From: Sphagnum magellanicum
Taxonomy: Eukaryota; Streptophyta; Sphagnopsida; Sphagnales; Sphagnaceae
Direction of reading: 5' to 3'
DNA: 64,000 nucleotides
NCBI GenBank assembly: GCA_021904315.1
Contig: CM038909.1
Span: 22,668,212-22,732,211, forward strand
Shown: positions 1 through 64,000 of the stretch, in pieces
Position numbering within the stretch: the stretch's first letter is position 1
How the letters are laid out: each line of letters begins with the position of its first letter
Translations under genes and position numbers: made by a program
Notes under the pieces: generated by a model
What the model saw: only the letters and a program-made list of their open reading frames with translations
Databases searched by the model: none
Told to the model about the DNA's origin: nothing

Positions 1-3000
1 TTCCACCCACACATCACAAGACAACAATTTCCTAACCATGTTCCAATTCCCCTATGGAGTTTCATCACTTTGATAACCATTCTAAAACTTATTTCTCCTA
101 TTGATTGATTCTACAAGTAAAATCATCAAGTCTTCAACATAGCAAAAAACATCAAGAGACCTAGAAAAATCCACACTACAAAGTTGTCCACATCAACCAA
201 GCAAGCATTAATCTCGTTAACCAAATTTATTCAAAATTTGCAGTCTCATACACATTCAAGTATGAAATGTTTTAAAAACCAAACGAGACTTAGCTTTGTC
301 AATCCTCATCATTTGCATGTCTCCCTTTTATTCTCTTGAAGATCTACATGAGGATCTTCCTTGCCATTACTCCAACACAACATCGATTAGAAACGCAAAA
401 CAAAAACCAACATTGCCACATCATCTCCACCATTTGCATCATTATTAGTTATCTACAAATCCACACAAAACCCACACACACACAATTTCTATTTAAGCAC
501 AATCCATAAAACCTTCATTCTATTGCCATCAACATGCTCCAAAAGGTGATAAGGTTTTAGCCATTCCAATTAATGGTTATCATTTTCTGTAAAGTAATTG
601 ATGTTGTTTTCATTTTCTTTTCACACTTGTAAAAAATTCCAAGTCACCATTCCACATCATATGCATAGCTCATTGCAAAATGACTATCATTAATGAAGTG
701 TTCAAACCAATGTTGTGTGGGTAAATTTTGTCAATAATCTTTGGTTTCTATTTTTGAATTCTTGAAATGAAAATAACATCTTGTTCCATTTTTAAAAAAA
801 ATTTAGAACTAAAGAACTTCCCATCCTAATTATTAAAAAAATTCATAGGATTTGTGGTTTTCATGATAGAATCAACAAAGAACATGGGTTTTGGGCAATT
901 CACTTCTTTCATTATTATTTTCATTTTTATGAAGATGATGATTATATATGAGAAACAATTCTTTAATGTTATGATAACAATAATTCTATGAGATCAACAA
1001 AGCCTAGGCTCAAACTAGAAGGGGGTTTGTTGGCATTTTGGATACCTTTAGACAACATTAGTTCAAACATGTGTTGTATAAATATGTAGGGCAAATTTAG
1101 GGTATATGGTATTGGTATGAATATTCACTGCACCAAAATATAGCCATCCATGACTAGGACATATTGTGACTAATGTTCAAACCTAACCATGGAGTGATAT
1201 GACCCAATCACATGTGACTTTAGTCATGATTATAGGACTCATATGACTATGATATTACAACTACATGATTAATAATCATGAAAGATAGCTAGGTTAAGTA
1301 GGTACATGGGTATGTTTAGCTACTTAGGCTAAATAAATATGCTAAGTAAAAAGGTTAAAAAATCTAGGTAGACCTTAAGTGGGCCTAAATAGATATATTA
1401 GGTCCTAACTAACCCCTAAATATAGGCTTAGGTGGATTTAAATTCTTCCTAATAAGTAGCCTTTATATAAGCCTAGGTATGTATTTTAATATGAATTAAT
1501 TAATAATTAATATTTAATCCTAGTTTAGTTTAATTTAATTTAATTGAATCCTAGTTTAACTTAATTTAACCTACTTAAGGTTAATTTGCTCCAAGTAGCT
1601 TAGTTTAATTTAAAGAACTTTATTTATTCTAATTAATCTTGTTTAGCTTAATGTACCATATTTTGACATATGTAACTTAAAATTTCGTTTGATTTAGCCA
1701 AGTGTACCAACTTTAACAACCTTTAAGTTTCACCAAATTTAGCCAAATTTATTCAATTTAAAAAATAATTAACCAAATTTAATTAAAAATTTTCTCTGAA
1801 TTTAGCCAAAATCATTTACTTTAGCTAAATTAATACTCATTTAACTTAGCTTTTAAAAACTTCACCCAAGTATATCAAAATATAAGAAAATTTATCTTGG
1901 TTTAACCAAAATTAACCAACTTTAGCTTTAGTCAGGCCAAGTTTAATCAAAATATACTAATTTAATAAAGAAAAACTTTATTGAACCAAAATAACGTAGT
2001 TTAACAAATTTATGTTATAAATAGCCAAATTTAGCAAAGTTTTACCAAATTTATCCATGGGTTTAGGCTTCATGAATTTACAACATATTGAATTTATAAA
2101 ATGACCTTTTGAAATTATAATTTTATTACAAATGTTTTCCATAATATGTATATATGTATATGATATTAAACATGTGGATTTTAGTAAATATAAAATTATA
2201 AAAAATTTAATGAATGAAAATAAGACTACAATTATATATATTGTTATATATAATATGTATCTAATAATATGTTAATATTAATATATTTTATGCATATTAA
2301 TATAGACATACATGTATGTGTAGATTAATAAATTATGCATAAAATAATGTTATGTGTATATAGTATGGTATATAATATGTAAAAATATATTTATATTAAT
2401 AATATTGTATTGTATTCATATTTCAGAATTTAAAATAAATAAAAAATATTCTAGTTTTTACATTTAATTATATATATATATTTATTAAAGTTTAGAATGT
2501 ATTCAAACATAACGAATATGTTGAAATTTTTTTAATTCAAAAGTGATTTTCTATATTCAAATTTATTGTTTTTTTGAATTTTGAGTTAGTAGATTATGGT
2601 TCAAAGTTTAATAATCTATATTCAAATTTTCATTTAAGTGTTGAAAAAGAAATTATATTTTAAACTTTGTGTTTTTTACATTCAAACATTGAAAGATGAT
2701 AAATCATGTGTATGAGTACATTGTTGCACATGTAGTTGAATGGCAAAGGCCTTGCATCACTTTGAATAGGTCTAAGGACCAATGCTTGATCCTATCAAGT
2801 TGACCAATTTTGACCATGATGACTATGGTCAACATGGGGGTATGTTGATAGGTCATATGTACAATGAATGTATGACATTGATATTGTATAATATGTTTTT
2901 ATATTATTTGTTTACAAACCATACATATATGGTATACAAATGATTCAAAATTAGATTAAATGAATAATTATTTTATAAAGTGCACATGCAAAAGTACATT

Positions 3001-5100
3001 TAAATATTAATATGAAATTATAAATATATAATATAATATATAACAATATACATTATTATATTTTATTATATACAAGAATCTATATTGTATATATATTATA
3101 TATATAATATTTTGTAATCATGTAAGATGTAAATAACATATATGACTAGTGGTAAAATTGACAAGTCTCAATGGACTATGTAATCACTATTGGCATATAT
3201 GAGTACAAACCCAATCATGGATGTAGTCATATATCCATCTTTTTGGTGTAATGATTATTGGTATTGAATAACAAATATACATGAAGCAATACTAACCTTA
3301 TATCGATACTAGTCTCATATGAAACCTAAAGTAATATTAGGTATATACATGTTTTCTACCAATATCAATACTAAGTTTATAACTATTAAATACACTACTA
3401 CAAAAACATGGTTTTTACACTACTAGCATCATGTTTGAAATGACTATATAGTCAATATCTAGAATACAATTAGTAGTTTGAAGTGACTAAATGTGTTCAT
3501 CATGACTAACATCAAAAGTAGCAATGTCCATTATGATTAAAAAATCTAGCATTATAATCAAATTAGACAATATGTTGCACACATGGTAAATGTGAGTGCC
3601 CACATGGATTTGTTTATGCTGATTAATACAACTAACTTGACTAAAATTAGTCATAAAGTATGCCACATAATTATAATGTTATTTTTTAATGACGTGGTAA
3701 TAGTAAAATGGGAAAAAAAAATCATGTTCTAACTTTTCATTTAAAAAATTTCATGATGAAAAAACTGACAAAAGATATAATTATCATGATTCCAATTATT
3801 ATTCATAATTATTCAAATAAATAAATATTTTACAAGGGGGAAGTTTTGAAAAAAAGTAATGAAAAAATGGGGCATTAATTTAATTTTTTCTACTTCTATG
3901 AAAGTTATAGAAAAAAATCATAATAATTAATTAAATGTACATGCTGATCTTGAATTATTCAAATTCCATGATTCAAATAGTATTTATGATGAATCAATTG
4001 AATGCACATATATGTCCAAATTAAAATAGCCCCAAACTAAACCATTTATTTATTCATAATTAAATGACATGAGTAAGATGGAATAATAAAATAAAATAAG
4101 TTATTTTCATTTATTTAAAATGTGAAATAAACTAATCTACATTTCATAGTAAAAAGAACTAAATTTAAAAATTAAAATAAAATCCATTATTACTACAAAA
4201 ACATTATAACATGGAATTCAATTCTTTTATTTTTATTACAAAAATTGTTATATGATTGAAGGCATAACAAGTTTTAATAATAACCTAATTTCATAACTGA
4301 ATTTTTTTGGTTATAATATTTTAAAGATATTTTTCTAAAATATTAATTTTTGATAAATATGTGGCATACTTCGTAAATTAATGTAATGTTTAAATTATTA
4401 TAAAATTGAAGTCAATGATGAAAGTAAGGAAACCAAATGTACCTAAATAATTATATGCAAAATTTGTAACCCAAGCGAAACAAAATTACTTGAATTTTTG
4501 AAAAAAATATTGAATTTTTTTTTCATGTTTTGAAATTGAAAGGCATCACAAAGTTCAATGTGATTATGATAGTAAATTAGTTTTACCTAAATAATTATAG
4601 ATTATAATCCAATCAAAGATTTAAAACCTTATATGTGCATTTTAAAATTAAGTGATTTGGTTATGTGTTCACATTTTGAAACTAAAATAATTAAAAAATT
4701 CAACATAATTGTGAAAGTAATTTTTTATCTAAATAATTATATTTCAGACATTACATATGAATTTTTGAAATAAATATTTAAAACTATCTTAATTGTTGTA
4801 CATTTTGAATTGGAAAAACACCACAAAAGTTCCATATAATCATGACAATAAATAAATTAGATGTATTTAAATAATATTTGAAGATTTAACTCAATTAAAA
4901 TTTTCAAAAAATACATTTGAATTTTTTAATTTTTTAATATTTAAAATAATTATTTTTACTCTTTTTTTAATTAAAAAATTTATGAAATTCAATGTAATAA
5001 TGAACCTACCAAATCAATTAGATCGAATATTGATATAAAAACATATGCAATTTTTGTTCAAAATATGTGGTTTTGTTTTTTCAAAAAATCATTATTTGTC
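1..5100. other. AT-rich intergenic repeat DNA, no gene
   Basis: No open frame of note and no recognisable protein. Base composition is strongly AT-rich with long A/T runs. Within it, 1490-2060 is a degenerate low-complexity stretch built from short variants of TTTAGCCAAA and TTAATTTAA. A possible old TIR element and a CACTA-like terminus are listed separately. The rest looks like decayed transposon sequence that I cannot classify. Confidence 0.7.
1131..3248. mobile_element. Possible old TIR element, non-autonomous
   Basis: The left edge begins CACCAAAA and the right edge ends TTTTGGTG, so the two ends are inverted. Just inside both edges lie ATGACTA/TAGTCAT words, and several more occur in the first 150 bp. 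Similarity beyond the first 8 bp is patchy, no target-site duplication is visible and nothing is coded inside. It could be chance in AT-rich DNA. Confidence 0.28.
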
Positions 5101-5110
5101 ATCACATAAA

Positions 5111-5175
5111 ATGATGGCTTGGTGGATAAGGCCTTGGAATGTGGTTGAGAAGGTTGTGGGTTCAAATCTTACATT
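5111..5175 (+). repeat. tRNA-related SINE-like head (box A and box B)
   Basis: TGGCTTGGTGG at 5115-5125 resembles RNA polymerase III box A, and GGGTTCAAATC at 5158-5168 is a near-perfect box B. The spacing of about 33 bp is typical of tRNA genes and of plant tRNA-derived SINEs. There is no cloverleaf with paired acceptor ends, so it is not a functional tRNA gene. Most likely it is the 5' head of an old SINE in AT-rich repeat DNA. Confidence 0.45.
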
Positions 5176-5857
5176 GAACATTCATCATTATAAAAAAAAT
5201 CTTGAGTTTGGGGATTCAATAACTTGTACAACATCAACTAACAATCTATTAGTAATGTTAGCCTAGAAAATTAATTAATTACAAAAAGTTCCAACCTTGA
5301 ATCCTAGTTCAAGGGTGGCATTGTTTTAAATTCACCTATAGTTCAAAAGAAATTAAAGTTTCATAATGTCATTATATATTCATAAAAATAATTTAATTTT
5401 TAATTTAAAAATCAAATTAGTAATGTCATGTTAACTAATTACCTTAGTTATCTTAATCTTTTTGAACAAGCATCTTAGTCATTTTAAACATTTGTCTTCA
5501 ATCATGTTAGTCATATAATTTTAATTGCATTTGTGTTAAAAATTGTTAGTTTTTTTTTCAGTACCTTTAATTTTGTCCATTGTTTGATGTGACTAAAAAT
5601 ATAATACTTAGTAAAAAAGACTAACTTAAAAACACATATTTATAATATTGATAATAGGCATAAATCAACTTTAAACCTAATATCAATAACAGATTGGTTT
5701 GAAAAAAAAGTTCAAGCAATATTAATATCTATTAGGTATGACAAAAACAAAAAAATACCACAAATGATGGCAACAAGTCTCAAAAAGTCGAAGTTGATGT
5801 CAAATAGGTGGGCTATCCAAACGCTAAATTTATATTCAAAGATGACAATCTACAAAT

Positions 5858-6461
5858 GTGTGTGCAAATTATGTTTCATGGATGGGATTGCATATTGATT
5901 TGCACCAAAATTATGGTGTAGGCCATTCTTTAGACCACAATGGTTTAGAAAGACATGTCACCACAAACCATCAAGAGTTGTTGGAGGAAAGTACAAATCC
6001 TACCCCTAGTTTGGACGGTAGACATTACAAGTCAAGACGAACGGGAAAAAGGCAAAAGGTGCTTGAAATTGAAGAGCTGAACATGGTGATAGCTACCATG
6101 AATCTTGGAGAGGATTCACTATCAATTGAAGACTTAATCAACATGCCAAGAGAACATGTGTTTATCTCACTAATAGCTACCATGAAATCATTGCCAAATG
6201 GCATTTTGATCTGATTATCTTTAAATCTTTTGCTTGAAATTGAAACTCATACTGTGTGGCATACATATTGAAAAGAATGTCACAAATGAAGAGTTAGTAC
6301 AACTTGCAGGAGAGGTAGTTAGCATTGTTGAGGATGATGATCCATCATCTATTGATATTGATGAGGAAATAGTCCAGGAATCAACACCCCCAACAAGTCA
6401 CTCTTCAAAAGGCAAAGCAGCATGCCAATGCACTAGCAACCTGCATAGCATAACAACCTAG
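5858..6461 (+). pseudogene. Decayed ORF pair, unknown protein (likely transposon relic)
   Basis: Two consecutive plus-strand frames (5858-6214, 118 aa; 6234-6461, 75 aa) read like real protein although the surroundings are AT-rich. The first has a basic patch (SRRTGKRQKV) followed by an acidic helical stretch (LNLGEDSLSIEDL-like). The second has an acidic tract (EDDDPSSIDIDEEI) and a Ser/Pro tail. A stop and frame change separate them. I recognise no family. The setting suggests the end of a degraded transposon ORF rather than a host gene. Confidence 0.33.
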
Positions 6462-7258
6462 CACAACACCAAAAGATGAATTAACGATTCAGTGCATTAT
6501 GAACAAGATGACTATCCTTCACCTAATAAACTTAAACAACTTAAAACATGCAAAAATCACATCTCTCTTCAAATCTGATAATTCACAGTAAAGTTTTAAA
6601 TAACCCATATAAATTTTTTAAACAATTGGGACTTTTATTTTGGTGCAAAAAGGGCTATTTTGCAAGGTTTTTTTTTTTTAATACTCACAATCTTGTAAGG
6701 GTTTGTATGGAATGTGACTATACACATTTGAATCACAATTTATTAGTGTCACCAAAACAAATGGTTACCAGGGGCATGATTATAAAGGGGGTTGGTTTAT
6801 TGTGCTAGTCTAACATTGTTCCAAGCCAATGTTGATCCAGTGTATAATTGGGCAATTCCAGAACCACTGGTTCGAGCTCTAGTTAATAAAATTGAACCAG
6901 AGTTGGATATGATTTTTTGAACTGGAACCAGAACTTTTAAAAGAACCAGGTTCCTAACTGGAACTGGAACTGGAATCGATATTTTTGGTAAAAAGAAAAA
7001 GAAGACTAGAACTGGGGGCTAACCACAGGTTCGTCATAAAAGTAAACAGGTAAAATTGGATGAAGTTCAGCAAAAAAAAGATGACTCACAGAGTTCATTC
7101 GTCAGCTAAACATTCATCTGCTGAACATTCCTCAAAATCAGTGAGGGGGGGGGGCACCGAATGACACCTATATCCTTCCGTACAGTTGTCTCTTGTACAC
7201 TCTGTCCCTTACAGGCAGGCAGCCAGAGCCGACAAAGAAGGGTAGGTACACTAGGCAT
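6462..7258. other. Non-coding stretch upstream of gene island
   Basis: No gene seen. At about 6840-7020 there is a degenerate run of GGAACTGG/GAACCAG variants in both orientations. Composition shifts from AT-rich to more balanced towards the right, where the first confident gene begins. Confidence 0.6.
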
Positions 7259-7291
7259 TGGGTAGGTAGGTAGGTAGGTAGGTAGGTAGTA
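7259..7291 (+). repeat. (TAGG)n microsatellite
   Basis: A perfect run of the tetranucleotide GGTA/TAGG of about eight units, ending in an imperfect unit. Confidence 0.9.
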
Positions 7292-7699
7292 GGTATGTAC
7301 AAGAACACACCCCCGGCGGTCATCAAGGCGGTTCTTAGCAGCATTCAGAATAAGAAATCAAATTACTGCTTTTGGTATTTACTAGCACGGATTCTAGAAT
7401 TATAAAAAAAAATGCAAATAACTGGTTCTTGTATTACTACTAGTAGAGTTTGTAAAATTTGGAAAAATCAAATAACTGGTTCATCTAATTTCTACTAGCA
7501 TGGTTTTAAAATTTGGAAAAATCAAATAATCGACCCAAAAACCCGGCGGTTCTTGACCAGTCTGGGATCTTAATTTTAAAAGCTTTTCAAATAACCGGAA
7601 CCCGTGATTCTTTAAAAATTCAAATGACCGCACAACACTCCCTTGATAGGCTCCATTGGTAGGCTGTTAAATGAATGCATGCAAAAGGGTGGGAGGGGC

Positions 7700-8385
7700 G
7701 GGGGCTGAGCTTTACTGCAGAGCGCAGTTATAGTGGAGATCATGGGCAGCTTTAACGTCTCACCGCCTGCGACGTCGGAACGTCGGAGCAGATTTGCGTC
7801 GCACATTTGTAGCAGTGGGGTTTTTGGATCGCCTTTCCCCCGAATTTGTTTCCGTGCCAGCTGCTCCGCCATCTCCTTCCTCATTACTCTTGTCCCTGCA
7901 CTAACTCCTTGCCATAATATTGTTGATTGGGTGTTGATGATGGATTTTATTTTAAGTAAATGTGTTGCCGCGTGCTACTCCTCATCACTCATTGAACATC
8001 GGTAGCTAGCTACCTGCTCATGATGTGGCACAGCACCGGAGTAGCTGAACTTCCCGGCTGGGTGCGTGGTTGGGTTCTAGTATAACTACCCAGATCGGCC
8101 TTACTTTGTTGCTCCATCAGATGCGTGCAGTAGCAAGTCTATCCTCAACTCGAGCTTTATCTAGTGAAAGTTGTTCTCTAGTCCCGGGTGTCACCCGGTC
8201 TGCTGATGATTTTAGACTGTAGTTGGTATTGTCGACGCAACTGGCCCTGTTGTAATTAGCAAGCTTTGTGTGATCTCATTTTGTCAAATTTGTCAACAGC
8301 TAGCTAGCTACCTCCTCCTGCTGCTGCTGCTGCTGCTGTTTTGATTAGTTTGATTCTTGAGCTGCAGGGATCGTATCTGTGAGAG
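7700..8385 (+). promoter_or_regulatory. Putative promoter and 5' leader of the secreted Ser-Pro protein
   Basis: GC-richer DNA directly upstream of the start codon of the next gene. No clear TATA box is visible; the nearest weak candidate is TATAAC at about 8080. A CTCCTCCTG/(CTG)n run at 8312-8339 would lie in the leader. The assignment rests on position and composition only. Confidence 0.35.
8312..8339 (+). repeat. (CTG)n trinucleotide run in the leader
   Basis: About seven perfect CTG units preceded by CTC units, about 50 bp before the start codon of the gene at 8386. Length variation here would change the 5' leader, not the protein. Confidence 0.85.
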
Positions 8386-9108
8386 ATGAAAATGAAGATT
8401 ACAGGAGTACAATTCGTGGTACTGTTGCTGATGGTGGTCACCATCGTGGGTACCAGTAGTGGGGTTCTGCAGCAGGCGGAGGGGTCACGCGAGGCTAGCT
8501 TCTTGAAGGGTTCCCAAAAGGACTTGAGTGCTAGTACAGAATTCTTTGACGACCATGACAAGCATGATGATCATGACTCTGGTGACGGTCATGGACTCTT
8601 CGACCATGGCAAGAAGCATCATGATGATGATCATCATGGCGATTCTGATGATAAGGGATGTGGTGATGATGACAAACAGCCCAAAGAACACGACGGCAGC
8701 AGCTGGGGATCGCCAGCCTCGCCTGAATCTCCAGTCTACAGCTCTCCAAGTTACTCTCCCGAGTCCCCAGACTACAGTTCTCCGTCATACTCTCCTGAGT
8801 CCCCAGTCTACAGCTCTCCACCACCATCCTCTCCAGAATCTCCAGACTACAGCTCTGCATCACCATCCTCTCCTGAGTCCCCAATCTACAGCCCTCCATC
8901 ACCATCTTCTCCTGAATCCCCAGTCTACAGCTCTCCATCACCATCCTCTCCGGAATCCCCAGTCTACAGCTCTCCTTCACCAATGTACAGCTCTCCTGAG
9001 TCTCCAGTCTACAGCTCCCCTTCACCAATGTACAGCTCTCCTGAGTCTCCAGTCTACAGCTCCCCGTCCCCAGATCACAGCAAGCCGGCTCCCGGAAAAT
9101 GCGACTAA
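8386..9108 (+). CDS. Secreted His/Asp-rich, Ser-Pro-repeat wall-type protein
   Basis: A 240-residue single-exon gene. Residues 1-26 are a clear signal peptide: MKMK followed by a strongly hydrophobic core ([12 protein letters not shown]). Residues about 50-100 are extremely rich in His, Asp and Lys ([20 protein letters not shown]) and could bind divalent metals. From about 105 to the end the protein is a tandem array of [14 protein letters not shown]-like units, about ten copies, ending in a short basic tail with Cys. Ser-Pro and Tyr-rich repeats of this kind are typical of cell-wall hydroxyproline-rich glycoproteins such as extensins. However, SPES units lack long SPPPP blocks, so it is a chimeric or extensin-like protein, not a classical extensin. 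The start is the first in-frame ATG before the signal peptide. AATAAA follows at 9425. Role inferred: extracellular matrix. Confidence 0.85.
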
Positions 9109-9424
9109 GGATCAGGCTCCCGAGCTCTCCATGCATCATCCTCGATCAACTCATGGAGATTTACCGCAGGTGTGATTTGCAGCTCGTTTCAGATCTTTTC
9201 TAACTGCACTCATCGGCGGAAATTTTCTTCAAAACCTGATCACAAACTTATGAAATTGTAGCGTGTTTGTGTGCGTGTGTGTGTATTTTTGAGTGGAAAT
9301 GTGATCAAGGTAGTAGGAACTCGGCAGCTCGTTCCATTCAGTGCTTGGCCATTCTTCGTGTAGTAACTACAAATATATCTCTGCACACTTGTAATTGTGT
9401 TGAAGCAGCAATTCTTCTTTTTGA

Positions 9425-9430
9425 AATAAA
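9425..9430 (+). terminator. AATAAA polyadenylation signal
   Basis: AATAAA about 315 bp after the stop codon of the Ser-Pro protein gene; a second AATAAA lies at 9770-9775. Either could end its transcript. Confidence 0.5.
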
Positions 9431-9689
9431 ATTCTCTCAACTTTCCTGTTCTCAAGATCTCTTGATCACCATCACTCTAGGAGTCAACCATGTACAGTCA
9501 CTTGCAGCTGCTGCAGTAGCTTCCAGAAGTAGGTTCATGGAGGTATGTCTCTCTAGTTGCAGGGACCCAAGCTTCACAGTTTCATTCAGATCAACTGTAA
9601 GGAGCCACAGAAGAGCTCTGCATCTCCTTGAAAGTCTTCTGTACAAAAAAAGGTGGTGAAGAAAAAGAAGCTGTAGTAGATGAAACTAT

Positions 9690-9875
9690 CAATGATCACT
9701 GCAACTTCCTATATAATTTTGTAACACAGCTCTGGACTGGAACATTCTGTGCATCTGGATCTTAAGCCCAATAAAATCTGATTCTCACCAATTGTAAATT
9801 GACTGTTTTAATCAACATTTGTGATGATCTTGGTTTGGCACAAAACTTCCATGCCAAGATGACTTTCTCACTGAA
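9690..9875 (+). pseudogene. Possible receptor-like kinase catalytic-loop relic
   Basis: One frame reads HSSGLEHSVHLDLKPNKI. This matches the protein-kinase catalytic loop HxDLKPxNIL typical of plant receptor-like kinases. About 60 bp further on, after frame changes and stops, the translation contains ICDDLGLAQNFHAK, which resembles the DFG-loop region (ISDFGLAK). The order and spacing are right, but the frame is broken several times and the flanking kinase subdomains are not visible. It is a short, dead fragment at best. Confidence 0.38.
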
Positions 9876-9924
9876 TCTGTAAGTTGTATAAAGACCCATA
9901 AGAAAGCTGGCCGAGATCAGCTTA

Positions 9925-9951
9925 AAGGGGCCTGTGAGGAGGTCCCACATG
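9925..9951 (+). repeat. Outer inverted repeat, left copy
   Basis: A 27-bp sequence starting AAGGGGCCTGTGAGGAGG. It recurs as a perfect reverse complement at 48392-48418, 38.4 kb away. Outside it, a GACTTTCTCA word and AGATCA are also shared in inverted order, with a 44-bp gap. Inside it, similarity fades quickly. It may be the old outer end of a composite element or two copies of a short repeat family. Confidence 0.6.
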
Positions 9952-10401
9952 GCCACAAGGGGAAAATTGAACTATTTACCATCTCAAGTTTTCTGCAATG
10001 AGGGAAAAACAACAATTTTAGTTGAGATGTGGGAAAAGATGAGTGAAAAACTGAATTTATGGAAAGATGAGGAAATATACAAGGGAAAAAACCATGTAAT
10101 GATATATGGTAATCATTCAATGCTCAATGCATCACTGTATTACAAATACATGCACATTCCAACTAAAGTATGAGAGCAGAATTATGGTCAACAAGAGTTT
10201 TTTGTTGGTTTTGCACTCGCCAGATTTTCAACTAGTTGATCCCTTTTGGGACCTGGAGTGGAGGTAAGCCTAGCGGCCAATATTATGAAAGGTATTAAAA
10301 ATTTTAATGGCAAATGTAACTAAGTATTTTTCATATACTTACAACAGAATAATTCAAGTGCTGTGAAAGAAAGGCAACAAGAAAAAAAATTCTTTACTTT
10401 G

Positions 10402-10474
10402 GAAGTGTTTGAAATGATGCCACATGGCACTTTGAAATTTCAGATTGCGTTTTGAACCCTCAGGCCTACCTCCA
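10402..10474 (+). repeat. 73-bp dispersed repeat with G-box palindrome, copy 1
   Basis: GAAGTGTTTGAAATGATGCC through CTCAGGCCTACCTCCA. A same-length copy lies at 18512-18584 in the same orientation, differing at only about ten positions. The core TGCCAC[A/G]TGGCA is palindromic; copy 2 has the perfect CCACGTGG (G-box) and this copy has CCACATGG. It abuts the left long inverted arm and ends where that arm begins. Confidence 0.75.
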
Positions 10475-11150
10475 ATCTTAGGCCGGTTTCACAATGGAAA
10501 CAGACCAAACAGCAGCTCAACATCAATTAGAATACTATTGGAGCCACCCACAACCATTCAGACAAGTACTGGAGCTACCTGCAAGCTATACAGCAAACTC
10601 ATGCAAAAGCCTGTGCTCAAACTCACCCAACCTGGATCTACATCCTACACATTGTGTTGGATCTGAACGCAATTTATTAGAAGGGGCTGAGTGGTGTAAG
10701 GTTGTCCAAGATTCAGATTTGTAATGCAAGAAAGGTCAAAACCATGGCTTTTTCTTCAACAAATGGCCAGAATATTTCTGAGATTTACAGTCTGACCTCC
10801 TTTATATAACTGAAGTCTATCACTTAGATTTGCATGTTTTGCTCACAATAATGCTGATTGCCTGCATATTGTCAGACACAAACAAACTTCAGAATGCAAG
10901 AAACCCAAAAAAACAGGTTCACCAGTACCCTGAAAACTACAAAACCAGCATTGCTTACAATTGAGGAAAGGCAGCACCATGATGTCCAACAGCAGACCCA
11001 CCTTTCAGAAACTTAAAAAGTTTTTACAAGAATCTTCAGACATGCACCTTATAACTATTTCAGCACCCAGTTGCAGATGTACATAGCTCAAACCCCATGT
11101 CAAGTTTGTGAATATCATGTCCTCTAGCACATCCTGATTTCAATTGAACC
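10472..11150 (+). repeat. Long inverted arm, left (TIR-like)
   Basis: About 680 bp, beginning CCAATCTTAGGCCGGTTTC. It matches the reverse complement of 42540-43218 with very few differences: long stretches are identical and I estimate well over 90% identity by eye. Homology stops abruptly outside CCAATCT and on the inside near AATTGAAC. No protein is encoded by the arm. The minus-strand gene to its right reads into it and could be polyadenylated there. Flanks show no clear target-site duplication. Confidence 0.85.
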
Positions 11151-11399
11151 AACTGTGTCCAAGTTACACGTAAAGAACTTTGGGAAAAGCTTGTGCGCTT
11201 TCTGTACATAATATACACAGCAATACAGTATCCACACTCCTCCAGTTCTCAAGAGATCTAGTAACATGTGTGTCATCTGGAGAGTGCAATGTAACTCACC
11301 AGCATTGATGATTTTCCCCCCTTCTTTTTCTGTCATAGCTGCTCACTAACCCCATTCATATTCATGTGGGATGACCTGTATACGTCAGATATGATATAT

Positions 11400-14300
11400 T
11401 CATGTGGGATGACATCGCAATGAAGCAGCAACAGCAGCACACACTTGCTTGTTCCCGGTAGGTTCCCAGTATTTTATGGCAAAGAAATAATTTCTCACCT
11501 TTTCATCACCACCCAGTTCTTGATGGAGGCCAACCGCTACAGCTTCAGCCTGGGTGTCAACATGCAAAGGCTGTACATTTCCTGCTGCAGGAGCTGGAGC
11601 CTTTACATCTCCTGTGGCATGTGGCACCTCCTTGGTGGGTTCTCCACCATCAGCTGGGATCAGGTCCTTCTGGACTGCTGACCCAGTCTCTCTAAGTATG
11701 TCCTCAGCAAATACTACTGGTGCCCCAACTTCCATCTCCACAGGAATCAAACTTGATTCCTTAAACAGAGATGTTGTGCTTCCTTCATCGACACTGTGTG
11801 CAGTCTCTGGTGCACAGGTGCCATTCTCAAGAGTGATGGTCACTCCTTCTGATACTTCCTGAGATTCTAGTGAAATGTTGTTTCCAGATTTTTGGCAATG
11901 CAGGTGTTCCTGAAGCAGACAGGGTGTGATCCCTTCACCAACACTGTCTGTAGCTTCCTCTGCACATGTACCTTTTTCAGGAGTGTTGATTACCCCTTCT
12001 TCTGATACTTCTTTGATTTTCAGTGAAGTGCAGTTTCTAGAATTCAGTAGTTCCTGAACCAGACCTGCTTTTCTCCCTTCATTCACACCATGTCCAGCTT
12101 CATCTGCACGTGCACCATTCTCAGCAATGTTGGTCAACCCGTTGTCTGATACTTCTTGGATATTTTTTGAAGTGGCATTTTCCGACTTTGGGCAATCCAG
12201 TGGTTCCAGAAGCAGAGAAAGTGTGCTCCCTTCATCCACAGTTTGTCTAGCTTCCTCTGCACATGCAACTGCTTTTTCTGCAATAGATGTCAATACTTCT
12301 ACTGATAATTCTTGGAGTTCTGGTGAAGTACAATTCTCTAGGCAATCCAGAGGTTCCTGAGGCAGACTGTGAGTGATCCCTTCATCCAACCTGTGTCTAG
12401 CTTTCTCTGCACATGCACCCTTGTCAGGAATGTTGGTCAACCCTTCTTCTGATATCTCTTGGATTTTTGGTGAAGTCTTATTGTCAGATTTTGGGCAGTT
12501 CAGTGGTTCCAGAAGCAGACAATCGGTGCTCTTCTCATCCACACTGTGTGTTGCTTCCTCTGCAAATTTACAATTCTCAGGATCTTTGGTCAGTCCTTCT
12601 TCTAATACTTCTTGGACTCTTGATGAGTGGCCTTTTTCAGATTTCAGGCAATCCAGGAGTTCCACACTTCTGTTATGATCCATCACCCTAGTGACAGAGT
12701 CCTGACAACTTTCATCTTGGATGTCTGCAGCCTCTCCAAGATCCTTGTTGGCAGTTTCACCAGAAAAAGTGAGGAAGTTGGCATCCCCAGCATCTGATGC
12801 AAAAGAGGTTAGCTCCTTGCTGATCTTAGCTGCCCCTTCATCATCAGATGAACTCCATGTCTCCTTGAAAAATGATGCAGTTGAATCTGAAGTAGCTTCA
12901 CACTCTTGTTTAGCAGAAAGCACAGGAGATGAATTACAAAGCTCAGGAGATGTGTCCAAAGCAGGTGATATATTAAACATGATGGGAGTCATCCCCATAC
13001 TTGCACTCAGTTCCTGATTGGCATTGGTGATAGGTGGTGCTTCCTCCAGACCCTGCTCAGGTTGTTGTGCCAAAACAGAAGTTCCAGCTTGAATGCCAGT
13101 TTCCTGGGTACAAATAGAAGAAGCTGTTGTCTGTTCTGAAGTAACATCATGAAAACCATCAAATGAATCTATTAAAGTTCCTGAGTGAAAAGTGTACAGC
13201 TGGTTCTTGTAAGTTTCCTGGTCATTATCAAGAGGTAAAATGACTTCATGCAAAGCATCAAGAGGAAATCCTGTAGTGCCAGTCCTCAATTCATGTGAAT
13301 CATGCTCCAGGAGATCCACATCTGTATGAGATTCTACATCTTTACTTGGGTAAAGCAAGTCATTCTGCCTTGTGGCTGCAGTCAAATTCTGGTTAACATC
13401 ACCCCCACTTCCACTGTCCTCAGCTGAATGGCACACCAAATTTGGCATGAATGCCACACATAAAGAACCTGCTTTATTAAGGTCTCTGCTCATATCATGA
13501 TCCTCATCAACATCAAATGTAGTTGACCATTCAAGAGGTGTGTCTGAAGGTAACCCCACGACTTCTTGCTGGAAAGTAGCTACTGCATTGTTGCTGGCAT
13601 CTATCTTGCCAAATTCCTGCTGGGTTATGGGAGTATGAGATACCTCAGGAGAACTAAAGACTTCAGAGGAGAACCCAGTTAGGATGTCCTTTCTGCTCAC
13701 TCTCAACTCCTCTGAGATGGCTGGTCTGCTGAACATCTCTTCCTGTGCACCAGCCAGCTTAAAAGCTGATGACTCTGAAGAGATTGCACAAGTTGATGCA
13801 CTTCTCCTAGTGTCTGCAACGTGTAGGTCAACTTGGTGTTTCTGTGCACTGCTGGCATTATCAGGGAGCTCGCAAGTTGAGAGATGATTCATTGTACTGA
13901 CAACTGCATTCTCAACATCAGTATCATTCAAACCTTGCTTCTGCCCAGACAGGTCCAAAGGGATCTGTAAAGTTTGGAGAGTGAACTTGCTTTCATCAGT
14001 GTCTGCACTCTCCAGACCTTCCTGGATTTCTTCAAACTCTGTGACTTCCTCTGAGGGTGGGCAACCTGCAAAGTCATAATCTGGTCTGGCCACTTGTCCC
14101 TCTTGCTCCACATGAATCCCTTGGAAAGAAGGTGGCATCAAAGAAGTTAGGGGTGCTGAAGTAAGTTCTGTATCTGAACTATGCAGAGCCTCAAGATTCA
14201 CCTGTGGATTGCTTTCTTCCTCTGAGGGCAAGTAATTTGAGATATCGTTGTTTTGTCCAAAACTTGTGTCTGACTTCAACCTATGCACAGAGGGTTCCTC

Positions 14301-15983
14301 CTGTGCATACTCAAGGCTTGGTTGCAAGTCTGTAGAAACTGCTGCAGTTTTCTCCTCTGTGTCCAATATAGGCAGGTGCAGCTGCTCATCTTCAGCATGG
14401 TCAACTTCCATGGATATCAATTCCTCAGGCTCACCTTCACTATAAACTGACACCTCTACTGACTCCATCTCTGGCCTTGTTGAGTCTTCACTTGCCAAGG
14501 GTTCAGAAATCAAGCTCCCTCCGAGGTCTGTGAAGAATGCAAACATTTCGTGAGTCTCCAGGTTAAGTTGTACATAGGGCTGGGAGGTATTCACCAGCTA
14601 CAATGAATACTACAAAGAGAGTAAAAGAGAGCTACTTGCAAAGACAAGATCTGCAAAGTGAATGTGAGATTTAAATAGTACAAGCCTTCTCAATCTCTCA
14701 GAGTCCATTCATCATTACTACAGAGACTTTCCCTTCCAAAGCGTCAACAGTTTTGTTGACCCCCATAACCTGAAAAGCACAGTTCTTACCATTGCTTAGG
14801 GGTCTCCAGCTCACAAATACAAAGCCATACAACAAAAACCAGGTGTACACAGGCAACTGACCAGGTTTTGATGAAGTCAACATATCACTGGATGTGGGGA
14901 GGCAGCTGTTATCTCCAGCAACCAATTTCCGTGTTGCATGAAGCTTCACACTCTGGTTCTGTTTTGGTCTTCCAATTACAACTGAATCACCCTGCACTTT
15001 AACAGATTTGGCTGTTGCACTCTTTGTCAAAGATACTTCTTTGTCTGCTTTTTTGCTGTTCATGTCTAGTTTTTTTGGTGAATAAGTTGAGGCTGATGCA
15101 GCCCGTCCTAGAGCAGTCTTCTCTTTACTAGGTGGTGTAGTTATACGTGGTTTCACTGCCTGAGATTGCAGTGGCTGAGAAGGACTGCCCTTCCAAAACA
15201 ACAAGCATTCTGGACTCGACAACAACAAAAACAACAGATTAACACACAGAAATGCAGCAACAAGAGCAACACAGATCAGAGAAATTCACACAGTTGAAAA
15301 CCAAACCATGGAAGACCTTGCAAACAAGAAGTAGAAAGGAGAAGAGAAAAATAAAATGAGAGGGGGGAGAAATCAGAGGCAAGTATGGGGGTCTATGGAT
15401 TTGCAGCTGCTGTGGATTTGAGGAACAAAATGCTTGCAAAATTACATTGTTATTTTGGACATTCATGTTTACTTGTTTCTATCTCATCCTCAAGTTGTTA
15501 TCCGATTGTTCACAACTTTCTGACATTCTGTAGGAACAGATTCTGGACTCCATCCTTCTCCACTGCAGGTAAGTCAACTATTCCTACTTTGAACTCTTTT
15601 AATGCCCAGGCTACCACTCTGTCCAAATGCTCCATTCTCGTATTGCCATTGTTTTCTTCTTTTCCTTTGCGGTTGAACAAATCAGCAAAAATCGTGGCAG
15701 CAAATTTAGAAATATTTGACACCACATCATGGACATTATCCAAATCCATGGCGACCATTGCAATGGTCTTCTTGGCACTTACTGAAAGGTTTTCAAAACA
15801 AACTCCCTGAAGCAGAAGTTTCAAAAGGAGACATGTCAAATTATTACAAGCACCTCAAATAAACCAAAACCCCAATGCTCAACAAAACCCTAAACTTGAA
15901 GGAACATTTTGGAATAACCAAGTCATAAACAAAATATAATGTAGAGTTCTTACTTGGAGTATTGTGTTTGGGGTGGTGGCCAT
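11400..15983 (-). CDS. Multi-exon gene for an acidic protein with six internal repeats, unknown function
   Basis: Minus strand. Exon 1 is 15983-15954 (MATTPNTILQ, good Kozak context GAGAATGG, donor GTAAGA). Exon 2 starts at 15806 (acceptor CTTCAG) and runs to about 15540; its donor is not resolved. Exon 3 starts at 15174 and probably ends at 14851, a basic Ser/Lys-rich segment. Exon 4 runs 14597-11499 (1033 codons, donor GTGAGA); read through, the frame closes at 11400. A 30-nt exon near 11300 may follow, so the 3' end lies close to or inside the left inverted arm. Exon 4 is very acidic and Ser/Glu/Thr-rich. Towards its end are six imperfect tandem repeats of about 48 residues (genomic 11755-12690). 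I recognise no domain. The long, open, phase-compatible exons argue for a gene functional recently or still. Confidence 0.62.
11755..12690 (-). repeat. Six tandem coding repeats (about 145-150 bp each)
   Basis: Lies within the large exon of the minus-strand gene. Each unit reads roughly LL.EPL.C.KS....S..IQE.SEEGLTN..E.G.CAEEA.HSVDEGST, with different substitutions in every copy and the reading frame kept throughout. The copies are clearly diverged, so the array is not a recent slippage product. Confidence 0.88.
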
Positions 15984-16230
15984 TCTCACTGGAAGTTCTT
16001 CAAATACACTTTTTTTCTTCTTTCTTTCCGGCTTTGCCTCAATTGACAACCTTCAATCACGTTACATTTTATATATTGATAGGTACCTATTAGTGACAAT
16101 ATTGGAAAACAACAATACATAAACAAAGATAACTGAAATTACAATTGAAATCTAAATCTACCCTAGAAATCCAAATTAACTTACAAAGCTTTTTGTGATG
16201 GAACACGTATCTGTGTAGAACTTGATCCTT

Positions 16231-17085
16231 GGTGTCGCAACCCCACTTTGGCCAAGTGTGGGGGTGAAGCCCAACACTTGGAAAAGTTGGAGGTTGGGAG
16301 TCCTCCGGGACTCCCGAATGTTCAGAGCTCGACAGCAAGGGGAAAAACACCTCGCATTGGGGTGTTCTTGGTGTCATTGGAAAGGTCTTGAAACGTAGAT
16401 ATCGAAAATGCCCTCGCATTGGCAATTCGGACATCTGCAGCCCAAGTTATGGGCAAAAGAAGGGCCGGGAGTCAAACTGACAGTTTGACTCCCGACCACT
16501 AAAAGTCGGGAATCGACCTCTTCCCGACGTCCGATTTGAGCGTGCGACATGGCGTTGGAAAGATCTCGACGAGGGCTACAACTTTGCTTCAGACCTCGTC
16601 ACGATCGGAGGTCAGGGCGAGAAGATATGACCTCCCAAAGTCCCGGGACTCCAACCGGGACGATTTCGGGACAATTTCGGGACTCCAACTTGGGAATCCC
16701 GGGAATTTGTGCCATTTGGATGTAGCCTCGGTGGCGAGCTGCAGAGAATACTATATGGGGGAGGGTGGTGGCTTCCCCCGAGTCCGGGCCGTGGTGAGTC
16801 TTGTGTGTCCAAGTGCCCATGGCAAGTCCCAACACCAAAGGGTGTCCCAAATGCTAAACTAACCTCGTGGGGTTGGTTTTTGGATGCAGAATCACACAAG
16901 CTAAGCTAGTCCCTCTTCCTAGTCCAATCCCGAGGCTCCCAACTCGACCCTCTACCCCTTTCTAGAGTTGGAAGCCGGGAGCGTGCTACCAAGTTCAACT
17001 TTCCGCAACTTGGCTTTGTGAAACCCTCAAGTGGGTTTCACCCCGTGACTTGGGAGCGCGTCACTTGGAGCCCATCATGACACTC
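16231..17085 (+). mobile_element. LTR-like repeat (solo LTR or fragment)
   Basis: Begins TGTCGCAACCCCACTTTGG and contains motifs common in plant LTR repeats, such as CCTCGCATTGG and GTTGGAAAGATCTCGACGAG. A clearly related but much more diverged copy lies at 59069-59470, and a shorter relative at 63070-63330. The copy here is GC-rich, contains several long GC palindromes (GGGACTCC, CCCGGGACTCC), and has no internal retroviral-type ORF. The right end is uncertain; no 5-bp duplication was found. It sits between the repeat-protein gene and the VOZ-like gene. Confidence 0.55.
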
Positions 17086-17088
17086 ATG

Positions 17089-17150
17089 ATGTTGATCATC
17101 AGAATGATCTTGTGTGTCACACACAATGGTTACAATCTGTATGATATCAG
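17089..17150 (-). repeat. Partial copy of the exon-leader segment at 17703-17790
   Basis: GTTGATCATCAGAATGATC plus the following TTGTGTGTCACAC is repeated at 17705-17745 with few changes. It marks a local duplication that surrounds the LTR-like repeat and the 84-bp tandem array. Confidence 0.6.
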
Positions 17151-17380
17151 GGACTGTTTTAAAAGAAGTCCAGAATCTTTAAGTAGTTTAACTTTCTATT
17201 GTAACGTAGAATCTTGAAATCTAATTAATCCAGTGACTGTTTTAAAAGAAGTCCAAAATCTTTAAGTAGTTTAACTTTCTGTTGTTACTTAGAATCTTGA
17301 GGTCTAATTAATCTAGGGACTGTTTTAAAAAAAGTCTAAAATCTTTAAGTAACCTAGAATCTTGAAATCTAATTAATCTA
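17149..17380 (+). repeat. Tandem repeat, about 84 bp x 2.7
   Basis: Three consecutive units start at GGACTGTTTTAAAAGAAGTCC (17150), then at 17234 and 17318. The third lacks an internal block of about 20 bp. GGAC...GTCC in each unit is an inverted repeat. The unit is related to the GAAGTCCA(G/A)AATCT words found next to the exon copies at 17795 and 18780. Confidence 0.85.
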
Positions 17381-17464
17381 TCATGAACATTAAAGGGCTT
17401 TTGCAAATCCAAAATATTTCAGGGAAAAAAAAAACAAAACAAAACTCTTCCAACTCACCGAATG

Positions 17465-17800
17465 AGCCTTGCGTTTTGGTATCCCTGCATTGAATTGCAA
17501 GGCTTTGCTACTAGGTGCTCTTGTGGTAGCAATGCTAGCCTCTTTGCTTGCATCATGGCAAGAATTGTTTCCGTGCACATGGTTTGCAGAAATTTGCCCT
17601 AGAGGCAGCCTTGGAACTATGAGTTTGTTGGAAAATGATCGCCTAGGTCCTTTTGTCTACTGCAGGATGTGCCCTACCTCTTCATGGCTCGGGTGTTGGT
17701 TGTGATGTTGATCATCATAATGATCTTGTGTGTCACACTCAACGTTTGCAATCTGCACAACATCAACAACATCAGGCAGTGCATGAATGTGTGAGAAGAA
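17465..17800 (-). pseudogene. Dead duplicate of a downstream exon of the VOZ-like gene region
   Basis: The minus strand reads LPLGQISANHVHGN...SSKALQFNAGIPK, followed by a donor-like GTGAGTTGG. It parallels the exon at 18625-18762 (PLGQSFASRARKG...NNRPLQLNARISK, donor GTAAGTTGG). A stop codon near 17690 interrupts this copy. The two therefore look like a duplicated exon with its flanks, this one decayed. Confidence 0.5.
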
Positions 17801-18511
17801 GTCCAAAATTTCACATAGCCTGTTGTTTCCAGCAACTACGAACACACTGATGATTCCTAATCACAATATGAGACTTGGGAAAAAGAACAGTACAAATTTG
17901 GAACAGTTGGACTATTTACAGGATCTTAATAGATTGTTGTTTTCTAACGTTGTAGACCAAGCTGACCAGAAAACTGAATACTACTTAACCTACTACATGG
18001 GTGGGGGAGGGGATAAACAAGCCAGCAGCAGCTGCAAAATCACTGGCATACATAAGTGTTCTTCAGCACCTGGACACTTTTGCAACTGATGTCCACAGAC
18101 ATGTCTCTTATGGATTCAATGATACAAATGAGATCGGAGGGGATTTTCACAAGAGCCCTGTGAATTATATGGTCTTGGACTTCTTGTGCAACTCTGACAA
18201 ACTTTTTCAAATTCCCATCTAGCTATTAAGTAGTTTCAATGATATTCCATCAACCAACGAGGGCATAGTGACTTGAAAGCCTTTGGGTGAACCCAAGCTA
18301 GTCCATTTAAATTATCTCTAAACATTACAAATATCCCATGTTAAGACTAAATCAGGGTGTCTGAGTTCAGATTTGACATTTTTTAGGCTTAATATGGCCA
18401 CTAAGAGGCCTCATTCAAAAAGATCAAGGTACCAACATGGGTGCTGGTTCACCCTGGCCAACTTATGGCACCTACACTGATGACTAATTAGTCACCTTCA
18501 GCTTTTCTTTG

Positions 18512-18584
18512 AAAGTGTTTTAAATGATGCCACGTGGCACTCTGAAAATGTAGATTGCATTTTGAGCCCTCAGGCCTACCTCCA
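18512..18584 (+). repeat. 73-bp dispersed repeat with G-box palindrome, copy 2
   Basis: Same sequence as 10402-10474. The centre TGCCACGTGGCA is a perfect 12-bp palindrome containing a G-box. On the minus strand it falls in the intron right after the exon ending at about 18625. Confidence 0.75.
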
Positions 18585-18599
18585 CTAAAGAAAAAACAT

Positions 18600-20649
18600 T
18601 ATTCTTCCAACTTACCATATCAAGCTTTGAAATCCTTGCATTTAGTTGCAAGGGTCTGTTGTTAGATGCACTTGCGGCAGATGTTATGGCTCCTTTCCTT
18701 GCACGGCTTGCAAAACTTTGCCCTAGAGGTTCATGTATGCCACCACTTGTAGTCTGAAAGACATCACAGAGTGCATGAAAAGAAGTCCAGAATCTCCAAA
18801 CCAAGAAAAAACAATTATGAAAAAAAAATGGCTCAAATCTTTATTCTAGACAACCCACCTAGCAATGGAAATTGTAAAACTTGGAAGAAAAAAAAAGAAA
18901 CCAACTTGTTGGTCAGTCTCACCTTTTCTGCTTTGTTTGAAATGTAGTGTTTATGTTCTTTGTACCATTCATAGATGTCTTCCACCTTCCAACGCATACA
19001 TGTAGTGGTGCCATTTTCCATGAATAAAAGGGCTGCCAATGTTGGCTCACGGTCTGATATAAACTGTTTCACAATGTGGACCACCTCTTTTTGCTCCCGT
19101 AGATTAGCATTCAGAAAAACATTAACTTTTTCATCTTTTGTATCATTAAACCATGAACGCACCATGCACAAATTTCGGTTGTGCACCTTTCATTGGAGGG
19201 GGTGAAAAATCCTAAGGAAATCTCTACCCCATTCTAGACACTGTGTTCGGTTTTTTTTTGAAAATCTTGTCGTACATTGTGAATTGTGCATCAGTAGTGC
19301 AGTTGTCTTGCTTCTTTTTCTTTGCAATGGAGTGATCAACTTTGATGCACTTTTCAACATCCTTCTCTTTAGACTGATATTCTACAATTTCTGCAAATGC
19401 AACTACTAATCAATATCTATACTTACATGCCCAAATTATGTACATATGCTTACATCCATCACTGTACATTGTGGATTGAGTTATTTTCTATGACTCTGGT
19501 TGAACTGCAAAGACAGAAAGAACGAAGCCTGTTGCTCCAAAAAACACAAATGGCTTTATCCTTGCAAAGTGGGTTCAGGGTTATTGAAAGAACCCTAAAA
19601 TAAAGGTTGAAATGGCATAGCTCTAAGCAAATTGAGCAACCAGTAGCACAAAATTTAGAAAAGGAATAGGGTTTACCTGTAGCATTCCAAGGTGTCTTGG
19701 AAGTGGCAGCCCCATGCAATTCTGGAATACCAATAGCTCGCCCATTGACACGAGCTGTTAATGCTGCAAATAGAAGACCATCCTTTAAGTCAATCCTACC
19801 TGGTCTCAGCACTGGGCACATGCCTGGAGTGCCTTCACTCAGTGCTAATTCTTCATGGAAACTGTTGCAGTATACTAACCCCTCATTGCTTCCTTGAGCA
19901 GGCCTTGGGCAATCCCACAAGGCACATTTAGGGTTCAAGAAAGCAACAGATGGAAGAAATATGCCTAGCTTGAACAACATATCAGAGGTAGCACAAGGCA
20001 CATTTAGGGTTCAAGAAAACAACAGATGGAGGAAATATGCCTGGTTTGAACAACATATCAAAGGTAGCAATTGGCGTTTGGTGGTTATGCTGCACAGGTC
20101 TGTGAGAAATGTCATCACACTTCCTTGAACTTGGTCCTGCCTGATGCTCAATACCACCCTCGCTGGGGATTGGTATTCCACACAACTCTGACACTGTGAC
20201 CCCATAATCCTACAAGAAACTAAGTTTTGGAGGTAAACAAGCTCTCTATAAAAAATAAATCAATAGGAATTGACCTCAAGGTCTCATCCATAATGAATAA
20301 CCATGTTCAAAGTATGTCACTTTAGGGTTTATGCAAACTTAATATTCAAAGACAAACTCTAAACCAAAAATAGGACTGATAAATTTATAAAACAAAATTT
20401 TAAAAAAATACCTGGATCCAAAGCCGGAATGAGAATGATATCATGCCTTGATCCAGAATCAAAGCAGTCCATGCTCAATCCAAGGTCATCTGCTTCCATC
20501 ATGCTGCCATCAGACATGATGGCAACAGTTGCCTTGAATATCGCCAAGACATTGCTAACTTTCACATGGTTCTTGTTTGGCCCAAACAAATTTACCTTGA
20601 AGGTTTGATCTTCATTGTGTTTGTTCACAAAGGTCACCTTGGTACTCAT
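18600..20649 (-). pseudogene. VOZ-like transcription factor gene piece, disrupted
   Basis: VOZ proteins are plant transcription factors with a single zinc finger, active in flowering and stress responses. The central exon (minus, 20209-19677) contains PKCALWDCPRPAQGS, then YCNSFHEELALSEGTPGM, then DLKDGLLFAALTARVNG and ATSKTPWNA. These are in the order and spacing of the VOZ zinc-finger/DNA-binding domain, and a donor GTAAAC follows. The rest of the domain (REWLFFDKPRRAFES region) does not follow in the next exons. A 76-bp tandem duplication inside the exon shifts the frame. In the zinc-finger loop a WCQDYC-type Cys is replaced (GLVYC). An exon at 20649-20412 (STKVTFVNKHNEDQTFKV) does not join in phase. 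Exons at 19186-18916 and 18762-18625 code unrecognised sequence. Non-functional as a VOZ. Confidence 0.66.
19921..20072 (+). repeat. 76-bp tandem duplication inside the VOZ-like exon
   Basis: GGCACATTTAGGGTTCAAGA starts at 19921 and again at 19997, and both units run through ...TTGAACAACATATCA. 76 is not a multiple of three, so the second copy shifts the frame of the exon and duplicates the coding segment just before the zinc finger. Confidence 0.9.
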
Positions 20650-20659
20650 CTGCAAGCAA

Positions 20660-21090
20660 ACAAAATAAGTCAGTTCTCTATTTGCTCGTCTTCATTACTT
20701 CTGATTATGACAATGAAAACTAAAACCAACTAAAATCTCAAAACAATTTTATTACCATAGACAAAAAAATTCTCCATCGCCAAAAGAACTCCATAAAAAA
20801 GGAATTATCTCATTTAGCATAAGTTTGTAAAGGTTTCATCATCACTAGTTTTGATTATTTGCCAGCGATCTGCTCTAGGTCCCCTGTGAATGCCTGCAAT
20901 GTGCTCTCCTCTTTGTAAGACTTCCGTTGAAGCTGAAGCTGCTGTTCTTGCTCCGCCAGAGTTGTAATCCAGACTTACTATAAGATCAGAAGTTCTTAGA
21001 TACGCAGAAGACTCATTGGGGAGTCTTGATCTTGCTTGCTGCTGTAAGAAGTTGCTCCTCCTCGGGATATTATATTCTTGCTAAAGTATA
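20660..21090. other. Non-coding stretch between VOZ-like and protease pieces
   Basis: No gene or repeat recognised. The stretch at 20900-21080 is GC-richer and could be the 5' part of the protease-derived segment that follows, but no similar coding sequence is visible. Confidence 0.5.
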
Positions 21091-21091
21091 A

Positions 21092-21595
21092 GTGATCAAG
21101 ATGCATGATGTGTGTTATGGGCCGCAGGGCATAGGGAATACACATTCGCCGAACTCATCTTTGACTTCGCAACCAGTGAATTGCAGCAACCCGCTTTGCA
21201 GCATCAACCAAACTACATGCGCTGCAGCATCTAACGATGGGTCGCAGCAGCAATCATGCCCTTACACACAAAGCAATTTTCACTCCGACACTAACAGTTC
21301 TGGTTTTTTAGTGGAGGACAATCTGTACTTGATCCCGGAGCATGGTAGAAGTCCAGTCAGTGTCCCGGTTGTTTTTGGGTAGGCCTGCAAGAAAGCCTCT
21401 TCTTCTTCATTCACCTGCTGTAGATCATGATTCTTTATGTCTTCTTGTAGAAACGACGCGTGCAGGCTTGCTGATCAAATCGTGTTGGTTGTTTGGGGCG
21501 TTTGTTGCGGCTGCAGATGTGGGCAGACTCAGACAGGCTACTTTCTGAACGGGACTATTGCTCTGGACGGCGTTCTGGGTCTGGGAACGGGATAG
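21092..21595 (+). pseudogene. Two exons of an A1-type aspartic protease, truncated
   Basis: Exon one (to 21378) contains SPNSSLTSQPVNCSNPLC, then CPYTQSNFHSDTNSSGFLVE and DNLYL. This is the segment after the first catalytic Asp in plant APF1/nepenthesin-like proteases. A GT-AG intron follows (21379-21516), and splicing gives F-G-C-G-Q-T-Q-T-G-Y-F, an exact family motif with the codon split across the junction. Exon two reads FLNGTIALDGVLGLGTG and then TAG at 21593, where the family continues with KIS-type residues. Neither catalytic DTG motif is present. It is a gene fragment with a preserved intron and no protease activity. Confidence 0.72.
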
Positions 21596-21947
21596 ATTTC
21601 CTCACTATGAACTGCTGGAACTCAGCATTTAATGCACAATGGTTGAGAGTAACTATAGTAGTTGTACAGGTAAGAACAGTGAAAATATGTGTAGCAGCAC
21701 TGGAGGCGCTTAGGAAAAAGGAAAGACAATATGAAACTTAGTTAACCACCAAAATTGCTTGAAAAACTAGTCTGGGTCTTTGTAAAATTTCCATTCCCAA
21801 TTACCCGGTTTGATGCCCTATGAAGTAAGCTGAAACTAACCCCTTGCCCCTATTAATAAGCTGAAACCCGTCGACCCCCCCCCCTCCTTCACATTTCCCA
21901 CTCCGGTTTTTTATTACATGCAGGTCCAGTGGGCGGGTGTCTGCCTT

Positions 21948-21978
21948 GCCCTGCCCTGCCCTGCCCTGCCCTGCCCTG
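21948..21978 (+). repeat. (CCCTG)n microsatellite
   Basis: Six or seven perfect pentanucleotide units. Confidence 0.9.
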
Positions 21979-24900
21979 TTTGTCACCACAGACAGATAGC
22001 TCCACAGGGAATGAGTAGTGATTGGAAGAATCTTCCACGCACTGCCCAATTTTTGTCCACACAGACAGACACCATGTTGCTAGTGGTGCCCGTGACTTTT
22101 CCTAATTGCCACCGGTTCTGCAGCAGAACGTCGTCAGACAGACAGAAGAAAGGATAGACACGACTAAGTGAATTAATATATAAGATTAGTGCCAAAGCTA
22201 CCGAGGCACTACAGTTGCAACAAGGATCTTACTAGGCTAGAGAGACCTAAGGCAATGCCAACCTCGTACCAAAATAAGCCCTGGAGGGACCTGACGAATA
22301 CCCCTGGTACTAGTTTTCTATCAGTATTTCCAAACCAGACCAACAATAGCTCTCTTATTATTTGGAGCCAATGATTTTATTTTTGGGTCCTTGATTTTTT
22401 TATTTTGCAAAATTGTCAATTTCCTTTGGTTGAGAAAAACACATTTCACATTTTTAAAACTTGTTTTTCTTGAAAGGTTCACAGACTAGGTTAAATTCAC
22501 ATCCCAAGAAATCAATGTTGGGACCCACCTCCCTCCAAACACAAGCCACTTGGGCCTTTATAAAAATCAACAACATTGTAGTTATGTTTGTACACCTTGC
22601 GAAACTTTGGGAACTTTGGTATGTGAACTTTGGGAACATACCAGTGTTGTATTGGTATATAGGGTGCAACCTGGGTACCCTTATTGAACAACATATTAGT
22701 TAGGTATGACCTGAGGCAATGTCAACCTTACACCAACACCAGATTTAAACCAGGCAAAAATCAGCCTTAGACTTAATAATACCAGTAAGAGTCCACTGTG
22801 TCTAAGGAAGCTTTGAAATTGTTTTGTCGAGTAATGTTTCTTAAATCTTTTGTAGGCTTCTCAGTCTCCCCTCTGAGCATGGATGTTAAAAACGTAAAAT
22901 GGTAAACTCATTTATAATACCAGAGTAAACTGGTTGGTCACCACACATGTAACTGAAAGTATTTACAGAATCAATCAAAGTGTACACTTCTATTACCTAT
23001 TGATATTTTGTCTTTGAAGTATCACACATTTAAGAATGGTATGTTTTACTATCCTCTCCTCTATTGTGCAATTGATGTGTTGTGAAAATCATATTGGTTA
23101 GGGACCCTTGTTGTTAGAAAAAGGTCTCAATAATATTGCTCATGGATTGTTTTGAGGTCATATCAATATCAGCATTTGGCCTTTACAAACACAATTGGAA
23201 AATTTTCACCTAATATCCACAAGTATCCCTACTAAAAAAGGAGAGTGAACTTATAACTAATCCCCTTTTACTCTTTAAAGTAGGCATAAGAACCCCTCCT
23301 AATTTACATATGTTTAGGTTTAAGATAATGTTGGTCCTGCACTTTATGAAGAGGTAAATTGGGGGGATCGTTCCCGAAATGCAGAGCCAAACATAGCTAT
23401 CCTTGGGTCCTTATTTTAGGAATTCCTTACCTAGGGCTTTACCATACACTTTCAATGCACAAGTTCAACAAGGTGGTGTGCCTACTTTGTATTTTCTCAC
23501 ATAATGTTCCTCTGAAGACAATAAGAGAATAAAAGTGAAATGAAAAGGGCTAACCCCAAAATTTGTTTGGTGATGACCCTGGGTAAGGTGAGGACTAAGA
23601 ATTGGGCTCTTTTGGGAATGAAGGGTCCATGCATAATGTAAGAGCAAATGTGATACCCAAATTCTCACAATAGCCATGTTCAAAATTCGTACCTCCATAA
23701 GGAACCCATATAATTTTGCAGAGCTGTGAATTCGTTTGAAAGTAGAAGAGACATCTTATCCCTAAGCCGTAGTCCCTTTGTTGAGTTAGGAATTTTATTG
23801 AGGGTAAGTCGGCCTCCACATTCCGCATACACGAGAAAAAAATTTACAAGTTATTTTCAATACCTAAATTCATACTACATACTGGCATGGGGTTGTAGGT
23901 ACATCTCTGCTCATATGAAAGAGACAAGTGTTGGTTTTGACCAACCCGCCCTATTTGTCCATTACCTAATCCCTTTTGAACATGAGTGAAAAAATGGTGG
24001 AACTGAGGTGCTTGTTTCCCCCCCAATTTTCAAGGTTTTACTAGGATTTGATGTAGAAGCTAACCCTAAACCCAAGGAAAACCCTAAATTTCCATCTTCA
24101 GTGTAGTTACCAATTGTTTTTAAAGCCACCTCATCCTTAGCCTTGGGAGTGACTCATCGTCCGACTTTACTGTTCGTAAGGAATTAGGTGAAGATTATAC
24201 TTCAAACAATACCTAGGTATTCATTTAAGGGATAACAAAAAATATAAGAAAAGGCATGGAACAAAATGTTAGGCCCTTGAGAAGCGGAAGGTGCCATCCT
24301 AAGAATGCAGGGCATGCTAGCCCTATTCCGCCTCCCAAGATGCCATTTTATAAACTAAGGTTATTTGTGGTGTCTTTGTTGTGGGGGTGGTTGCTTGTAG
24401 CTTAAAGGAAACAAGGTATTTTGATTTGAACATGAATCCCTTGGAGCATCAAAATGGTATTGATACTTTTACAACATGTAATTTATGGGACCACTTGTCA
24501 AATGCTACGTATGATTATTGCCCAACATATCTTGCTAAAGCTTTTGTACACATGTTCTTCATCTACAAGTTTTGTCTCATAACTTATGAGTGGAGAACAT
24601 GCAAGACTACCCTTTGAATGGGCTCATAGTATCATCATTAGGGACCTTATTATAAATGGGTTTGCCAATGTTTCAATTGTGCTTCATTTCTAGTATAAAC
24701 CCTAAAGAGAGAAAAAATGGACATAACGATGAAGGTCAGCCTCAAGATGTGTCAAGACTTCTCAATTAGGAGGTGGAAAAACTAGCAATCAATTAAAAGC
24801 TAGGGAAGGAAACATCTTACCATTAAAGTGAACTTCACTAATAAAGCATGAAAGAGGCAAAATGGGTGTGTTTTAAAAGGTTTGTATTAATTAGATTGTA

Positions 24901-25436
24901 ATAGATATGTGTGCAATGAATGTGGGACAAAGTTGGATAAAACAAAAAATGATCAAAAATCTCAGTCATGTTGACATAACAATGTAAAATAATAATGGAC
25001 ATTGTTCAAAAGTGAATGAATCATGTTCATAATTCAGCATATTATTAGTGGACTTTTAATCAAGTTTTGTTATATATAACTTGAATTCATTTGAGAAATT
25101 TAGCAAAAAATGAAAGGATTAATTAAAATTATATTTTAATCATCCTAGATTTGAAAAAAAAAGATATAGTAAAAAAATTTGATATTTAAAATCAAAGGTG
25201 AACTTTGCAATGAAAAATACATCTAAAATTATAAAAATTATTATGATTATGAACTTTTTGTTTTCATTCGAGTTAAAAACATATTTACAATTTTGGAAGA
25301 CGAACTTTTACATTTTTTAGCATGTCTAGTGGTGTTTTAACTCTTCGTAACCCCCTCGAACATAACCCAAAATACGGGTACCACCCTCAGCTGCCACCTT
25401 GGGTGATACCCTTATTCTGGAAGAAGGTATATCATT

Positions 25437-25462
25437 GGGTGGGTGGGTGGGTGGGTGGGTGG
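25437..25462 (+). repeat. (GGGT)n microsatellite
   Basis: About six perfect GGGT units. Four or more G-triplets spaced by one base can form a G-quadruplex. A (TTG)n run follows at 25497-25515. Confidence 0.9.
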
Positions 25463-25559
25463 AGGGAGGAAGGAGGAATGATAAAATTGTAATAAATTGT
25501 TGTTGTTGTTGTTGCTGACAAAAGAGTGTCATGACAAAAGGGATTTGCTAATGAAACTG

Positions 25560-25728
25560 AGTAATGTGATAATGGAGGAAGAGGGTTATAGGGTTACCGC
25601 GAGCGCCGGTTAGCAGTGCTTTGAACGACCGGCGGATAAGCCAGAGGATTCCTCCGGGTGACCTGCCACCGCCACGTGGACACGAATCTCCTCGTGGCGG
25701 TATTTTCGACCGGACCGGACCGGCCCGG

Positions 25729-25766
<38 letters not shown>

Positions 25767-26055
25767 GGTGAGTGAACGTGGCATAGGCGTTTGTGGGAAA
25801 GGAAGAACAGTGGTTGCTGTTTCCTGGGGCGATTGGCTTTGTTTTATTTCCGGCTGTTGTGCTGGGTTATTGGGTGAGGCGAGGTCTGTCTGATGAGTTG
25901 ATGAGATTGCCACTGCTGTTACCTCCTGGTTGCTCAAGCATAGCTTCCAATCGAGCAGGATTCGCTGGCAGCGTCTTTAGTTTTCAAAAGAATAATTCAG
26001 AGTGTACGTTGGACAGCGGCCCGCCTCTTGCTGCTTTGTATGAAAAATTATGAAG
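25560..26055 (+). other. GC-rich gene-like segment, coding strand unclear
   Basis: A short CpG-containing, GC-rich segment in AT-rich surroundings. The plus frame 25793-26053 carries a hydrophobic stretch (LLFPGAIGFVLFPAVVLGYWV) that could be a membrane segment. The opposite strand carries a Pro-run ORF caused by the poly-G tract. Neither has a recognised homolog. It could be the 5' part of a captured gene. Confidence 0.3.
25732..25765 (+). repeat. 34-bp poly-G tract
   Basis: An uninterrupted run of 34 G, preceded by CGGCCCGGGGA. It is exceptional in length for a nuclear genome and may be partly an assembly or sequencing length error. Confidence 0.95.
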
Positions 26056-26235
26056 CAGCTGTTATGACTTATGACCCTAATGAATTAACAGCTGCCAAGA
26101 GGTTGTGGGGGATTGTATAAGCGGTGTAAAAAGATGCAGAAGAAGGATGTGTTGTGAACGCTCACGTCGTGGTGGACCGAGGGTTTTTTGTTCCGGTCTT
26201 TTTTCAATATGAGAGCGCGACACGCAGAAGCATCA

Positions 26236-26303
26236 GTCGTTGTGATCAACCTAAGATGAGGTTCGAATAGTCGTTGTGATCAACCTAAGATGAGGTTCGA
26301 ATA
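26236..26303 (+). repeat. 34-bp perfect tandem duplication
   Basis: GTCGTTGTGATCAACCTAAG...GTTCGAATA occurs twice in a row with no differences, which points to a recent event. Confidence 0.9.
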
Positions 26304-27590
26304 GCTGTCTCTTTTCTGGTTACCAAGTTATTCGGTGTGATGATTCCTGTGAAGGATTTTTGTTTCTGTCGGTTGGGGCGAGGAAACGGGTTGATGGAGT
26401 GAAGCCCTAGGGCTTGTTTCTTGACTTCGAGATACAAAGCAACCTTTGGTGTAACCAGCTAATGTACAGCCGTAAATGTGGCTGTTGCGACACCTTTGGT
26501 GCGACGGACTTTCGTCGCAGATTGCGGTGCTGAATCCGTGGAGGTAGTTGTGTAGTTCCTTTTGGTGTGAGAGCAACCAGCATGATGTTTTTGAACAAAG
26601 ATCTGTGCAGTGCATTTGTAACTCGGGTGTAGGCATGCCAGTTTTTTACGTCCTGTGGTGGTGAATCGGTGGATGTAGTTGCTCCAGTGGCGTTTCTGTG
26701 ATTAGAGAGCAGCTCTTCGCTGAGACGAATTCAGGATCTGCCCGAAATATTGTACCCGTTAGCATGCGCGTCAATGGAAACTCTTCTTTCCTTTCGACGC
26801 TCAATCAGTTGCTGTAGTTGATCCACTGGCGGTTCTTGTCCCTGTACTCGGGTTGAGAAAGTTACAGCATTTGGACTATCTCCTTATATCGAGTCTCGAG
26901 TTTCGTTGTCGTCTACCATCAGGGCATTGGACTGACTCCCAGTACTTGCAATATTTGCGCTGGTTTGCATTCCTGCTAAGATTGTTCTTTCCAACCTTGT
27001 CTCTTTCTGAACGACTTTCGCATCCCATTTGTCGGCCTACCTTAAATCGTTGAAAGCTTGCTTCAGCTTTCAAGGTTGTATGTAGGGTTGAGGACTTCGC
27101 ACGACGTGATTATTATTCATGCAGTGAGTGGGACGTCTTTTTCAAACATGCAGAGTTTGTTAGGGTCTTCCAACTTCTATTCGCAATGTGTTTATTCCTA
27201 CTATTGATTTTCCAAACTTTCTGGTTCTGCTGTCCCCCATCACGGCTTGTTTTGTTCAGACTGTTTAGTGCCCAACGAGCAAGAGCTTCATGTCAATGAC
27301 CTGCAAAGACATCCTTCTGACCAAGATACATAGCATTAGAACTAATCTTTGAGTAACTGCAAGAAGTACAAATTAACGAGCTCTTTAAGATGTTTGAAGG
27401 GGACAGGGATTGCACAGAATTTTTTTCCTTGTGTAGAGTATTCAAGGTTAACAACAGGGAATAAAGAGAGTAAACCTTATTTTAAGTTCTCATATGCGAT
27501 CTCTTGGTTCTGAATGGGAGTGTTTTGAAGCTCGAATTTCGCTCAATGCCATATACTTGCAAATCTCATTGCCATATTTTCTCTTTCTCT
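26304..27590. other. Gene-like composition, no recognisable gene
   Basis: Balanced base composition, but all frames are short and I recognise no protein. It may be the leader or first introns of the coiled-coil gene that begins near 27.8 kb. Confidence 0.4.
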
Positions 27591-27599
27591 TTACTAGTT

Positions 27600-27800
27600 C
27601 TCATTTTTTTGGGCTGCTTGCTTTGTTGATTGGGCTAGCCAGAATGATGGCTGAGTCTTCTAGTTACCCCCAAACTTGTAACAGAAACTCTGTATGTTGG
27701 TTATTGGCTGACATTGACCTATGACCGTTGCTACGAGCTGATGAATTCAGTTGCAGTAGCTAGTCAATATCACACATGTTCCTGTTGACAGTCACTGACC
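27600..27800 (+). repeat. About 190-bp dispersed repeat, copy 1
   Basis: Contains ATGGCTGAGTCTTC, then GTAACAGAAACTC, then GAGCTGATGAATTCAGT, then a CTGTTGACAGTCACTGA motif. The same order of motifs occurs at 35730-35920 and 36110-36270, both directly after the reverse-transcriptase relic. It is probably the 3' end of that retroelement family. Confidence 0.65.
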
Positions 27801-27810
27801 ACAAAATGTA

Positions 27811-30666
27811 CAGAAATGTCCCCAAGAAGAGAGGAAGAGATGAAGCAATGACTTGATGTGTTACAACATAAAGTTATAGACATGGTGAAACAAATTGAAG
27901 ATCAATCTGATATCATTGACAAGTTTCAATCAACTGTAAATGCTTACTCCAATTTACATGCATGATTGCATTATGCAAATCAAGCCCACCGAATTTTTAA
28001 TGCAAAAATTGTGATGCAAAAAATTGAATGAACAATTCATTTTTATTCTGGACACAAACGTGGGGTGCGATATGTTGTCAGGTGGCTGCATATAGAAGAT
28101 TATATGAAGAAGAGGTGATTGCTCATTGTGTTTCCCAACTCATGACCATGGGTCCAATTGCATGTTTGAAACAGCAAGTGGATGGCTCAAAGGTATTTTT
28201 TTGTGTGTATTTCTTAGTTTGTGTTGGAAATTACTAAAAAAAAGGTTTGAATGTCACTTATGAACAAAAATTCTAGCAGGATGAAGCTGGTAAGTTGGGG
28301 GAAGAAGAAACAGATTATGCAGAATTTTTGGAGGCAGAATTGAATAAGGCTAGGTCAGCCCTTGTAACTCTAATTGTTGCCACCCAATTTTTGCATGTGG
28401 AGCTTTGCTTTTGGAAATGCAACCGACTTTCATAGGCCTAGAAATTTGTAAGGTTGTGTGTCCTGAATTTTTGAGCAAATTGGGGTCCAATGGATAACCA
28501 AACCCTAGTCCGTGTTGAACATGCAGGCAAGAGGTTTCATCTCTCTACAATAAGCATGCACATGCTGATGTAGAAGCAACATCTACAAGAAATGAAATGG
28601 TAGCATTGAGAAAAGAGTATGAAAACCAAGTTTGTGTTGTTAGGTACTTTGGCTGATGAATGCTTTATTGGTTAGGGTCAATGTCACAACATCAAGAAAA
28701 TTGGATTGTGTGAATGCCATTTTCATGAGTTGATAGGCCGCCTTTCCTTTTGTTGTATAGAATGAATCCTTATTTTAAAAACACTATTTGCAGTGTAGGG
28801 AGATGCGGGCTGTACTTGCAAGAAATGTGGAGTTTTCTCAAACTATCACAATCTACCAGCAGAAGCTTTGGGAGAGTTCCATGAAGTTACAAGCCTCTGA
28901 AGAGCTTGGCCTCCGGCAAAAAATTGCAGTACAGTCTTTCTTCTTCTCAATCAACAATCAAGGCGTTGTGTGACTTCCTTGGAGAAGTTCTCGTAAAAAG
29001 TGCAATTGTAAAAAGACAAATGAGACTAGAAAAATCCAAAATTTGTGCATACAACAATAATTTTAAAATGGTGTTTACACAGGGGCAATGTTGGAGAAGG
29101 AAAAAGCTAGACTGGTTATGGGGCAGAAGACGGCCAGTGATGAAGTGGCATCACTATCTATGTGTGTTCGACAGTTGCAGGTGGACACCCTTTTCTCATG
29201 TCCAACATGTATGTGAACTCAAGCACATCTTTTCTTGAATTAGGTTGTACATGGATGTAAAATGTAGTGTACCTGGGCCATTTTACGTCTGTGGGTGCAG
29301 ATGCTCTGCTATAGTATTCAAATTATGTAACAGAACACATCTTGCACATGGATGTAAAATGTAGTGTACAGGCCATTTTACTGCTGCAGGTGGAGATACT
29401 ATGGTGTACTCAAATTATTTAACAGAACAGGGCTGCACATGGACGTAAAATGTGATGCATAGCAAGCAAAAGACAACTCTCTGATGAGGATGATTAATCA
29501 TCATCATCATCCCCTGTGTCCTCTATAGCTAGGGACTCTGATAAGAAGACCAGTATCATGCAAGAATGCAAGATCAACATAGTAGGCAGGTCTAACTAGT
29601 GCAAGCTCAAGATCTTCAAAACATGACAGAATTGAATAGAAAAAAAATTCATAAAAAGTTTTCATAGGTCTCTCAAAACAAAGTTGCAGCAGTCTCATGT
29701 ACAAAGTGATGCAAATTGTTGTTCCAAAATCAATGTGCACACAACTAAGACATTTGAATGGTATGTCATATGCATTATCTAGAGTCCTATAAACATAGAT
29801 ATTCAATTGCAACATGTGAATGGAGTTTTGCAGGCTTCACTGGATAACATTAAAACAATGGCCAAAGCTCGTGAAGTATCTTTTAACTTTTCTTGTCATC
29901 ATTTTCTCAGCTTGGGCTTCATGAGGTCTGGGATGGCATTTAAAAGTTGGCTTTGCTACTTCTAAGATTATATTGACAACATTCCATTTCCCTATGTACA
30001 TTTCATATTGTGATTATTCCATATCAATGGGGTGTTGTAGGGTGCAAGGGCTATAGAGAGAAAGGAACTCGAGGATGAACTGAACAAACTGCAGGTCAGT
30101 TCAGTCTTGAATGAACAGCATGTCAGGTGGTGCTTAAACCAATTTGTTTGCAAATGTAGTCTGTTGATTATGAACGTTTTACCCTAATATGAGATCTCAT
30201 GATTTGGTTACGGGAACAGAAAGAATGTGCGCAAGCAAAACCAGAGCTTGAGGTCAAGAAGGCTGCCCTACGTATAAAATTGAAGGAGGTGCAAGAGCTC
30301 AATATTGTGTGTGAGCCAAAATCTTTGACCAAACGACTTAAGACCCCCTCATGGCGTTGTGTAAGGGAAGAGGGATGGCACAATATAATGAAGGTACAAT
30401 GTCCTGTGCTGGCTCAAATGTCACCTAGTGCATTTGAACAAATAATGCAAGGCCCTGAGCACCCAAACCTAACAAGTAGTGGAAAGTTGGTTGTGTGTGG
30501 GGACTCTAGACAAGTATGCTGGGCTGGGGGTGTTCTGCAGGAAGTTGCACTAGAACCCATGCAATCTAGGCGCCCTTTACAAGACTTGGTGACAAACAAG
30601 TTGGGTACAAGATCTGTTCAACATAAGGTAGTGGTGGTTGATGTTGGCACCAACAACCTAGTATAA
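27811..30666 (+). pseudogene. Multi-exon coiled-coil protein gene, N-terminal stop
   Basis: Exons on the plus strand: 28082-28192, 28280-28353, 28527-28629, 28794-28929, 29083-29180, 29834-29875, 30041-30094 and 30220-30666. All have GT-AG borders, and phases that I could check agree. The product is Glu/Lys/Gln-rich helical protein, almost certainly coiled coil (FLEAELNKAR, ERKELEDELNKLQ), ending in a basic/Cys-containing tail and a stop at 30664. The first exon (from about 27812) reads SPRREEEMKQ, a TGA, then LDVLQHKVIDMVKQIE in the same frame. The TGA probably arose from an Arg CGA codon. No motor or other catalytic domain is seen, so I assign no family. It is either a damaged gene or a fragment of a longer one whose 5' part is missing. 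Confidence 0.55.
29248..29460 (+). repeat. Tandem repeat of about 95 bp, 2.2 copies, in an intron
   Basis: CATGGATGTAAAATGTAGTG occurs at about 29250 and 29347, and a variant at 29437. Between the copies, CCATTTTAC and CAGATG/GAGATACTATGGT segments recur. It lies in an intron of the coiled-coil gene. Confidence 0.8.
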
Positions 30667-31600
30667 AAAAGGCTAGTGGTCAAGGTATTGATACACAAGA
30701 TATTTCAGAAACTGAGATTGGTTACACTCAACCACTTCACAGCCTAGATATGCTTATCACTCAGCAAGTTGATACTTAGCAAGGGTTGGCATTTCATTCA
30801 CTCAATAGGTGGTGGGACAGACCTGAGACACAAATTCTTGACTCAACTATTCACAAAAGCTGAAGGGCAAGTGACACATGCTATATCTTTTTTTCTAGTG
30901 GCACCTTTATAGTTAGGTGTTAATGTTTTTGGAACATAATATATTATACTGGAAATTTTACTATCCCATATCTATGCAGATGGATATGGGATACATTCAC
31001 TTGACTTTGGCATCTAAGGTGTTTTGGATTAGCATCAATTGCATATGCAAGGTATTATCCATGAAAGTTGAATAGGCTTGAAAATAAATACATATATGAA
31101 CTGACAAGTAAGGAGTTCAGAGCCCACTATGGTCATGGCTTCTGTCGCACCATAGTAAGGGATCAACAAAGGCTAAAAACGCTTGACTCCTATCCTGTGT
31201 TTTGCAAGTGCACTTGCCACAAAGTTGTCCTTAATGGATTGCCTTGATTACATTTTTTTACTGCAAGCTGATGTGTGGATGATGTTGGGTGTGAAAGGTT
31301 AGGTCTGTGTTTATGCTAAATTGGAGAAGCAATGCCCCAGACAACATTGGTGCTTTCATTTGAAAATGATGGCAAGATGGAAAAATTATTTAAGGAATTT
31401 TATTATGTAGCTTAAATGGCAATCATCCATATGAATATGTTTAAAAAGATGGCGATCATCCCTAGGAAGATTTAGCCAAATGTAAACTAGTTATAAACCA
31501 AATATGAAGTATAAATCTCTTAATCAACTTTTTACTTTATGGCTATACATATTGAAAAACAAAATAAACAAATAAAAATCTGACAATTTTCACTATTTTT
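30667..31600. other. Non-coding stretch
   Basis: No gene. It contains transposon-like and AT-rich DNA between the 3' end of the coiled-coil gene and the transposase promoter. Confidence 0.55.
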
Positions 31601-31617
31601 TCTTTTCCCCTCCTCAC

Positions 31618-32193
31618 TTCTGGCGATTAAAAACCCTTCGAAAATCACTTACTTCATTATTGAATTTAAAAATAAAAATAAAATTCTTTTTTTAGCGAAA
31701 AGGCTAATGAATTTTTCATTTTTCATTTATTTTTATTTTTCTGGCGAAAAAAAAATCCAGAGGAATTTTCGATTTTTTTAGTTTTTTATTTCTCTTTTTG
31801 GCGAAAAGGCTGCTCCTCAGCTCTTGCCCTAGAAATATGCCTACAAGTCACAACCGAACTTGAGATCTGGGGACGAAGAGGAAGACAAACAAGCAAAAGC
31901 AAAGAAAAGCAAAACTCAGCTCAACTGCATATAGTTGAGAGCTTGCCAGTTCCAAGCTTATATGAACAAGAGAGAGCAAGACACACTAGCAGACAGAAGA
32001 AAGACAGACAGAGAGGAGCTTGCACAAAGCTGTGAACTCGATCTTCAAGGGAGGAGTTGAAAGAGGGGGTGAGTAGGTGGGCTGCTGCTGCTTTGGGTGC
32101 TTCTAGAATTTGCAAAATTGGGGAGAGAGAGATGGTTGGGTGGTTGGATTGTTGGTGATTTTTGAACTGGCACTTGGGAAGAGGCTACTTTAG
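31618..32193 (+). promoter_or_regulatory. Putative promoter and leader of the transposase gene
   Basis: Four repeats of a TGGCGA/AGCGAAAA core lie at about 31620, 31695, 31741 and 31798. Two continue as GCGAAAAGGCT. TTTGGCGAAA-type sites resemble E2F binding sites (TTTSGCGC family). A weak TATATGAAC occurs at 31959. An AG-rich leader follows up to the ATG at 32194. Promoter function is inferred from position. Confidence 0.4.
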
Positions 32194-35100
32194 ATGGAGG
32201 GAAATGATGAGGATGAACCTACATTGAATTCTGCAATAAGAGTTTTATGTCCTTGCTTGACATGCCAGGGGACTCGTAGGGTGTCCAGGAGGACAATGTA
32301 CCGGCACATACAAGAAATGGTTGATCCAGTTGGAAGGCTTGGAAATCCTTTGGTAGAAGAGATTGTTATTTTGGATGGACCAAGTCAGGATACATCAACA
32401 AATATTTCTGAGTTTACTCCACCTTCATCAACATCCAGGGAGCCAAGTCAGTGCAGTGACCAACATCCAGCAGGCCCAGTTAAGGTTGTGACCTTAAGAC
32501 AAGCCTTAACCAACAAAATCGTGGAGCTTCAGGAAAAATGGGATGAAAGCCAAGTGCCCATCAACCTTCAAGATTACATGTTACATAAATTGTTTGGGTC
32601 ATTACAAGAGGAACCCAATGTTTTTGAGGATGGGAGACTTGATTATGGTGCCCTGCCAATTGGAAGATTGTTGACATTAGTTGGTTTAGAGCCTGAGCTA
32701 ATTAGAGGATTTTCATTGCCAACTTCATGGAAACAACTTCAGAATCTGTATAGGGAGTTAGGGCTTGTAGCAACAGAGAGGTGGCGATTGTGCACTGGGT
32801 TTACACAAGCACCACATGCTCCCCATTTGATGTCCCCTAGTGTAGAGGATTTGTATGAAGGCTTTGAGGTTGTGCGTTGTGAGTGTGGGTCTAATTCAGG
32901 ACACAAATTTAAAAGAGATTGTCCAGGTTGTTCTCATAGGTGCCCGATTTGCTTACAGATGAGGAAACACATATTAGCCTATGATTACATGCCTATCGGA
33001 CCTTTGTTAGCAAGCTTGTGTAAAAGTAAGAGCATTTGTGAGAAGATGTTGATGACATGGAAAGCTAAAGATAGGTGGTTGGGAAAAGATCCTAAAGTTT
33101 TGCCGGAAGTTATTAAGGAGCATTTTGATGGTAGCAAGTTTCGTGAGTATCAAGCATTTTGGAATCCTGAAGCGGAGTGGGAAGCCCCTGTGATTTGTCC
33201 CAACAACAAATGTTCCCATTCTTTTCGAGCATTTCCTCCAACTCAAAAGTGTGAAGATTTACTTCAACATTGGGATTCAAATACAGATTATTATAGGTTT
33301 CCATGCTCAGAGTGTTCGACTCTTATCAATGTTCACAGGCGCATGTTGAAAGTAAGTTTCGTCTCTCCCATGACTGCAGCTAGTTGCTTCATCAACTTGT
33401 TTTTTTGGGGCATCACAAGGTGTAAAGCAATTGGCTTTTAGTTGCTTCACATGACAAAAACCCAGTATCTTTTCTAAAAACCTTGCTATTGAAGTTCATG
33501 TCCTCAATTTTCTCCCTCCCTTTGCTTTGATTCTTTTTTCTCTCTCTGGCATTTCGTTTTTTTCATAAAAAATTCTGGTTGGTTTTCATTTTGTGTTTCT
33601 CTTTTCTTCTTGGGTCCTTCTGTTCTTTTTTGGTTTCATTGAGCTACTAGCCAAGCATATAAGCTCTCATGGTTTTGGACGAGTCTCTTAGTGACTCCAA
33701 TGTATGCTCAGGTTTCTTTGCAAGTTATGCTTCAGAAGAACATAAGAAGGGTTTGGAAAATGATCTGTTATTCCTGCAACTTTGTGTACCCAGATAAACA
33801 ACTGTTACTGGTGGCATATACCCTAAGTCATTCTGTAAGCTTAATTGTGCTTCTAATGGGCTTCTCGTGTATCTTCTGGGATTTAGCAATGACCCATATT
33901 CGACAAATGGCTTTAAAAATGTAAATTTTTTTGCAAGCTTTCTCAGCCTGATTATGCAGGTATTAACACAATTTGTACAGCTCGTGTGAATTCCAATCTT
34001 TCAGATTCTGTCACATTTGGAGTAGTCAGTAGTGATCTTTGTAGTTTCTTAACACATTGTAGCCCAAACAGTGCCCGTCATTAGTCTTTTGAGGACCAGA
34101 ATTGGATCTTCAAACTTGAACCAGTTGTTTGCTTGTTGATGAATGATTATTGTTTTCTGTTTCTGCATTTTGAAATGAGTTTTGCAGTGTCTCAGTCCTC
34201 AATGAGGAGCTTTTCAATTCATGCTTTGTTCTCCAAAGAGAATGCTCTTAGGGTTCTCCATGTTGTTTCTCTCTTTTCTTCCTGTTCCCTTGTTTGTTTC
34301 TTTTCTGTATTTTCCTCCTTCTGCATGCCCTTTTCTTCTTTGGCCATCTCTTTTTATCGTTGTTTTATTAGTGTGGCCCTCGTCTCCTGTTTCTTTGTGC
34401 TGTTTGGAAGTTTCATAAAAACCCAATTATACCTAGATTTATTTGTGCAGCCAGCTCTACTTCTCTGACTGATGTTTCTAAATGGCTGTGCTCTTTCTTC
34501 AAAGCTATCTTTCCTACAGTCAATGACCTTTGGGTGTCTAAACTCAAAAAGGCAGATGTTCCTTGTGATAGTAGTTGGATTCTCAATGACTCTACAGGAG
34601 TGGTGGAGGTAATAAATAAACTTAATCTTTCAAGATCTGAAATTGATAAAGCTTCCCCACTTCTGTTGCAGTATTTTGATTTCTCAACTCTATACACTAA
34701 AATTGACCTAGTGGATCTAAAAGCTCGTATGAGAGTCCTGATAAATAAAGTGTTTAGTTGGATGCTGAAGCTTCATCGTTTTAAGGTTTTGATGGTTCAA
34801 AAAACAGCTTTGAACTTTAGCTTTTTGTGGCTGAAAAATAAATCAGAGATCTATTTGTTTGAAAACCTTCATAGCTTCAAAGTCACGGAGGCTTCAGATT
34901 TGATCCCTTGGCTGGATTTTTTATTAGACAATTTGTTTCTTTGTTTTGGTCAGGGTGTTTATAGACAATCCATTGGTATCCCCATGGGTACTAATTGTGC
35001 AGTTTATTTGGCTAATTTCTATCTCTTTACCTATGTGTTTGATTTCATTAAGCGTCTCTTGAAGAGTAACACATGACCTGTCGTGCTTCATAGATTGTAC

Positions 35101-38100
35101 TTGGTTCATAGGTTTGTGGATAATCTTTTTATTCCTGATTTTCCAAATTTTGTGAACTTCATGTACCTTAACCAAGACTCTTTTGGTAGCGGCATATACC
35201 CAAAAACATCTTGTGAGTTGAACTGTACATCTAAAGGCTTCTCTTGTAATTTCTTGCAGCTAGCTGTGAGTCAAAGTCCCTAGGTTTATCCTGTGACATT
35301 TTTGACAAACGCTCTCAACCAGAATATGCAGGTATTGAAATGATTAGAATGCCTCATGTTCATTCCAATATCTCAATGATTGCTAAGCTGGGGGTTATCA
35401 ATAGTCAATTACAGATTTTTTAGACTTTGTAGTTGTAAGAAGTTTTTTGTCTTCCAAATGGTCAGTCTTATTGTCTTTCTGAAGGCAAAAGGCTACCCTT
35501 TAAAAGTTCTTCTGAAGAGAACTAGAGGGTTGCTTCTTAAAGAAAAATTCCTGTTTGGAATTTCTACTTTTGGCATTTTCAGAATGATTTTGTTTCTGGT
35601 CTTGTAAGTGGGGAGATTTTTGTAAGCCCACTTGTTCATAGTCTTTCCCGGTTTTGTCCTTTCTTTGAGTTTTTCTTTTCCCTTTCTGTCTTTATTTGTT
35701 TCTTTGTCTTGTCATTGTTGTTGTGGTCTGTTGTTGGCCAGTAGTATGGCTGAGTCTTCCTGTTGCTTCTGGAATTGCAGCAGAAACTCAGTTTGTAGGT
35801 TGGTGCTTGTCGTTGGCCTTTACCCACTGTAGGGAGCTGATGAACTCAGTGGGGAAGTTGTGGTAGTTAAGTCACTATCATACTTACTACTGTTGATGGT
35901 CCCTGAACAGGTGTGAGACTGGCACTTTTGTTCATACCGGTGTGTGTTTTTTGTTTTTTGTTTGTTTTTGTCTTCCCTTGTTTGGTTCTTTATGTGGCTT
36001 CTTGAGGAAGAGTTAACCTTGCTGTTTCTTCTTCATTGTGAGAATGGAGATTTCTCTATTCTTATGAAAGATATCTCTTTTATTGTTTGTGGAGCTAGGC
36101 AGCATCATGTTAAGTCTTCTGTTACTGCCAGTCTTGTGACAGAAACTCACTACATGAATGGATGACATTGATCTCAACCCATTGCCGGGAGCTGGTGAGG
36201 ATGTTATGGTAGCTATTCACTATTATAATTGTTCCTGTTGATGGTCACTGAACCTGTGTGTAACTGTCACTGTTGTTCAAACCACTCCTGAGTCTTTTTG
36301 CTGTTCTAAGAGTTGGCTTGTCTTTTTCCTTCTTTCTCTCTCTTTATTGCTATTGATTTGTTGTCAGATCTGAAATTTATAGAACCTCAGTAGATTACTT
36401 TCAGTTTTGTTCAGCTTGACTTAAATCGTAAGTATGGAAAACTTTGCAATACTCATGTAGATCTTTGTAATGTCGTAAATGAGACTATGTTTTCCACATT
36501 CTTTCATGTCACACCTGTGTCTTAGCTGTGGTGAACAGAGAGCTTGATGGCCTTGTTTTAGGGGTTTTAAACTTTGAATTGAGTCTCAGTGAAGGGTCTT
36601 TAATATTAGGATATAGTGTGCCAGTTTGCACCAGCTCCTGTGAGTTTGGCTTACAAAATCATGAGCCAGTGACATGACTAACTAGCAAGGAGCCATATTA
36701 TCCATTGGAGGTTTATCCTTGGTGCAACTTTCTGAACACCATTTTAGTGCTGTATCTACCCTGTTTCTGAGTGTCATTTTCACATATTGTATTTTCTCTT
36801 TGACTAGGTGGAGATTCTATGAAACTGTTGTGGGCAATCTGGTACAAGAGCTTACACTAGAAGAATTCTGTGGAAGTATTAGAGATGTACTAGCAGATTG
36901 TTGGATTGAGTAGTGATATGTAATGGGTGCAGCCCACAGGTGACAATTGCAACTGCTATTTTATTCTGTCATCGATTCTATATAACTACATAATTAAATA
37001 ATTGGCAACCTCATATTTTTCCTTGAGTAAAAGTAAACTTGCAATGTTTCTTATCATGCACTAATATACTTTGTGTGCATTTGTAGGGCGATCCGCGGAA
37101 TTTTGGGTTGATGTTTCATTGGGATGGATTTTCTTCCGCAAAGACAAGTTTGAAGAATTGTTGGACAGTGGATTTGAGCATACTGAATTGTGGGAGAGAA
37201 AACACATTAGATCCTATTCCTATTATGTTCATTCCATCAAGTTCAGAAAAAATAATCAAACAAGCTGACCCCCACGTGTTGACAGCATTTTTAAAACCTC
37301 TCATGACAGACTTAGAAAGGGTGTTTGTAGATGGATTCCCGATCCAGTATGCATATCCTATAGAATTAATTAGTGAATGCATGTTTGATGATTTGCCTTC
37401 CGGTTTGGCTACTTTGCGGGCCATAGTGATGGTATGGACCGGTGATCATCCTGCCCAATGTAAAGTGGGGGCAGTGAAAAGTGGGGGGTATTCTGGGTGT
37501 CGACGTCACTATGTTATATCAAGATGGCGTGCTCGATCCGGCAATAAGGGTTTGGTGGAATATCATGACAATAGAAAACATAGGAGGCATCCATCTGCCA
37601 TGCGATGTGTAACAGACATGGCATTCGCATTGAAGCAGTGGCAGGAACTTCCAATTGGCAGGGAAAGGGATGAGGTTGGTCGTGAAGCGGGCATTTCAGG
37701 CCAATCATGTCTTTGGAGGCTGTACAATTTGTATGGCTTTGACATTTCTCAGGACCTCACATATGATGTGATGCACACTTTATCATTGTGTGTCTTTAAA
37801 AAATATGTCCACATGTTGGTCAAATACGCTGCAAGAAATGGGAAGATAAAGGATTTGGATGGTGCATTACAAACTGTGAAGAAATTGAGTCCGGCCAGAC
37901 TTGGAGCAAGGTGGCCTAGGAGTACAGAATCTCTAGGATTTTATAAGGCCGAAGAGTACCAAATCTTTGTTATGTGGTGCTTACCACATGTCTTAGATCA
38001 TTTAGATTTGGGCTTGGACTCCATTTTGGGTGGGATAGGTGCGGTGCTCACTGAGGTAGGAAGGCTATTTTACACCCATAGCCGAAGCTATGGCTGGACT

Positions 38101-41100
38101 TTTCAAAGCAGGCAGAATGCTCGAGAATTATTAGCAGCATGGCGTGTGCGCTTGGAGGAAAGTGTTGGGCCCAACTCATCTCCGTTGGAGCATGTTGCAG
38201 GTATTCATTCTAAGGCTGTTTTTTTTGGGCTATCTAGTGTTAAGGTGACAACATTTCTTTTGAAAATGATGGCAAGATGTTTTGCAGGTTTTCTAGTTGC
38301 CAAATCTCATATAAGTCTTTTTGAAAGATTGCAAACCCTGAACCCTAACCTTAAACCCTGAATCATAAAGGTTCCCCAAACCCTAAATCCTAAACCGTAA
38401 ACAAGCTTCCGTGATGGTGGGAAGATTTTGTACCTTGTGGGTATGCACAAAGAATTCATCTTGTTTGCCAAATACAGACTCGTGCTGGATTTGAAGCTCT
38501 GCTGATGATGCACCTGGAGCTCCATGATGTTGGATCTGCAGTTTTGGTAAGCAGATCAAAAGATGTCAATGATCATGCAATAGAAGATCTGACTGTCAGT
38601 AGACATGATTGTTCCGGAGCTTCAGTGAAATTTGAACAATAAATAAGCAGGCAACAGCAGCTGGCTGATCTTTGGCAATAGTGCATGTTGTTGATGTAAC
38701 CAAGTGAAGAAGAAGTCTACTTACCTGCTGCAGCTTTTAGTACTGTCCTGAGGTTTGGTGACAGTAGCCGAAGTGCTTGCCACAGTAGCAGCTACTTTAG
38801 GAAGAGTCATCATCATCCCTAGTGCCTTGATCTCAAGCACTTTCTGCAATTTGGGCTTGCAAGAACATTTTCTTCTGGGAATGAATTTAAGCAGCTTGTC
38901 CAGAAAATGATCTAGAACTTGCAATTGGAACTGCTGTTGATCCTCCTGATCAGCTGCTCATGCTGCTGCTGCTAGCCTGAACCCACTTGCTGCAGCCATG
39001 GGTATGCCAGCAGCTGGGGTGCAGCTCTTCATGTCATGAGGAGCTGTACCAGACTTCCTTGCAGGAGGAGCAGGTTGGTGATCATCAGTCGAATGTAGCT
39101 GGTTTTTGTACTAAGTTTCAATTGGGTAGAAAATAACAAAAAGAAAAACTTTGAAAAAACATTAACTTTATTTCTCACCTGTAGCAGCTACGATTGTTTG
39201 TTCACAGATCTCCTTCTTCCTTTGCATGTGTGCATTCATGTCATATTACCTTCAGATTGTTGTTCTGGAGATTGGTCTGCAATTTTGTAGATGTGTGCAT
39301 CCTCCATTATTGTTATCAGTGAAGACCGTCTGTTGTGATGTCTGGGGAAGGTTCCTAGGATATGCTTGTAGTGGTGCTTTTGGTACAAGTGAATTTTTGG
39401 AACCTATTTTTTTCGCTTGATTTCTAAACAGATGTGATCTTGTCCAAATTGTTGGGCATTTTGACATGGCCGGTAGCTCATTTTGCTTTTGGAAGGGGAG
39501 AATCTGGGGCACTGTGTTTGCTGCTGCTAAAGATGAGGAAAGGTCTCTAGGGTTTTTTTGGGGGGCAAAGAATCAACATAGAAGATTTCTATTGGACATT
39601 TCACGTTGGCTCAAACTGGTTGCAAAGGTGCATTCACCTCAGTACAATCTGGTTGCAGAAGTGCAGGTGGTGCAATGCTTTTGTTAGCCACCACCCTTGG
39701 TCATTTTGGGCATAATGCAATGTCAATCTGGTGGTCTTTATCTCAGGTTTCGACATTCTTAATCATCATCAGGTTAAGTAGTTCATCGAAGTTGCCACTT
39801 GAGCATTGTCGATTGAGTATCAAATTCAACTCCTAGCTTGCTGAAACTGTTATACAGGATATGTCTTACTTTTAGTTTCTGATTGGGAAGACTAAGGCCT
39901 CATAGATGCTCCCGCATGGTACAAGAAGGTAGCTGCCTATCTACAAAGGAGGCAATAGCTCCAATTGGATGCAAAGGCACCAGAAATCCAGTGTCTGTGC
40001 AGATTGCAGACTTTCTCCATGGCTGCACATGTGAATGAACTGAATGTTCTTGCGATGCAAGAGACCATGCATCAGTGTTTTTTCAAATTTCTTGTTTGTT
40101 GGGTTTATGTCCTTCTATGCTGGTTGGGGAGATTGGTGGACCTAGTCTGAAGGGATAGGATGGACATTTCATCTTTGGAGCACTGCAAAAAAATAGAAAC
40201 CACAATTATGTTTGCTGTGTCTGGTCGTTGGATAATGTTTCTGCTTTTGATATGTAGATCAGTAGTTTTCACCAATTCATACTATAATTTCCTTTGTTGG
40301 CATTTGTTACTTGTTGGTCAATAAATCCTGCTTGCAGACTGCAATTTTTTTTTGTTACTTGATATTGTTTGCAATCTGTTGTGTCTTTGTTTGGTACATG
40401 TTTGATAAACCCTTTGTTCACAAGTGGCTGTGTTGTATCACAGCTCTTGGGGACTGCAGATTCTTCCAGAAAAATCCACAAACCTTGAAGATTGCAAAAA
40501 CCATGAGGACTGTTGAGGGTTCACTGTGTGGTCAGCATAGTTTTCATTATCTCTGCAGTGTGGTATTCTACCAGGTTTGGTCTGTCAGAGTTGTTTCTGA
40601 TGGATTAGTAGTTAAAGGTCAATTCGAAAAGCCCACCATTTTTTTCTGTCTAGACTCTCAGGGGTTCAATAGATGGCCGAGATTCTATTACAGGAATCTC
40701 TGTGTATTGTAGCCCAGTTGCAAATGGGTCAAGAATCAAAATCTAACCATCAGTAATTCATTTCATTTTCATGATACATGATATTGATTTCCAAGAATTC
40801 AATGATATTGATGCAACCAGCTGATTTATGGCTAATTGATAGCTTAGCTATATTACAAAATTGAAAATTAAAGCCTTAGGACCATTGATATTTCATTTTG
40901 TGAAACTAGTCCATAGAGTGTGTTTTTATTATGAGTTCTGTCACTGCAAAAGCATATTGCAGGAATATAATCTATGGAATTTTGTGTTCGGGCACACAGG
41001 GAGCGGAGAGCTTCTAGATGATGTGGAGAGGCACGGTTGTCACGATATATTTTGGTGTTACCCTTTTGAAAGGGAAATTTCCAGAGTTGTCAACATTTCA

Positions 41101-42339
41101 TCCAATCAAAAGACAAGTGAAGTCACTTACACTAGCTACTATGCTAGGCAGATTTTCACAAAGATCCATAAAGCTATGCAACTAGACAATGACGGTCTAT
41201 TCCTGGGTGGAAGAGCTTTGAAAGAGGTTCACAAATATCTTCATCTGCCCACAGATGTCCATCGTGTGATGGACCAAGATTTGACAGTTTGTGAGCAGTG
41301 GCATGAAGGATGTGTGGTGGTTGTGCCTTCTCAGGAAATAGCTCGAGCAATTTCCAAATTGGTGCACTGGTTGCCAACATGCTCATGTAAGCAAGTTTTA
41401 CTACAGAAGGGCATAATTGTGGGTAGGAAGATTGGCATCAAAGCAGCAATCTCAGAAAACACAATCTCGTACTTACAATGTTTTTGGACCACCATGGGGA
41501 GCATGACCACTGAAAATTCAGCACTTTTTCAGACTTTAGTTCAAGGATTCTCATTTTGGATGAGGCATGGAAAGGAATTTTGTGTTGGTGATTCAGTGGT
41601 TGTTGAGCCTGATGAGCCATACGAAGGGCACAGGTGGACATGGAAGGCCAAAATCACCCAATTTTTCATCCATGAATTCTATGGTGACATGAGAGTTTTT
41701 TTCCAAGGCAAGTACTACAACACAGCAACATCAGCATCATCATCTTCTGTGGCTCTCCAACACAGCTGTACTGGCATGGTTGTTTTACAACCACATCCAC
41801 AACAGTGGCCTGGGAATGACATCAAACCAGCTCACCTTCTGATGCACAAATTCATTCCGATACCTTTGGTAGGGCAGAATAATGGGATTCTTTTAGCTTA
41901 TGAGTTAGAGGATGTTTCCCCAAGTGGCCATTTGTTTCAGCTAGGGATGCCTGGCCGCTGCCCTCCTTATCCAGAAGTTGGGGATGCGGTGATAGTTAGG
42001 AACAGCAGTGACAGGTCCTTCTCCATGGCAGTAGTGAGGAGTGTGTCTACACCAACATTTACAACTGATTCTCAGGTAGAAGAAGAAAGCAAGAGGAAAG
42101 CCATTGCAGTAGGGCCACTCATGCAACAAGATTACTTTGTGGGTATGGTGTGCTTGGGCATGTTGGAAGTTTATGGGCGGGTGCGTGGAACCTTCAAGAG
42201 GTACAGGGCCTCTGGCATTACAAGCACCAGGTCTTGGCATTCTATTGAAAGAATTTTGGATGATGCCCAAGTTACTCACCATCACAATGGGGAACCTACT
42301 GAATGGATATGGCAAGACATAATGAATGCTCATGGTTAG
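32194..42339 (+). CDS. CACTA/Tnp2-like transposase, three exons, 1203 aa
   Basis: Exons are 32194-33351, 37087-38200 and 41000-42339. Introns start GTAAGT and GTATTC and end TAG and CAG. Phases 0 and 1 match, giving one open frame of 3612 nt. Exon 1 has a Cys-Pro-Cys-x2-Cys ... His finger (C19, C21, C24, H38) like transposase-associated domains, then two further Cys clusters at about residues 226-262 and 335-375. Exon 2 has the Tnp2 core: FHWDGF (D399), VWTGDHPAQ (D506) and YDVMH (D613), candidates for the DDE/D catalytic acids. Exon 3 starts with a DUF4218-like segment (CYPFEREISRVV). It continues with VGDSVVV...WKAKITQFFIHEFYGD (about 948-1000) and YPEVGDAVIVR (about 1080), which look like BAH or Tudor-type chromatin-binding folds. 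It cuts and joins transposon DNA in the nucleus. The long intron contents do not disturb it. Confidence 0.82.
33715..34090 (+). mobile_element. Penelope-like RT relic, 3' part only
   Basis: Broken frames give IYPKSFCKLNCASNG-like and PDYAGINTI...RVNSNLSD segments. These parallel IYPKTSCELNCTSKG and PEYAGIEMI...HVHSNIS in the larger relic at 34405-35610. It is therefore a second copy of the same family, covering only the C-terminal part of the reverse transcriptase, with frameshifts. Confidence 0.55.
34405..35610 (+). mobile_element. Reverse-transcriptase relic, Penelope-like type
   Basis: Frame 34534-35076 carries WILNDSTGVVEVINKLNLS, FDFSTLYTKIDL and IGIPMGTNCAVYLANFYLF, the fingers and palm motifs of a eukaryotic RT. 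It continues in frame past a TGA (35074) into HRFVDNLF, where the catalytic (Y/F)xDD should be; the second Asp is Asn. Then come IYPKTSCELN and, after a frameshift near 35280, CDIFDKRSQPEYAG. The FDFSTLYT and GIPMGTNC motifs match RTs of Penelope-like elements rather than plant LTR or LINE elements. Dead: stop, frameshift and mutated active site. Confidence 0.65.
35730..35920 (+). repeat. About 190-bp dispersed repeat, copy 2
   Basis: Same motif order as 27600-27800 (ATGGCTGAGTCTTCCTG, CAGAAACTCAG, GAGCTGATGAACTCAGTGG, CTGTTGATGGTC.CTGA). It lies directly downstream of the reverse-transcriptase relic. Confidence 0.7.
36110..36270 (+). repeat. About 190-bp dispersed repeat, copy 3
   Basis: TGACAGAAACTCACTACATG, GGGAGCTGGTGAGG and CCTGTTGATGGTCACTGAAC repeat the order seen in copy 2, about 370 bp before it. 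Two tandem copies behind an RT relic fit the tandem, LTR-like ends known for Penelope-like elements. Confidence 0.65.
38201..40999 (+). other. Transposase intron 2 (2.8 kb)
   Basis: Donor GCAG-GTATTC and acceptor CACACAG-GGAGC. The split Gly codon (G|GG) is restored on joining. The intron has no recognised gene. It contains telomere-like repeats at 38332-38402 and a Ser/Thr/Val-rich minus-strand frame at 38721-38924 that I cannot support as coding. Confidence 0.75.
38332..38402 (-). repeat. Degenerate telomere-like repeats (TTTAGGG type)
   Basis: AACCCTGAACCCTAACC, TTAAACCCTGAATC and CCAAACCCTAAATCCTAAACC follow each other. They are variants of the plant telomere repeat CCCTAAA on the plus strand. 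The region is short and mutated, so it is an interstitial remnant. Confidence 0.6.
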
Positions 42340-42539
42340 CTCTGAAGGTGAGAACCATTCCTACCTTCTTCAAAAGTTAGAAGTTAATGAAAAGAACTAG
42401 GCCTAAAATTGTTGTTGTAGATTGATAATTTCTATTTACATGATCACTATAACGCTATGTAGTGGCTGCCTGATAAGTACTTGTGCAGAACTGGAGCAGC
42501 TTGTTTTAGAGGTGGACTTTGGACCAGAGATCAACTGTG

Positions 42540-43218
42540 TTCAATTAAAATCAGGATGTGCTAGAGGACATGATATTCACAAACTTGACATGGGGTTTGA
42601 GCTATGTACATCTGCAACTGGGTGCTGAAATAGTTATAAGGTGCATGTCTGAAGATTCTTGTAAAAACTTTTTAAGTTTCTGAAAGGTGGGTCTGCTGTT
42701 GGACATCATTGTGCTGCCTTTCCTCAATTGTAAGCAATGCTGGTTTTGTAGTTTTCAGGGTACTGGTGAACCTTTTTTTTTGGGTTTCTTGCATTCTGAA
42801 GTTTGTTTGTGTCTGACAATATGCAGGCAATCAGCATTATTGTGAGCAAAACATGCAAATCTAAGTGATAGACTTCAGTTATATAAAGGAGGTCAGACTG
42901 TAAATCTCAGAAATATTCTGGCCATTTGTTGAAGAAAAAGCCATGGTTTTGACCTTTCTTGCATTACAAATCTGAACCTTGGACAGCCTTACACCAATCA
43001 GCCCCTTCTCATTAATTGTGTTCAGATCCAACACAATGTGTAGGATGTAGATCCAGGTTGGGTGAGTTTGAGCACAGGCTTTTGCATGAGTTTGCTGTAT
43101 AGCTTGCAGGTAGCTCCAGTACTTGTCTGAATGGTTGTGGGTGGCTCCAATAGTATTCTAATTGATGTTGAGCTGCTGTTTGGTCTGTTTCCATTGTGTG
43201 AAACCGGCCTAAGATTGG
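42540..43218 (-). repeat. Long inverted arm, right (TIR-like)
   Basis: Near-perfect reverse complement of 10472-11150; it ends GGCCTAAGATTGG. Most differences are single bases plus a 2-bp indel near the outer end (CACACAATGG against CACAATGG). The transposase stop codon lies about 200 bp before the arm, so its 3' untranslated region and polyadenylation probably fall inside it. Confidence 0.85.
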
Positions 43219-43740
43219 GTTTGTTAGGCATGTTGGATTCAAGAGAAAGTCTTTGTTTACGCTTACTAGTGGCCAGGTCCGACCATGACTCACTCGGCAA
43301 CACGTAATGTTCAAGCATGTGAATTTCATTGTAGAGTTGGTTCCCTCTTCAAACCTGATACTAGGGTTATGTGATTGTCATAGCAATATTGTAAGGCTGC
43401 ATGATTTGCATTGTTAGGTCATGTAGGAAAGGCATGGGAAGGTATTGTGGACAGAGTGTCAGGATTTAGAGGAAATTTGGGCGACAGGCAGGGACAGTTT
43501 CATTGGCACATAGCTTGGATGGATTTCTACTTCCAGCAGAACAAATTGTGGCAGAGGTTTGTATCTGGAGTTTCCTCATGAATTGGTTGTCAATTCTGCG
43601 AAGTAGGTTCAATTTGGATGAAAATCTAGGTCAAGCATGTGTGCATGAAATTGTTTAAGACAAGAGTGTTGCTGATTGAAGAATTGATATTAACAAGAGA
43701 CAGGGGTGCAGGGAAGGGCAGTGGTTCTGGTGAACCTTGA
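43219..43740. other. Stretch between right arm and myotubularin exons
   Basis: A short frame near 43430-43570 reads WEGIVDRVSGFRGNLGDRQ and HIAWMDFYF, protein-like but unrecognised. It might be an upstream exon of the truncated gene that follows. Confidence 0.35.
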
Positions 43741-43745
43741 TGCAG

Positions 43746-46700
43746 CTGGCTTATTGTTGGTCACAAATTTCCGCTTGCTTTTTCTGGTTAGCTTTATCTG
43801 CCTTTGGACCATGTTATTTGTTGGACTTATCATTCCTTCTAACCTGGATCATGCCAAACTTCTCTACTTTGTGGGATTCTTTTGGCCAGTGTCATTCCCT
43901 TGGAGACAATGAGGTGCTCAGTTTTTAGAATCAGTAACTGTAGATCTCTCTTTTAACTTCTCTGTAAGCAGGTCATAGGCATAGAGCTCCTTCATCTCTT
44001 GCTTTGCCCAGGGTTACTTATGTTATGTGCTGCACTTTGCAGGGGGAGGGTGCAAAACAGCTTGTACCCTTGGGGACAATACCCCTGGCTACCATTGAAA
44101 AATTCACCAAACTGGTAAGCAGTAGGAACTACAAGTTCTGGTTGTCTTCAAAGTCACTAATGCTTTCTAATTCTTTGAAAAAGTTCTCATGAACGAAACA
44201 GGTGGAAGGATGGAAGACTGCTGACCTCCCCTTTAGCAGAGATGTTTCAGGTGTAACTATTGTGATAGTCAACAAAACTTATCAATGAGGTACTGTATTG
44301 GGGTGGAAACAGCATCTAGGGCGGTCACCACCTGCATCTCGTATTCCAGGGGCAGCACCCTTACGTCCTGTCCGTCGGCTGCTTCATATAGTCGGTGGGG
44401 ATTCTTCTTATCTTATACTAGACATAAGAATGTAAAGCAATGTGGTGTGGCTTGTCTTGGCTGTTTTCGGAAAGTCAGAAGTAGCTGTTCATGACACATT
44501 TGCTGAGAGCAATACAATGTTACATTCTGTCAATGTTTTGCCCATGACTGAAGTTGGTTTAACTTCATTCAATTTTGGGACATTGAATCGTGCACATTCC
44601 CTCAACTTTCCATATTGAGGGTTGTACAACTGAGATATCACTGTGTCTATTTGTCAAAACTGTGCTTGTCTGGGCTATGGGCCTAAAGTATTGGATGGAA
44701 TCCTCTCCTGATACACACTTACAGAGGAATAATGTGTCATGTGTTGTGTTCACTAAAAGTGGTCACCTAGGAAGGTCCACCATCAAAGCTAAGTGTACAA
44801 TGTAACTGGTAAGACTAGAATTTCATGCTCTGGACACTAAACAGGACTGAGTACCAATTTCAGCTATAGATCTCTATCATCGTTGATTGCTAAACTTGAG
44901 CCTGATTGTTGGTTGTCAACTGGGTGAAGGGAAGGATATGCTATAGATCTCTATCGTTGTATACACACTGTGATTGCTAACCTTGACCCTGATTGTTGGT
45001 TGTCAACTGGGTGAAGGGAAGGATATGCGATAAATTGTTTTTGGGTTTCGGCCATGTACAAGGCAGGTTAGACAGCAACTCTTCATGGCATATTCTCTCC
45101 AGATTGGTAGCAATGTGTGCTTAACACTTTCTATTGGTTGAGTGCTGCCCTGTAGTTGAAGAATTGAGTGTGTGGAGAAACCAAACTGTGGCGCTCTAAT
45201 GCTGGACAAATTTCCTCTTGCACCTGGCAGACTGTTTGTTGTAGATTCTGCTTTGGTTGGGCATTGGAATCTTCCAACAAGCACTTGATAGTTATGGTGT
45301 AGGATTTGCAGGTTTGAGGCAGTGGCACTGTAGTTAGTTTCCATGGTCTGATGTGGGCAACAGCGAGTATGGACAGCAAGTTTCAAGTGGGTTCATGACT
45401 TGGTGTACTGGTGCTGAATGTTTTGATGTGCAGAGAAGGACCGTGCATGAGGCTTTGACCCATCTGATGAGGCCATCACGACTCTATGAATTGTATGCAT
45501 TCTCAACTAATTTACCCAACGGAAGGGATCCGCGCATACGGTTGCGGGCAGAGTATATGCGGATGATATCAGCCACTACAATTGGCACTGATACCAGTGC
45601 TGGTGACTCAAACATTCGGAGTGAGTGGCGACTTTCTGATGTGAATGCAAATTACAATGTTTGCCCCACATATCCATCACTCTTGGTCATGCCGGCCTCT
45701 TTCAGGTTGCCCTGTTAACCTTGTTTTTGGTCCTTTTTTGCAGCTTTGAGAAATAGCGATTGTGATTGCCTTATATATCAATTAGTAGACCAATGACTGT
45801 GGTGGCTAATAGTGGGGATCATGTTTATGCTGAATGCAATCATGATCACTAATTAAGAGTTTGCTGGTCTGCAAAACGTTAGTATGATTCCTTTAGGGCA
45901 TTGCAATTTTTGCAGCTACTTGCAAGTGCTTGACATTTTTACCTTGTGTTTTGGATCTTTTATGCCCTCCAGTGATGAGGAGGTACAGCAAGCTGCTGCA
46001 TTCAGGGCACGTGGTAGACTTCCAGTTCTTTGCTGGCAACATCCAGGTGATTCCCTCTTCTCATCTTTGCATTGCATCAGCATTTGGTGTTTGCAATCTG
46101 CTGAGATGAAGATGGAAGTATGTTCTCAGAAAGCATTTGGTGATATTGCTTCTTTTCTGTGTTAGCTTTTAGCTGTTTTCGTTAAATTCTGGAGACTCGC
46201 ATTTGAGGTAGTGTTGCAGGAAATGGAGCTGTTCTGGCTCGATCATCTCAGCCTTTGATTGGAATTATGATGAACTCCCGCAGGTACAACTCAAGTCTCT
46301 CAGATGCAAGGCTATCATGCCAGTGAAGGGTGCAAGATGATTGAAGAAAGCTCAGTTTAGGTGCTGCTTCTTTTTCTCTTGGGATGTTGAATTGTAAATT
46401 GTGGTCAAATTGTTAGTCATGTGATGCTCACATGTAGTGGCCTGGTGTTTTCTATGGCACTCAGTAATGCAGATGAGAAGCTGGTTGCAGCCCTGTGTGC
46501 ACCTCCTTCCACAGGTTTCTCTCAGCGCAGGTCTCCTTCCACTCTTTGTATCCTGTCAGCAGTGTCTATAGCAGTGCTTGTATGCTGTAAGGTTGATCTG
46601 ATTTTAGACCAGGCTATCAGGTGTCTGAAGGATTGCAATTGGGTAGATGCTATGTGAGTCGGAGGATAATGCATGATTCCCCCGCACTAGCATTAATCTG

Positions 46701-47033
46701 GGCTGGTCATAATTGATCACAACTTAACTGCAGAGATCTTCATACTCTTCTAGGACCTAGTGTTGCATCTGAAGGTGTAGTGATGGACCTGCTTTGGTGA
46801 TGTACAGGAAGTTGTATATTGCTGATGCTCGGCCAAGGAAAAATGCTCTAGCAAATGGGGCAATGGGTGGTGGTTCTGAATCATCAGCCAACTACCTGCA
46901 GTGTGAGGTAAGGGAATACCTACACTTGTGATGAATGCTTGTGACAAATGTACTTAACAGTGATGCAAGCAGTGTGCTTACGCTGAACTGGGGATCTGGG
47001 GAGAATCAGGTCGTCTTCCTGGGGATTGATAAT
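43746..47033 (+). pseudogene. Plant myotubularin (MTM-type phosphoinositide phosphatase) gene, truncated
   Basis: Myotubularins remove the 3-phosphate from PI3P and PI(3,5)P2. Exons: 43746-43786 (LLLVTNFRLLFL), 44043-44114 (GTIPLATIEKFTKL; both PH-GRAM), 45434-45705 (ELYAFST..., VNANYNVCPTYPSLLVMPAS), 45973-46046 (FRARGRLPVLCWQHP), 46220-46283 (GAVLARSSQPLIGIMMNSR), 46465-46530 (NADEKLVAALC), 46808-46907 (KLYIADARPRKNALANGAMG) and 47010-about 47033 (VVFLGIDN). All borders from 45434 to 46907 keep phase and splice to plant-family sequence. Part of the GRAM end between 44114 and 45434 is missing. The match stops abruptly after VVFLGIDN, before the CxxDGWDRT catalytic loop, so no active enzyme can result. 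It lies just outside the right arm. Confidence 0.8.
44863..45028 (+). repeat. Tandem duplication, about 80 bp x 2, in a myotubularin intron
   Basis: CTATAGATCTCTATC..., then CCTGATTGTTGGTTGTCAAC, then TGGGTGAAGGGAAGGATATG are repeated in the same order. The second copy has a small insertion. Confidence 0.88.
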
Positions 47034-48111
47034 AGGAGGAGTTACTGCTGGAGGAATAAGAAGCAGCATCGCAGCAATCCGCATCCGCTGTTTTGCAGTA
47101 CTTTACAGCTTCTTCTTCTTCTTCTTCTTCTACGCTCATTCGTTTCCCTGCTGCGATCCGCAAACAACCGGCTGTCATGGATCGTCCGCTGCTGTGCGTG
47201 TTGAAGAAGAAAGGGAGCTCCTTCTCTCTTTTCTAAAGCTTTCAAAACTCCGAGTATCTTCTCCTCGGAGCTCGTAAGCGTTACCTGCCTTCTTACTCCT
47301 CCTTCGAGCTCAGTACCGATATCTGAAGCTTGCAGGCCAAGGAAAGAGGAGCTGCTTCTGCTGGTGCTTCTTCTGTGATGATCAAGTCCAAATTCACGAG
47401 GTCGGAGTTCGTCGTACTCAGCAGCGATCACTCGATATCTCGAGCTCTTTCTCCATTGCTGAGCATCAAGTATCGCGAAGAAATCGTGGCTGAGCTTGAT
47501 GAAACTGGACATTACAAGCCACGACGCAGCGCAAGCTCAGTTGTGGCTTGTAATGTCCAGTTTCATAAGCTCCCACAACATGCGGTGGTCTCCTGCTGCA
47601 AGCAGAGGAAGAGTAGCTCCAGCTACGGCGAGCCGCACAAGTGCAGCGGCCAAGAGATCATTCATCGCATGGAACTGCTTCTTGAAAACCAGATGCGTTT
47701 ACAGGAGCAGTATTCTCAGTCACAACGAAGAAGAAACTGAAGAAGAAGGAAATGGCGATGGCGTTTTGCATGATGGAAAGCAGCAGCTGGTGCAGGTACT
47801 CGAAGCGCAGGAAGCGGAGGAGGAGGCTCTTGCAGAAACACAGCGGCGGCATGGAAGCTGGCTATGGTTCAAGAGCAAGACACTGGAATGGAATAAAGAG
47901 CAGGGTTACTGGTGGCTGGACTTCAAGGGATTACAACATCCCGCTAATCTCAAGCTCGGACTCAAGTTCCTCAGAGGAGGATGGCGCGAGTCCTGCTGAG
48001 CGTCCGGATGATCAGAGAATGTTGTCACCTCGCCTAGGTTATTTCTATAGGTTATTTTGATGGCTAGGTGTTGAAGAGAACCATATGTACCAATTTTTGA
48101 TGTGAAATAAA
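47034..48111 (+). other. GC-rich gene-like segment fused to the myotubularin break
   Basis: Directly after the myotubularin breakpoint comes a GC-rich, CpG-containing segment with several overlapping open frames on the plus strand: 47330-47740 (136 aa), 47496-47999 (167 aa) and 47752-48060 (102 aa, Arg/Lys-rich then Ser/Glu-rich). An AATAAA lies at 48106-48111. A perfect hairpin sits in the middle. I cannot tell which frame, if any, is used and I recognise no family. The composition suggests the coding part of another captured or native host gene. Confidence 0.38.
47492..47572. repeat. Perfect foldback: about 30-bp arms, 20-nt loop
   Basis: GATGAAACTGGACATTACAA (47497 on) with GCCAC pairs perfectly with GTGGCTTGTAATGTCCAGTT plus TCAT at 47543-47566. 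The outer GAGCTT/AAGCTC extends the stem with one unpaired base. Transcribed, it would form a long stable hairpin. Confidence 0.92.
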
Positions 48112-48391
48112 ATAGAAATTTTCCACCTCTGTTACATGGGAATGTAGTGTCATTTACAATATTATTTGTTAGTGAAAATGGGTGGGATATTTTGTGTTAT
48201 TCCTGCATCATTTACTTGCAAATCAACATGGCAAATGTTTTGATTTTATGATATGTGAAATTAACCTTTTCTACCCCATCAAAATATCAATGGGAAAGGA
48301 TAGGGGACTGTGCCATTAATCCCTCATGGTCTGCATTCCCTGATTAGTGTAAATGACATGGTAATCTAATGGGGAATTCTTTTTCTTTTCA
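48112..48391. other. Non-coding stretch up to the outer repeat
   Basis: No gene. One short inverted similarity (CATGTCATTTACACTAATC against the region near 10095) hints at old homology with the left side, too weak to call. Confidence 0.4.
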
Positions 48392-48418
48392 CATGTGGGA
48401 CCTCCTCACAGGCCCCTT
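48392..48418 (-). repeat. Outer inverted repeat, right copy
   Basis: Perfect 27-bp reverse complement of 9925-9951. Beyond it GATCTTCTTGAGAAAGTC shares inverted words with the left flank. It marks the point where gene-like DNA gives way to AT-rich flank. Confidence 0.6.
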
Positions 48419-48693
48419 GATCTTCTTGAGAAAGTCACTCGGATATTACAATTGCTGCAGTTTGAAATTATGTGGTCAATTGGCTGCATTTTTCTGGAGA
48501 TTGAGGAAATATAGCTATCACCACCACCTTTGTTTCTAAACCGAGTCACAGCAAGTCTAGCATCATTCTGTCAATCACTTGATTCAGCTTGAAGTCTTGA
48601 TTTCTTGGGAAATACTTTAGAGCAGCTGGATCAGTGAGAACTATATGATGTCATTCTTGCAAAGTCCAGAAGCTTGAATCCTGTGCACATTCC

Positions 48694-48781
48694 AGAGAGT
48701 GTTGTCTCATGTCAAAGACTAGTGAAAACCCATTACCTAACAGAGTGTTGTCTCATATCAATTCCAGTGAAAACCCATTAG
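48694..48781 (+). repeat. Tandem duplication, about 47 bp x 2
   Basis: GAGTGTTGTCTCATGTCA...CAGTGAAAACCCATTA occurs twice in a row with a few changes. Confidence 0.85.
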
Positions 48782-49150
48782 CTGCTACCTTCCATGTTTT
48801 CACAGGTGGTTGCCATTTGTTTCTAGAATGTGACATTGACTGAGAAGATGCAGCATTTCATTCAACTCAACCAAGAAATATGGGGTGCAGGCATAATAAA
48901 CATGATAACACGTACCACACATGTAATGAATGTGAAATGAGCACACATCTGTACCTTTCTGCTCTTCATAAGTCTGGTGATCAGCTCACACTACTACAAT
49001 TTTCAACACATTTGTGTTCTGTTTCTCATGTGTTTTTAACGTATTCAACATGAGTTCAAGGTTCCTTTCTTGATGATAATATGACAAAATCACATGGGTA
49101 ACATGTTGTTATGTTAAAAATATCGTTAGGTACAAATGTGTCCAAAAAAA
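48782..49150. other. AT-rich non-coding DNA
   Basis: Nothing recognised; start of the AT-rich right flank. Confidence 0.6.
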
Positions 49151-49445
49151 AACATGTTGAAAAAACAACATAATTACATAATATCCCCAAACATTGTTAT
49201 CTCACACCTTTTTAAACATTGTAACAAACTTATTTTCAACATCTTAAAAAAACATGTTGAAAAAACAACATAATTACATAATATCCCCAACATTGTTATC
49301 TCACACCTTTTTAAACATTGTAACAAACTTATTTTCAACATCTTAAAAAAACATGTTGAAAAAACAACATAATTGCATAATATCTCCAACATTGTTATCT
49401 CACACCTTTTTTAACATTGTAACAAACTTAATTTCAACGTCTTTT
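49151..49445 (+). repeat. Tandem repeat, 99-100 bp x 3
   Basis: AACATGTTGAAAAAACAACA starts units at 49151, 49251 and 49350. Units one and two are almost identical; the third decays at its end. Because 99 is a multiple of three, an accidental minus-strand open frame (49174-49392) repeats in step; it is not a gene. Confidence 0.93.
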
Positions 49446-49717
49446 GAACATACATTTATGCTAGTGTTCTTAATTGATTAATTTAGGAATATCATGAAAA
49501 TTCACAATGCTTGTTTTATGTTAGGAACAATATTCAATCACATATCGTCATGCATGTGTCACACATTTCATGCACATTTGATCCTAGATTTGTGACACTT
49601 CTTCCTTTCACTCTTTTTCTAGGCTATGATTAAATTTGTTCAAGCTCTCTTGAATGTTTATCACAAATTATGATAGAATTTCCACACAAATTATTTAATC
49701 TTGTGACACTTGCTTAC

Positions 49718-50815
49718 CGAGGTTCATCAACAATTTTGCAACAAAATTGTTTTATTTATTTTCAAAGATTTTGATGATTAGTTTATCAAAACATTGTCAA
49801 CTATGGATGACTTTTGCATCACTTTTTTGTCACTATTTATTTGGAGTTTCATGGCCTCTTTGACAAAACATTTGCAATTTTGTTATGAATGTATATTGTA
49901 AATGCTTTTGATTTTAATATCAGATGTATAATAATTTCTGAATGATTATTCAACATGGTACGTCATCAATTTTGCAAAAAATTATTTTGATTTATTGTCA
50001 AGGATTGTGATTATTAGTTTATCAATACATTATCAACTATTCATGATTTTTGCATGGCTTTTTTGACTCTATTTATTCATATCTTCATGCCCTCTTTCAC
50101 AAAACATTTGCAATTTTGTTGTGAATGTATATTAAGAATACTTATGAATTTATTAGCAAATTTATAATAATTTTTGAATGATCATTCAACACAATACATC
50201 ATCAATTTTGCAACTAAAATGTTTCAATTTATTATCAAAGATTATCATGAATTGTTTATCAAAACACTATCAATTATGCATCACTTTTGCATGGTTTTTT
50301 TGACACAACTTATTGGTACTTTCATATAGGCTCTTTGATAAAACATTTGCAATTTTCTTGTGAGTGTATATTGGGAATACTTATGATTTCACTAACAAAT
50401 TTATGATATTTTTGAATCATTATTCAACATGGTTTGTCATTAAATTTGTAACAAAATTGTTCATTGTATTATCAAAGTTAGTATTGATTTGTTTTGAATC
50501 AAAATACTATTACTTGTGCATGACTAATGCATGGCCTTTTTGACAATGTTTATTGATTTTTTTTTGCCATCTATGTTGCAACATTTGCAATTTTGTAATG
50601 TTCATACTCTGTGGATCTTTATTGTTATACCAACAAAATTAAAATATTTTTTCAACATGCCTCATCATTGGTTTTGCAACAAAAACTTCTCAATTTATTA
50701 TCAAAGATTGTGATGGTCTTTTATCACACCATTAATAGTTATGCACATGACACATGCATGACCTTTTTGACAAGTTTTTTTCTTCTTTTTACAAATTGTT
50801 TTTGTTTCTTTGGTT
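49718..50815 (+). repeat. Diverged tandem (satellite-like) array, about 238 bp x 4.5
   Basis: The word ACATTTGCAATTTT recurs at about 49868, 50103, 50343 and 50580. Each is preceded by ATGCATG/GGATGACTTTTGCAT and GCC(T)CTTT and followed by ATTCAACA and CATCAATTTTGCAA. The spacing of 235-240 bp is regular while sequence identity is only moderate. That points to an old tandem array. Confidence 0.85.
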
Positions 50816-51069
50816 CAAATTCCTAACTAGCAATTTCTGCATTGAAGTTTGTTAATGACCACTACAATGGTATATGCATGTATGAAGAAAGATATTATAC
50901 TATTTGAACTCAATCTATTTGAGGGTAACCTACTGGAAACATGAAAAGAAATAGGTTATTCAACAATAAGTAACAATGAAATTACATTACCCTAGTGGGT
51001 GTAGTCAGAATAAACCGAGCCACAAAGACTTGTGAATGACAAAAAAAAATAGTCAAAATTGAAGGAATC

Positions 51070-51770
51070 TTATGTTTTACCATTTAAAACCATGGCAATC
51101 ATGGCAAGCTATTCCTTTTTCATTCATATGAATGTCATGGAATCCAATCAAAAATTCATTTGATAAAATTTAAGTTTAATTTTCAATTTACGACCTTTGA
51201 AAATGAACACCTATTATGTCAAAAGGAATCAAATTTGCAAAGGACTATCACAAGAACTCATATAATAAAATAAAATTGATGGGAAAAAAATTAAGAAGTA
51301 TAAAGACCTATTCGCCACATTGAAAAAACACTCATAGTAGCCTAAAATATGTGGAAATTTAGAACTTTAAAATTTTTAAAAACTTTCCAAAACTTATTTG
51401 GAATTTTAGAATTTCAAAACTTTTTTACCACATATAAATGGGGTATAATGTACATGATATGTTAAGAAAATCTGTAGCTTATTATACAAGAAAACATTAA
51501 AAAAAATTAAATCAATTTTTGGTTATGACTTGAAATTGTTATTATTGTTAATGATGAAACATTGAATTTTCAAGGAATTAACACACTTTCACATTTTCAT
51601 ATTTATTCCAAAATTGTGAACAAAAAAACATGTCATGTACTTGGACAATTATAAGCATTAATTATAACAATTTGCAAAAAAAAATGTTCAAAAATTCATT
51701 TGTATGAAAAATTTATTTTTGGGCAAAAGGACATAGTCCTTTTCTATTAAGTAATGCCATTGGCTCATCT
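51070..51770 (+). repeat. Long direct repeat, copy A
   Basis: From ACCATTTAAAACCATGGCAA to TAATGCCATTGGCTC. It is colinear with 56035-56725, with shared blocks such as AATCATGGCAAG, TTTGCAAAGGACTAT and ACTCATATAATAAAATAA. Identity is roughly 70-80% with small indels. It may be one of two old LTRs or a duplicated block. Confidence 0.7.
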
Positions 51771-54700
51771 TATCTTGTTTACACCCTAGTAACGAAATTC
51801 AAATTTACCTACAAAAGTATTAAAATGTGCAAAATCTTTCTCTACAAATGTTTAGCTTTTTGTAATTGACCTAAATGAATTATTATAGATAATCATAAGA
51901 TAATCAAAACCACCAAACTTGTAACTAATAACTTAATCACTATCTATCCATGTTAACAAATGAAAAATCAAATCATGTTATTTACTTTTGTAATATGAAA
52001 ATCAAAACTTCTCATAACATCTCCACCATAGTAGGAAAATTGCATGTGCATACTATTTTGGATGAACTTGGATAATTTAACTTGTATCTCCATGCCCCAT
52101 AGAATAGCAGGGACAAACTCACCAAATTTTGTAATCAAACCACATTTCTATTGAAATTTATGAACTTTGTTGAAATCATTAAATATTGAGCACTAACAAG
52201 GAAGTGAAAAAACATGTGCATTGATAATTGTGGCAAGCCATAGTCCACTATCCGAATCCCATAGACAATTGTTATGATAACATTAATTGTCAAAAAACAT
52301 CCCAAATCCAACAACACAGCACAATTTTAGAGTCAAATATCGATATACATCCACCATGATCAACAAACTATAGAAATAATTACAAGATTTCTCTTCTACT
52401 TTACAAATTTAAGTACTCTTTATATTCAAATTTCAATTTCCACTACTGATGAACCACTACATTAGCCATGAGTATGCATTGCTTTTGTAATCAATGTAAA
52501 TTAAAGTTACAACATTCAATTTAAAATGAATGGGTAATGTGTGTATTCCTTATTATTGAACCATTACATATGGTGCAAAAACTTGTGTTACTCTGGGGAA
52601 AATTAAACAAACCTGAGTTTATATGTAATTCCATTTGGCAACCTCACAGAACAAGTAAGAAATGACAATATCAATAACATGATTATGGACTGTGACATGC
52701 CTCATGATGGGACCGTGATGGAGCTTTGGTTGAAGTAACACCTCTTCATTTGTTCCACTTGCATTCAATTTTGAAGGGTGCAACCCATGCACCATGTCTA
52801 TTGATGCTAACCCCTTCACATCTAAGAATACTTCTATGAAAGTTAGGCATCCCTAACATTGTTTTTGATTCAATTTTTTATTAAAGATTTAAATATATGT
52901 TATTGCATTGACAAGACAATTTGTACTAGTAGGGATGTTAGAGCAAGGGAACATATTATGAAATCAACTATCACTAGAGGCATCTAAGCCAACTTATAAT
53001 ATCTACACAGGTGCAAAAATTCTAGCTATTGGAAAATCCTACCTCACTATTGTTGAAGAGTGCCACCATGTGGATGGAGGTGTCATCCATTCGAAATAAT
53101 GGTTTCACAAACCTATATCAAAAAATGCTAACAATGCACAATAGCTTAATGCCACGTTATCCAATCTACCTACAAACACAAAATCATTACACACACCACT
53201 TACAATGTTAGGTTGTGTGTCATATACATACAACTTGAAAATTGCAATCTAATTCACACTACACTTGAACTCCTTTGTTAGCACTTGCAATTTGAAACCA
53301 CCTCCCATGTTTGCGAATGAACTTTTTAATAAATAGTCTTGCCAAGAAAACCATTAAACCTTGTTAACCATTAAAATTTGATCACATGATTTGATAGCAT
53401 CACAACATTGAATTAGTTAGTGATGGGAGGTTCTAAAAGGATATTAGCAATCTTGTAATTCTAAATCTACAACAAAGAGCTTCAAAGAAAAGAGATTTAT
53501 GAAAATCCAATGCCATTTGTAAAAAAAGAGGGTACGCACATCAAAACATCTTAAAAACATGTTAGAGCGCTAAGCTTTAGTTCATTCCACTATAGCACAT
53601 GTCAATTGCCACCAAAAAGGTTCTCATGTCAATGACCAGTTGACATTCCTTAGTTGACCATTTATTCTTCCATATGGGCAACTACTATGGCAAAACTATG
53701 TAATTCATAGAATGGAACTTTGATAAATACAACAAAGGTAGGATCTCAAACACATGTATAGCCCAAAATATAAGGTCATTCTGCATTTGTATGCGTACCC
53801 TACAACCACACCACCACCAAATGCAAATTAACATTGAAAACTACCCTACTATACTTTCAAATGACAAGAAATAAATGTTGATGATGATAGGATGGAGAAT
53901 CTAAAAAGGAAGGACCAAATACCAAAATGATCATCTAGTTTGGTCTCTAGCCTTTCAAAAAAAGTGAAGGAAACTACAATAACACTTATAAGAGCCTAGC
54001 TGAACCAATTAACCACTTTCATTTCATTATTGTTAGTAGAGCCTATTGACCATTATAATGTTCATCATAAAAATAACTTCCTTCCACAGAGGCTCAAATA
54101 AAGATTGTGCAAATGAAGCACATATATTCATTTTATAATTAGTGACTATTTACAGATTGAAATCAGGTCACCAATTTCACTACCACTACTATCCCTCTCT
54201 TAGTAGTAGTTCTAGAGAAGTCTTAGTTATCAACTATCCTAGGAAAGCCAATCATAACTTAATGACTTGCTTCGATTACAATCCAAATATAAACTCTTTT
54301 GGTTCAAAATCATAATGCCAACTTGTTAGATTAAGGTAGAAAGGTTGTAGCCAATGAACTTGCAGAGCCACCAATGACATTCGCCCCAAGTTTACAAACT
54401 TTTTGCACATTAGCTTTGATGATTTTAGCACCTTGTATCACCTAACCATCTCTAATCATCACAAACATTTTCACCCTTGCGAACACAAAGGGATGTGCTA
54501 GCACATGGAGAACTTAATATACCAAGATTGAAAAAAACTATTTGGTTACCATATGGGAGAAATGGAATTATTATCACCGATTTCTAGCAAGCCATTAAAG
54601 TTGTATGTAGAATGTCCTATGGAAATTTGAACCCAAAAAATCTAGATGCATCAAAACCTAAATCTAAAAATTGCTTCACACAATTCACATGAAAAACATT

Positions 54701-56034
54701 AAATAGCTACCTACAACTACTAATTGAAGTAACTAGACCTATGGATCATTTTCACTAATTAAAGATCATCCTCATAGTCGTTTTCTAAGGACCACTCTTT
54801 GTCATCTGGATCTTCTTCAACTCCTTTTGCTATACATCTTTCAAAAAAAAGGTTTGACACCTTCTACATTTGTTTATTTTATTTCTTCATTAGTTGGGCA
54901 TCTCCCAAATTTTGCAATAACAATACATTTTTTGAAATGTCTAACAACTCTAACTAAAGAGAAACCCAAAATTGGAAACACGAAATTGAAAATTATTCAA
55001 AAATTTTGAAGAAAAAAACTAATGTCCATTGTTTCCGGATAAGTTTTTTTTTCTCCATGACGTGCATGAACAGAAATTATTTGCTATTCATTCTAGGTAG
55101 GATTATTATTCATAATTTTAGCTTGAAAAACAAGCCAACTTGCCTTTGTGCAAAGACTAGGCTTCACTAGCTTGCATTTGCTACTTGGCAGTATGTGCTC
55201 CTTTGTCTTTGTGAAGCATTGATTTGCTTCAACACCACTTCACAATCCCATACACCTATAATACACATGAGAACCTGAAAATTATTTATAAAAACAAACA
55301 TAACTTTGCATTGCAACAACAATTATTAAAGGTAGTTTTACTTTGGCCCTTTTATGGTTGAAGCCCACAATTAACAAAATGTAAACACAAAGTGAACAAA
55401 GAACCAAAGAGAAAGAGAAAGAATATAAGGTTGAAGACACACACATACAATTAAGGTGTTCTTATGATTAAGAAAACCAAAATGGGGTTTACAATTTTCC
55501 TAAGTGAAAATGACAAAGGAGAAAAACACTAGAAAAACACAAAACCATGGTGATCTAGAGACATGGCAAGGAAATGCAATTAAAAACAAACCTATAACCA
55601 ATGTAATGTAACTAGTAGATTAAATTGTAGAAACAAACTTGGAACCAACATAAGTGCAATTGTTGATTATGGTAAAAATAGACCTTTGAAATCTTCATGT
55701 AGTTTCTCAAAAGTGTGGTTTGCTTTAACACATTCCACATGGATGATGTATATGATCAACACATACATGTTTTCATATGTTGATTATCTATATGCAACTT
55801 GCATCACACATTCTACAATATTACTTTGATTGTACAAGTAGAATGTTTTACAACAAATTTTTAAAAAGGATCTTATAGATGCAAAATTCTACAATTAATG
55901 TAATTTTTCAAAAAAGTTCAATTTGTCTACCTAAAAACCTTAAACTTGTATTCAAGAAGGTCAAAACATGTAACTAGGAGCCAAAAAAGGTGTCAGATGT
56001 TAAACATAATCAGTCAAAATCAAACATTTATTTT
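51771..56034. other. AT-rich DNA between the direct repeats
   Basis: No intact gene. Around 52.6-54.5 kb the composition is less extreme and short minus-strand frames (e.g. 52619-52819, DMVHGLHPSKLNAS) look faintly protein-like, possibly the wreck of a retroelement interior. I see no protease, RT or integrase motif. Confidence 0.5.
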
Positions 56035-56725
56035 TTTATTACCATTTAAAACCATAGTAATCATGGCAAGTTAGTCTTTTTTCCCTCATATGAATGTCAA
56101 GCAACTTAGAATAAAAATTCATTGAATCCAATTTTAAGTTTTGGTTTTAGTTTAAGACATTTGAAAATGTACACCTCTTGCATTAGATGGAGTTAATTTT
56201 GCAAAGGACTATTAAAAGGACTCATATAATAAAATAATTTTCATAGAAAAAAATATAGATGATAAAAAACATATTAACCACACTCAAAAAGCACTCATGA
56301 TTTTAAACATGTGGAATTTCAAAACTTTAAAAATTCAAAGAATGTTTCAAAATTGCTTCAAAATTTCAAAGCTTCAAAAGTCCAAGTTACCATGTATAAA
56401 TGGGTTATAATGTGCATGATGTATAAAAAATATATATAGTTTAAAGTATAATAAAACTAAAGAACGTGGAAATTTTTGGTGATGATTTCAAATTTTGATC
56501 ATTTTTCAAGATGAAACATTGAATCTGTAAAGAATCTACACACTTTTAAAATTTCATATTTATTCAATAATGACTAACAAAAAAATGGTGATGCATTGGG
56601 GAAAATTTAAATATTTTTTTGAACAAGTTATGAAAAAATTCATTCAAAAATTCATTTGCATGTAAAAGTTATTTTTGGGAAAAAAGACTTTCAATCCTTT
56701 TCCAAAGTAATCTTTTTGGCTCCTA
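56035..56725 (+). repeat. Long direct repeat, copy B
   Basis: Same orientation and order as 51070-51770, about 5 kb downstream. If the pair are LTRs the element would be about 5.7 kb and very old. Confidence 0.7.
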
Positions 56726-57172
56726 ATTACAGGTTTAAACCCAAGATTTTTTTTCATGGTTCCAATCTAAGTTTTGGGTGTGGTTTTAACTACTTTAGGC
56801 TAGTTCCATGATCTAATTTTTGTTAATTTCATCAAAATATCAACCAATTCAAGTTTAAATCACATGAACCTAAACATAAAACCCCAAGTTTAACATTGCA
56901 TATTGAGAACTTGCTAACATCATTTTTTCTCATACTGCACATGAAAACATTTTGAGGATTTTGATACTACCAAAAAATGCAAGTTACCAATCACACACCT
57001 ATAAACACAACTTGGATGGAAACGAAGGAAATGGGGAATGTTTACCCCCCATTTTACATGCCACAAACCATAAGGCAATCTTTGTTCTATAATAATGTAT
57101 GTTTAATTATCTAGTTGAATCTTAATCACATACATGTATCCACTAATTATTAGTCCTTCCACATGACATAAC
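56726..57172. other. AT-rich non-coding DNA
   Basis: Nothing recognised. Confidence 0.6.
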
Positions 57173-57895
57173 GGGTGAAAGCACAATACAGTGACCCCCT
57201 TTGGGGTGTCACATTGTACTACTTTCTAACAATGTGCATGTTTGAATATCCCACCTCAAACTTTTGAAAGATTTTCATAATATTTTTTCATATTATGTTA
57301 GAATATAACCTACGCAAGATATTATAAAAGAAACTATTTCATTTCATTTTATAAAATGGGATATTGGAATATATTTGTGGAAACAAATATATTCCAAAAG
57401 TAATTTAAATGATTTTTAATCTTTATGAAAGTTGAAGTTATATTGAACCATGGCATTGTGCATAGTTTGAACCATGTCCGGATACCATCGAAAATTTTCA
57501 TTTAAAAAAATGAGTTTTTCTAACAAAGATGTAATAAATGTGTGGTAAATTGAAATTTTGACAAATAATCACATTCATATGGAAGATGACAAGCATAACT
57601 AGATGGACCATATTTTTAATTTGATTAAACTTGATTATTTTAATGACTAATGAAACTTTAATTTTACTACAATCAAAATGCGATAGTGGTCCTATTATAC
57701 CAATGACTAATATAAATATACCCATGGATCTTTCAATATATATAATAAAATTTGTAAAAATAATTATAGGGCCCAAAAACCAAAATTGATACCCAAAATT
57801 AAATGTACCATACTTGCAGAACAATTATATTGTATGTATTATAATATTAAACCCAAAAGTGCCCCAAAGGGGGTCACTATAATGTGCTTTCACCC
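57173..57895. mobile_element. 723-bp non-autonomous TIR element (MITE-like)
   Basis: The left end starts GGGTGAAAGCACA and continues AGTGACCCCCTTTGGGG. The right end is its reverse complement, ending TGTGCTTTCACCC... with two mismatches over about 36 bp. The interior is AT-rich and non-coding; the minus-strand frame at 57498-57824 has no recognised similarity. No clear target-site duplication (AAC left, AAA right). The family is not identified. Confidence 0.75.
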
Positions 57896-59068
57896 AAAGG
57901 TTTTATTTGAAACCTATTATATTATGTGCATGGCCAAATGAAAATTTATTCAAATATTATCACAAAATTAATTGTTGAACATAATTATGATGAAATTCAT
58001 CCATGTGAATTTACAATATTGGTGATGTGAGAGGTTAGGGAAAGATTTGTGCTTTAAGGTTGTAATATAAGATTTCCATACCATCAAGTTTCTTAAGGGG
58101 CCTTCCAATGTTATTCATGCATCTAGGTTATGCATTAGTAAATTATTTGAGTAGAATAAACATATTCAAACAAAATATTGCAATTCTATAATGTATGAAA
58201 AAAATGGTTTCAAAAAATTGGACTTGAAGTTTGGAGTTTTTATTCCTTTCCTTCAACAATGTGTTTTTTTATTTTTTATCTTGAATTTAAAAAATTCTTT
58301 TTTTTCCCAATTTCACTTACTTCATTAATCAAAGTGTTTGAATTGAACAACAATATGACAAAATAATATTTAAAACATGATTAACATTATCCCCATGATT
58401 TTTCATATTTCTTTTAAAATTTTACATGTGTGATTTATTTTCACACATTGTTGAAATTCTCCCACAACTTCCACTCATGTCCCTAAAAATTTCTTTACAT
58501 ATTCTAAATCACATTTAAATATTTGTATTCCAAATGTCCACTAACATTCCCAATGTTGTTCCAAATTGAACTTTCAAATTTGTTCCACATTGAACTCCCA
58601 AATTTGTTAAATTTTTACATGTTCCAACTAGGGTTGCCAAAAGGGACACCCCTAAGCAAAGGACATCCCTCCTATCATCCTTAGCAATAATAATGTTTTT
58701 ACAACATTTTTACCCAAAAAAATTTTTTTGATTTGAATTTACCTCTTCCTAGTGTCTTATAGGAAGAGACTCTAAACCCCCACTTTTGAAAAGTATGCAA
58801 AACCCACCATCTACCTAAACAAGAGGTGCTGACCACATAAGGCCCACTTTTGAAAAAAATAAAAGAAATTTGGAAACAAACCATTACAATTTTAATGCAA
58901 AAGACAAAATTTTAGTTGTAGCACACATGTGCAACTACAAACTTTGTAATCATCTTGGACAAGTTGCAAAAGACAGTTGATCACAAAAAAAACTCCATGT
59001 TTGTATAGTCACACCAATAGTCACATACCACTTGAAACTACAAGGATTTTTCATCCATGGATTAGTCA
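57896..59068. other. AT-rich non-coding DNA
   Basis: No gene or structured repeat recognised. Confidence 0.6.
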
Positions 59069-59470
59069 TAAGTGTCGTAACCCCACTTTGAGGGAAGTGT
59101 GAGGTCGCCACTCACACTCTAGAAAATGGGACTTGGAAGTCCTCCAGGATTTTTGAAAATTCAGAACGCGATTGCAGGGGTCAAAACACCTCGCATTGAA
59201 GTGTTATTTGTACCGTTGGAAAGTTCTTGAAGTGTAAATGTCCAAAATGGCCTCGCATGAGCCATTTGGACATCTGTAGCACAAATTATATTTGAAAGAA
59301 GGGCCAAGAATCAAACTGGCAGTTTGACTCATGACCACTAAAAGTCAGGAATCGACCCAATCCCAGTGTGTGCAAGTGAAGTGTGACACACCGTTGGAAA
59401 GCTCTCAAAGAAAGCTACAAGTTTTCTTTAGACCTCGTCCCAATCAGAGGTCGGAGCGAGAAGTTATGCA
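59069..59470 (+). mobile_element. Diverged LTR-like repeat, relative of 16231-17085
   Basis: Starts GTGTCGTAACCCCACTTTG and follows the first 400 bp of the repeat at 16.2 kb block by block (CACCTCGCATTG, TTTGGACATCTGTAGC, CAGTTTGACTC, GACCTCGTCCCAATC). Many differences are C-to-T or G-to-A, as expected for an old methylated copy. Confidence 0.65.
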
Positions 59471-61720
59471 ACTACATGTTATTAATGAACAAACCCAATC
59501 TCTTAGAAAGTAATGCTCTAATACCAAAAAGAACAGTTCTAAGAAAATTCCCAACTTCACACACATTTGATTGACCATTGTCCATAAACACGTTAACTTG
59601 ATGTTGGTATTCCTCCTTTTGTGCTACTATTGTAAACCATTACAATGCAAACCTTTGGTGTTTGTGAGTTTCCTAATGGGTCTACAACCTCCTTGACTAT
59701 TCAAACCTAATTCAACAAACATGATCATTGCAAAGCACAAGTAAACGTAGATATATTTCGATTAGAACACAAAGGAATCCTCTCAATAGGCCATCATGGT
59801 TTTACTTGGAATCAGCTAAATTCTTTTACCCACAAATTCTCCTAGATATTTTCCCAAAAATTGGATAGAATAAATGGCACCCCTACATGATTAAAGTCCC
59901 TAGATTTACCCACTCAAGACATTGCAACACCCATACCCTAAAGTTCCCAATTACTTGGGTTTCAAAATTTCTGACCACCCTTTGTATAAAATTCCCTTGA
60001 ACATTTGCTGATTCATTTAGATCGGCCAATGTAATCCCTTATTGATCTTCATCACCTCCAACATCTCTATAATTTTATTCATGCTCCTAAGTCTGGAGGT
60101 TTTTAAACTTAATTCCTATACGCAATGAAGATATATTAAGAGTCATAATCTATTTGAAAATTCTAGTTGAGGGCATTCTTCCCATCAAACCAAACACTTG
60201 CTAAATATGTGCACTTTAATGTACCTCCTCTACTAAACAACCAAAGTAAAAAAACCTCCTAAAAACAACACACATAAACTATATACTTAGTTTTAGAAGA
60301 GCTCCTCCTTTTGAACACTTGCATCACCCACCTCTTCATCAATGTTGCCTTCCACTTCTTTTAATCGTGCGTGCCATAGCCCAAAAGCATGAAGAATGAC
60401 CAAACAGACTCCATCAACATTGTCATTCACAATCTCCAAAAAACAAGCCTTCACCACATAACTCTTAAACCAATTTACTTACAACAAACACACACAAAAC
60501 ATGGATATCAACTCATTTGCCACAACTATCTCACCTGCAAGGTTTGATCCTTAAACCCCAAAGATGGATATCAACTCATTTGCCATCAAACCACCCCACT
60601 TGATGTGAAAATATAATAAGATGCATTCTATTTAGCCCATACTTAATTTTAAACATTACACAAACATTAAATTTCAATATTTCATCTTTTATTGGTTTTC
60701 TCCAAATAGAAAAATTAAAAGTTTATTGTTAAAATAATTTCAATGATGTACACAATTAAATATAGTTTTCTTCCAAAAATGTACATTAATTTGATTTTTT
60801 AAAAATTTTGTTAAATTGAATTACATTTCGATGACGATTCATTGGAAAAAAATTCAAACGCATGATTTTTAAATGGAAAGTATTTGACAATTAATTTTCA
60901 ATAATAAATAAATGAATAATCTATCTCCCACATTTTAATCTTTTATTTCATTTTTTAAAATCATAAAATGTGATTATAATCATTGATTTTTTTTTCAATT
61001 TTTTCATGTAGCACCATTGGCTAACATCCCAAGAAAGATTAAACAAATTAAATGTTACCAGGACAAGCAAGGTAGTAGAAATTTTTTGTACTCATGTTTT
61101 TATTTGGTAACTCGCAAGAAGAGGGCTTCTAAATCTAACAAAACTCAAAACCTTTATTTTTTTGGCGATTTTTTTCAAATTTTCAAAAAATCTATGATAA
61201 AATATTCCTTTAAATTTTTTACTTTTCACATTTTGGCGAATTTCACCCCAAAAAATGATTATAATATATCATAATTTTAATTAATTCACATATAATTATT
61301 ATAAATGGATAATATATCGATCACATTTTGATAATCAAGTAAATGTTACAATTCCAAAGATGCCACATATGTTTTAATCATCAAGGTATTGTAAATGGAA
61401 ACTTTAGAAGGCCCTAGTTGTCAAAACAACTATGACCAATTATAAAAGCAATTAGGTTTTCATCCATTCAATATTAGATGAAAATTGTGCACTTTCATTT
61501 TACTTTTCCATCCAAACATGTAATAGTTACAAACTATAGTTCGTCAACAATAGTATGTTGACCGTATATACTTTTCATTTGGTCATATCAACACTATAGT
61601 TGCATATATGACTACACACATTTACAACTAAAATTACACATGGGACTAACTTAACTGTAGGTTATAAAAGTAGCTAATTTCGATAGTAATTTCATCTATA
61701 GTCATAACCATATGATTGAA
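59471..61720. other. AT-rich non-coding DNA
   Basis: No gene seen. Short frames (for example 61017-61274) are not supported. ATGACTA/TAGTCAT words cluster from about 61430 on. Confidence 0.6.
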
Positions 61721-61739
61721 ATGAAGATTTCTTCTAGTG
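61430..61739 (-). mobile_element. Possible CACTA-type terminus with subterminal repeats
   Basis: Read on the minus strand from 61739: CACTAGAAGAAATCTTCATT, which fits the CACTA terminus consensus. The next 300 bp carry several GTCATA/TATGACT and ACTATAG words, like the subterminal repeats of such elements. No partner end was found in this window. Confidence 0.4.
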
Positions 61740-63069
61740 AAATAGGGGTTTTCAATCTTTATCTGATGTGAGTATTTTTTTTTGTGCAAATGATTGTCGT
61801 TGCACTAATTATGAAACTTATGCAAATTATGCACACATTTGAACTTTTGAAAAGTTTGGAAAAAAATAGGTAATTGCTAGATTTGAGGGCATGTGCATTG
61901 CCCAATATGTACACAATGGATAAAATAGAAGAAAATAGTTCAATTTGGTTCGTGGAAGCTATTTTAATCATGTAAATATTTATTTTCAGTAATAAATATT
62001 GAATATTGGGGCTTGGTATTTGCCACTAATTGTGATTCTATAGAAATTTCTTATTGATAAATGATATTTGTAACTATATAATTTAAGATTTTCGTTAGTG
62101 CACACTACCAATGTTATTAAAAAAATGTCATGAAGGCAAGTTAAACTTGTTTAAGAAGTTGTGGCATCATGAAATAATCAACTTTTTAATACCTGAAATG
62201 AAAATTTGTTTTACTCCATTTATTCTTTGATTTTCAAACATATCACATAAACTTGGAAAAAATATTTCCATCATTAAATCCTTTAATCAATTGATAATTG
62301 TAATCAAACATAAATTGTGAAATGGGATGTATAAATTAAAATTTCCTTGAATATCAATTTCACAATAATCTCCAAATATTTCCAATACCCAATTGATACA
62401 AAACAAAAGATTTCATTTTTTAATTATAGCATATTGAGTTTCACCTTATGACCTAAGACTAGACCCATAATATACAATCATTCAAATGATCAACTAATTT
62501 TTTTTTCAAAAACATTAAATCCCCAAGAAAATATTGATTGAATATGTGAGTTAAATTTCTAAAAATCTTAGTATATTGTAATGCTACAATGACCATAATG
62601 ACCACCCACTTTCCAAATTTTCTATTATCCATGAAAACAAGTTTTGAACATTGTAACTTCAAATAAATGACTTGAAAAAAATGGGATTATTTGATTTCGT
62701 TTCATCTATTGATTATTTGTCTAAAGTTCTCAAGTATTTCTAAAACCAATATGGAGGTGTTGTACACAATTAAGAATGACAGTCAATTGTTATAATAAAC
62801 AACTTCTTCAAAATTAAACGTTTCTCACCTTCAAGTTCTTTCCTTCAATTTAGGGTTTGATGTTTTCTAAACATCCTAACATGTCAACATGGTTGTTTAG
62901 TCTTGCTCCAAGTTTTAAGTCTAGGTACCAAGAAAAACAATGTATCAAAAACATAAATATTGGTGATTGGTTCATCCAATGATCCTATATAATACCTACA
63001 TTGCTAGGCTATCTATCTATGAAGCAAGGTAGTTTGTTTGTTTTGTTTTGTTTTATAGTTATGAGACCC
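61740..63069. other. AT-rich non-coding DNA
   Basis: Nothing recognised. Confidence 0.6.
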
Positions 63070-63330
63070 ACCAAACTGAGATGCTTCAAATCAAGTTTTT
63101 GGTGTCTTTGGAAAGCTCTTGACGAGGAGGCATGCTTGGGCTTGGTTCCATGACGTTTGGACTTGCAATGCAAAAGTTCTTGAATATTGAATGATTTTTC
63201 ACCAAAAATTAAATTAAAACATAGCTGAAAATTTCGGAGCAATTGGAATGTGCTTTTGGTGTTATTGGAAAAATCTTGATGAGCAAGATTTAATGGAATT
63301 TATTTGGTAAGATTTGGATTCAGAATGTCG
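63070..63330 (+). repeat. Fragment related to the LTR-like family
   Basis: TTTGGAAAGCTCTTGACGAGG and a second TTGGAAAAATCTTGATGAGC about 150 bp later resemble the TTGGAAAG.TCTCGACGAGG block of the repeats at 16.2 and 59.1 kb. Only this block is clearly shared. Confidence 0.45.
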
Positions 63331-64000
63331 GAGATATTGATTTTAAAGTAATTTATGCTGCTGAAAATTCAAATAAATTCCAAAAAATCAGGTTTTGGAA
63401 GGAAAAATCAGTTGACGACGTGGTAACACTTGGGCCAACTGCACAGACCATATTAGTCATATGTAAAATCTAAAATGGTCAAATGATGCATTCACAACCA
63501 TTTTCCTAAATGACCATTAATTTGGCAACCAACTTGATTTATTTGTTTGATGTTACACACACAAATTTTGTATTCAATTATTTTGCATATTATTGTTTTG
63601 GAAACGAACCGCGTGGCAAAATGTATATAAGGCATCCTACAAAACCTGCTCAAACATAGGCATTTATTCATAACTATTTTGTGTTTGTATATTTATACAT
63701 GATCCGTTTTTCAACTCATTGTGAAGAGTCATCAAATCCCTTCAACAGATGGTTGTGACCATAACTAAGATAGATGGATACAACCATCCAAAACCCAATT
63801 GCAAAGAAACACATTGCAAAAAGTACCACTATTAACAAATGGATTGCAAAACTTGTATCTATTGTAACAAGTTTAGTGCTAATAGAACCCTAAACCTAAG
63901 GATAATTAATATTGTTAAAACCTTTGGACTCATTGTAACAAGTTCATTTACCAAAAGAAAAACCCTTATGACTTAAAACATGGTACAAAATTTAATCGTA
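63331..64000. other. AT-rich non-coding DNA to window end
   Basis: Nothing recognised. Confidence 0.6.

Follow-up and report, generated by a model that had tools for sequence, protein, structure and literature searches.

Introduction

In plants, cut-and-paste elements that carry genes are described mostly as short and dependent on others. The window analysed here, a stretch of 64,000 nucleotides of the Sphagnum magellanicum genome, contains two inverted arms of about 680 bp, which an initial annotation took for the ends of a giant DNA transposon that encodes a transposase and carries pieces of several host genes. Do these arms delimit a mobile element, and how did its cargo get there? The window very probably (probability about 0.87) harbours a cut-and-paste transposon of the CACTA type (En/Spm, CMC), ~38.5 kb long, which would be mobilised as a single unit by the TNP2-type transposase that it encodes. 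It is larger than was first proposed and the arms are internal to it (Table 1).

Table 1. Features of the element in the window (positions refer to the window)
Feature	Position	Strand	Remark
Whole CACTA-type element	9922..48421	+	~38.5 kb; block common to C8 and C5 copies, plus ends
Left end	9925..10232	+	matches right end of older copies
Left terminal inverted repeat	9925..9951	+	27 bp; exact reverse-complement match to 48392-48418
Dispersed repeat, ~245 bp	10225..10471		between left end and arm; at least ~35 further places, 82-93%
Left arm	10472..11149	+	continuous with element body
Captured block a	11458..15184	-	C5:7989623-7993262, 96-98%; 84 bases unmatched between two pieces
Solo-LTR-like insert	16229..17063		TG...CA; CTTGG repeated at edges; window copy only
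Captured block b, aspartic-protease fragment	20862..21601	+	best 87% of five places, C11:2.795-2.902 Mb
Captured block c	25597..27406	+	C2:3181650-3183412, 92%
Block d, coiled-coil-like by eye	27792..31358	+	multi-locus, source uncertain
Transposase exon 1	32194..33351	+	open frame; donor GTAAGT
Reverse-transcriptase-like ORF (by eye)	34372..35073	+	within transposase intron 1; no Pfam family
Transposase exon 2, TNP2-like core	37087..38200	+	open frame; database homologues
Transposase exon 3	41000..42339	+	position of second splice site uncertain; 1203-1239 aa depending on model
Right arm	42539..43218	-	inverted copy of left arm
Captured block e, intron-containing piece of a myotubularin gene	43230..47034	+	C3:5129786-5133413, 95-96%; Pfam
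Right end	47031..48418	+	matches left end of older copies
Right terminal inverted repeat	48392..48418	-	27 bp; pairs perfectly with left repeat

Extent, ends and class of the element

The arms are 98.4% identical over 680 bp, as had been noticed initially, but they are not the ends of the element. Copies stay homologous beyond them as far as 9925 on the left and 48418 on the right, the positions of short inverted repeats; these true shared ends lie 547 bp (left) and 5.2 kb (right) outside the arms. Together with 3-bp duplications at the outer ends of the C8 and C5 copies and the single arm in the stretches read of the older C6, C1 and C7 copies, this renders a 33-kb element with the 680-bp arms as terminal repeats hardly credible, although the arms are real, inverted, near-identical and also paired in the C8 and C5 copies.

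Terminal inverted repeats of CACTA elements (En/Spm, CMC) start with a CMCWR-like motif. The C8 and C5 copies begin with CACAAGGGG and finish with its complement. In the window copy, the outermost CAC/GTG has changed to TTA (left) and GAT (right), and this copy is probably immobile at present. A target duplication was looked for at both of its ends, and no clear one was seen. When the genome was searched for the terminal-repeat pattern with at most 3 mismatches, 17 sites were obtained versus none for the reversed control. Subterminal repeats were assessed by a crude 9-mer count, which stayed within the shuffle range at the left end and exceeded it in the right 1.4 kb (foremost GAA-type runs); an internal control stretch likewise exceeded its own range. 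An Rfam search yielded no match at the gathering threshold. The site of the solo-LTR-like insert is empty in the C8 and C5 copies, and the C6 copy also has no match there.

Transposase

The transposase gene is enclosed by the arms, as initially stated, and its frame is open across three exons (1203 aa in the window copy, 1205 aa in the C8 copy). A database search with exon 2 retrieved 52 homologues, 19 of which carry PF02992; when the window protein itself was scanned against Pfam, PF02992 was not detected. Compared with the C6 copy, dN/dS amounts to ~0.38, 0.30 and 0.34 for exons 1, 2 and 3, respectively. Intron 1 comprises 3735 bp in the window copy versus 344 bp in C6. The AlphaFold model of exon 2 is poor (pLDDT 54.7).

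Sister copies and transposition

The element has moved. Sister copies with the same ends reside on C8 (39,557 bp) and C5 (26,202 bp), flanked by target duplications of TGG and CCT, respectively; a 3-bp match is expected by chance in about 1 of 64 cases, and these two are independent. The C8 copy interrupts an exon of a gene for an amine-oxidase-like flavoprotein (Amino_oxidase / NAD_binding_8), and joining its flanks without the element restores the host reading frame, which provides a readable empty site. The C5 copy lacks the equivalent of 31112-42453 and hence the transposase. The three young copies (window on C3, C8 and C5) differ by 0.95-1.03% substitutions. Among the older copies, a full-length one on C1 has the imperfect target duplication AAC/CAC, and for the copy at C6:22.4 Mb the right end was not found within 40 kb of sequence. 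A genome search with the arm gave 13 matches, including the query itself and its partner, with one place split in two. Those whose surroundings were read fall in copies of the family and not in independent short arm elements or a collinear host locus. The core of the initial annotation, a giant with inverted repeats that encodes a transposase and contains pieces of several host genes, is supported, and its past movement is evident from copies with the same ends elsewhere, the 3-bp target duplications and the readable empty site at C8.

The C8 locus also holds a later partial duplicate (13.4 kb, 99.97% identical), and a 4.6-kb piece of the right flank of the window recurs beside the C8 copy. 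Both would suit a gene-rich block that was multiplied by segmental duplication instead of transposition. However, the flanks of the C3, C8 and C5 copies differ at the element ends, these ends are precise, and the TGG and CCT duplications as well as the restored C8 exon speak against it, so that this explanation is very improbable.

Arms and proposed inversion of the body

Arms of the left and the right type differ by 8 substitutions and one indel of 2 bases, all fixed in the three young copies. Recent gene conversion between the arms, which had been suggested as a cause of their identity, is not supported, since both types are fixed across these copies.

The arms are best read as the product of an internal inversion that left this stretch duplicated in inverted orientation. 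The left end is 92-93% identical to C6:505350, C6:20974559 and C1:16217378, with C1:5583178 matching over ~190 bases; the right end matches C6 (92%), C1 (92%) and C18 (88%), and partially C6:20.99 Mb and C7. In all three young copies, the arm attached to the body shares its strand with the 47035-48421 end, whereas in four of four older copies (C6:22.4 Mb, C1, C7, C18) the two are on opposite strands. This count covers older copies with both features; C16 and C6:20.97 Mb were not scorable.

Alternatively, one end might have been copied onto the other during repair, by template switching or by tandem insertion and aberrant excision, and no staggered-break inversion would be required. Pack-CACTA hybrids have been proposed to arise from tandem insertions and aberrant excision in the accessible part of a review (PMC13317346), and the block junctions (see below) look repair-like. 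Since the left and right ends are both swapped relative to the body, which a single inversion accounts for in one step, such end-copying appears unlikely, albeit far from negligible.

Captured host sequences

Five blocks with a total of 13,157 bp (~13.2 kb) match other genomic loci at 85-98%, and ~10.1 kb (blocks a, b, c and e) trace to one locus, locus pair or cluster each. None of the five occurs in the older C6 copy; block a is also missing from the C1, C7 and C18 copies. Block a, whose counterpart on C5 is a gene, contains a 1065-aa open frame (11403-14597, minus strand). The predicted aspartic-protease piece was corroborated in block b, where the ORF at 21092-21379 matches Pfam TAXi_N (E 1.1e-8); its matching places on C11 form an aspartic-protease cluster. 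The two halves of block d adjoin on C8, C17, C16, C3 and partly C6 (85-92%) and are broken at 29241-29732 by a piece that matches a C14 repeat cluster; block d may be a repeat and not a gene. Block e (3.8 kb) is located outside the right arm and was missed in the initial annotation, whose claim that captured DNA retains introns it exemplifies. Microhomology of 0-4 bp was found at five readable block junctions, with 4 bp at each of the two junctions of block e.

Coiled-coil-like and repeat-containing ORFs are present as had been described, by eye. A VOZ-like piece found no Pfam support, neither in 20 ORFs scanned singly nor when 95 ORFs of the plus strand and 64 of the minus strand were scanned (overlapping sets, ORFs of at least 48 aa). 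These scans otherwise returned six further weak families on the plus strand (E 0.00076 to 0.028) and only seven weak ones on the minus strand (best E 0.0018 to 0.045), which were taken as chance or uninformative.

There is an even chance that the size of the element is mostly due to nested transposons and repeats and that the cargo is passive ballast without a role. The solo-LTR-like insert, the reverse-transcriptase-like ORF in intron 1, the C14-type repeat, the multi-locus block d and the dispersed repeat next to the left end fit this explanation. Against it stand the 13,157 bp with matches at other loci, most of them traceable as above, and the open frame retained in block a; the second half, on the role of the cargo, stands nonetheless.

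Proposed history

Host blocks might have been inserted by error-prone break repair, as the short microhomologies suggest. The body would have been turned round between both ends by an internal inversion whose break was staggered, which left the 680-bp arm duplicated and inverted on both sides of the body. The inverted form could thereafter have reached C3, C8 and C5. In the C5 copy, the transposase would have been lost later and would have to be supplied in trans. Both the inversion and the order of capture are reconstructions and not direct observations. Roughly even odds are assigned to the whole scenario, a potentially self-mobile CACTA element that reached ~39 kb as it took up segments of host genes from several chromosomes one after another, had its body flipped and its arm duplicated, and still transposed afterwards. 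If true, this would mean that a giant of the cut-and-paste kind need not lose its autonomy and that its ends can cope with a reversed body.

Comparison with known systems

The Sphagnum genome paper gives CACTA elements at 6.8%, as the commonest classified repeat type, in its available text (PMC9946827). Among the results listed by literature searches, there was no paper on moss CACTA elements that are giant or capture genes, by which their absence is not proven. The peat-moss case documents gene shuffling by transposons beyond flowering plants. As three near-identical copies, older relatives and source loci coexist in one genome, it becomes possible to read directly in which order captures took place, what the chemistry of the junctions was and how size affects mobility.

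Enlarged En/Spm elements of 16-20 kb with 4-5 ORFs occur in Chondrus crispus; they are smaller, and the extra ORFs are not given as host gene copies in the accessible sections (PMC6431247). In Chenopodium, Jozin and related CACTA elements each have complete ends together with a transposase and fragments of captured genes, but, as far as the accessible text goes, measure 8.3-10.1 kb and carry short fragments (PMC8978399). Pack-CACTA and other Pack-TYPE elements resemble the element in that coding-gene pieces, sometimes from several loci, lie between inverted repeats; in the source excerpt they are non-autonomous by definition (PMC8903248). Blocks a, b and e are such host gene fragments (with Pfam domains in b and e). 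In the window and C8 copies the encoded transposase is open, and only the C5 copy, 26.2 kb long and with its transposase deleted, falls under the Pack-TYPE definition.

A counterpart of similar size is known from the Tpn1 family of Ipomoea nil, for which 339 elements are listed, the longest comprising 40,619 bp (PMC5105172). Size by itself is therefore not new. Tpn1 elements share CACTA ends, 3-bp duplications and captured host sequence with the moss element. However, the listed ones are described as non-autonomous with replaced internal sequence, and the accessible part of the source does not state whether the longest contains a transposase (PMC5105172). In contrast, the giant in the window has an open transposase, several blocks of host sequence and a body in inverted orientation.

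Termini and copies

The two 680-bp arms were taken in the initial annotation for the ends of the element. They do exist, are inverted and share 98.4% identity across 680 bp, but the sequence shared with copies on contigs C8 and C5 spans 9925 to ~48418, far beyond them. Perfect 27-bp inverted repeats are located at these outer ends, and a fainter likeness between the ends extends across the outer ~85 bp. The C8 copy (39,557 bp) starts with CACAAGGG, ends with CCCTTGTG and carries one additional C in its right repeat. It has TGG on either side, and the C5 copy (26,202 bp) has CCT on either side. In the window copy, which lies on contig C3, the outermost CAC and GTG are replaced by different bases, and no clear target duplication was seen in its flanks. 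Substitutions between whole copies amount to 0.95-1.03%. In the genome (438,994,042 bases, 31 contigs), the terminal repeat with up to 3 mismatches was found at 17 sites including the window's own, and a reversed control yielded 0. Past movement, in line with the earlier proposal of a mobile element, is supported by the copies with matching ends and by the duplications at C8 and C5.

Probable reversal of the element body

Searched across the genome, the arm gives 13 matches, two of them being parts of one split place. Arms are paired in the window, C8 and C5 (the young copies) and single elsewhere. To score orientation, the strand of the arm continuous with the body (the interior including the transposase) was compared with that of the 47035-48421 end. 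Both are on the same strand in the young copies (3/3) and on opposite strands in the older copies that have both features (4/4: C6:22.4 Mb, C1:5.5 Mb, C7 and C18; the C7 end comprises just 104 bases). C16 and C6:20.97 Mb, each with one of the two features only, were left out. In addition, the left end of the window copy (9925-10232) aligns with right ends in older copies, at 92-93% identity. From the strand relation together with this match, we infer that the body is reversed between the element ends. Staggered breaks are an idea from the inversion literature. A single inversion, its staggered break lying at the arm, would join one arm copy to the body and place the other toward the end. As this predicts, one arm continues into the body and the other lies toward the end.

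Gene conversion, initially offered as one possible reason for the likeness of the arms, is not supported by the left and right arm types: all three young copies share them, and the two types are kept apart by 8 substitutions, all fixed, plus a 2-base indel. Since these types are common to all young copies, the arm duplication appears to predate their spread, with no homogenisation of the arms since.

Captured host DNA

Blocks a-e, the captured DNA, sum to 13,157 bp, about one third of the element.

Features of the element and its flanks (window positions)
Feature	Position	Content	Matches
Left-flank ORF	8383-9108	just left of element; secreted-looking protein, His/Asp-rich then Ser/Pro-repeat (by eye)	
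Left arm	10472-11149		
Block a	11458-15184	1065-aa frame	C5:7989623-7993262, 96-98%
Block b	20862-21601	aspartic-protease fragment (Pfam TAXi_N, E 1.1e-8)	C11, at five places (up to 87%)
Block c	25597-27406		C2:3181650-3183412, 92%
Block d	27792-29240 and 29733-31358		adjacent at C8, C17, C16, C3, partly C6; 85-92%
Piece splitting block d	29241-29732	490 bp	C14 cluster (1.11-1.55 Mb), 84-93%
Transposase exon 2	37087-38358	ORF	
Right arm	42539-43218		
Block e	43230-47034	myotubularin gene fragment with introns	source C3:5129786-5133413, 95-96%
Tandem arrays	49146-50790	AT-rich right flank; 99-bp and 236-bp units	

For the block a frame, no Pfam family was found; it has 4 database homologues with 81-99% identity. 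The gene behind block a may have been captured twice, because older copies hold small pieces of it (78-96%) near the right end (C6:22410367-22411386, with comparable spots on C1 and elsewhere on C6). Block e yields Myotub-related in Pfam (E 1.8e-8; a second at 9.8e-5, under the curated cut-off) and has a relative on C12 (91%). Its source gene extends past the captured portion. Block d, whose source is uncertain, may be a repeat. The C14 cluster contains at least a dozen copies similar to the piece that splits it. For this piece, 40 of 1547 candidates were scored, so that counts are lower bounds.

Each block e junction has 4 bp in common (ATGT, AATA). The other readable junctions, judged by eye, share ~0 (a left), ~1 (a right) and ~2 bp (b left). 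At the corresponding places of the older C6 copy, blocks a, b and e are absent and nothing matches the stretch holding c and d. C1, C7 and C18 lack block a as well, and C1 and C7 lack block e. Divergence from the sources differs from block to block, which suggests serial capture, in an order that is tentative as host rates differ.

Transposase

The exon 2 ORF has 52 homologues in the protein database, the best with 99% identity and 127 member sequences. PF02992 (tnp2 transposase family) is present in 19 of them, at 26-47% identity, and was undetected in a Pfam scan of the window protein itself. W12-D13-G14, D120 and E289, which we take to be the catalytic residues, are unvarying across 16 aligned rows. 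A three-exon model yields 1203-1239 aa, depending on the choice of the second splice. Read directly, the window is open as a 1203-aa form and C8 as a 1205-aa form. The C6 gene has stops within exons 1 and 2, the C7 gene within its retained parts. Compared with C6, dS for exons 1, 2 and 3 is 0.131, 0.108 and 0.082 and dN 0.049, 0.032 and 0.028, values that fit purifying selection in the past. In the window, intron 1 measures 3735 bp vs. 344 bp in C6. By eye, its extra part contains an ORF resembling a reverse transcriptase, for which a Pfam search gave no match.

Insertion sites

The C8 copy splits an exon of a host gene, and the downstream frame of that gene matches Amino_oxidase (E 4.2e-12) and NAD_binding_8 (E 4.5e-10). 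Joining the flanks with a single TGG produces the open frame DVCIVGGGSTGTYAAIRLL; a second frame is likewise open over this short stretch. A partial second copy at C8:17447677-17461062 spans the rightmost 13 kb together with 200 bp of flavoprotein exon and is 99.97% identical to the right side of the C8 element. The flavoprotein gene runs on past this partial duplicate, not past the full copy.

One 4.6-kb piece of the DNA flanking the window copy on the right (48618-53195) recurs once, at 98%, beside the C8 copy (C8:17471065-17475594). It begins ~200 bp from the element end at both loci, and those 200 bp differ. The common piece may reflect exchange between the two loci.

Comparison with known systems

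An older family member at C1:5535404-5583380 is, at ~48 kb, bigger than the window copy and, on a partial reading, in ancestral order; it has an imperfect duplication (AAC/CAC). A compact relative on C6, from the right end at 20974558 to a truncated left end at 20990179, may span at least 15.6 kb, provided that both ends belong to one element. Among published systems, the Tpn1 maximum is 40,619 bp (PMC5105172), Chondrus CACTA elements measure 16-20 kb (PMC6431247), Chenopodium elements of 8.3-10.1 kb carry a transposase alongside gene fragments (PMC8978399), and Pack-TYPE elements are non-autonomous by definition (PMC8903248). What is new is that one giant element unites an open transposase with several segments of captured host DNA and a body that is inverted.
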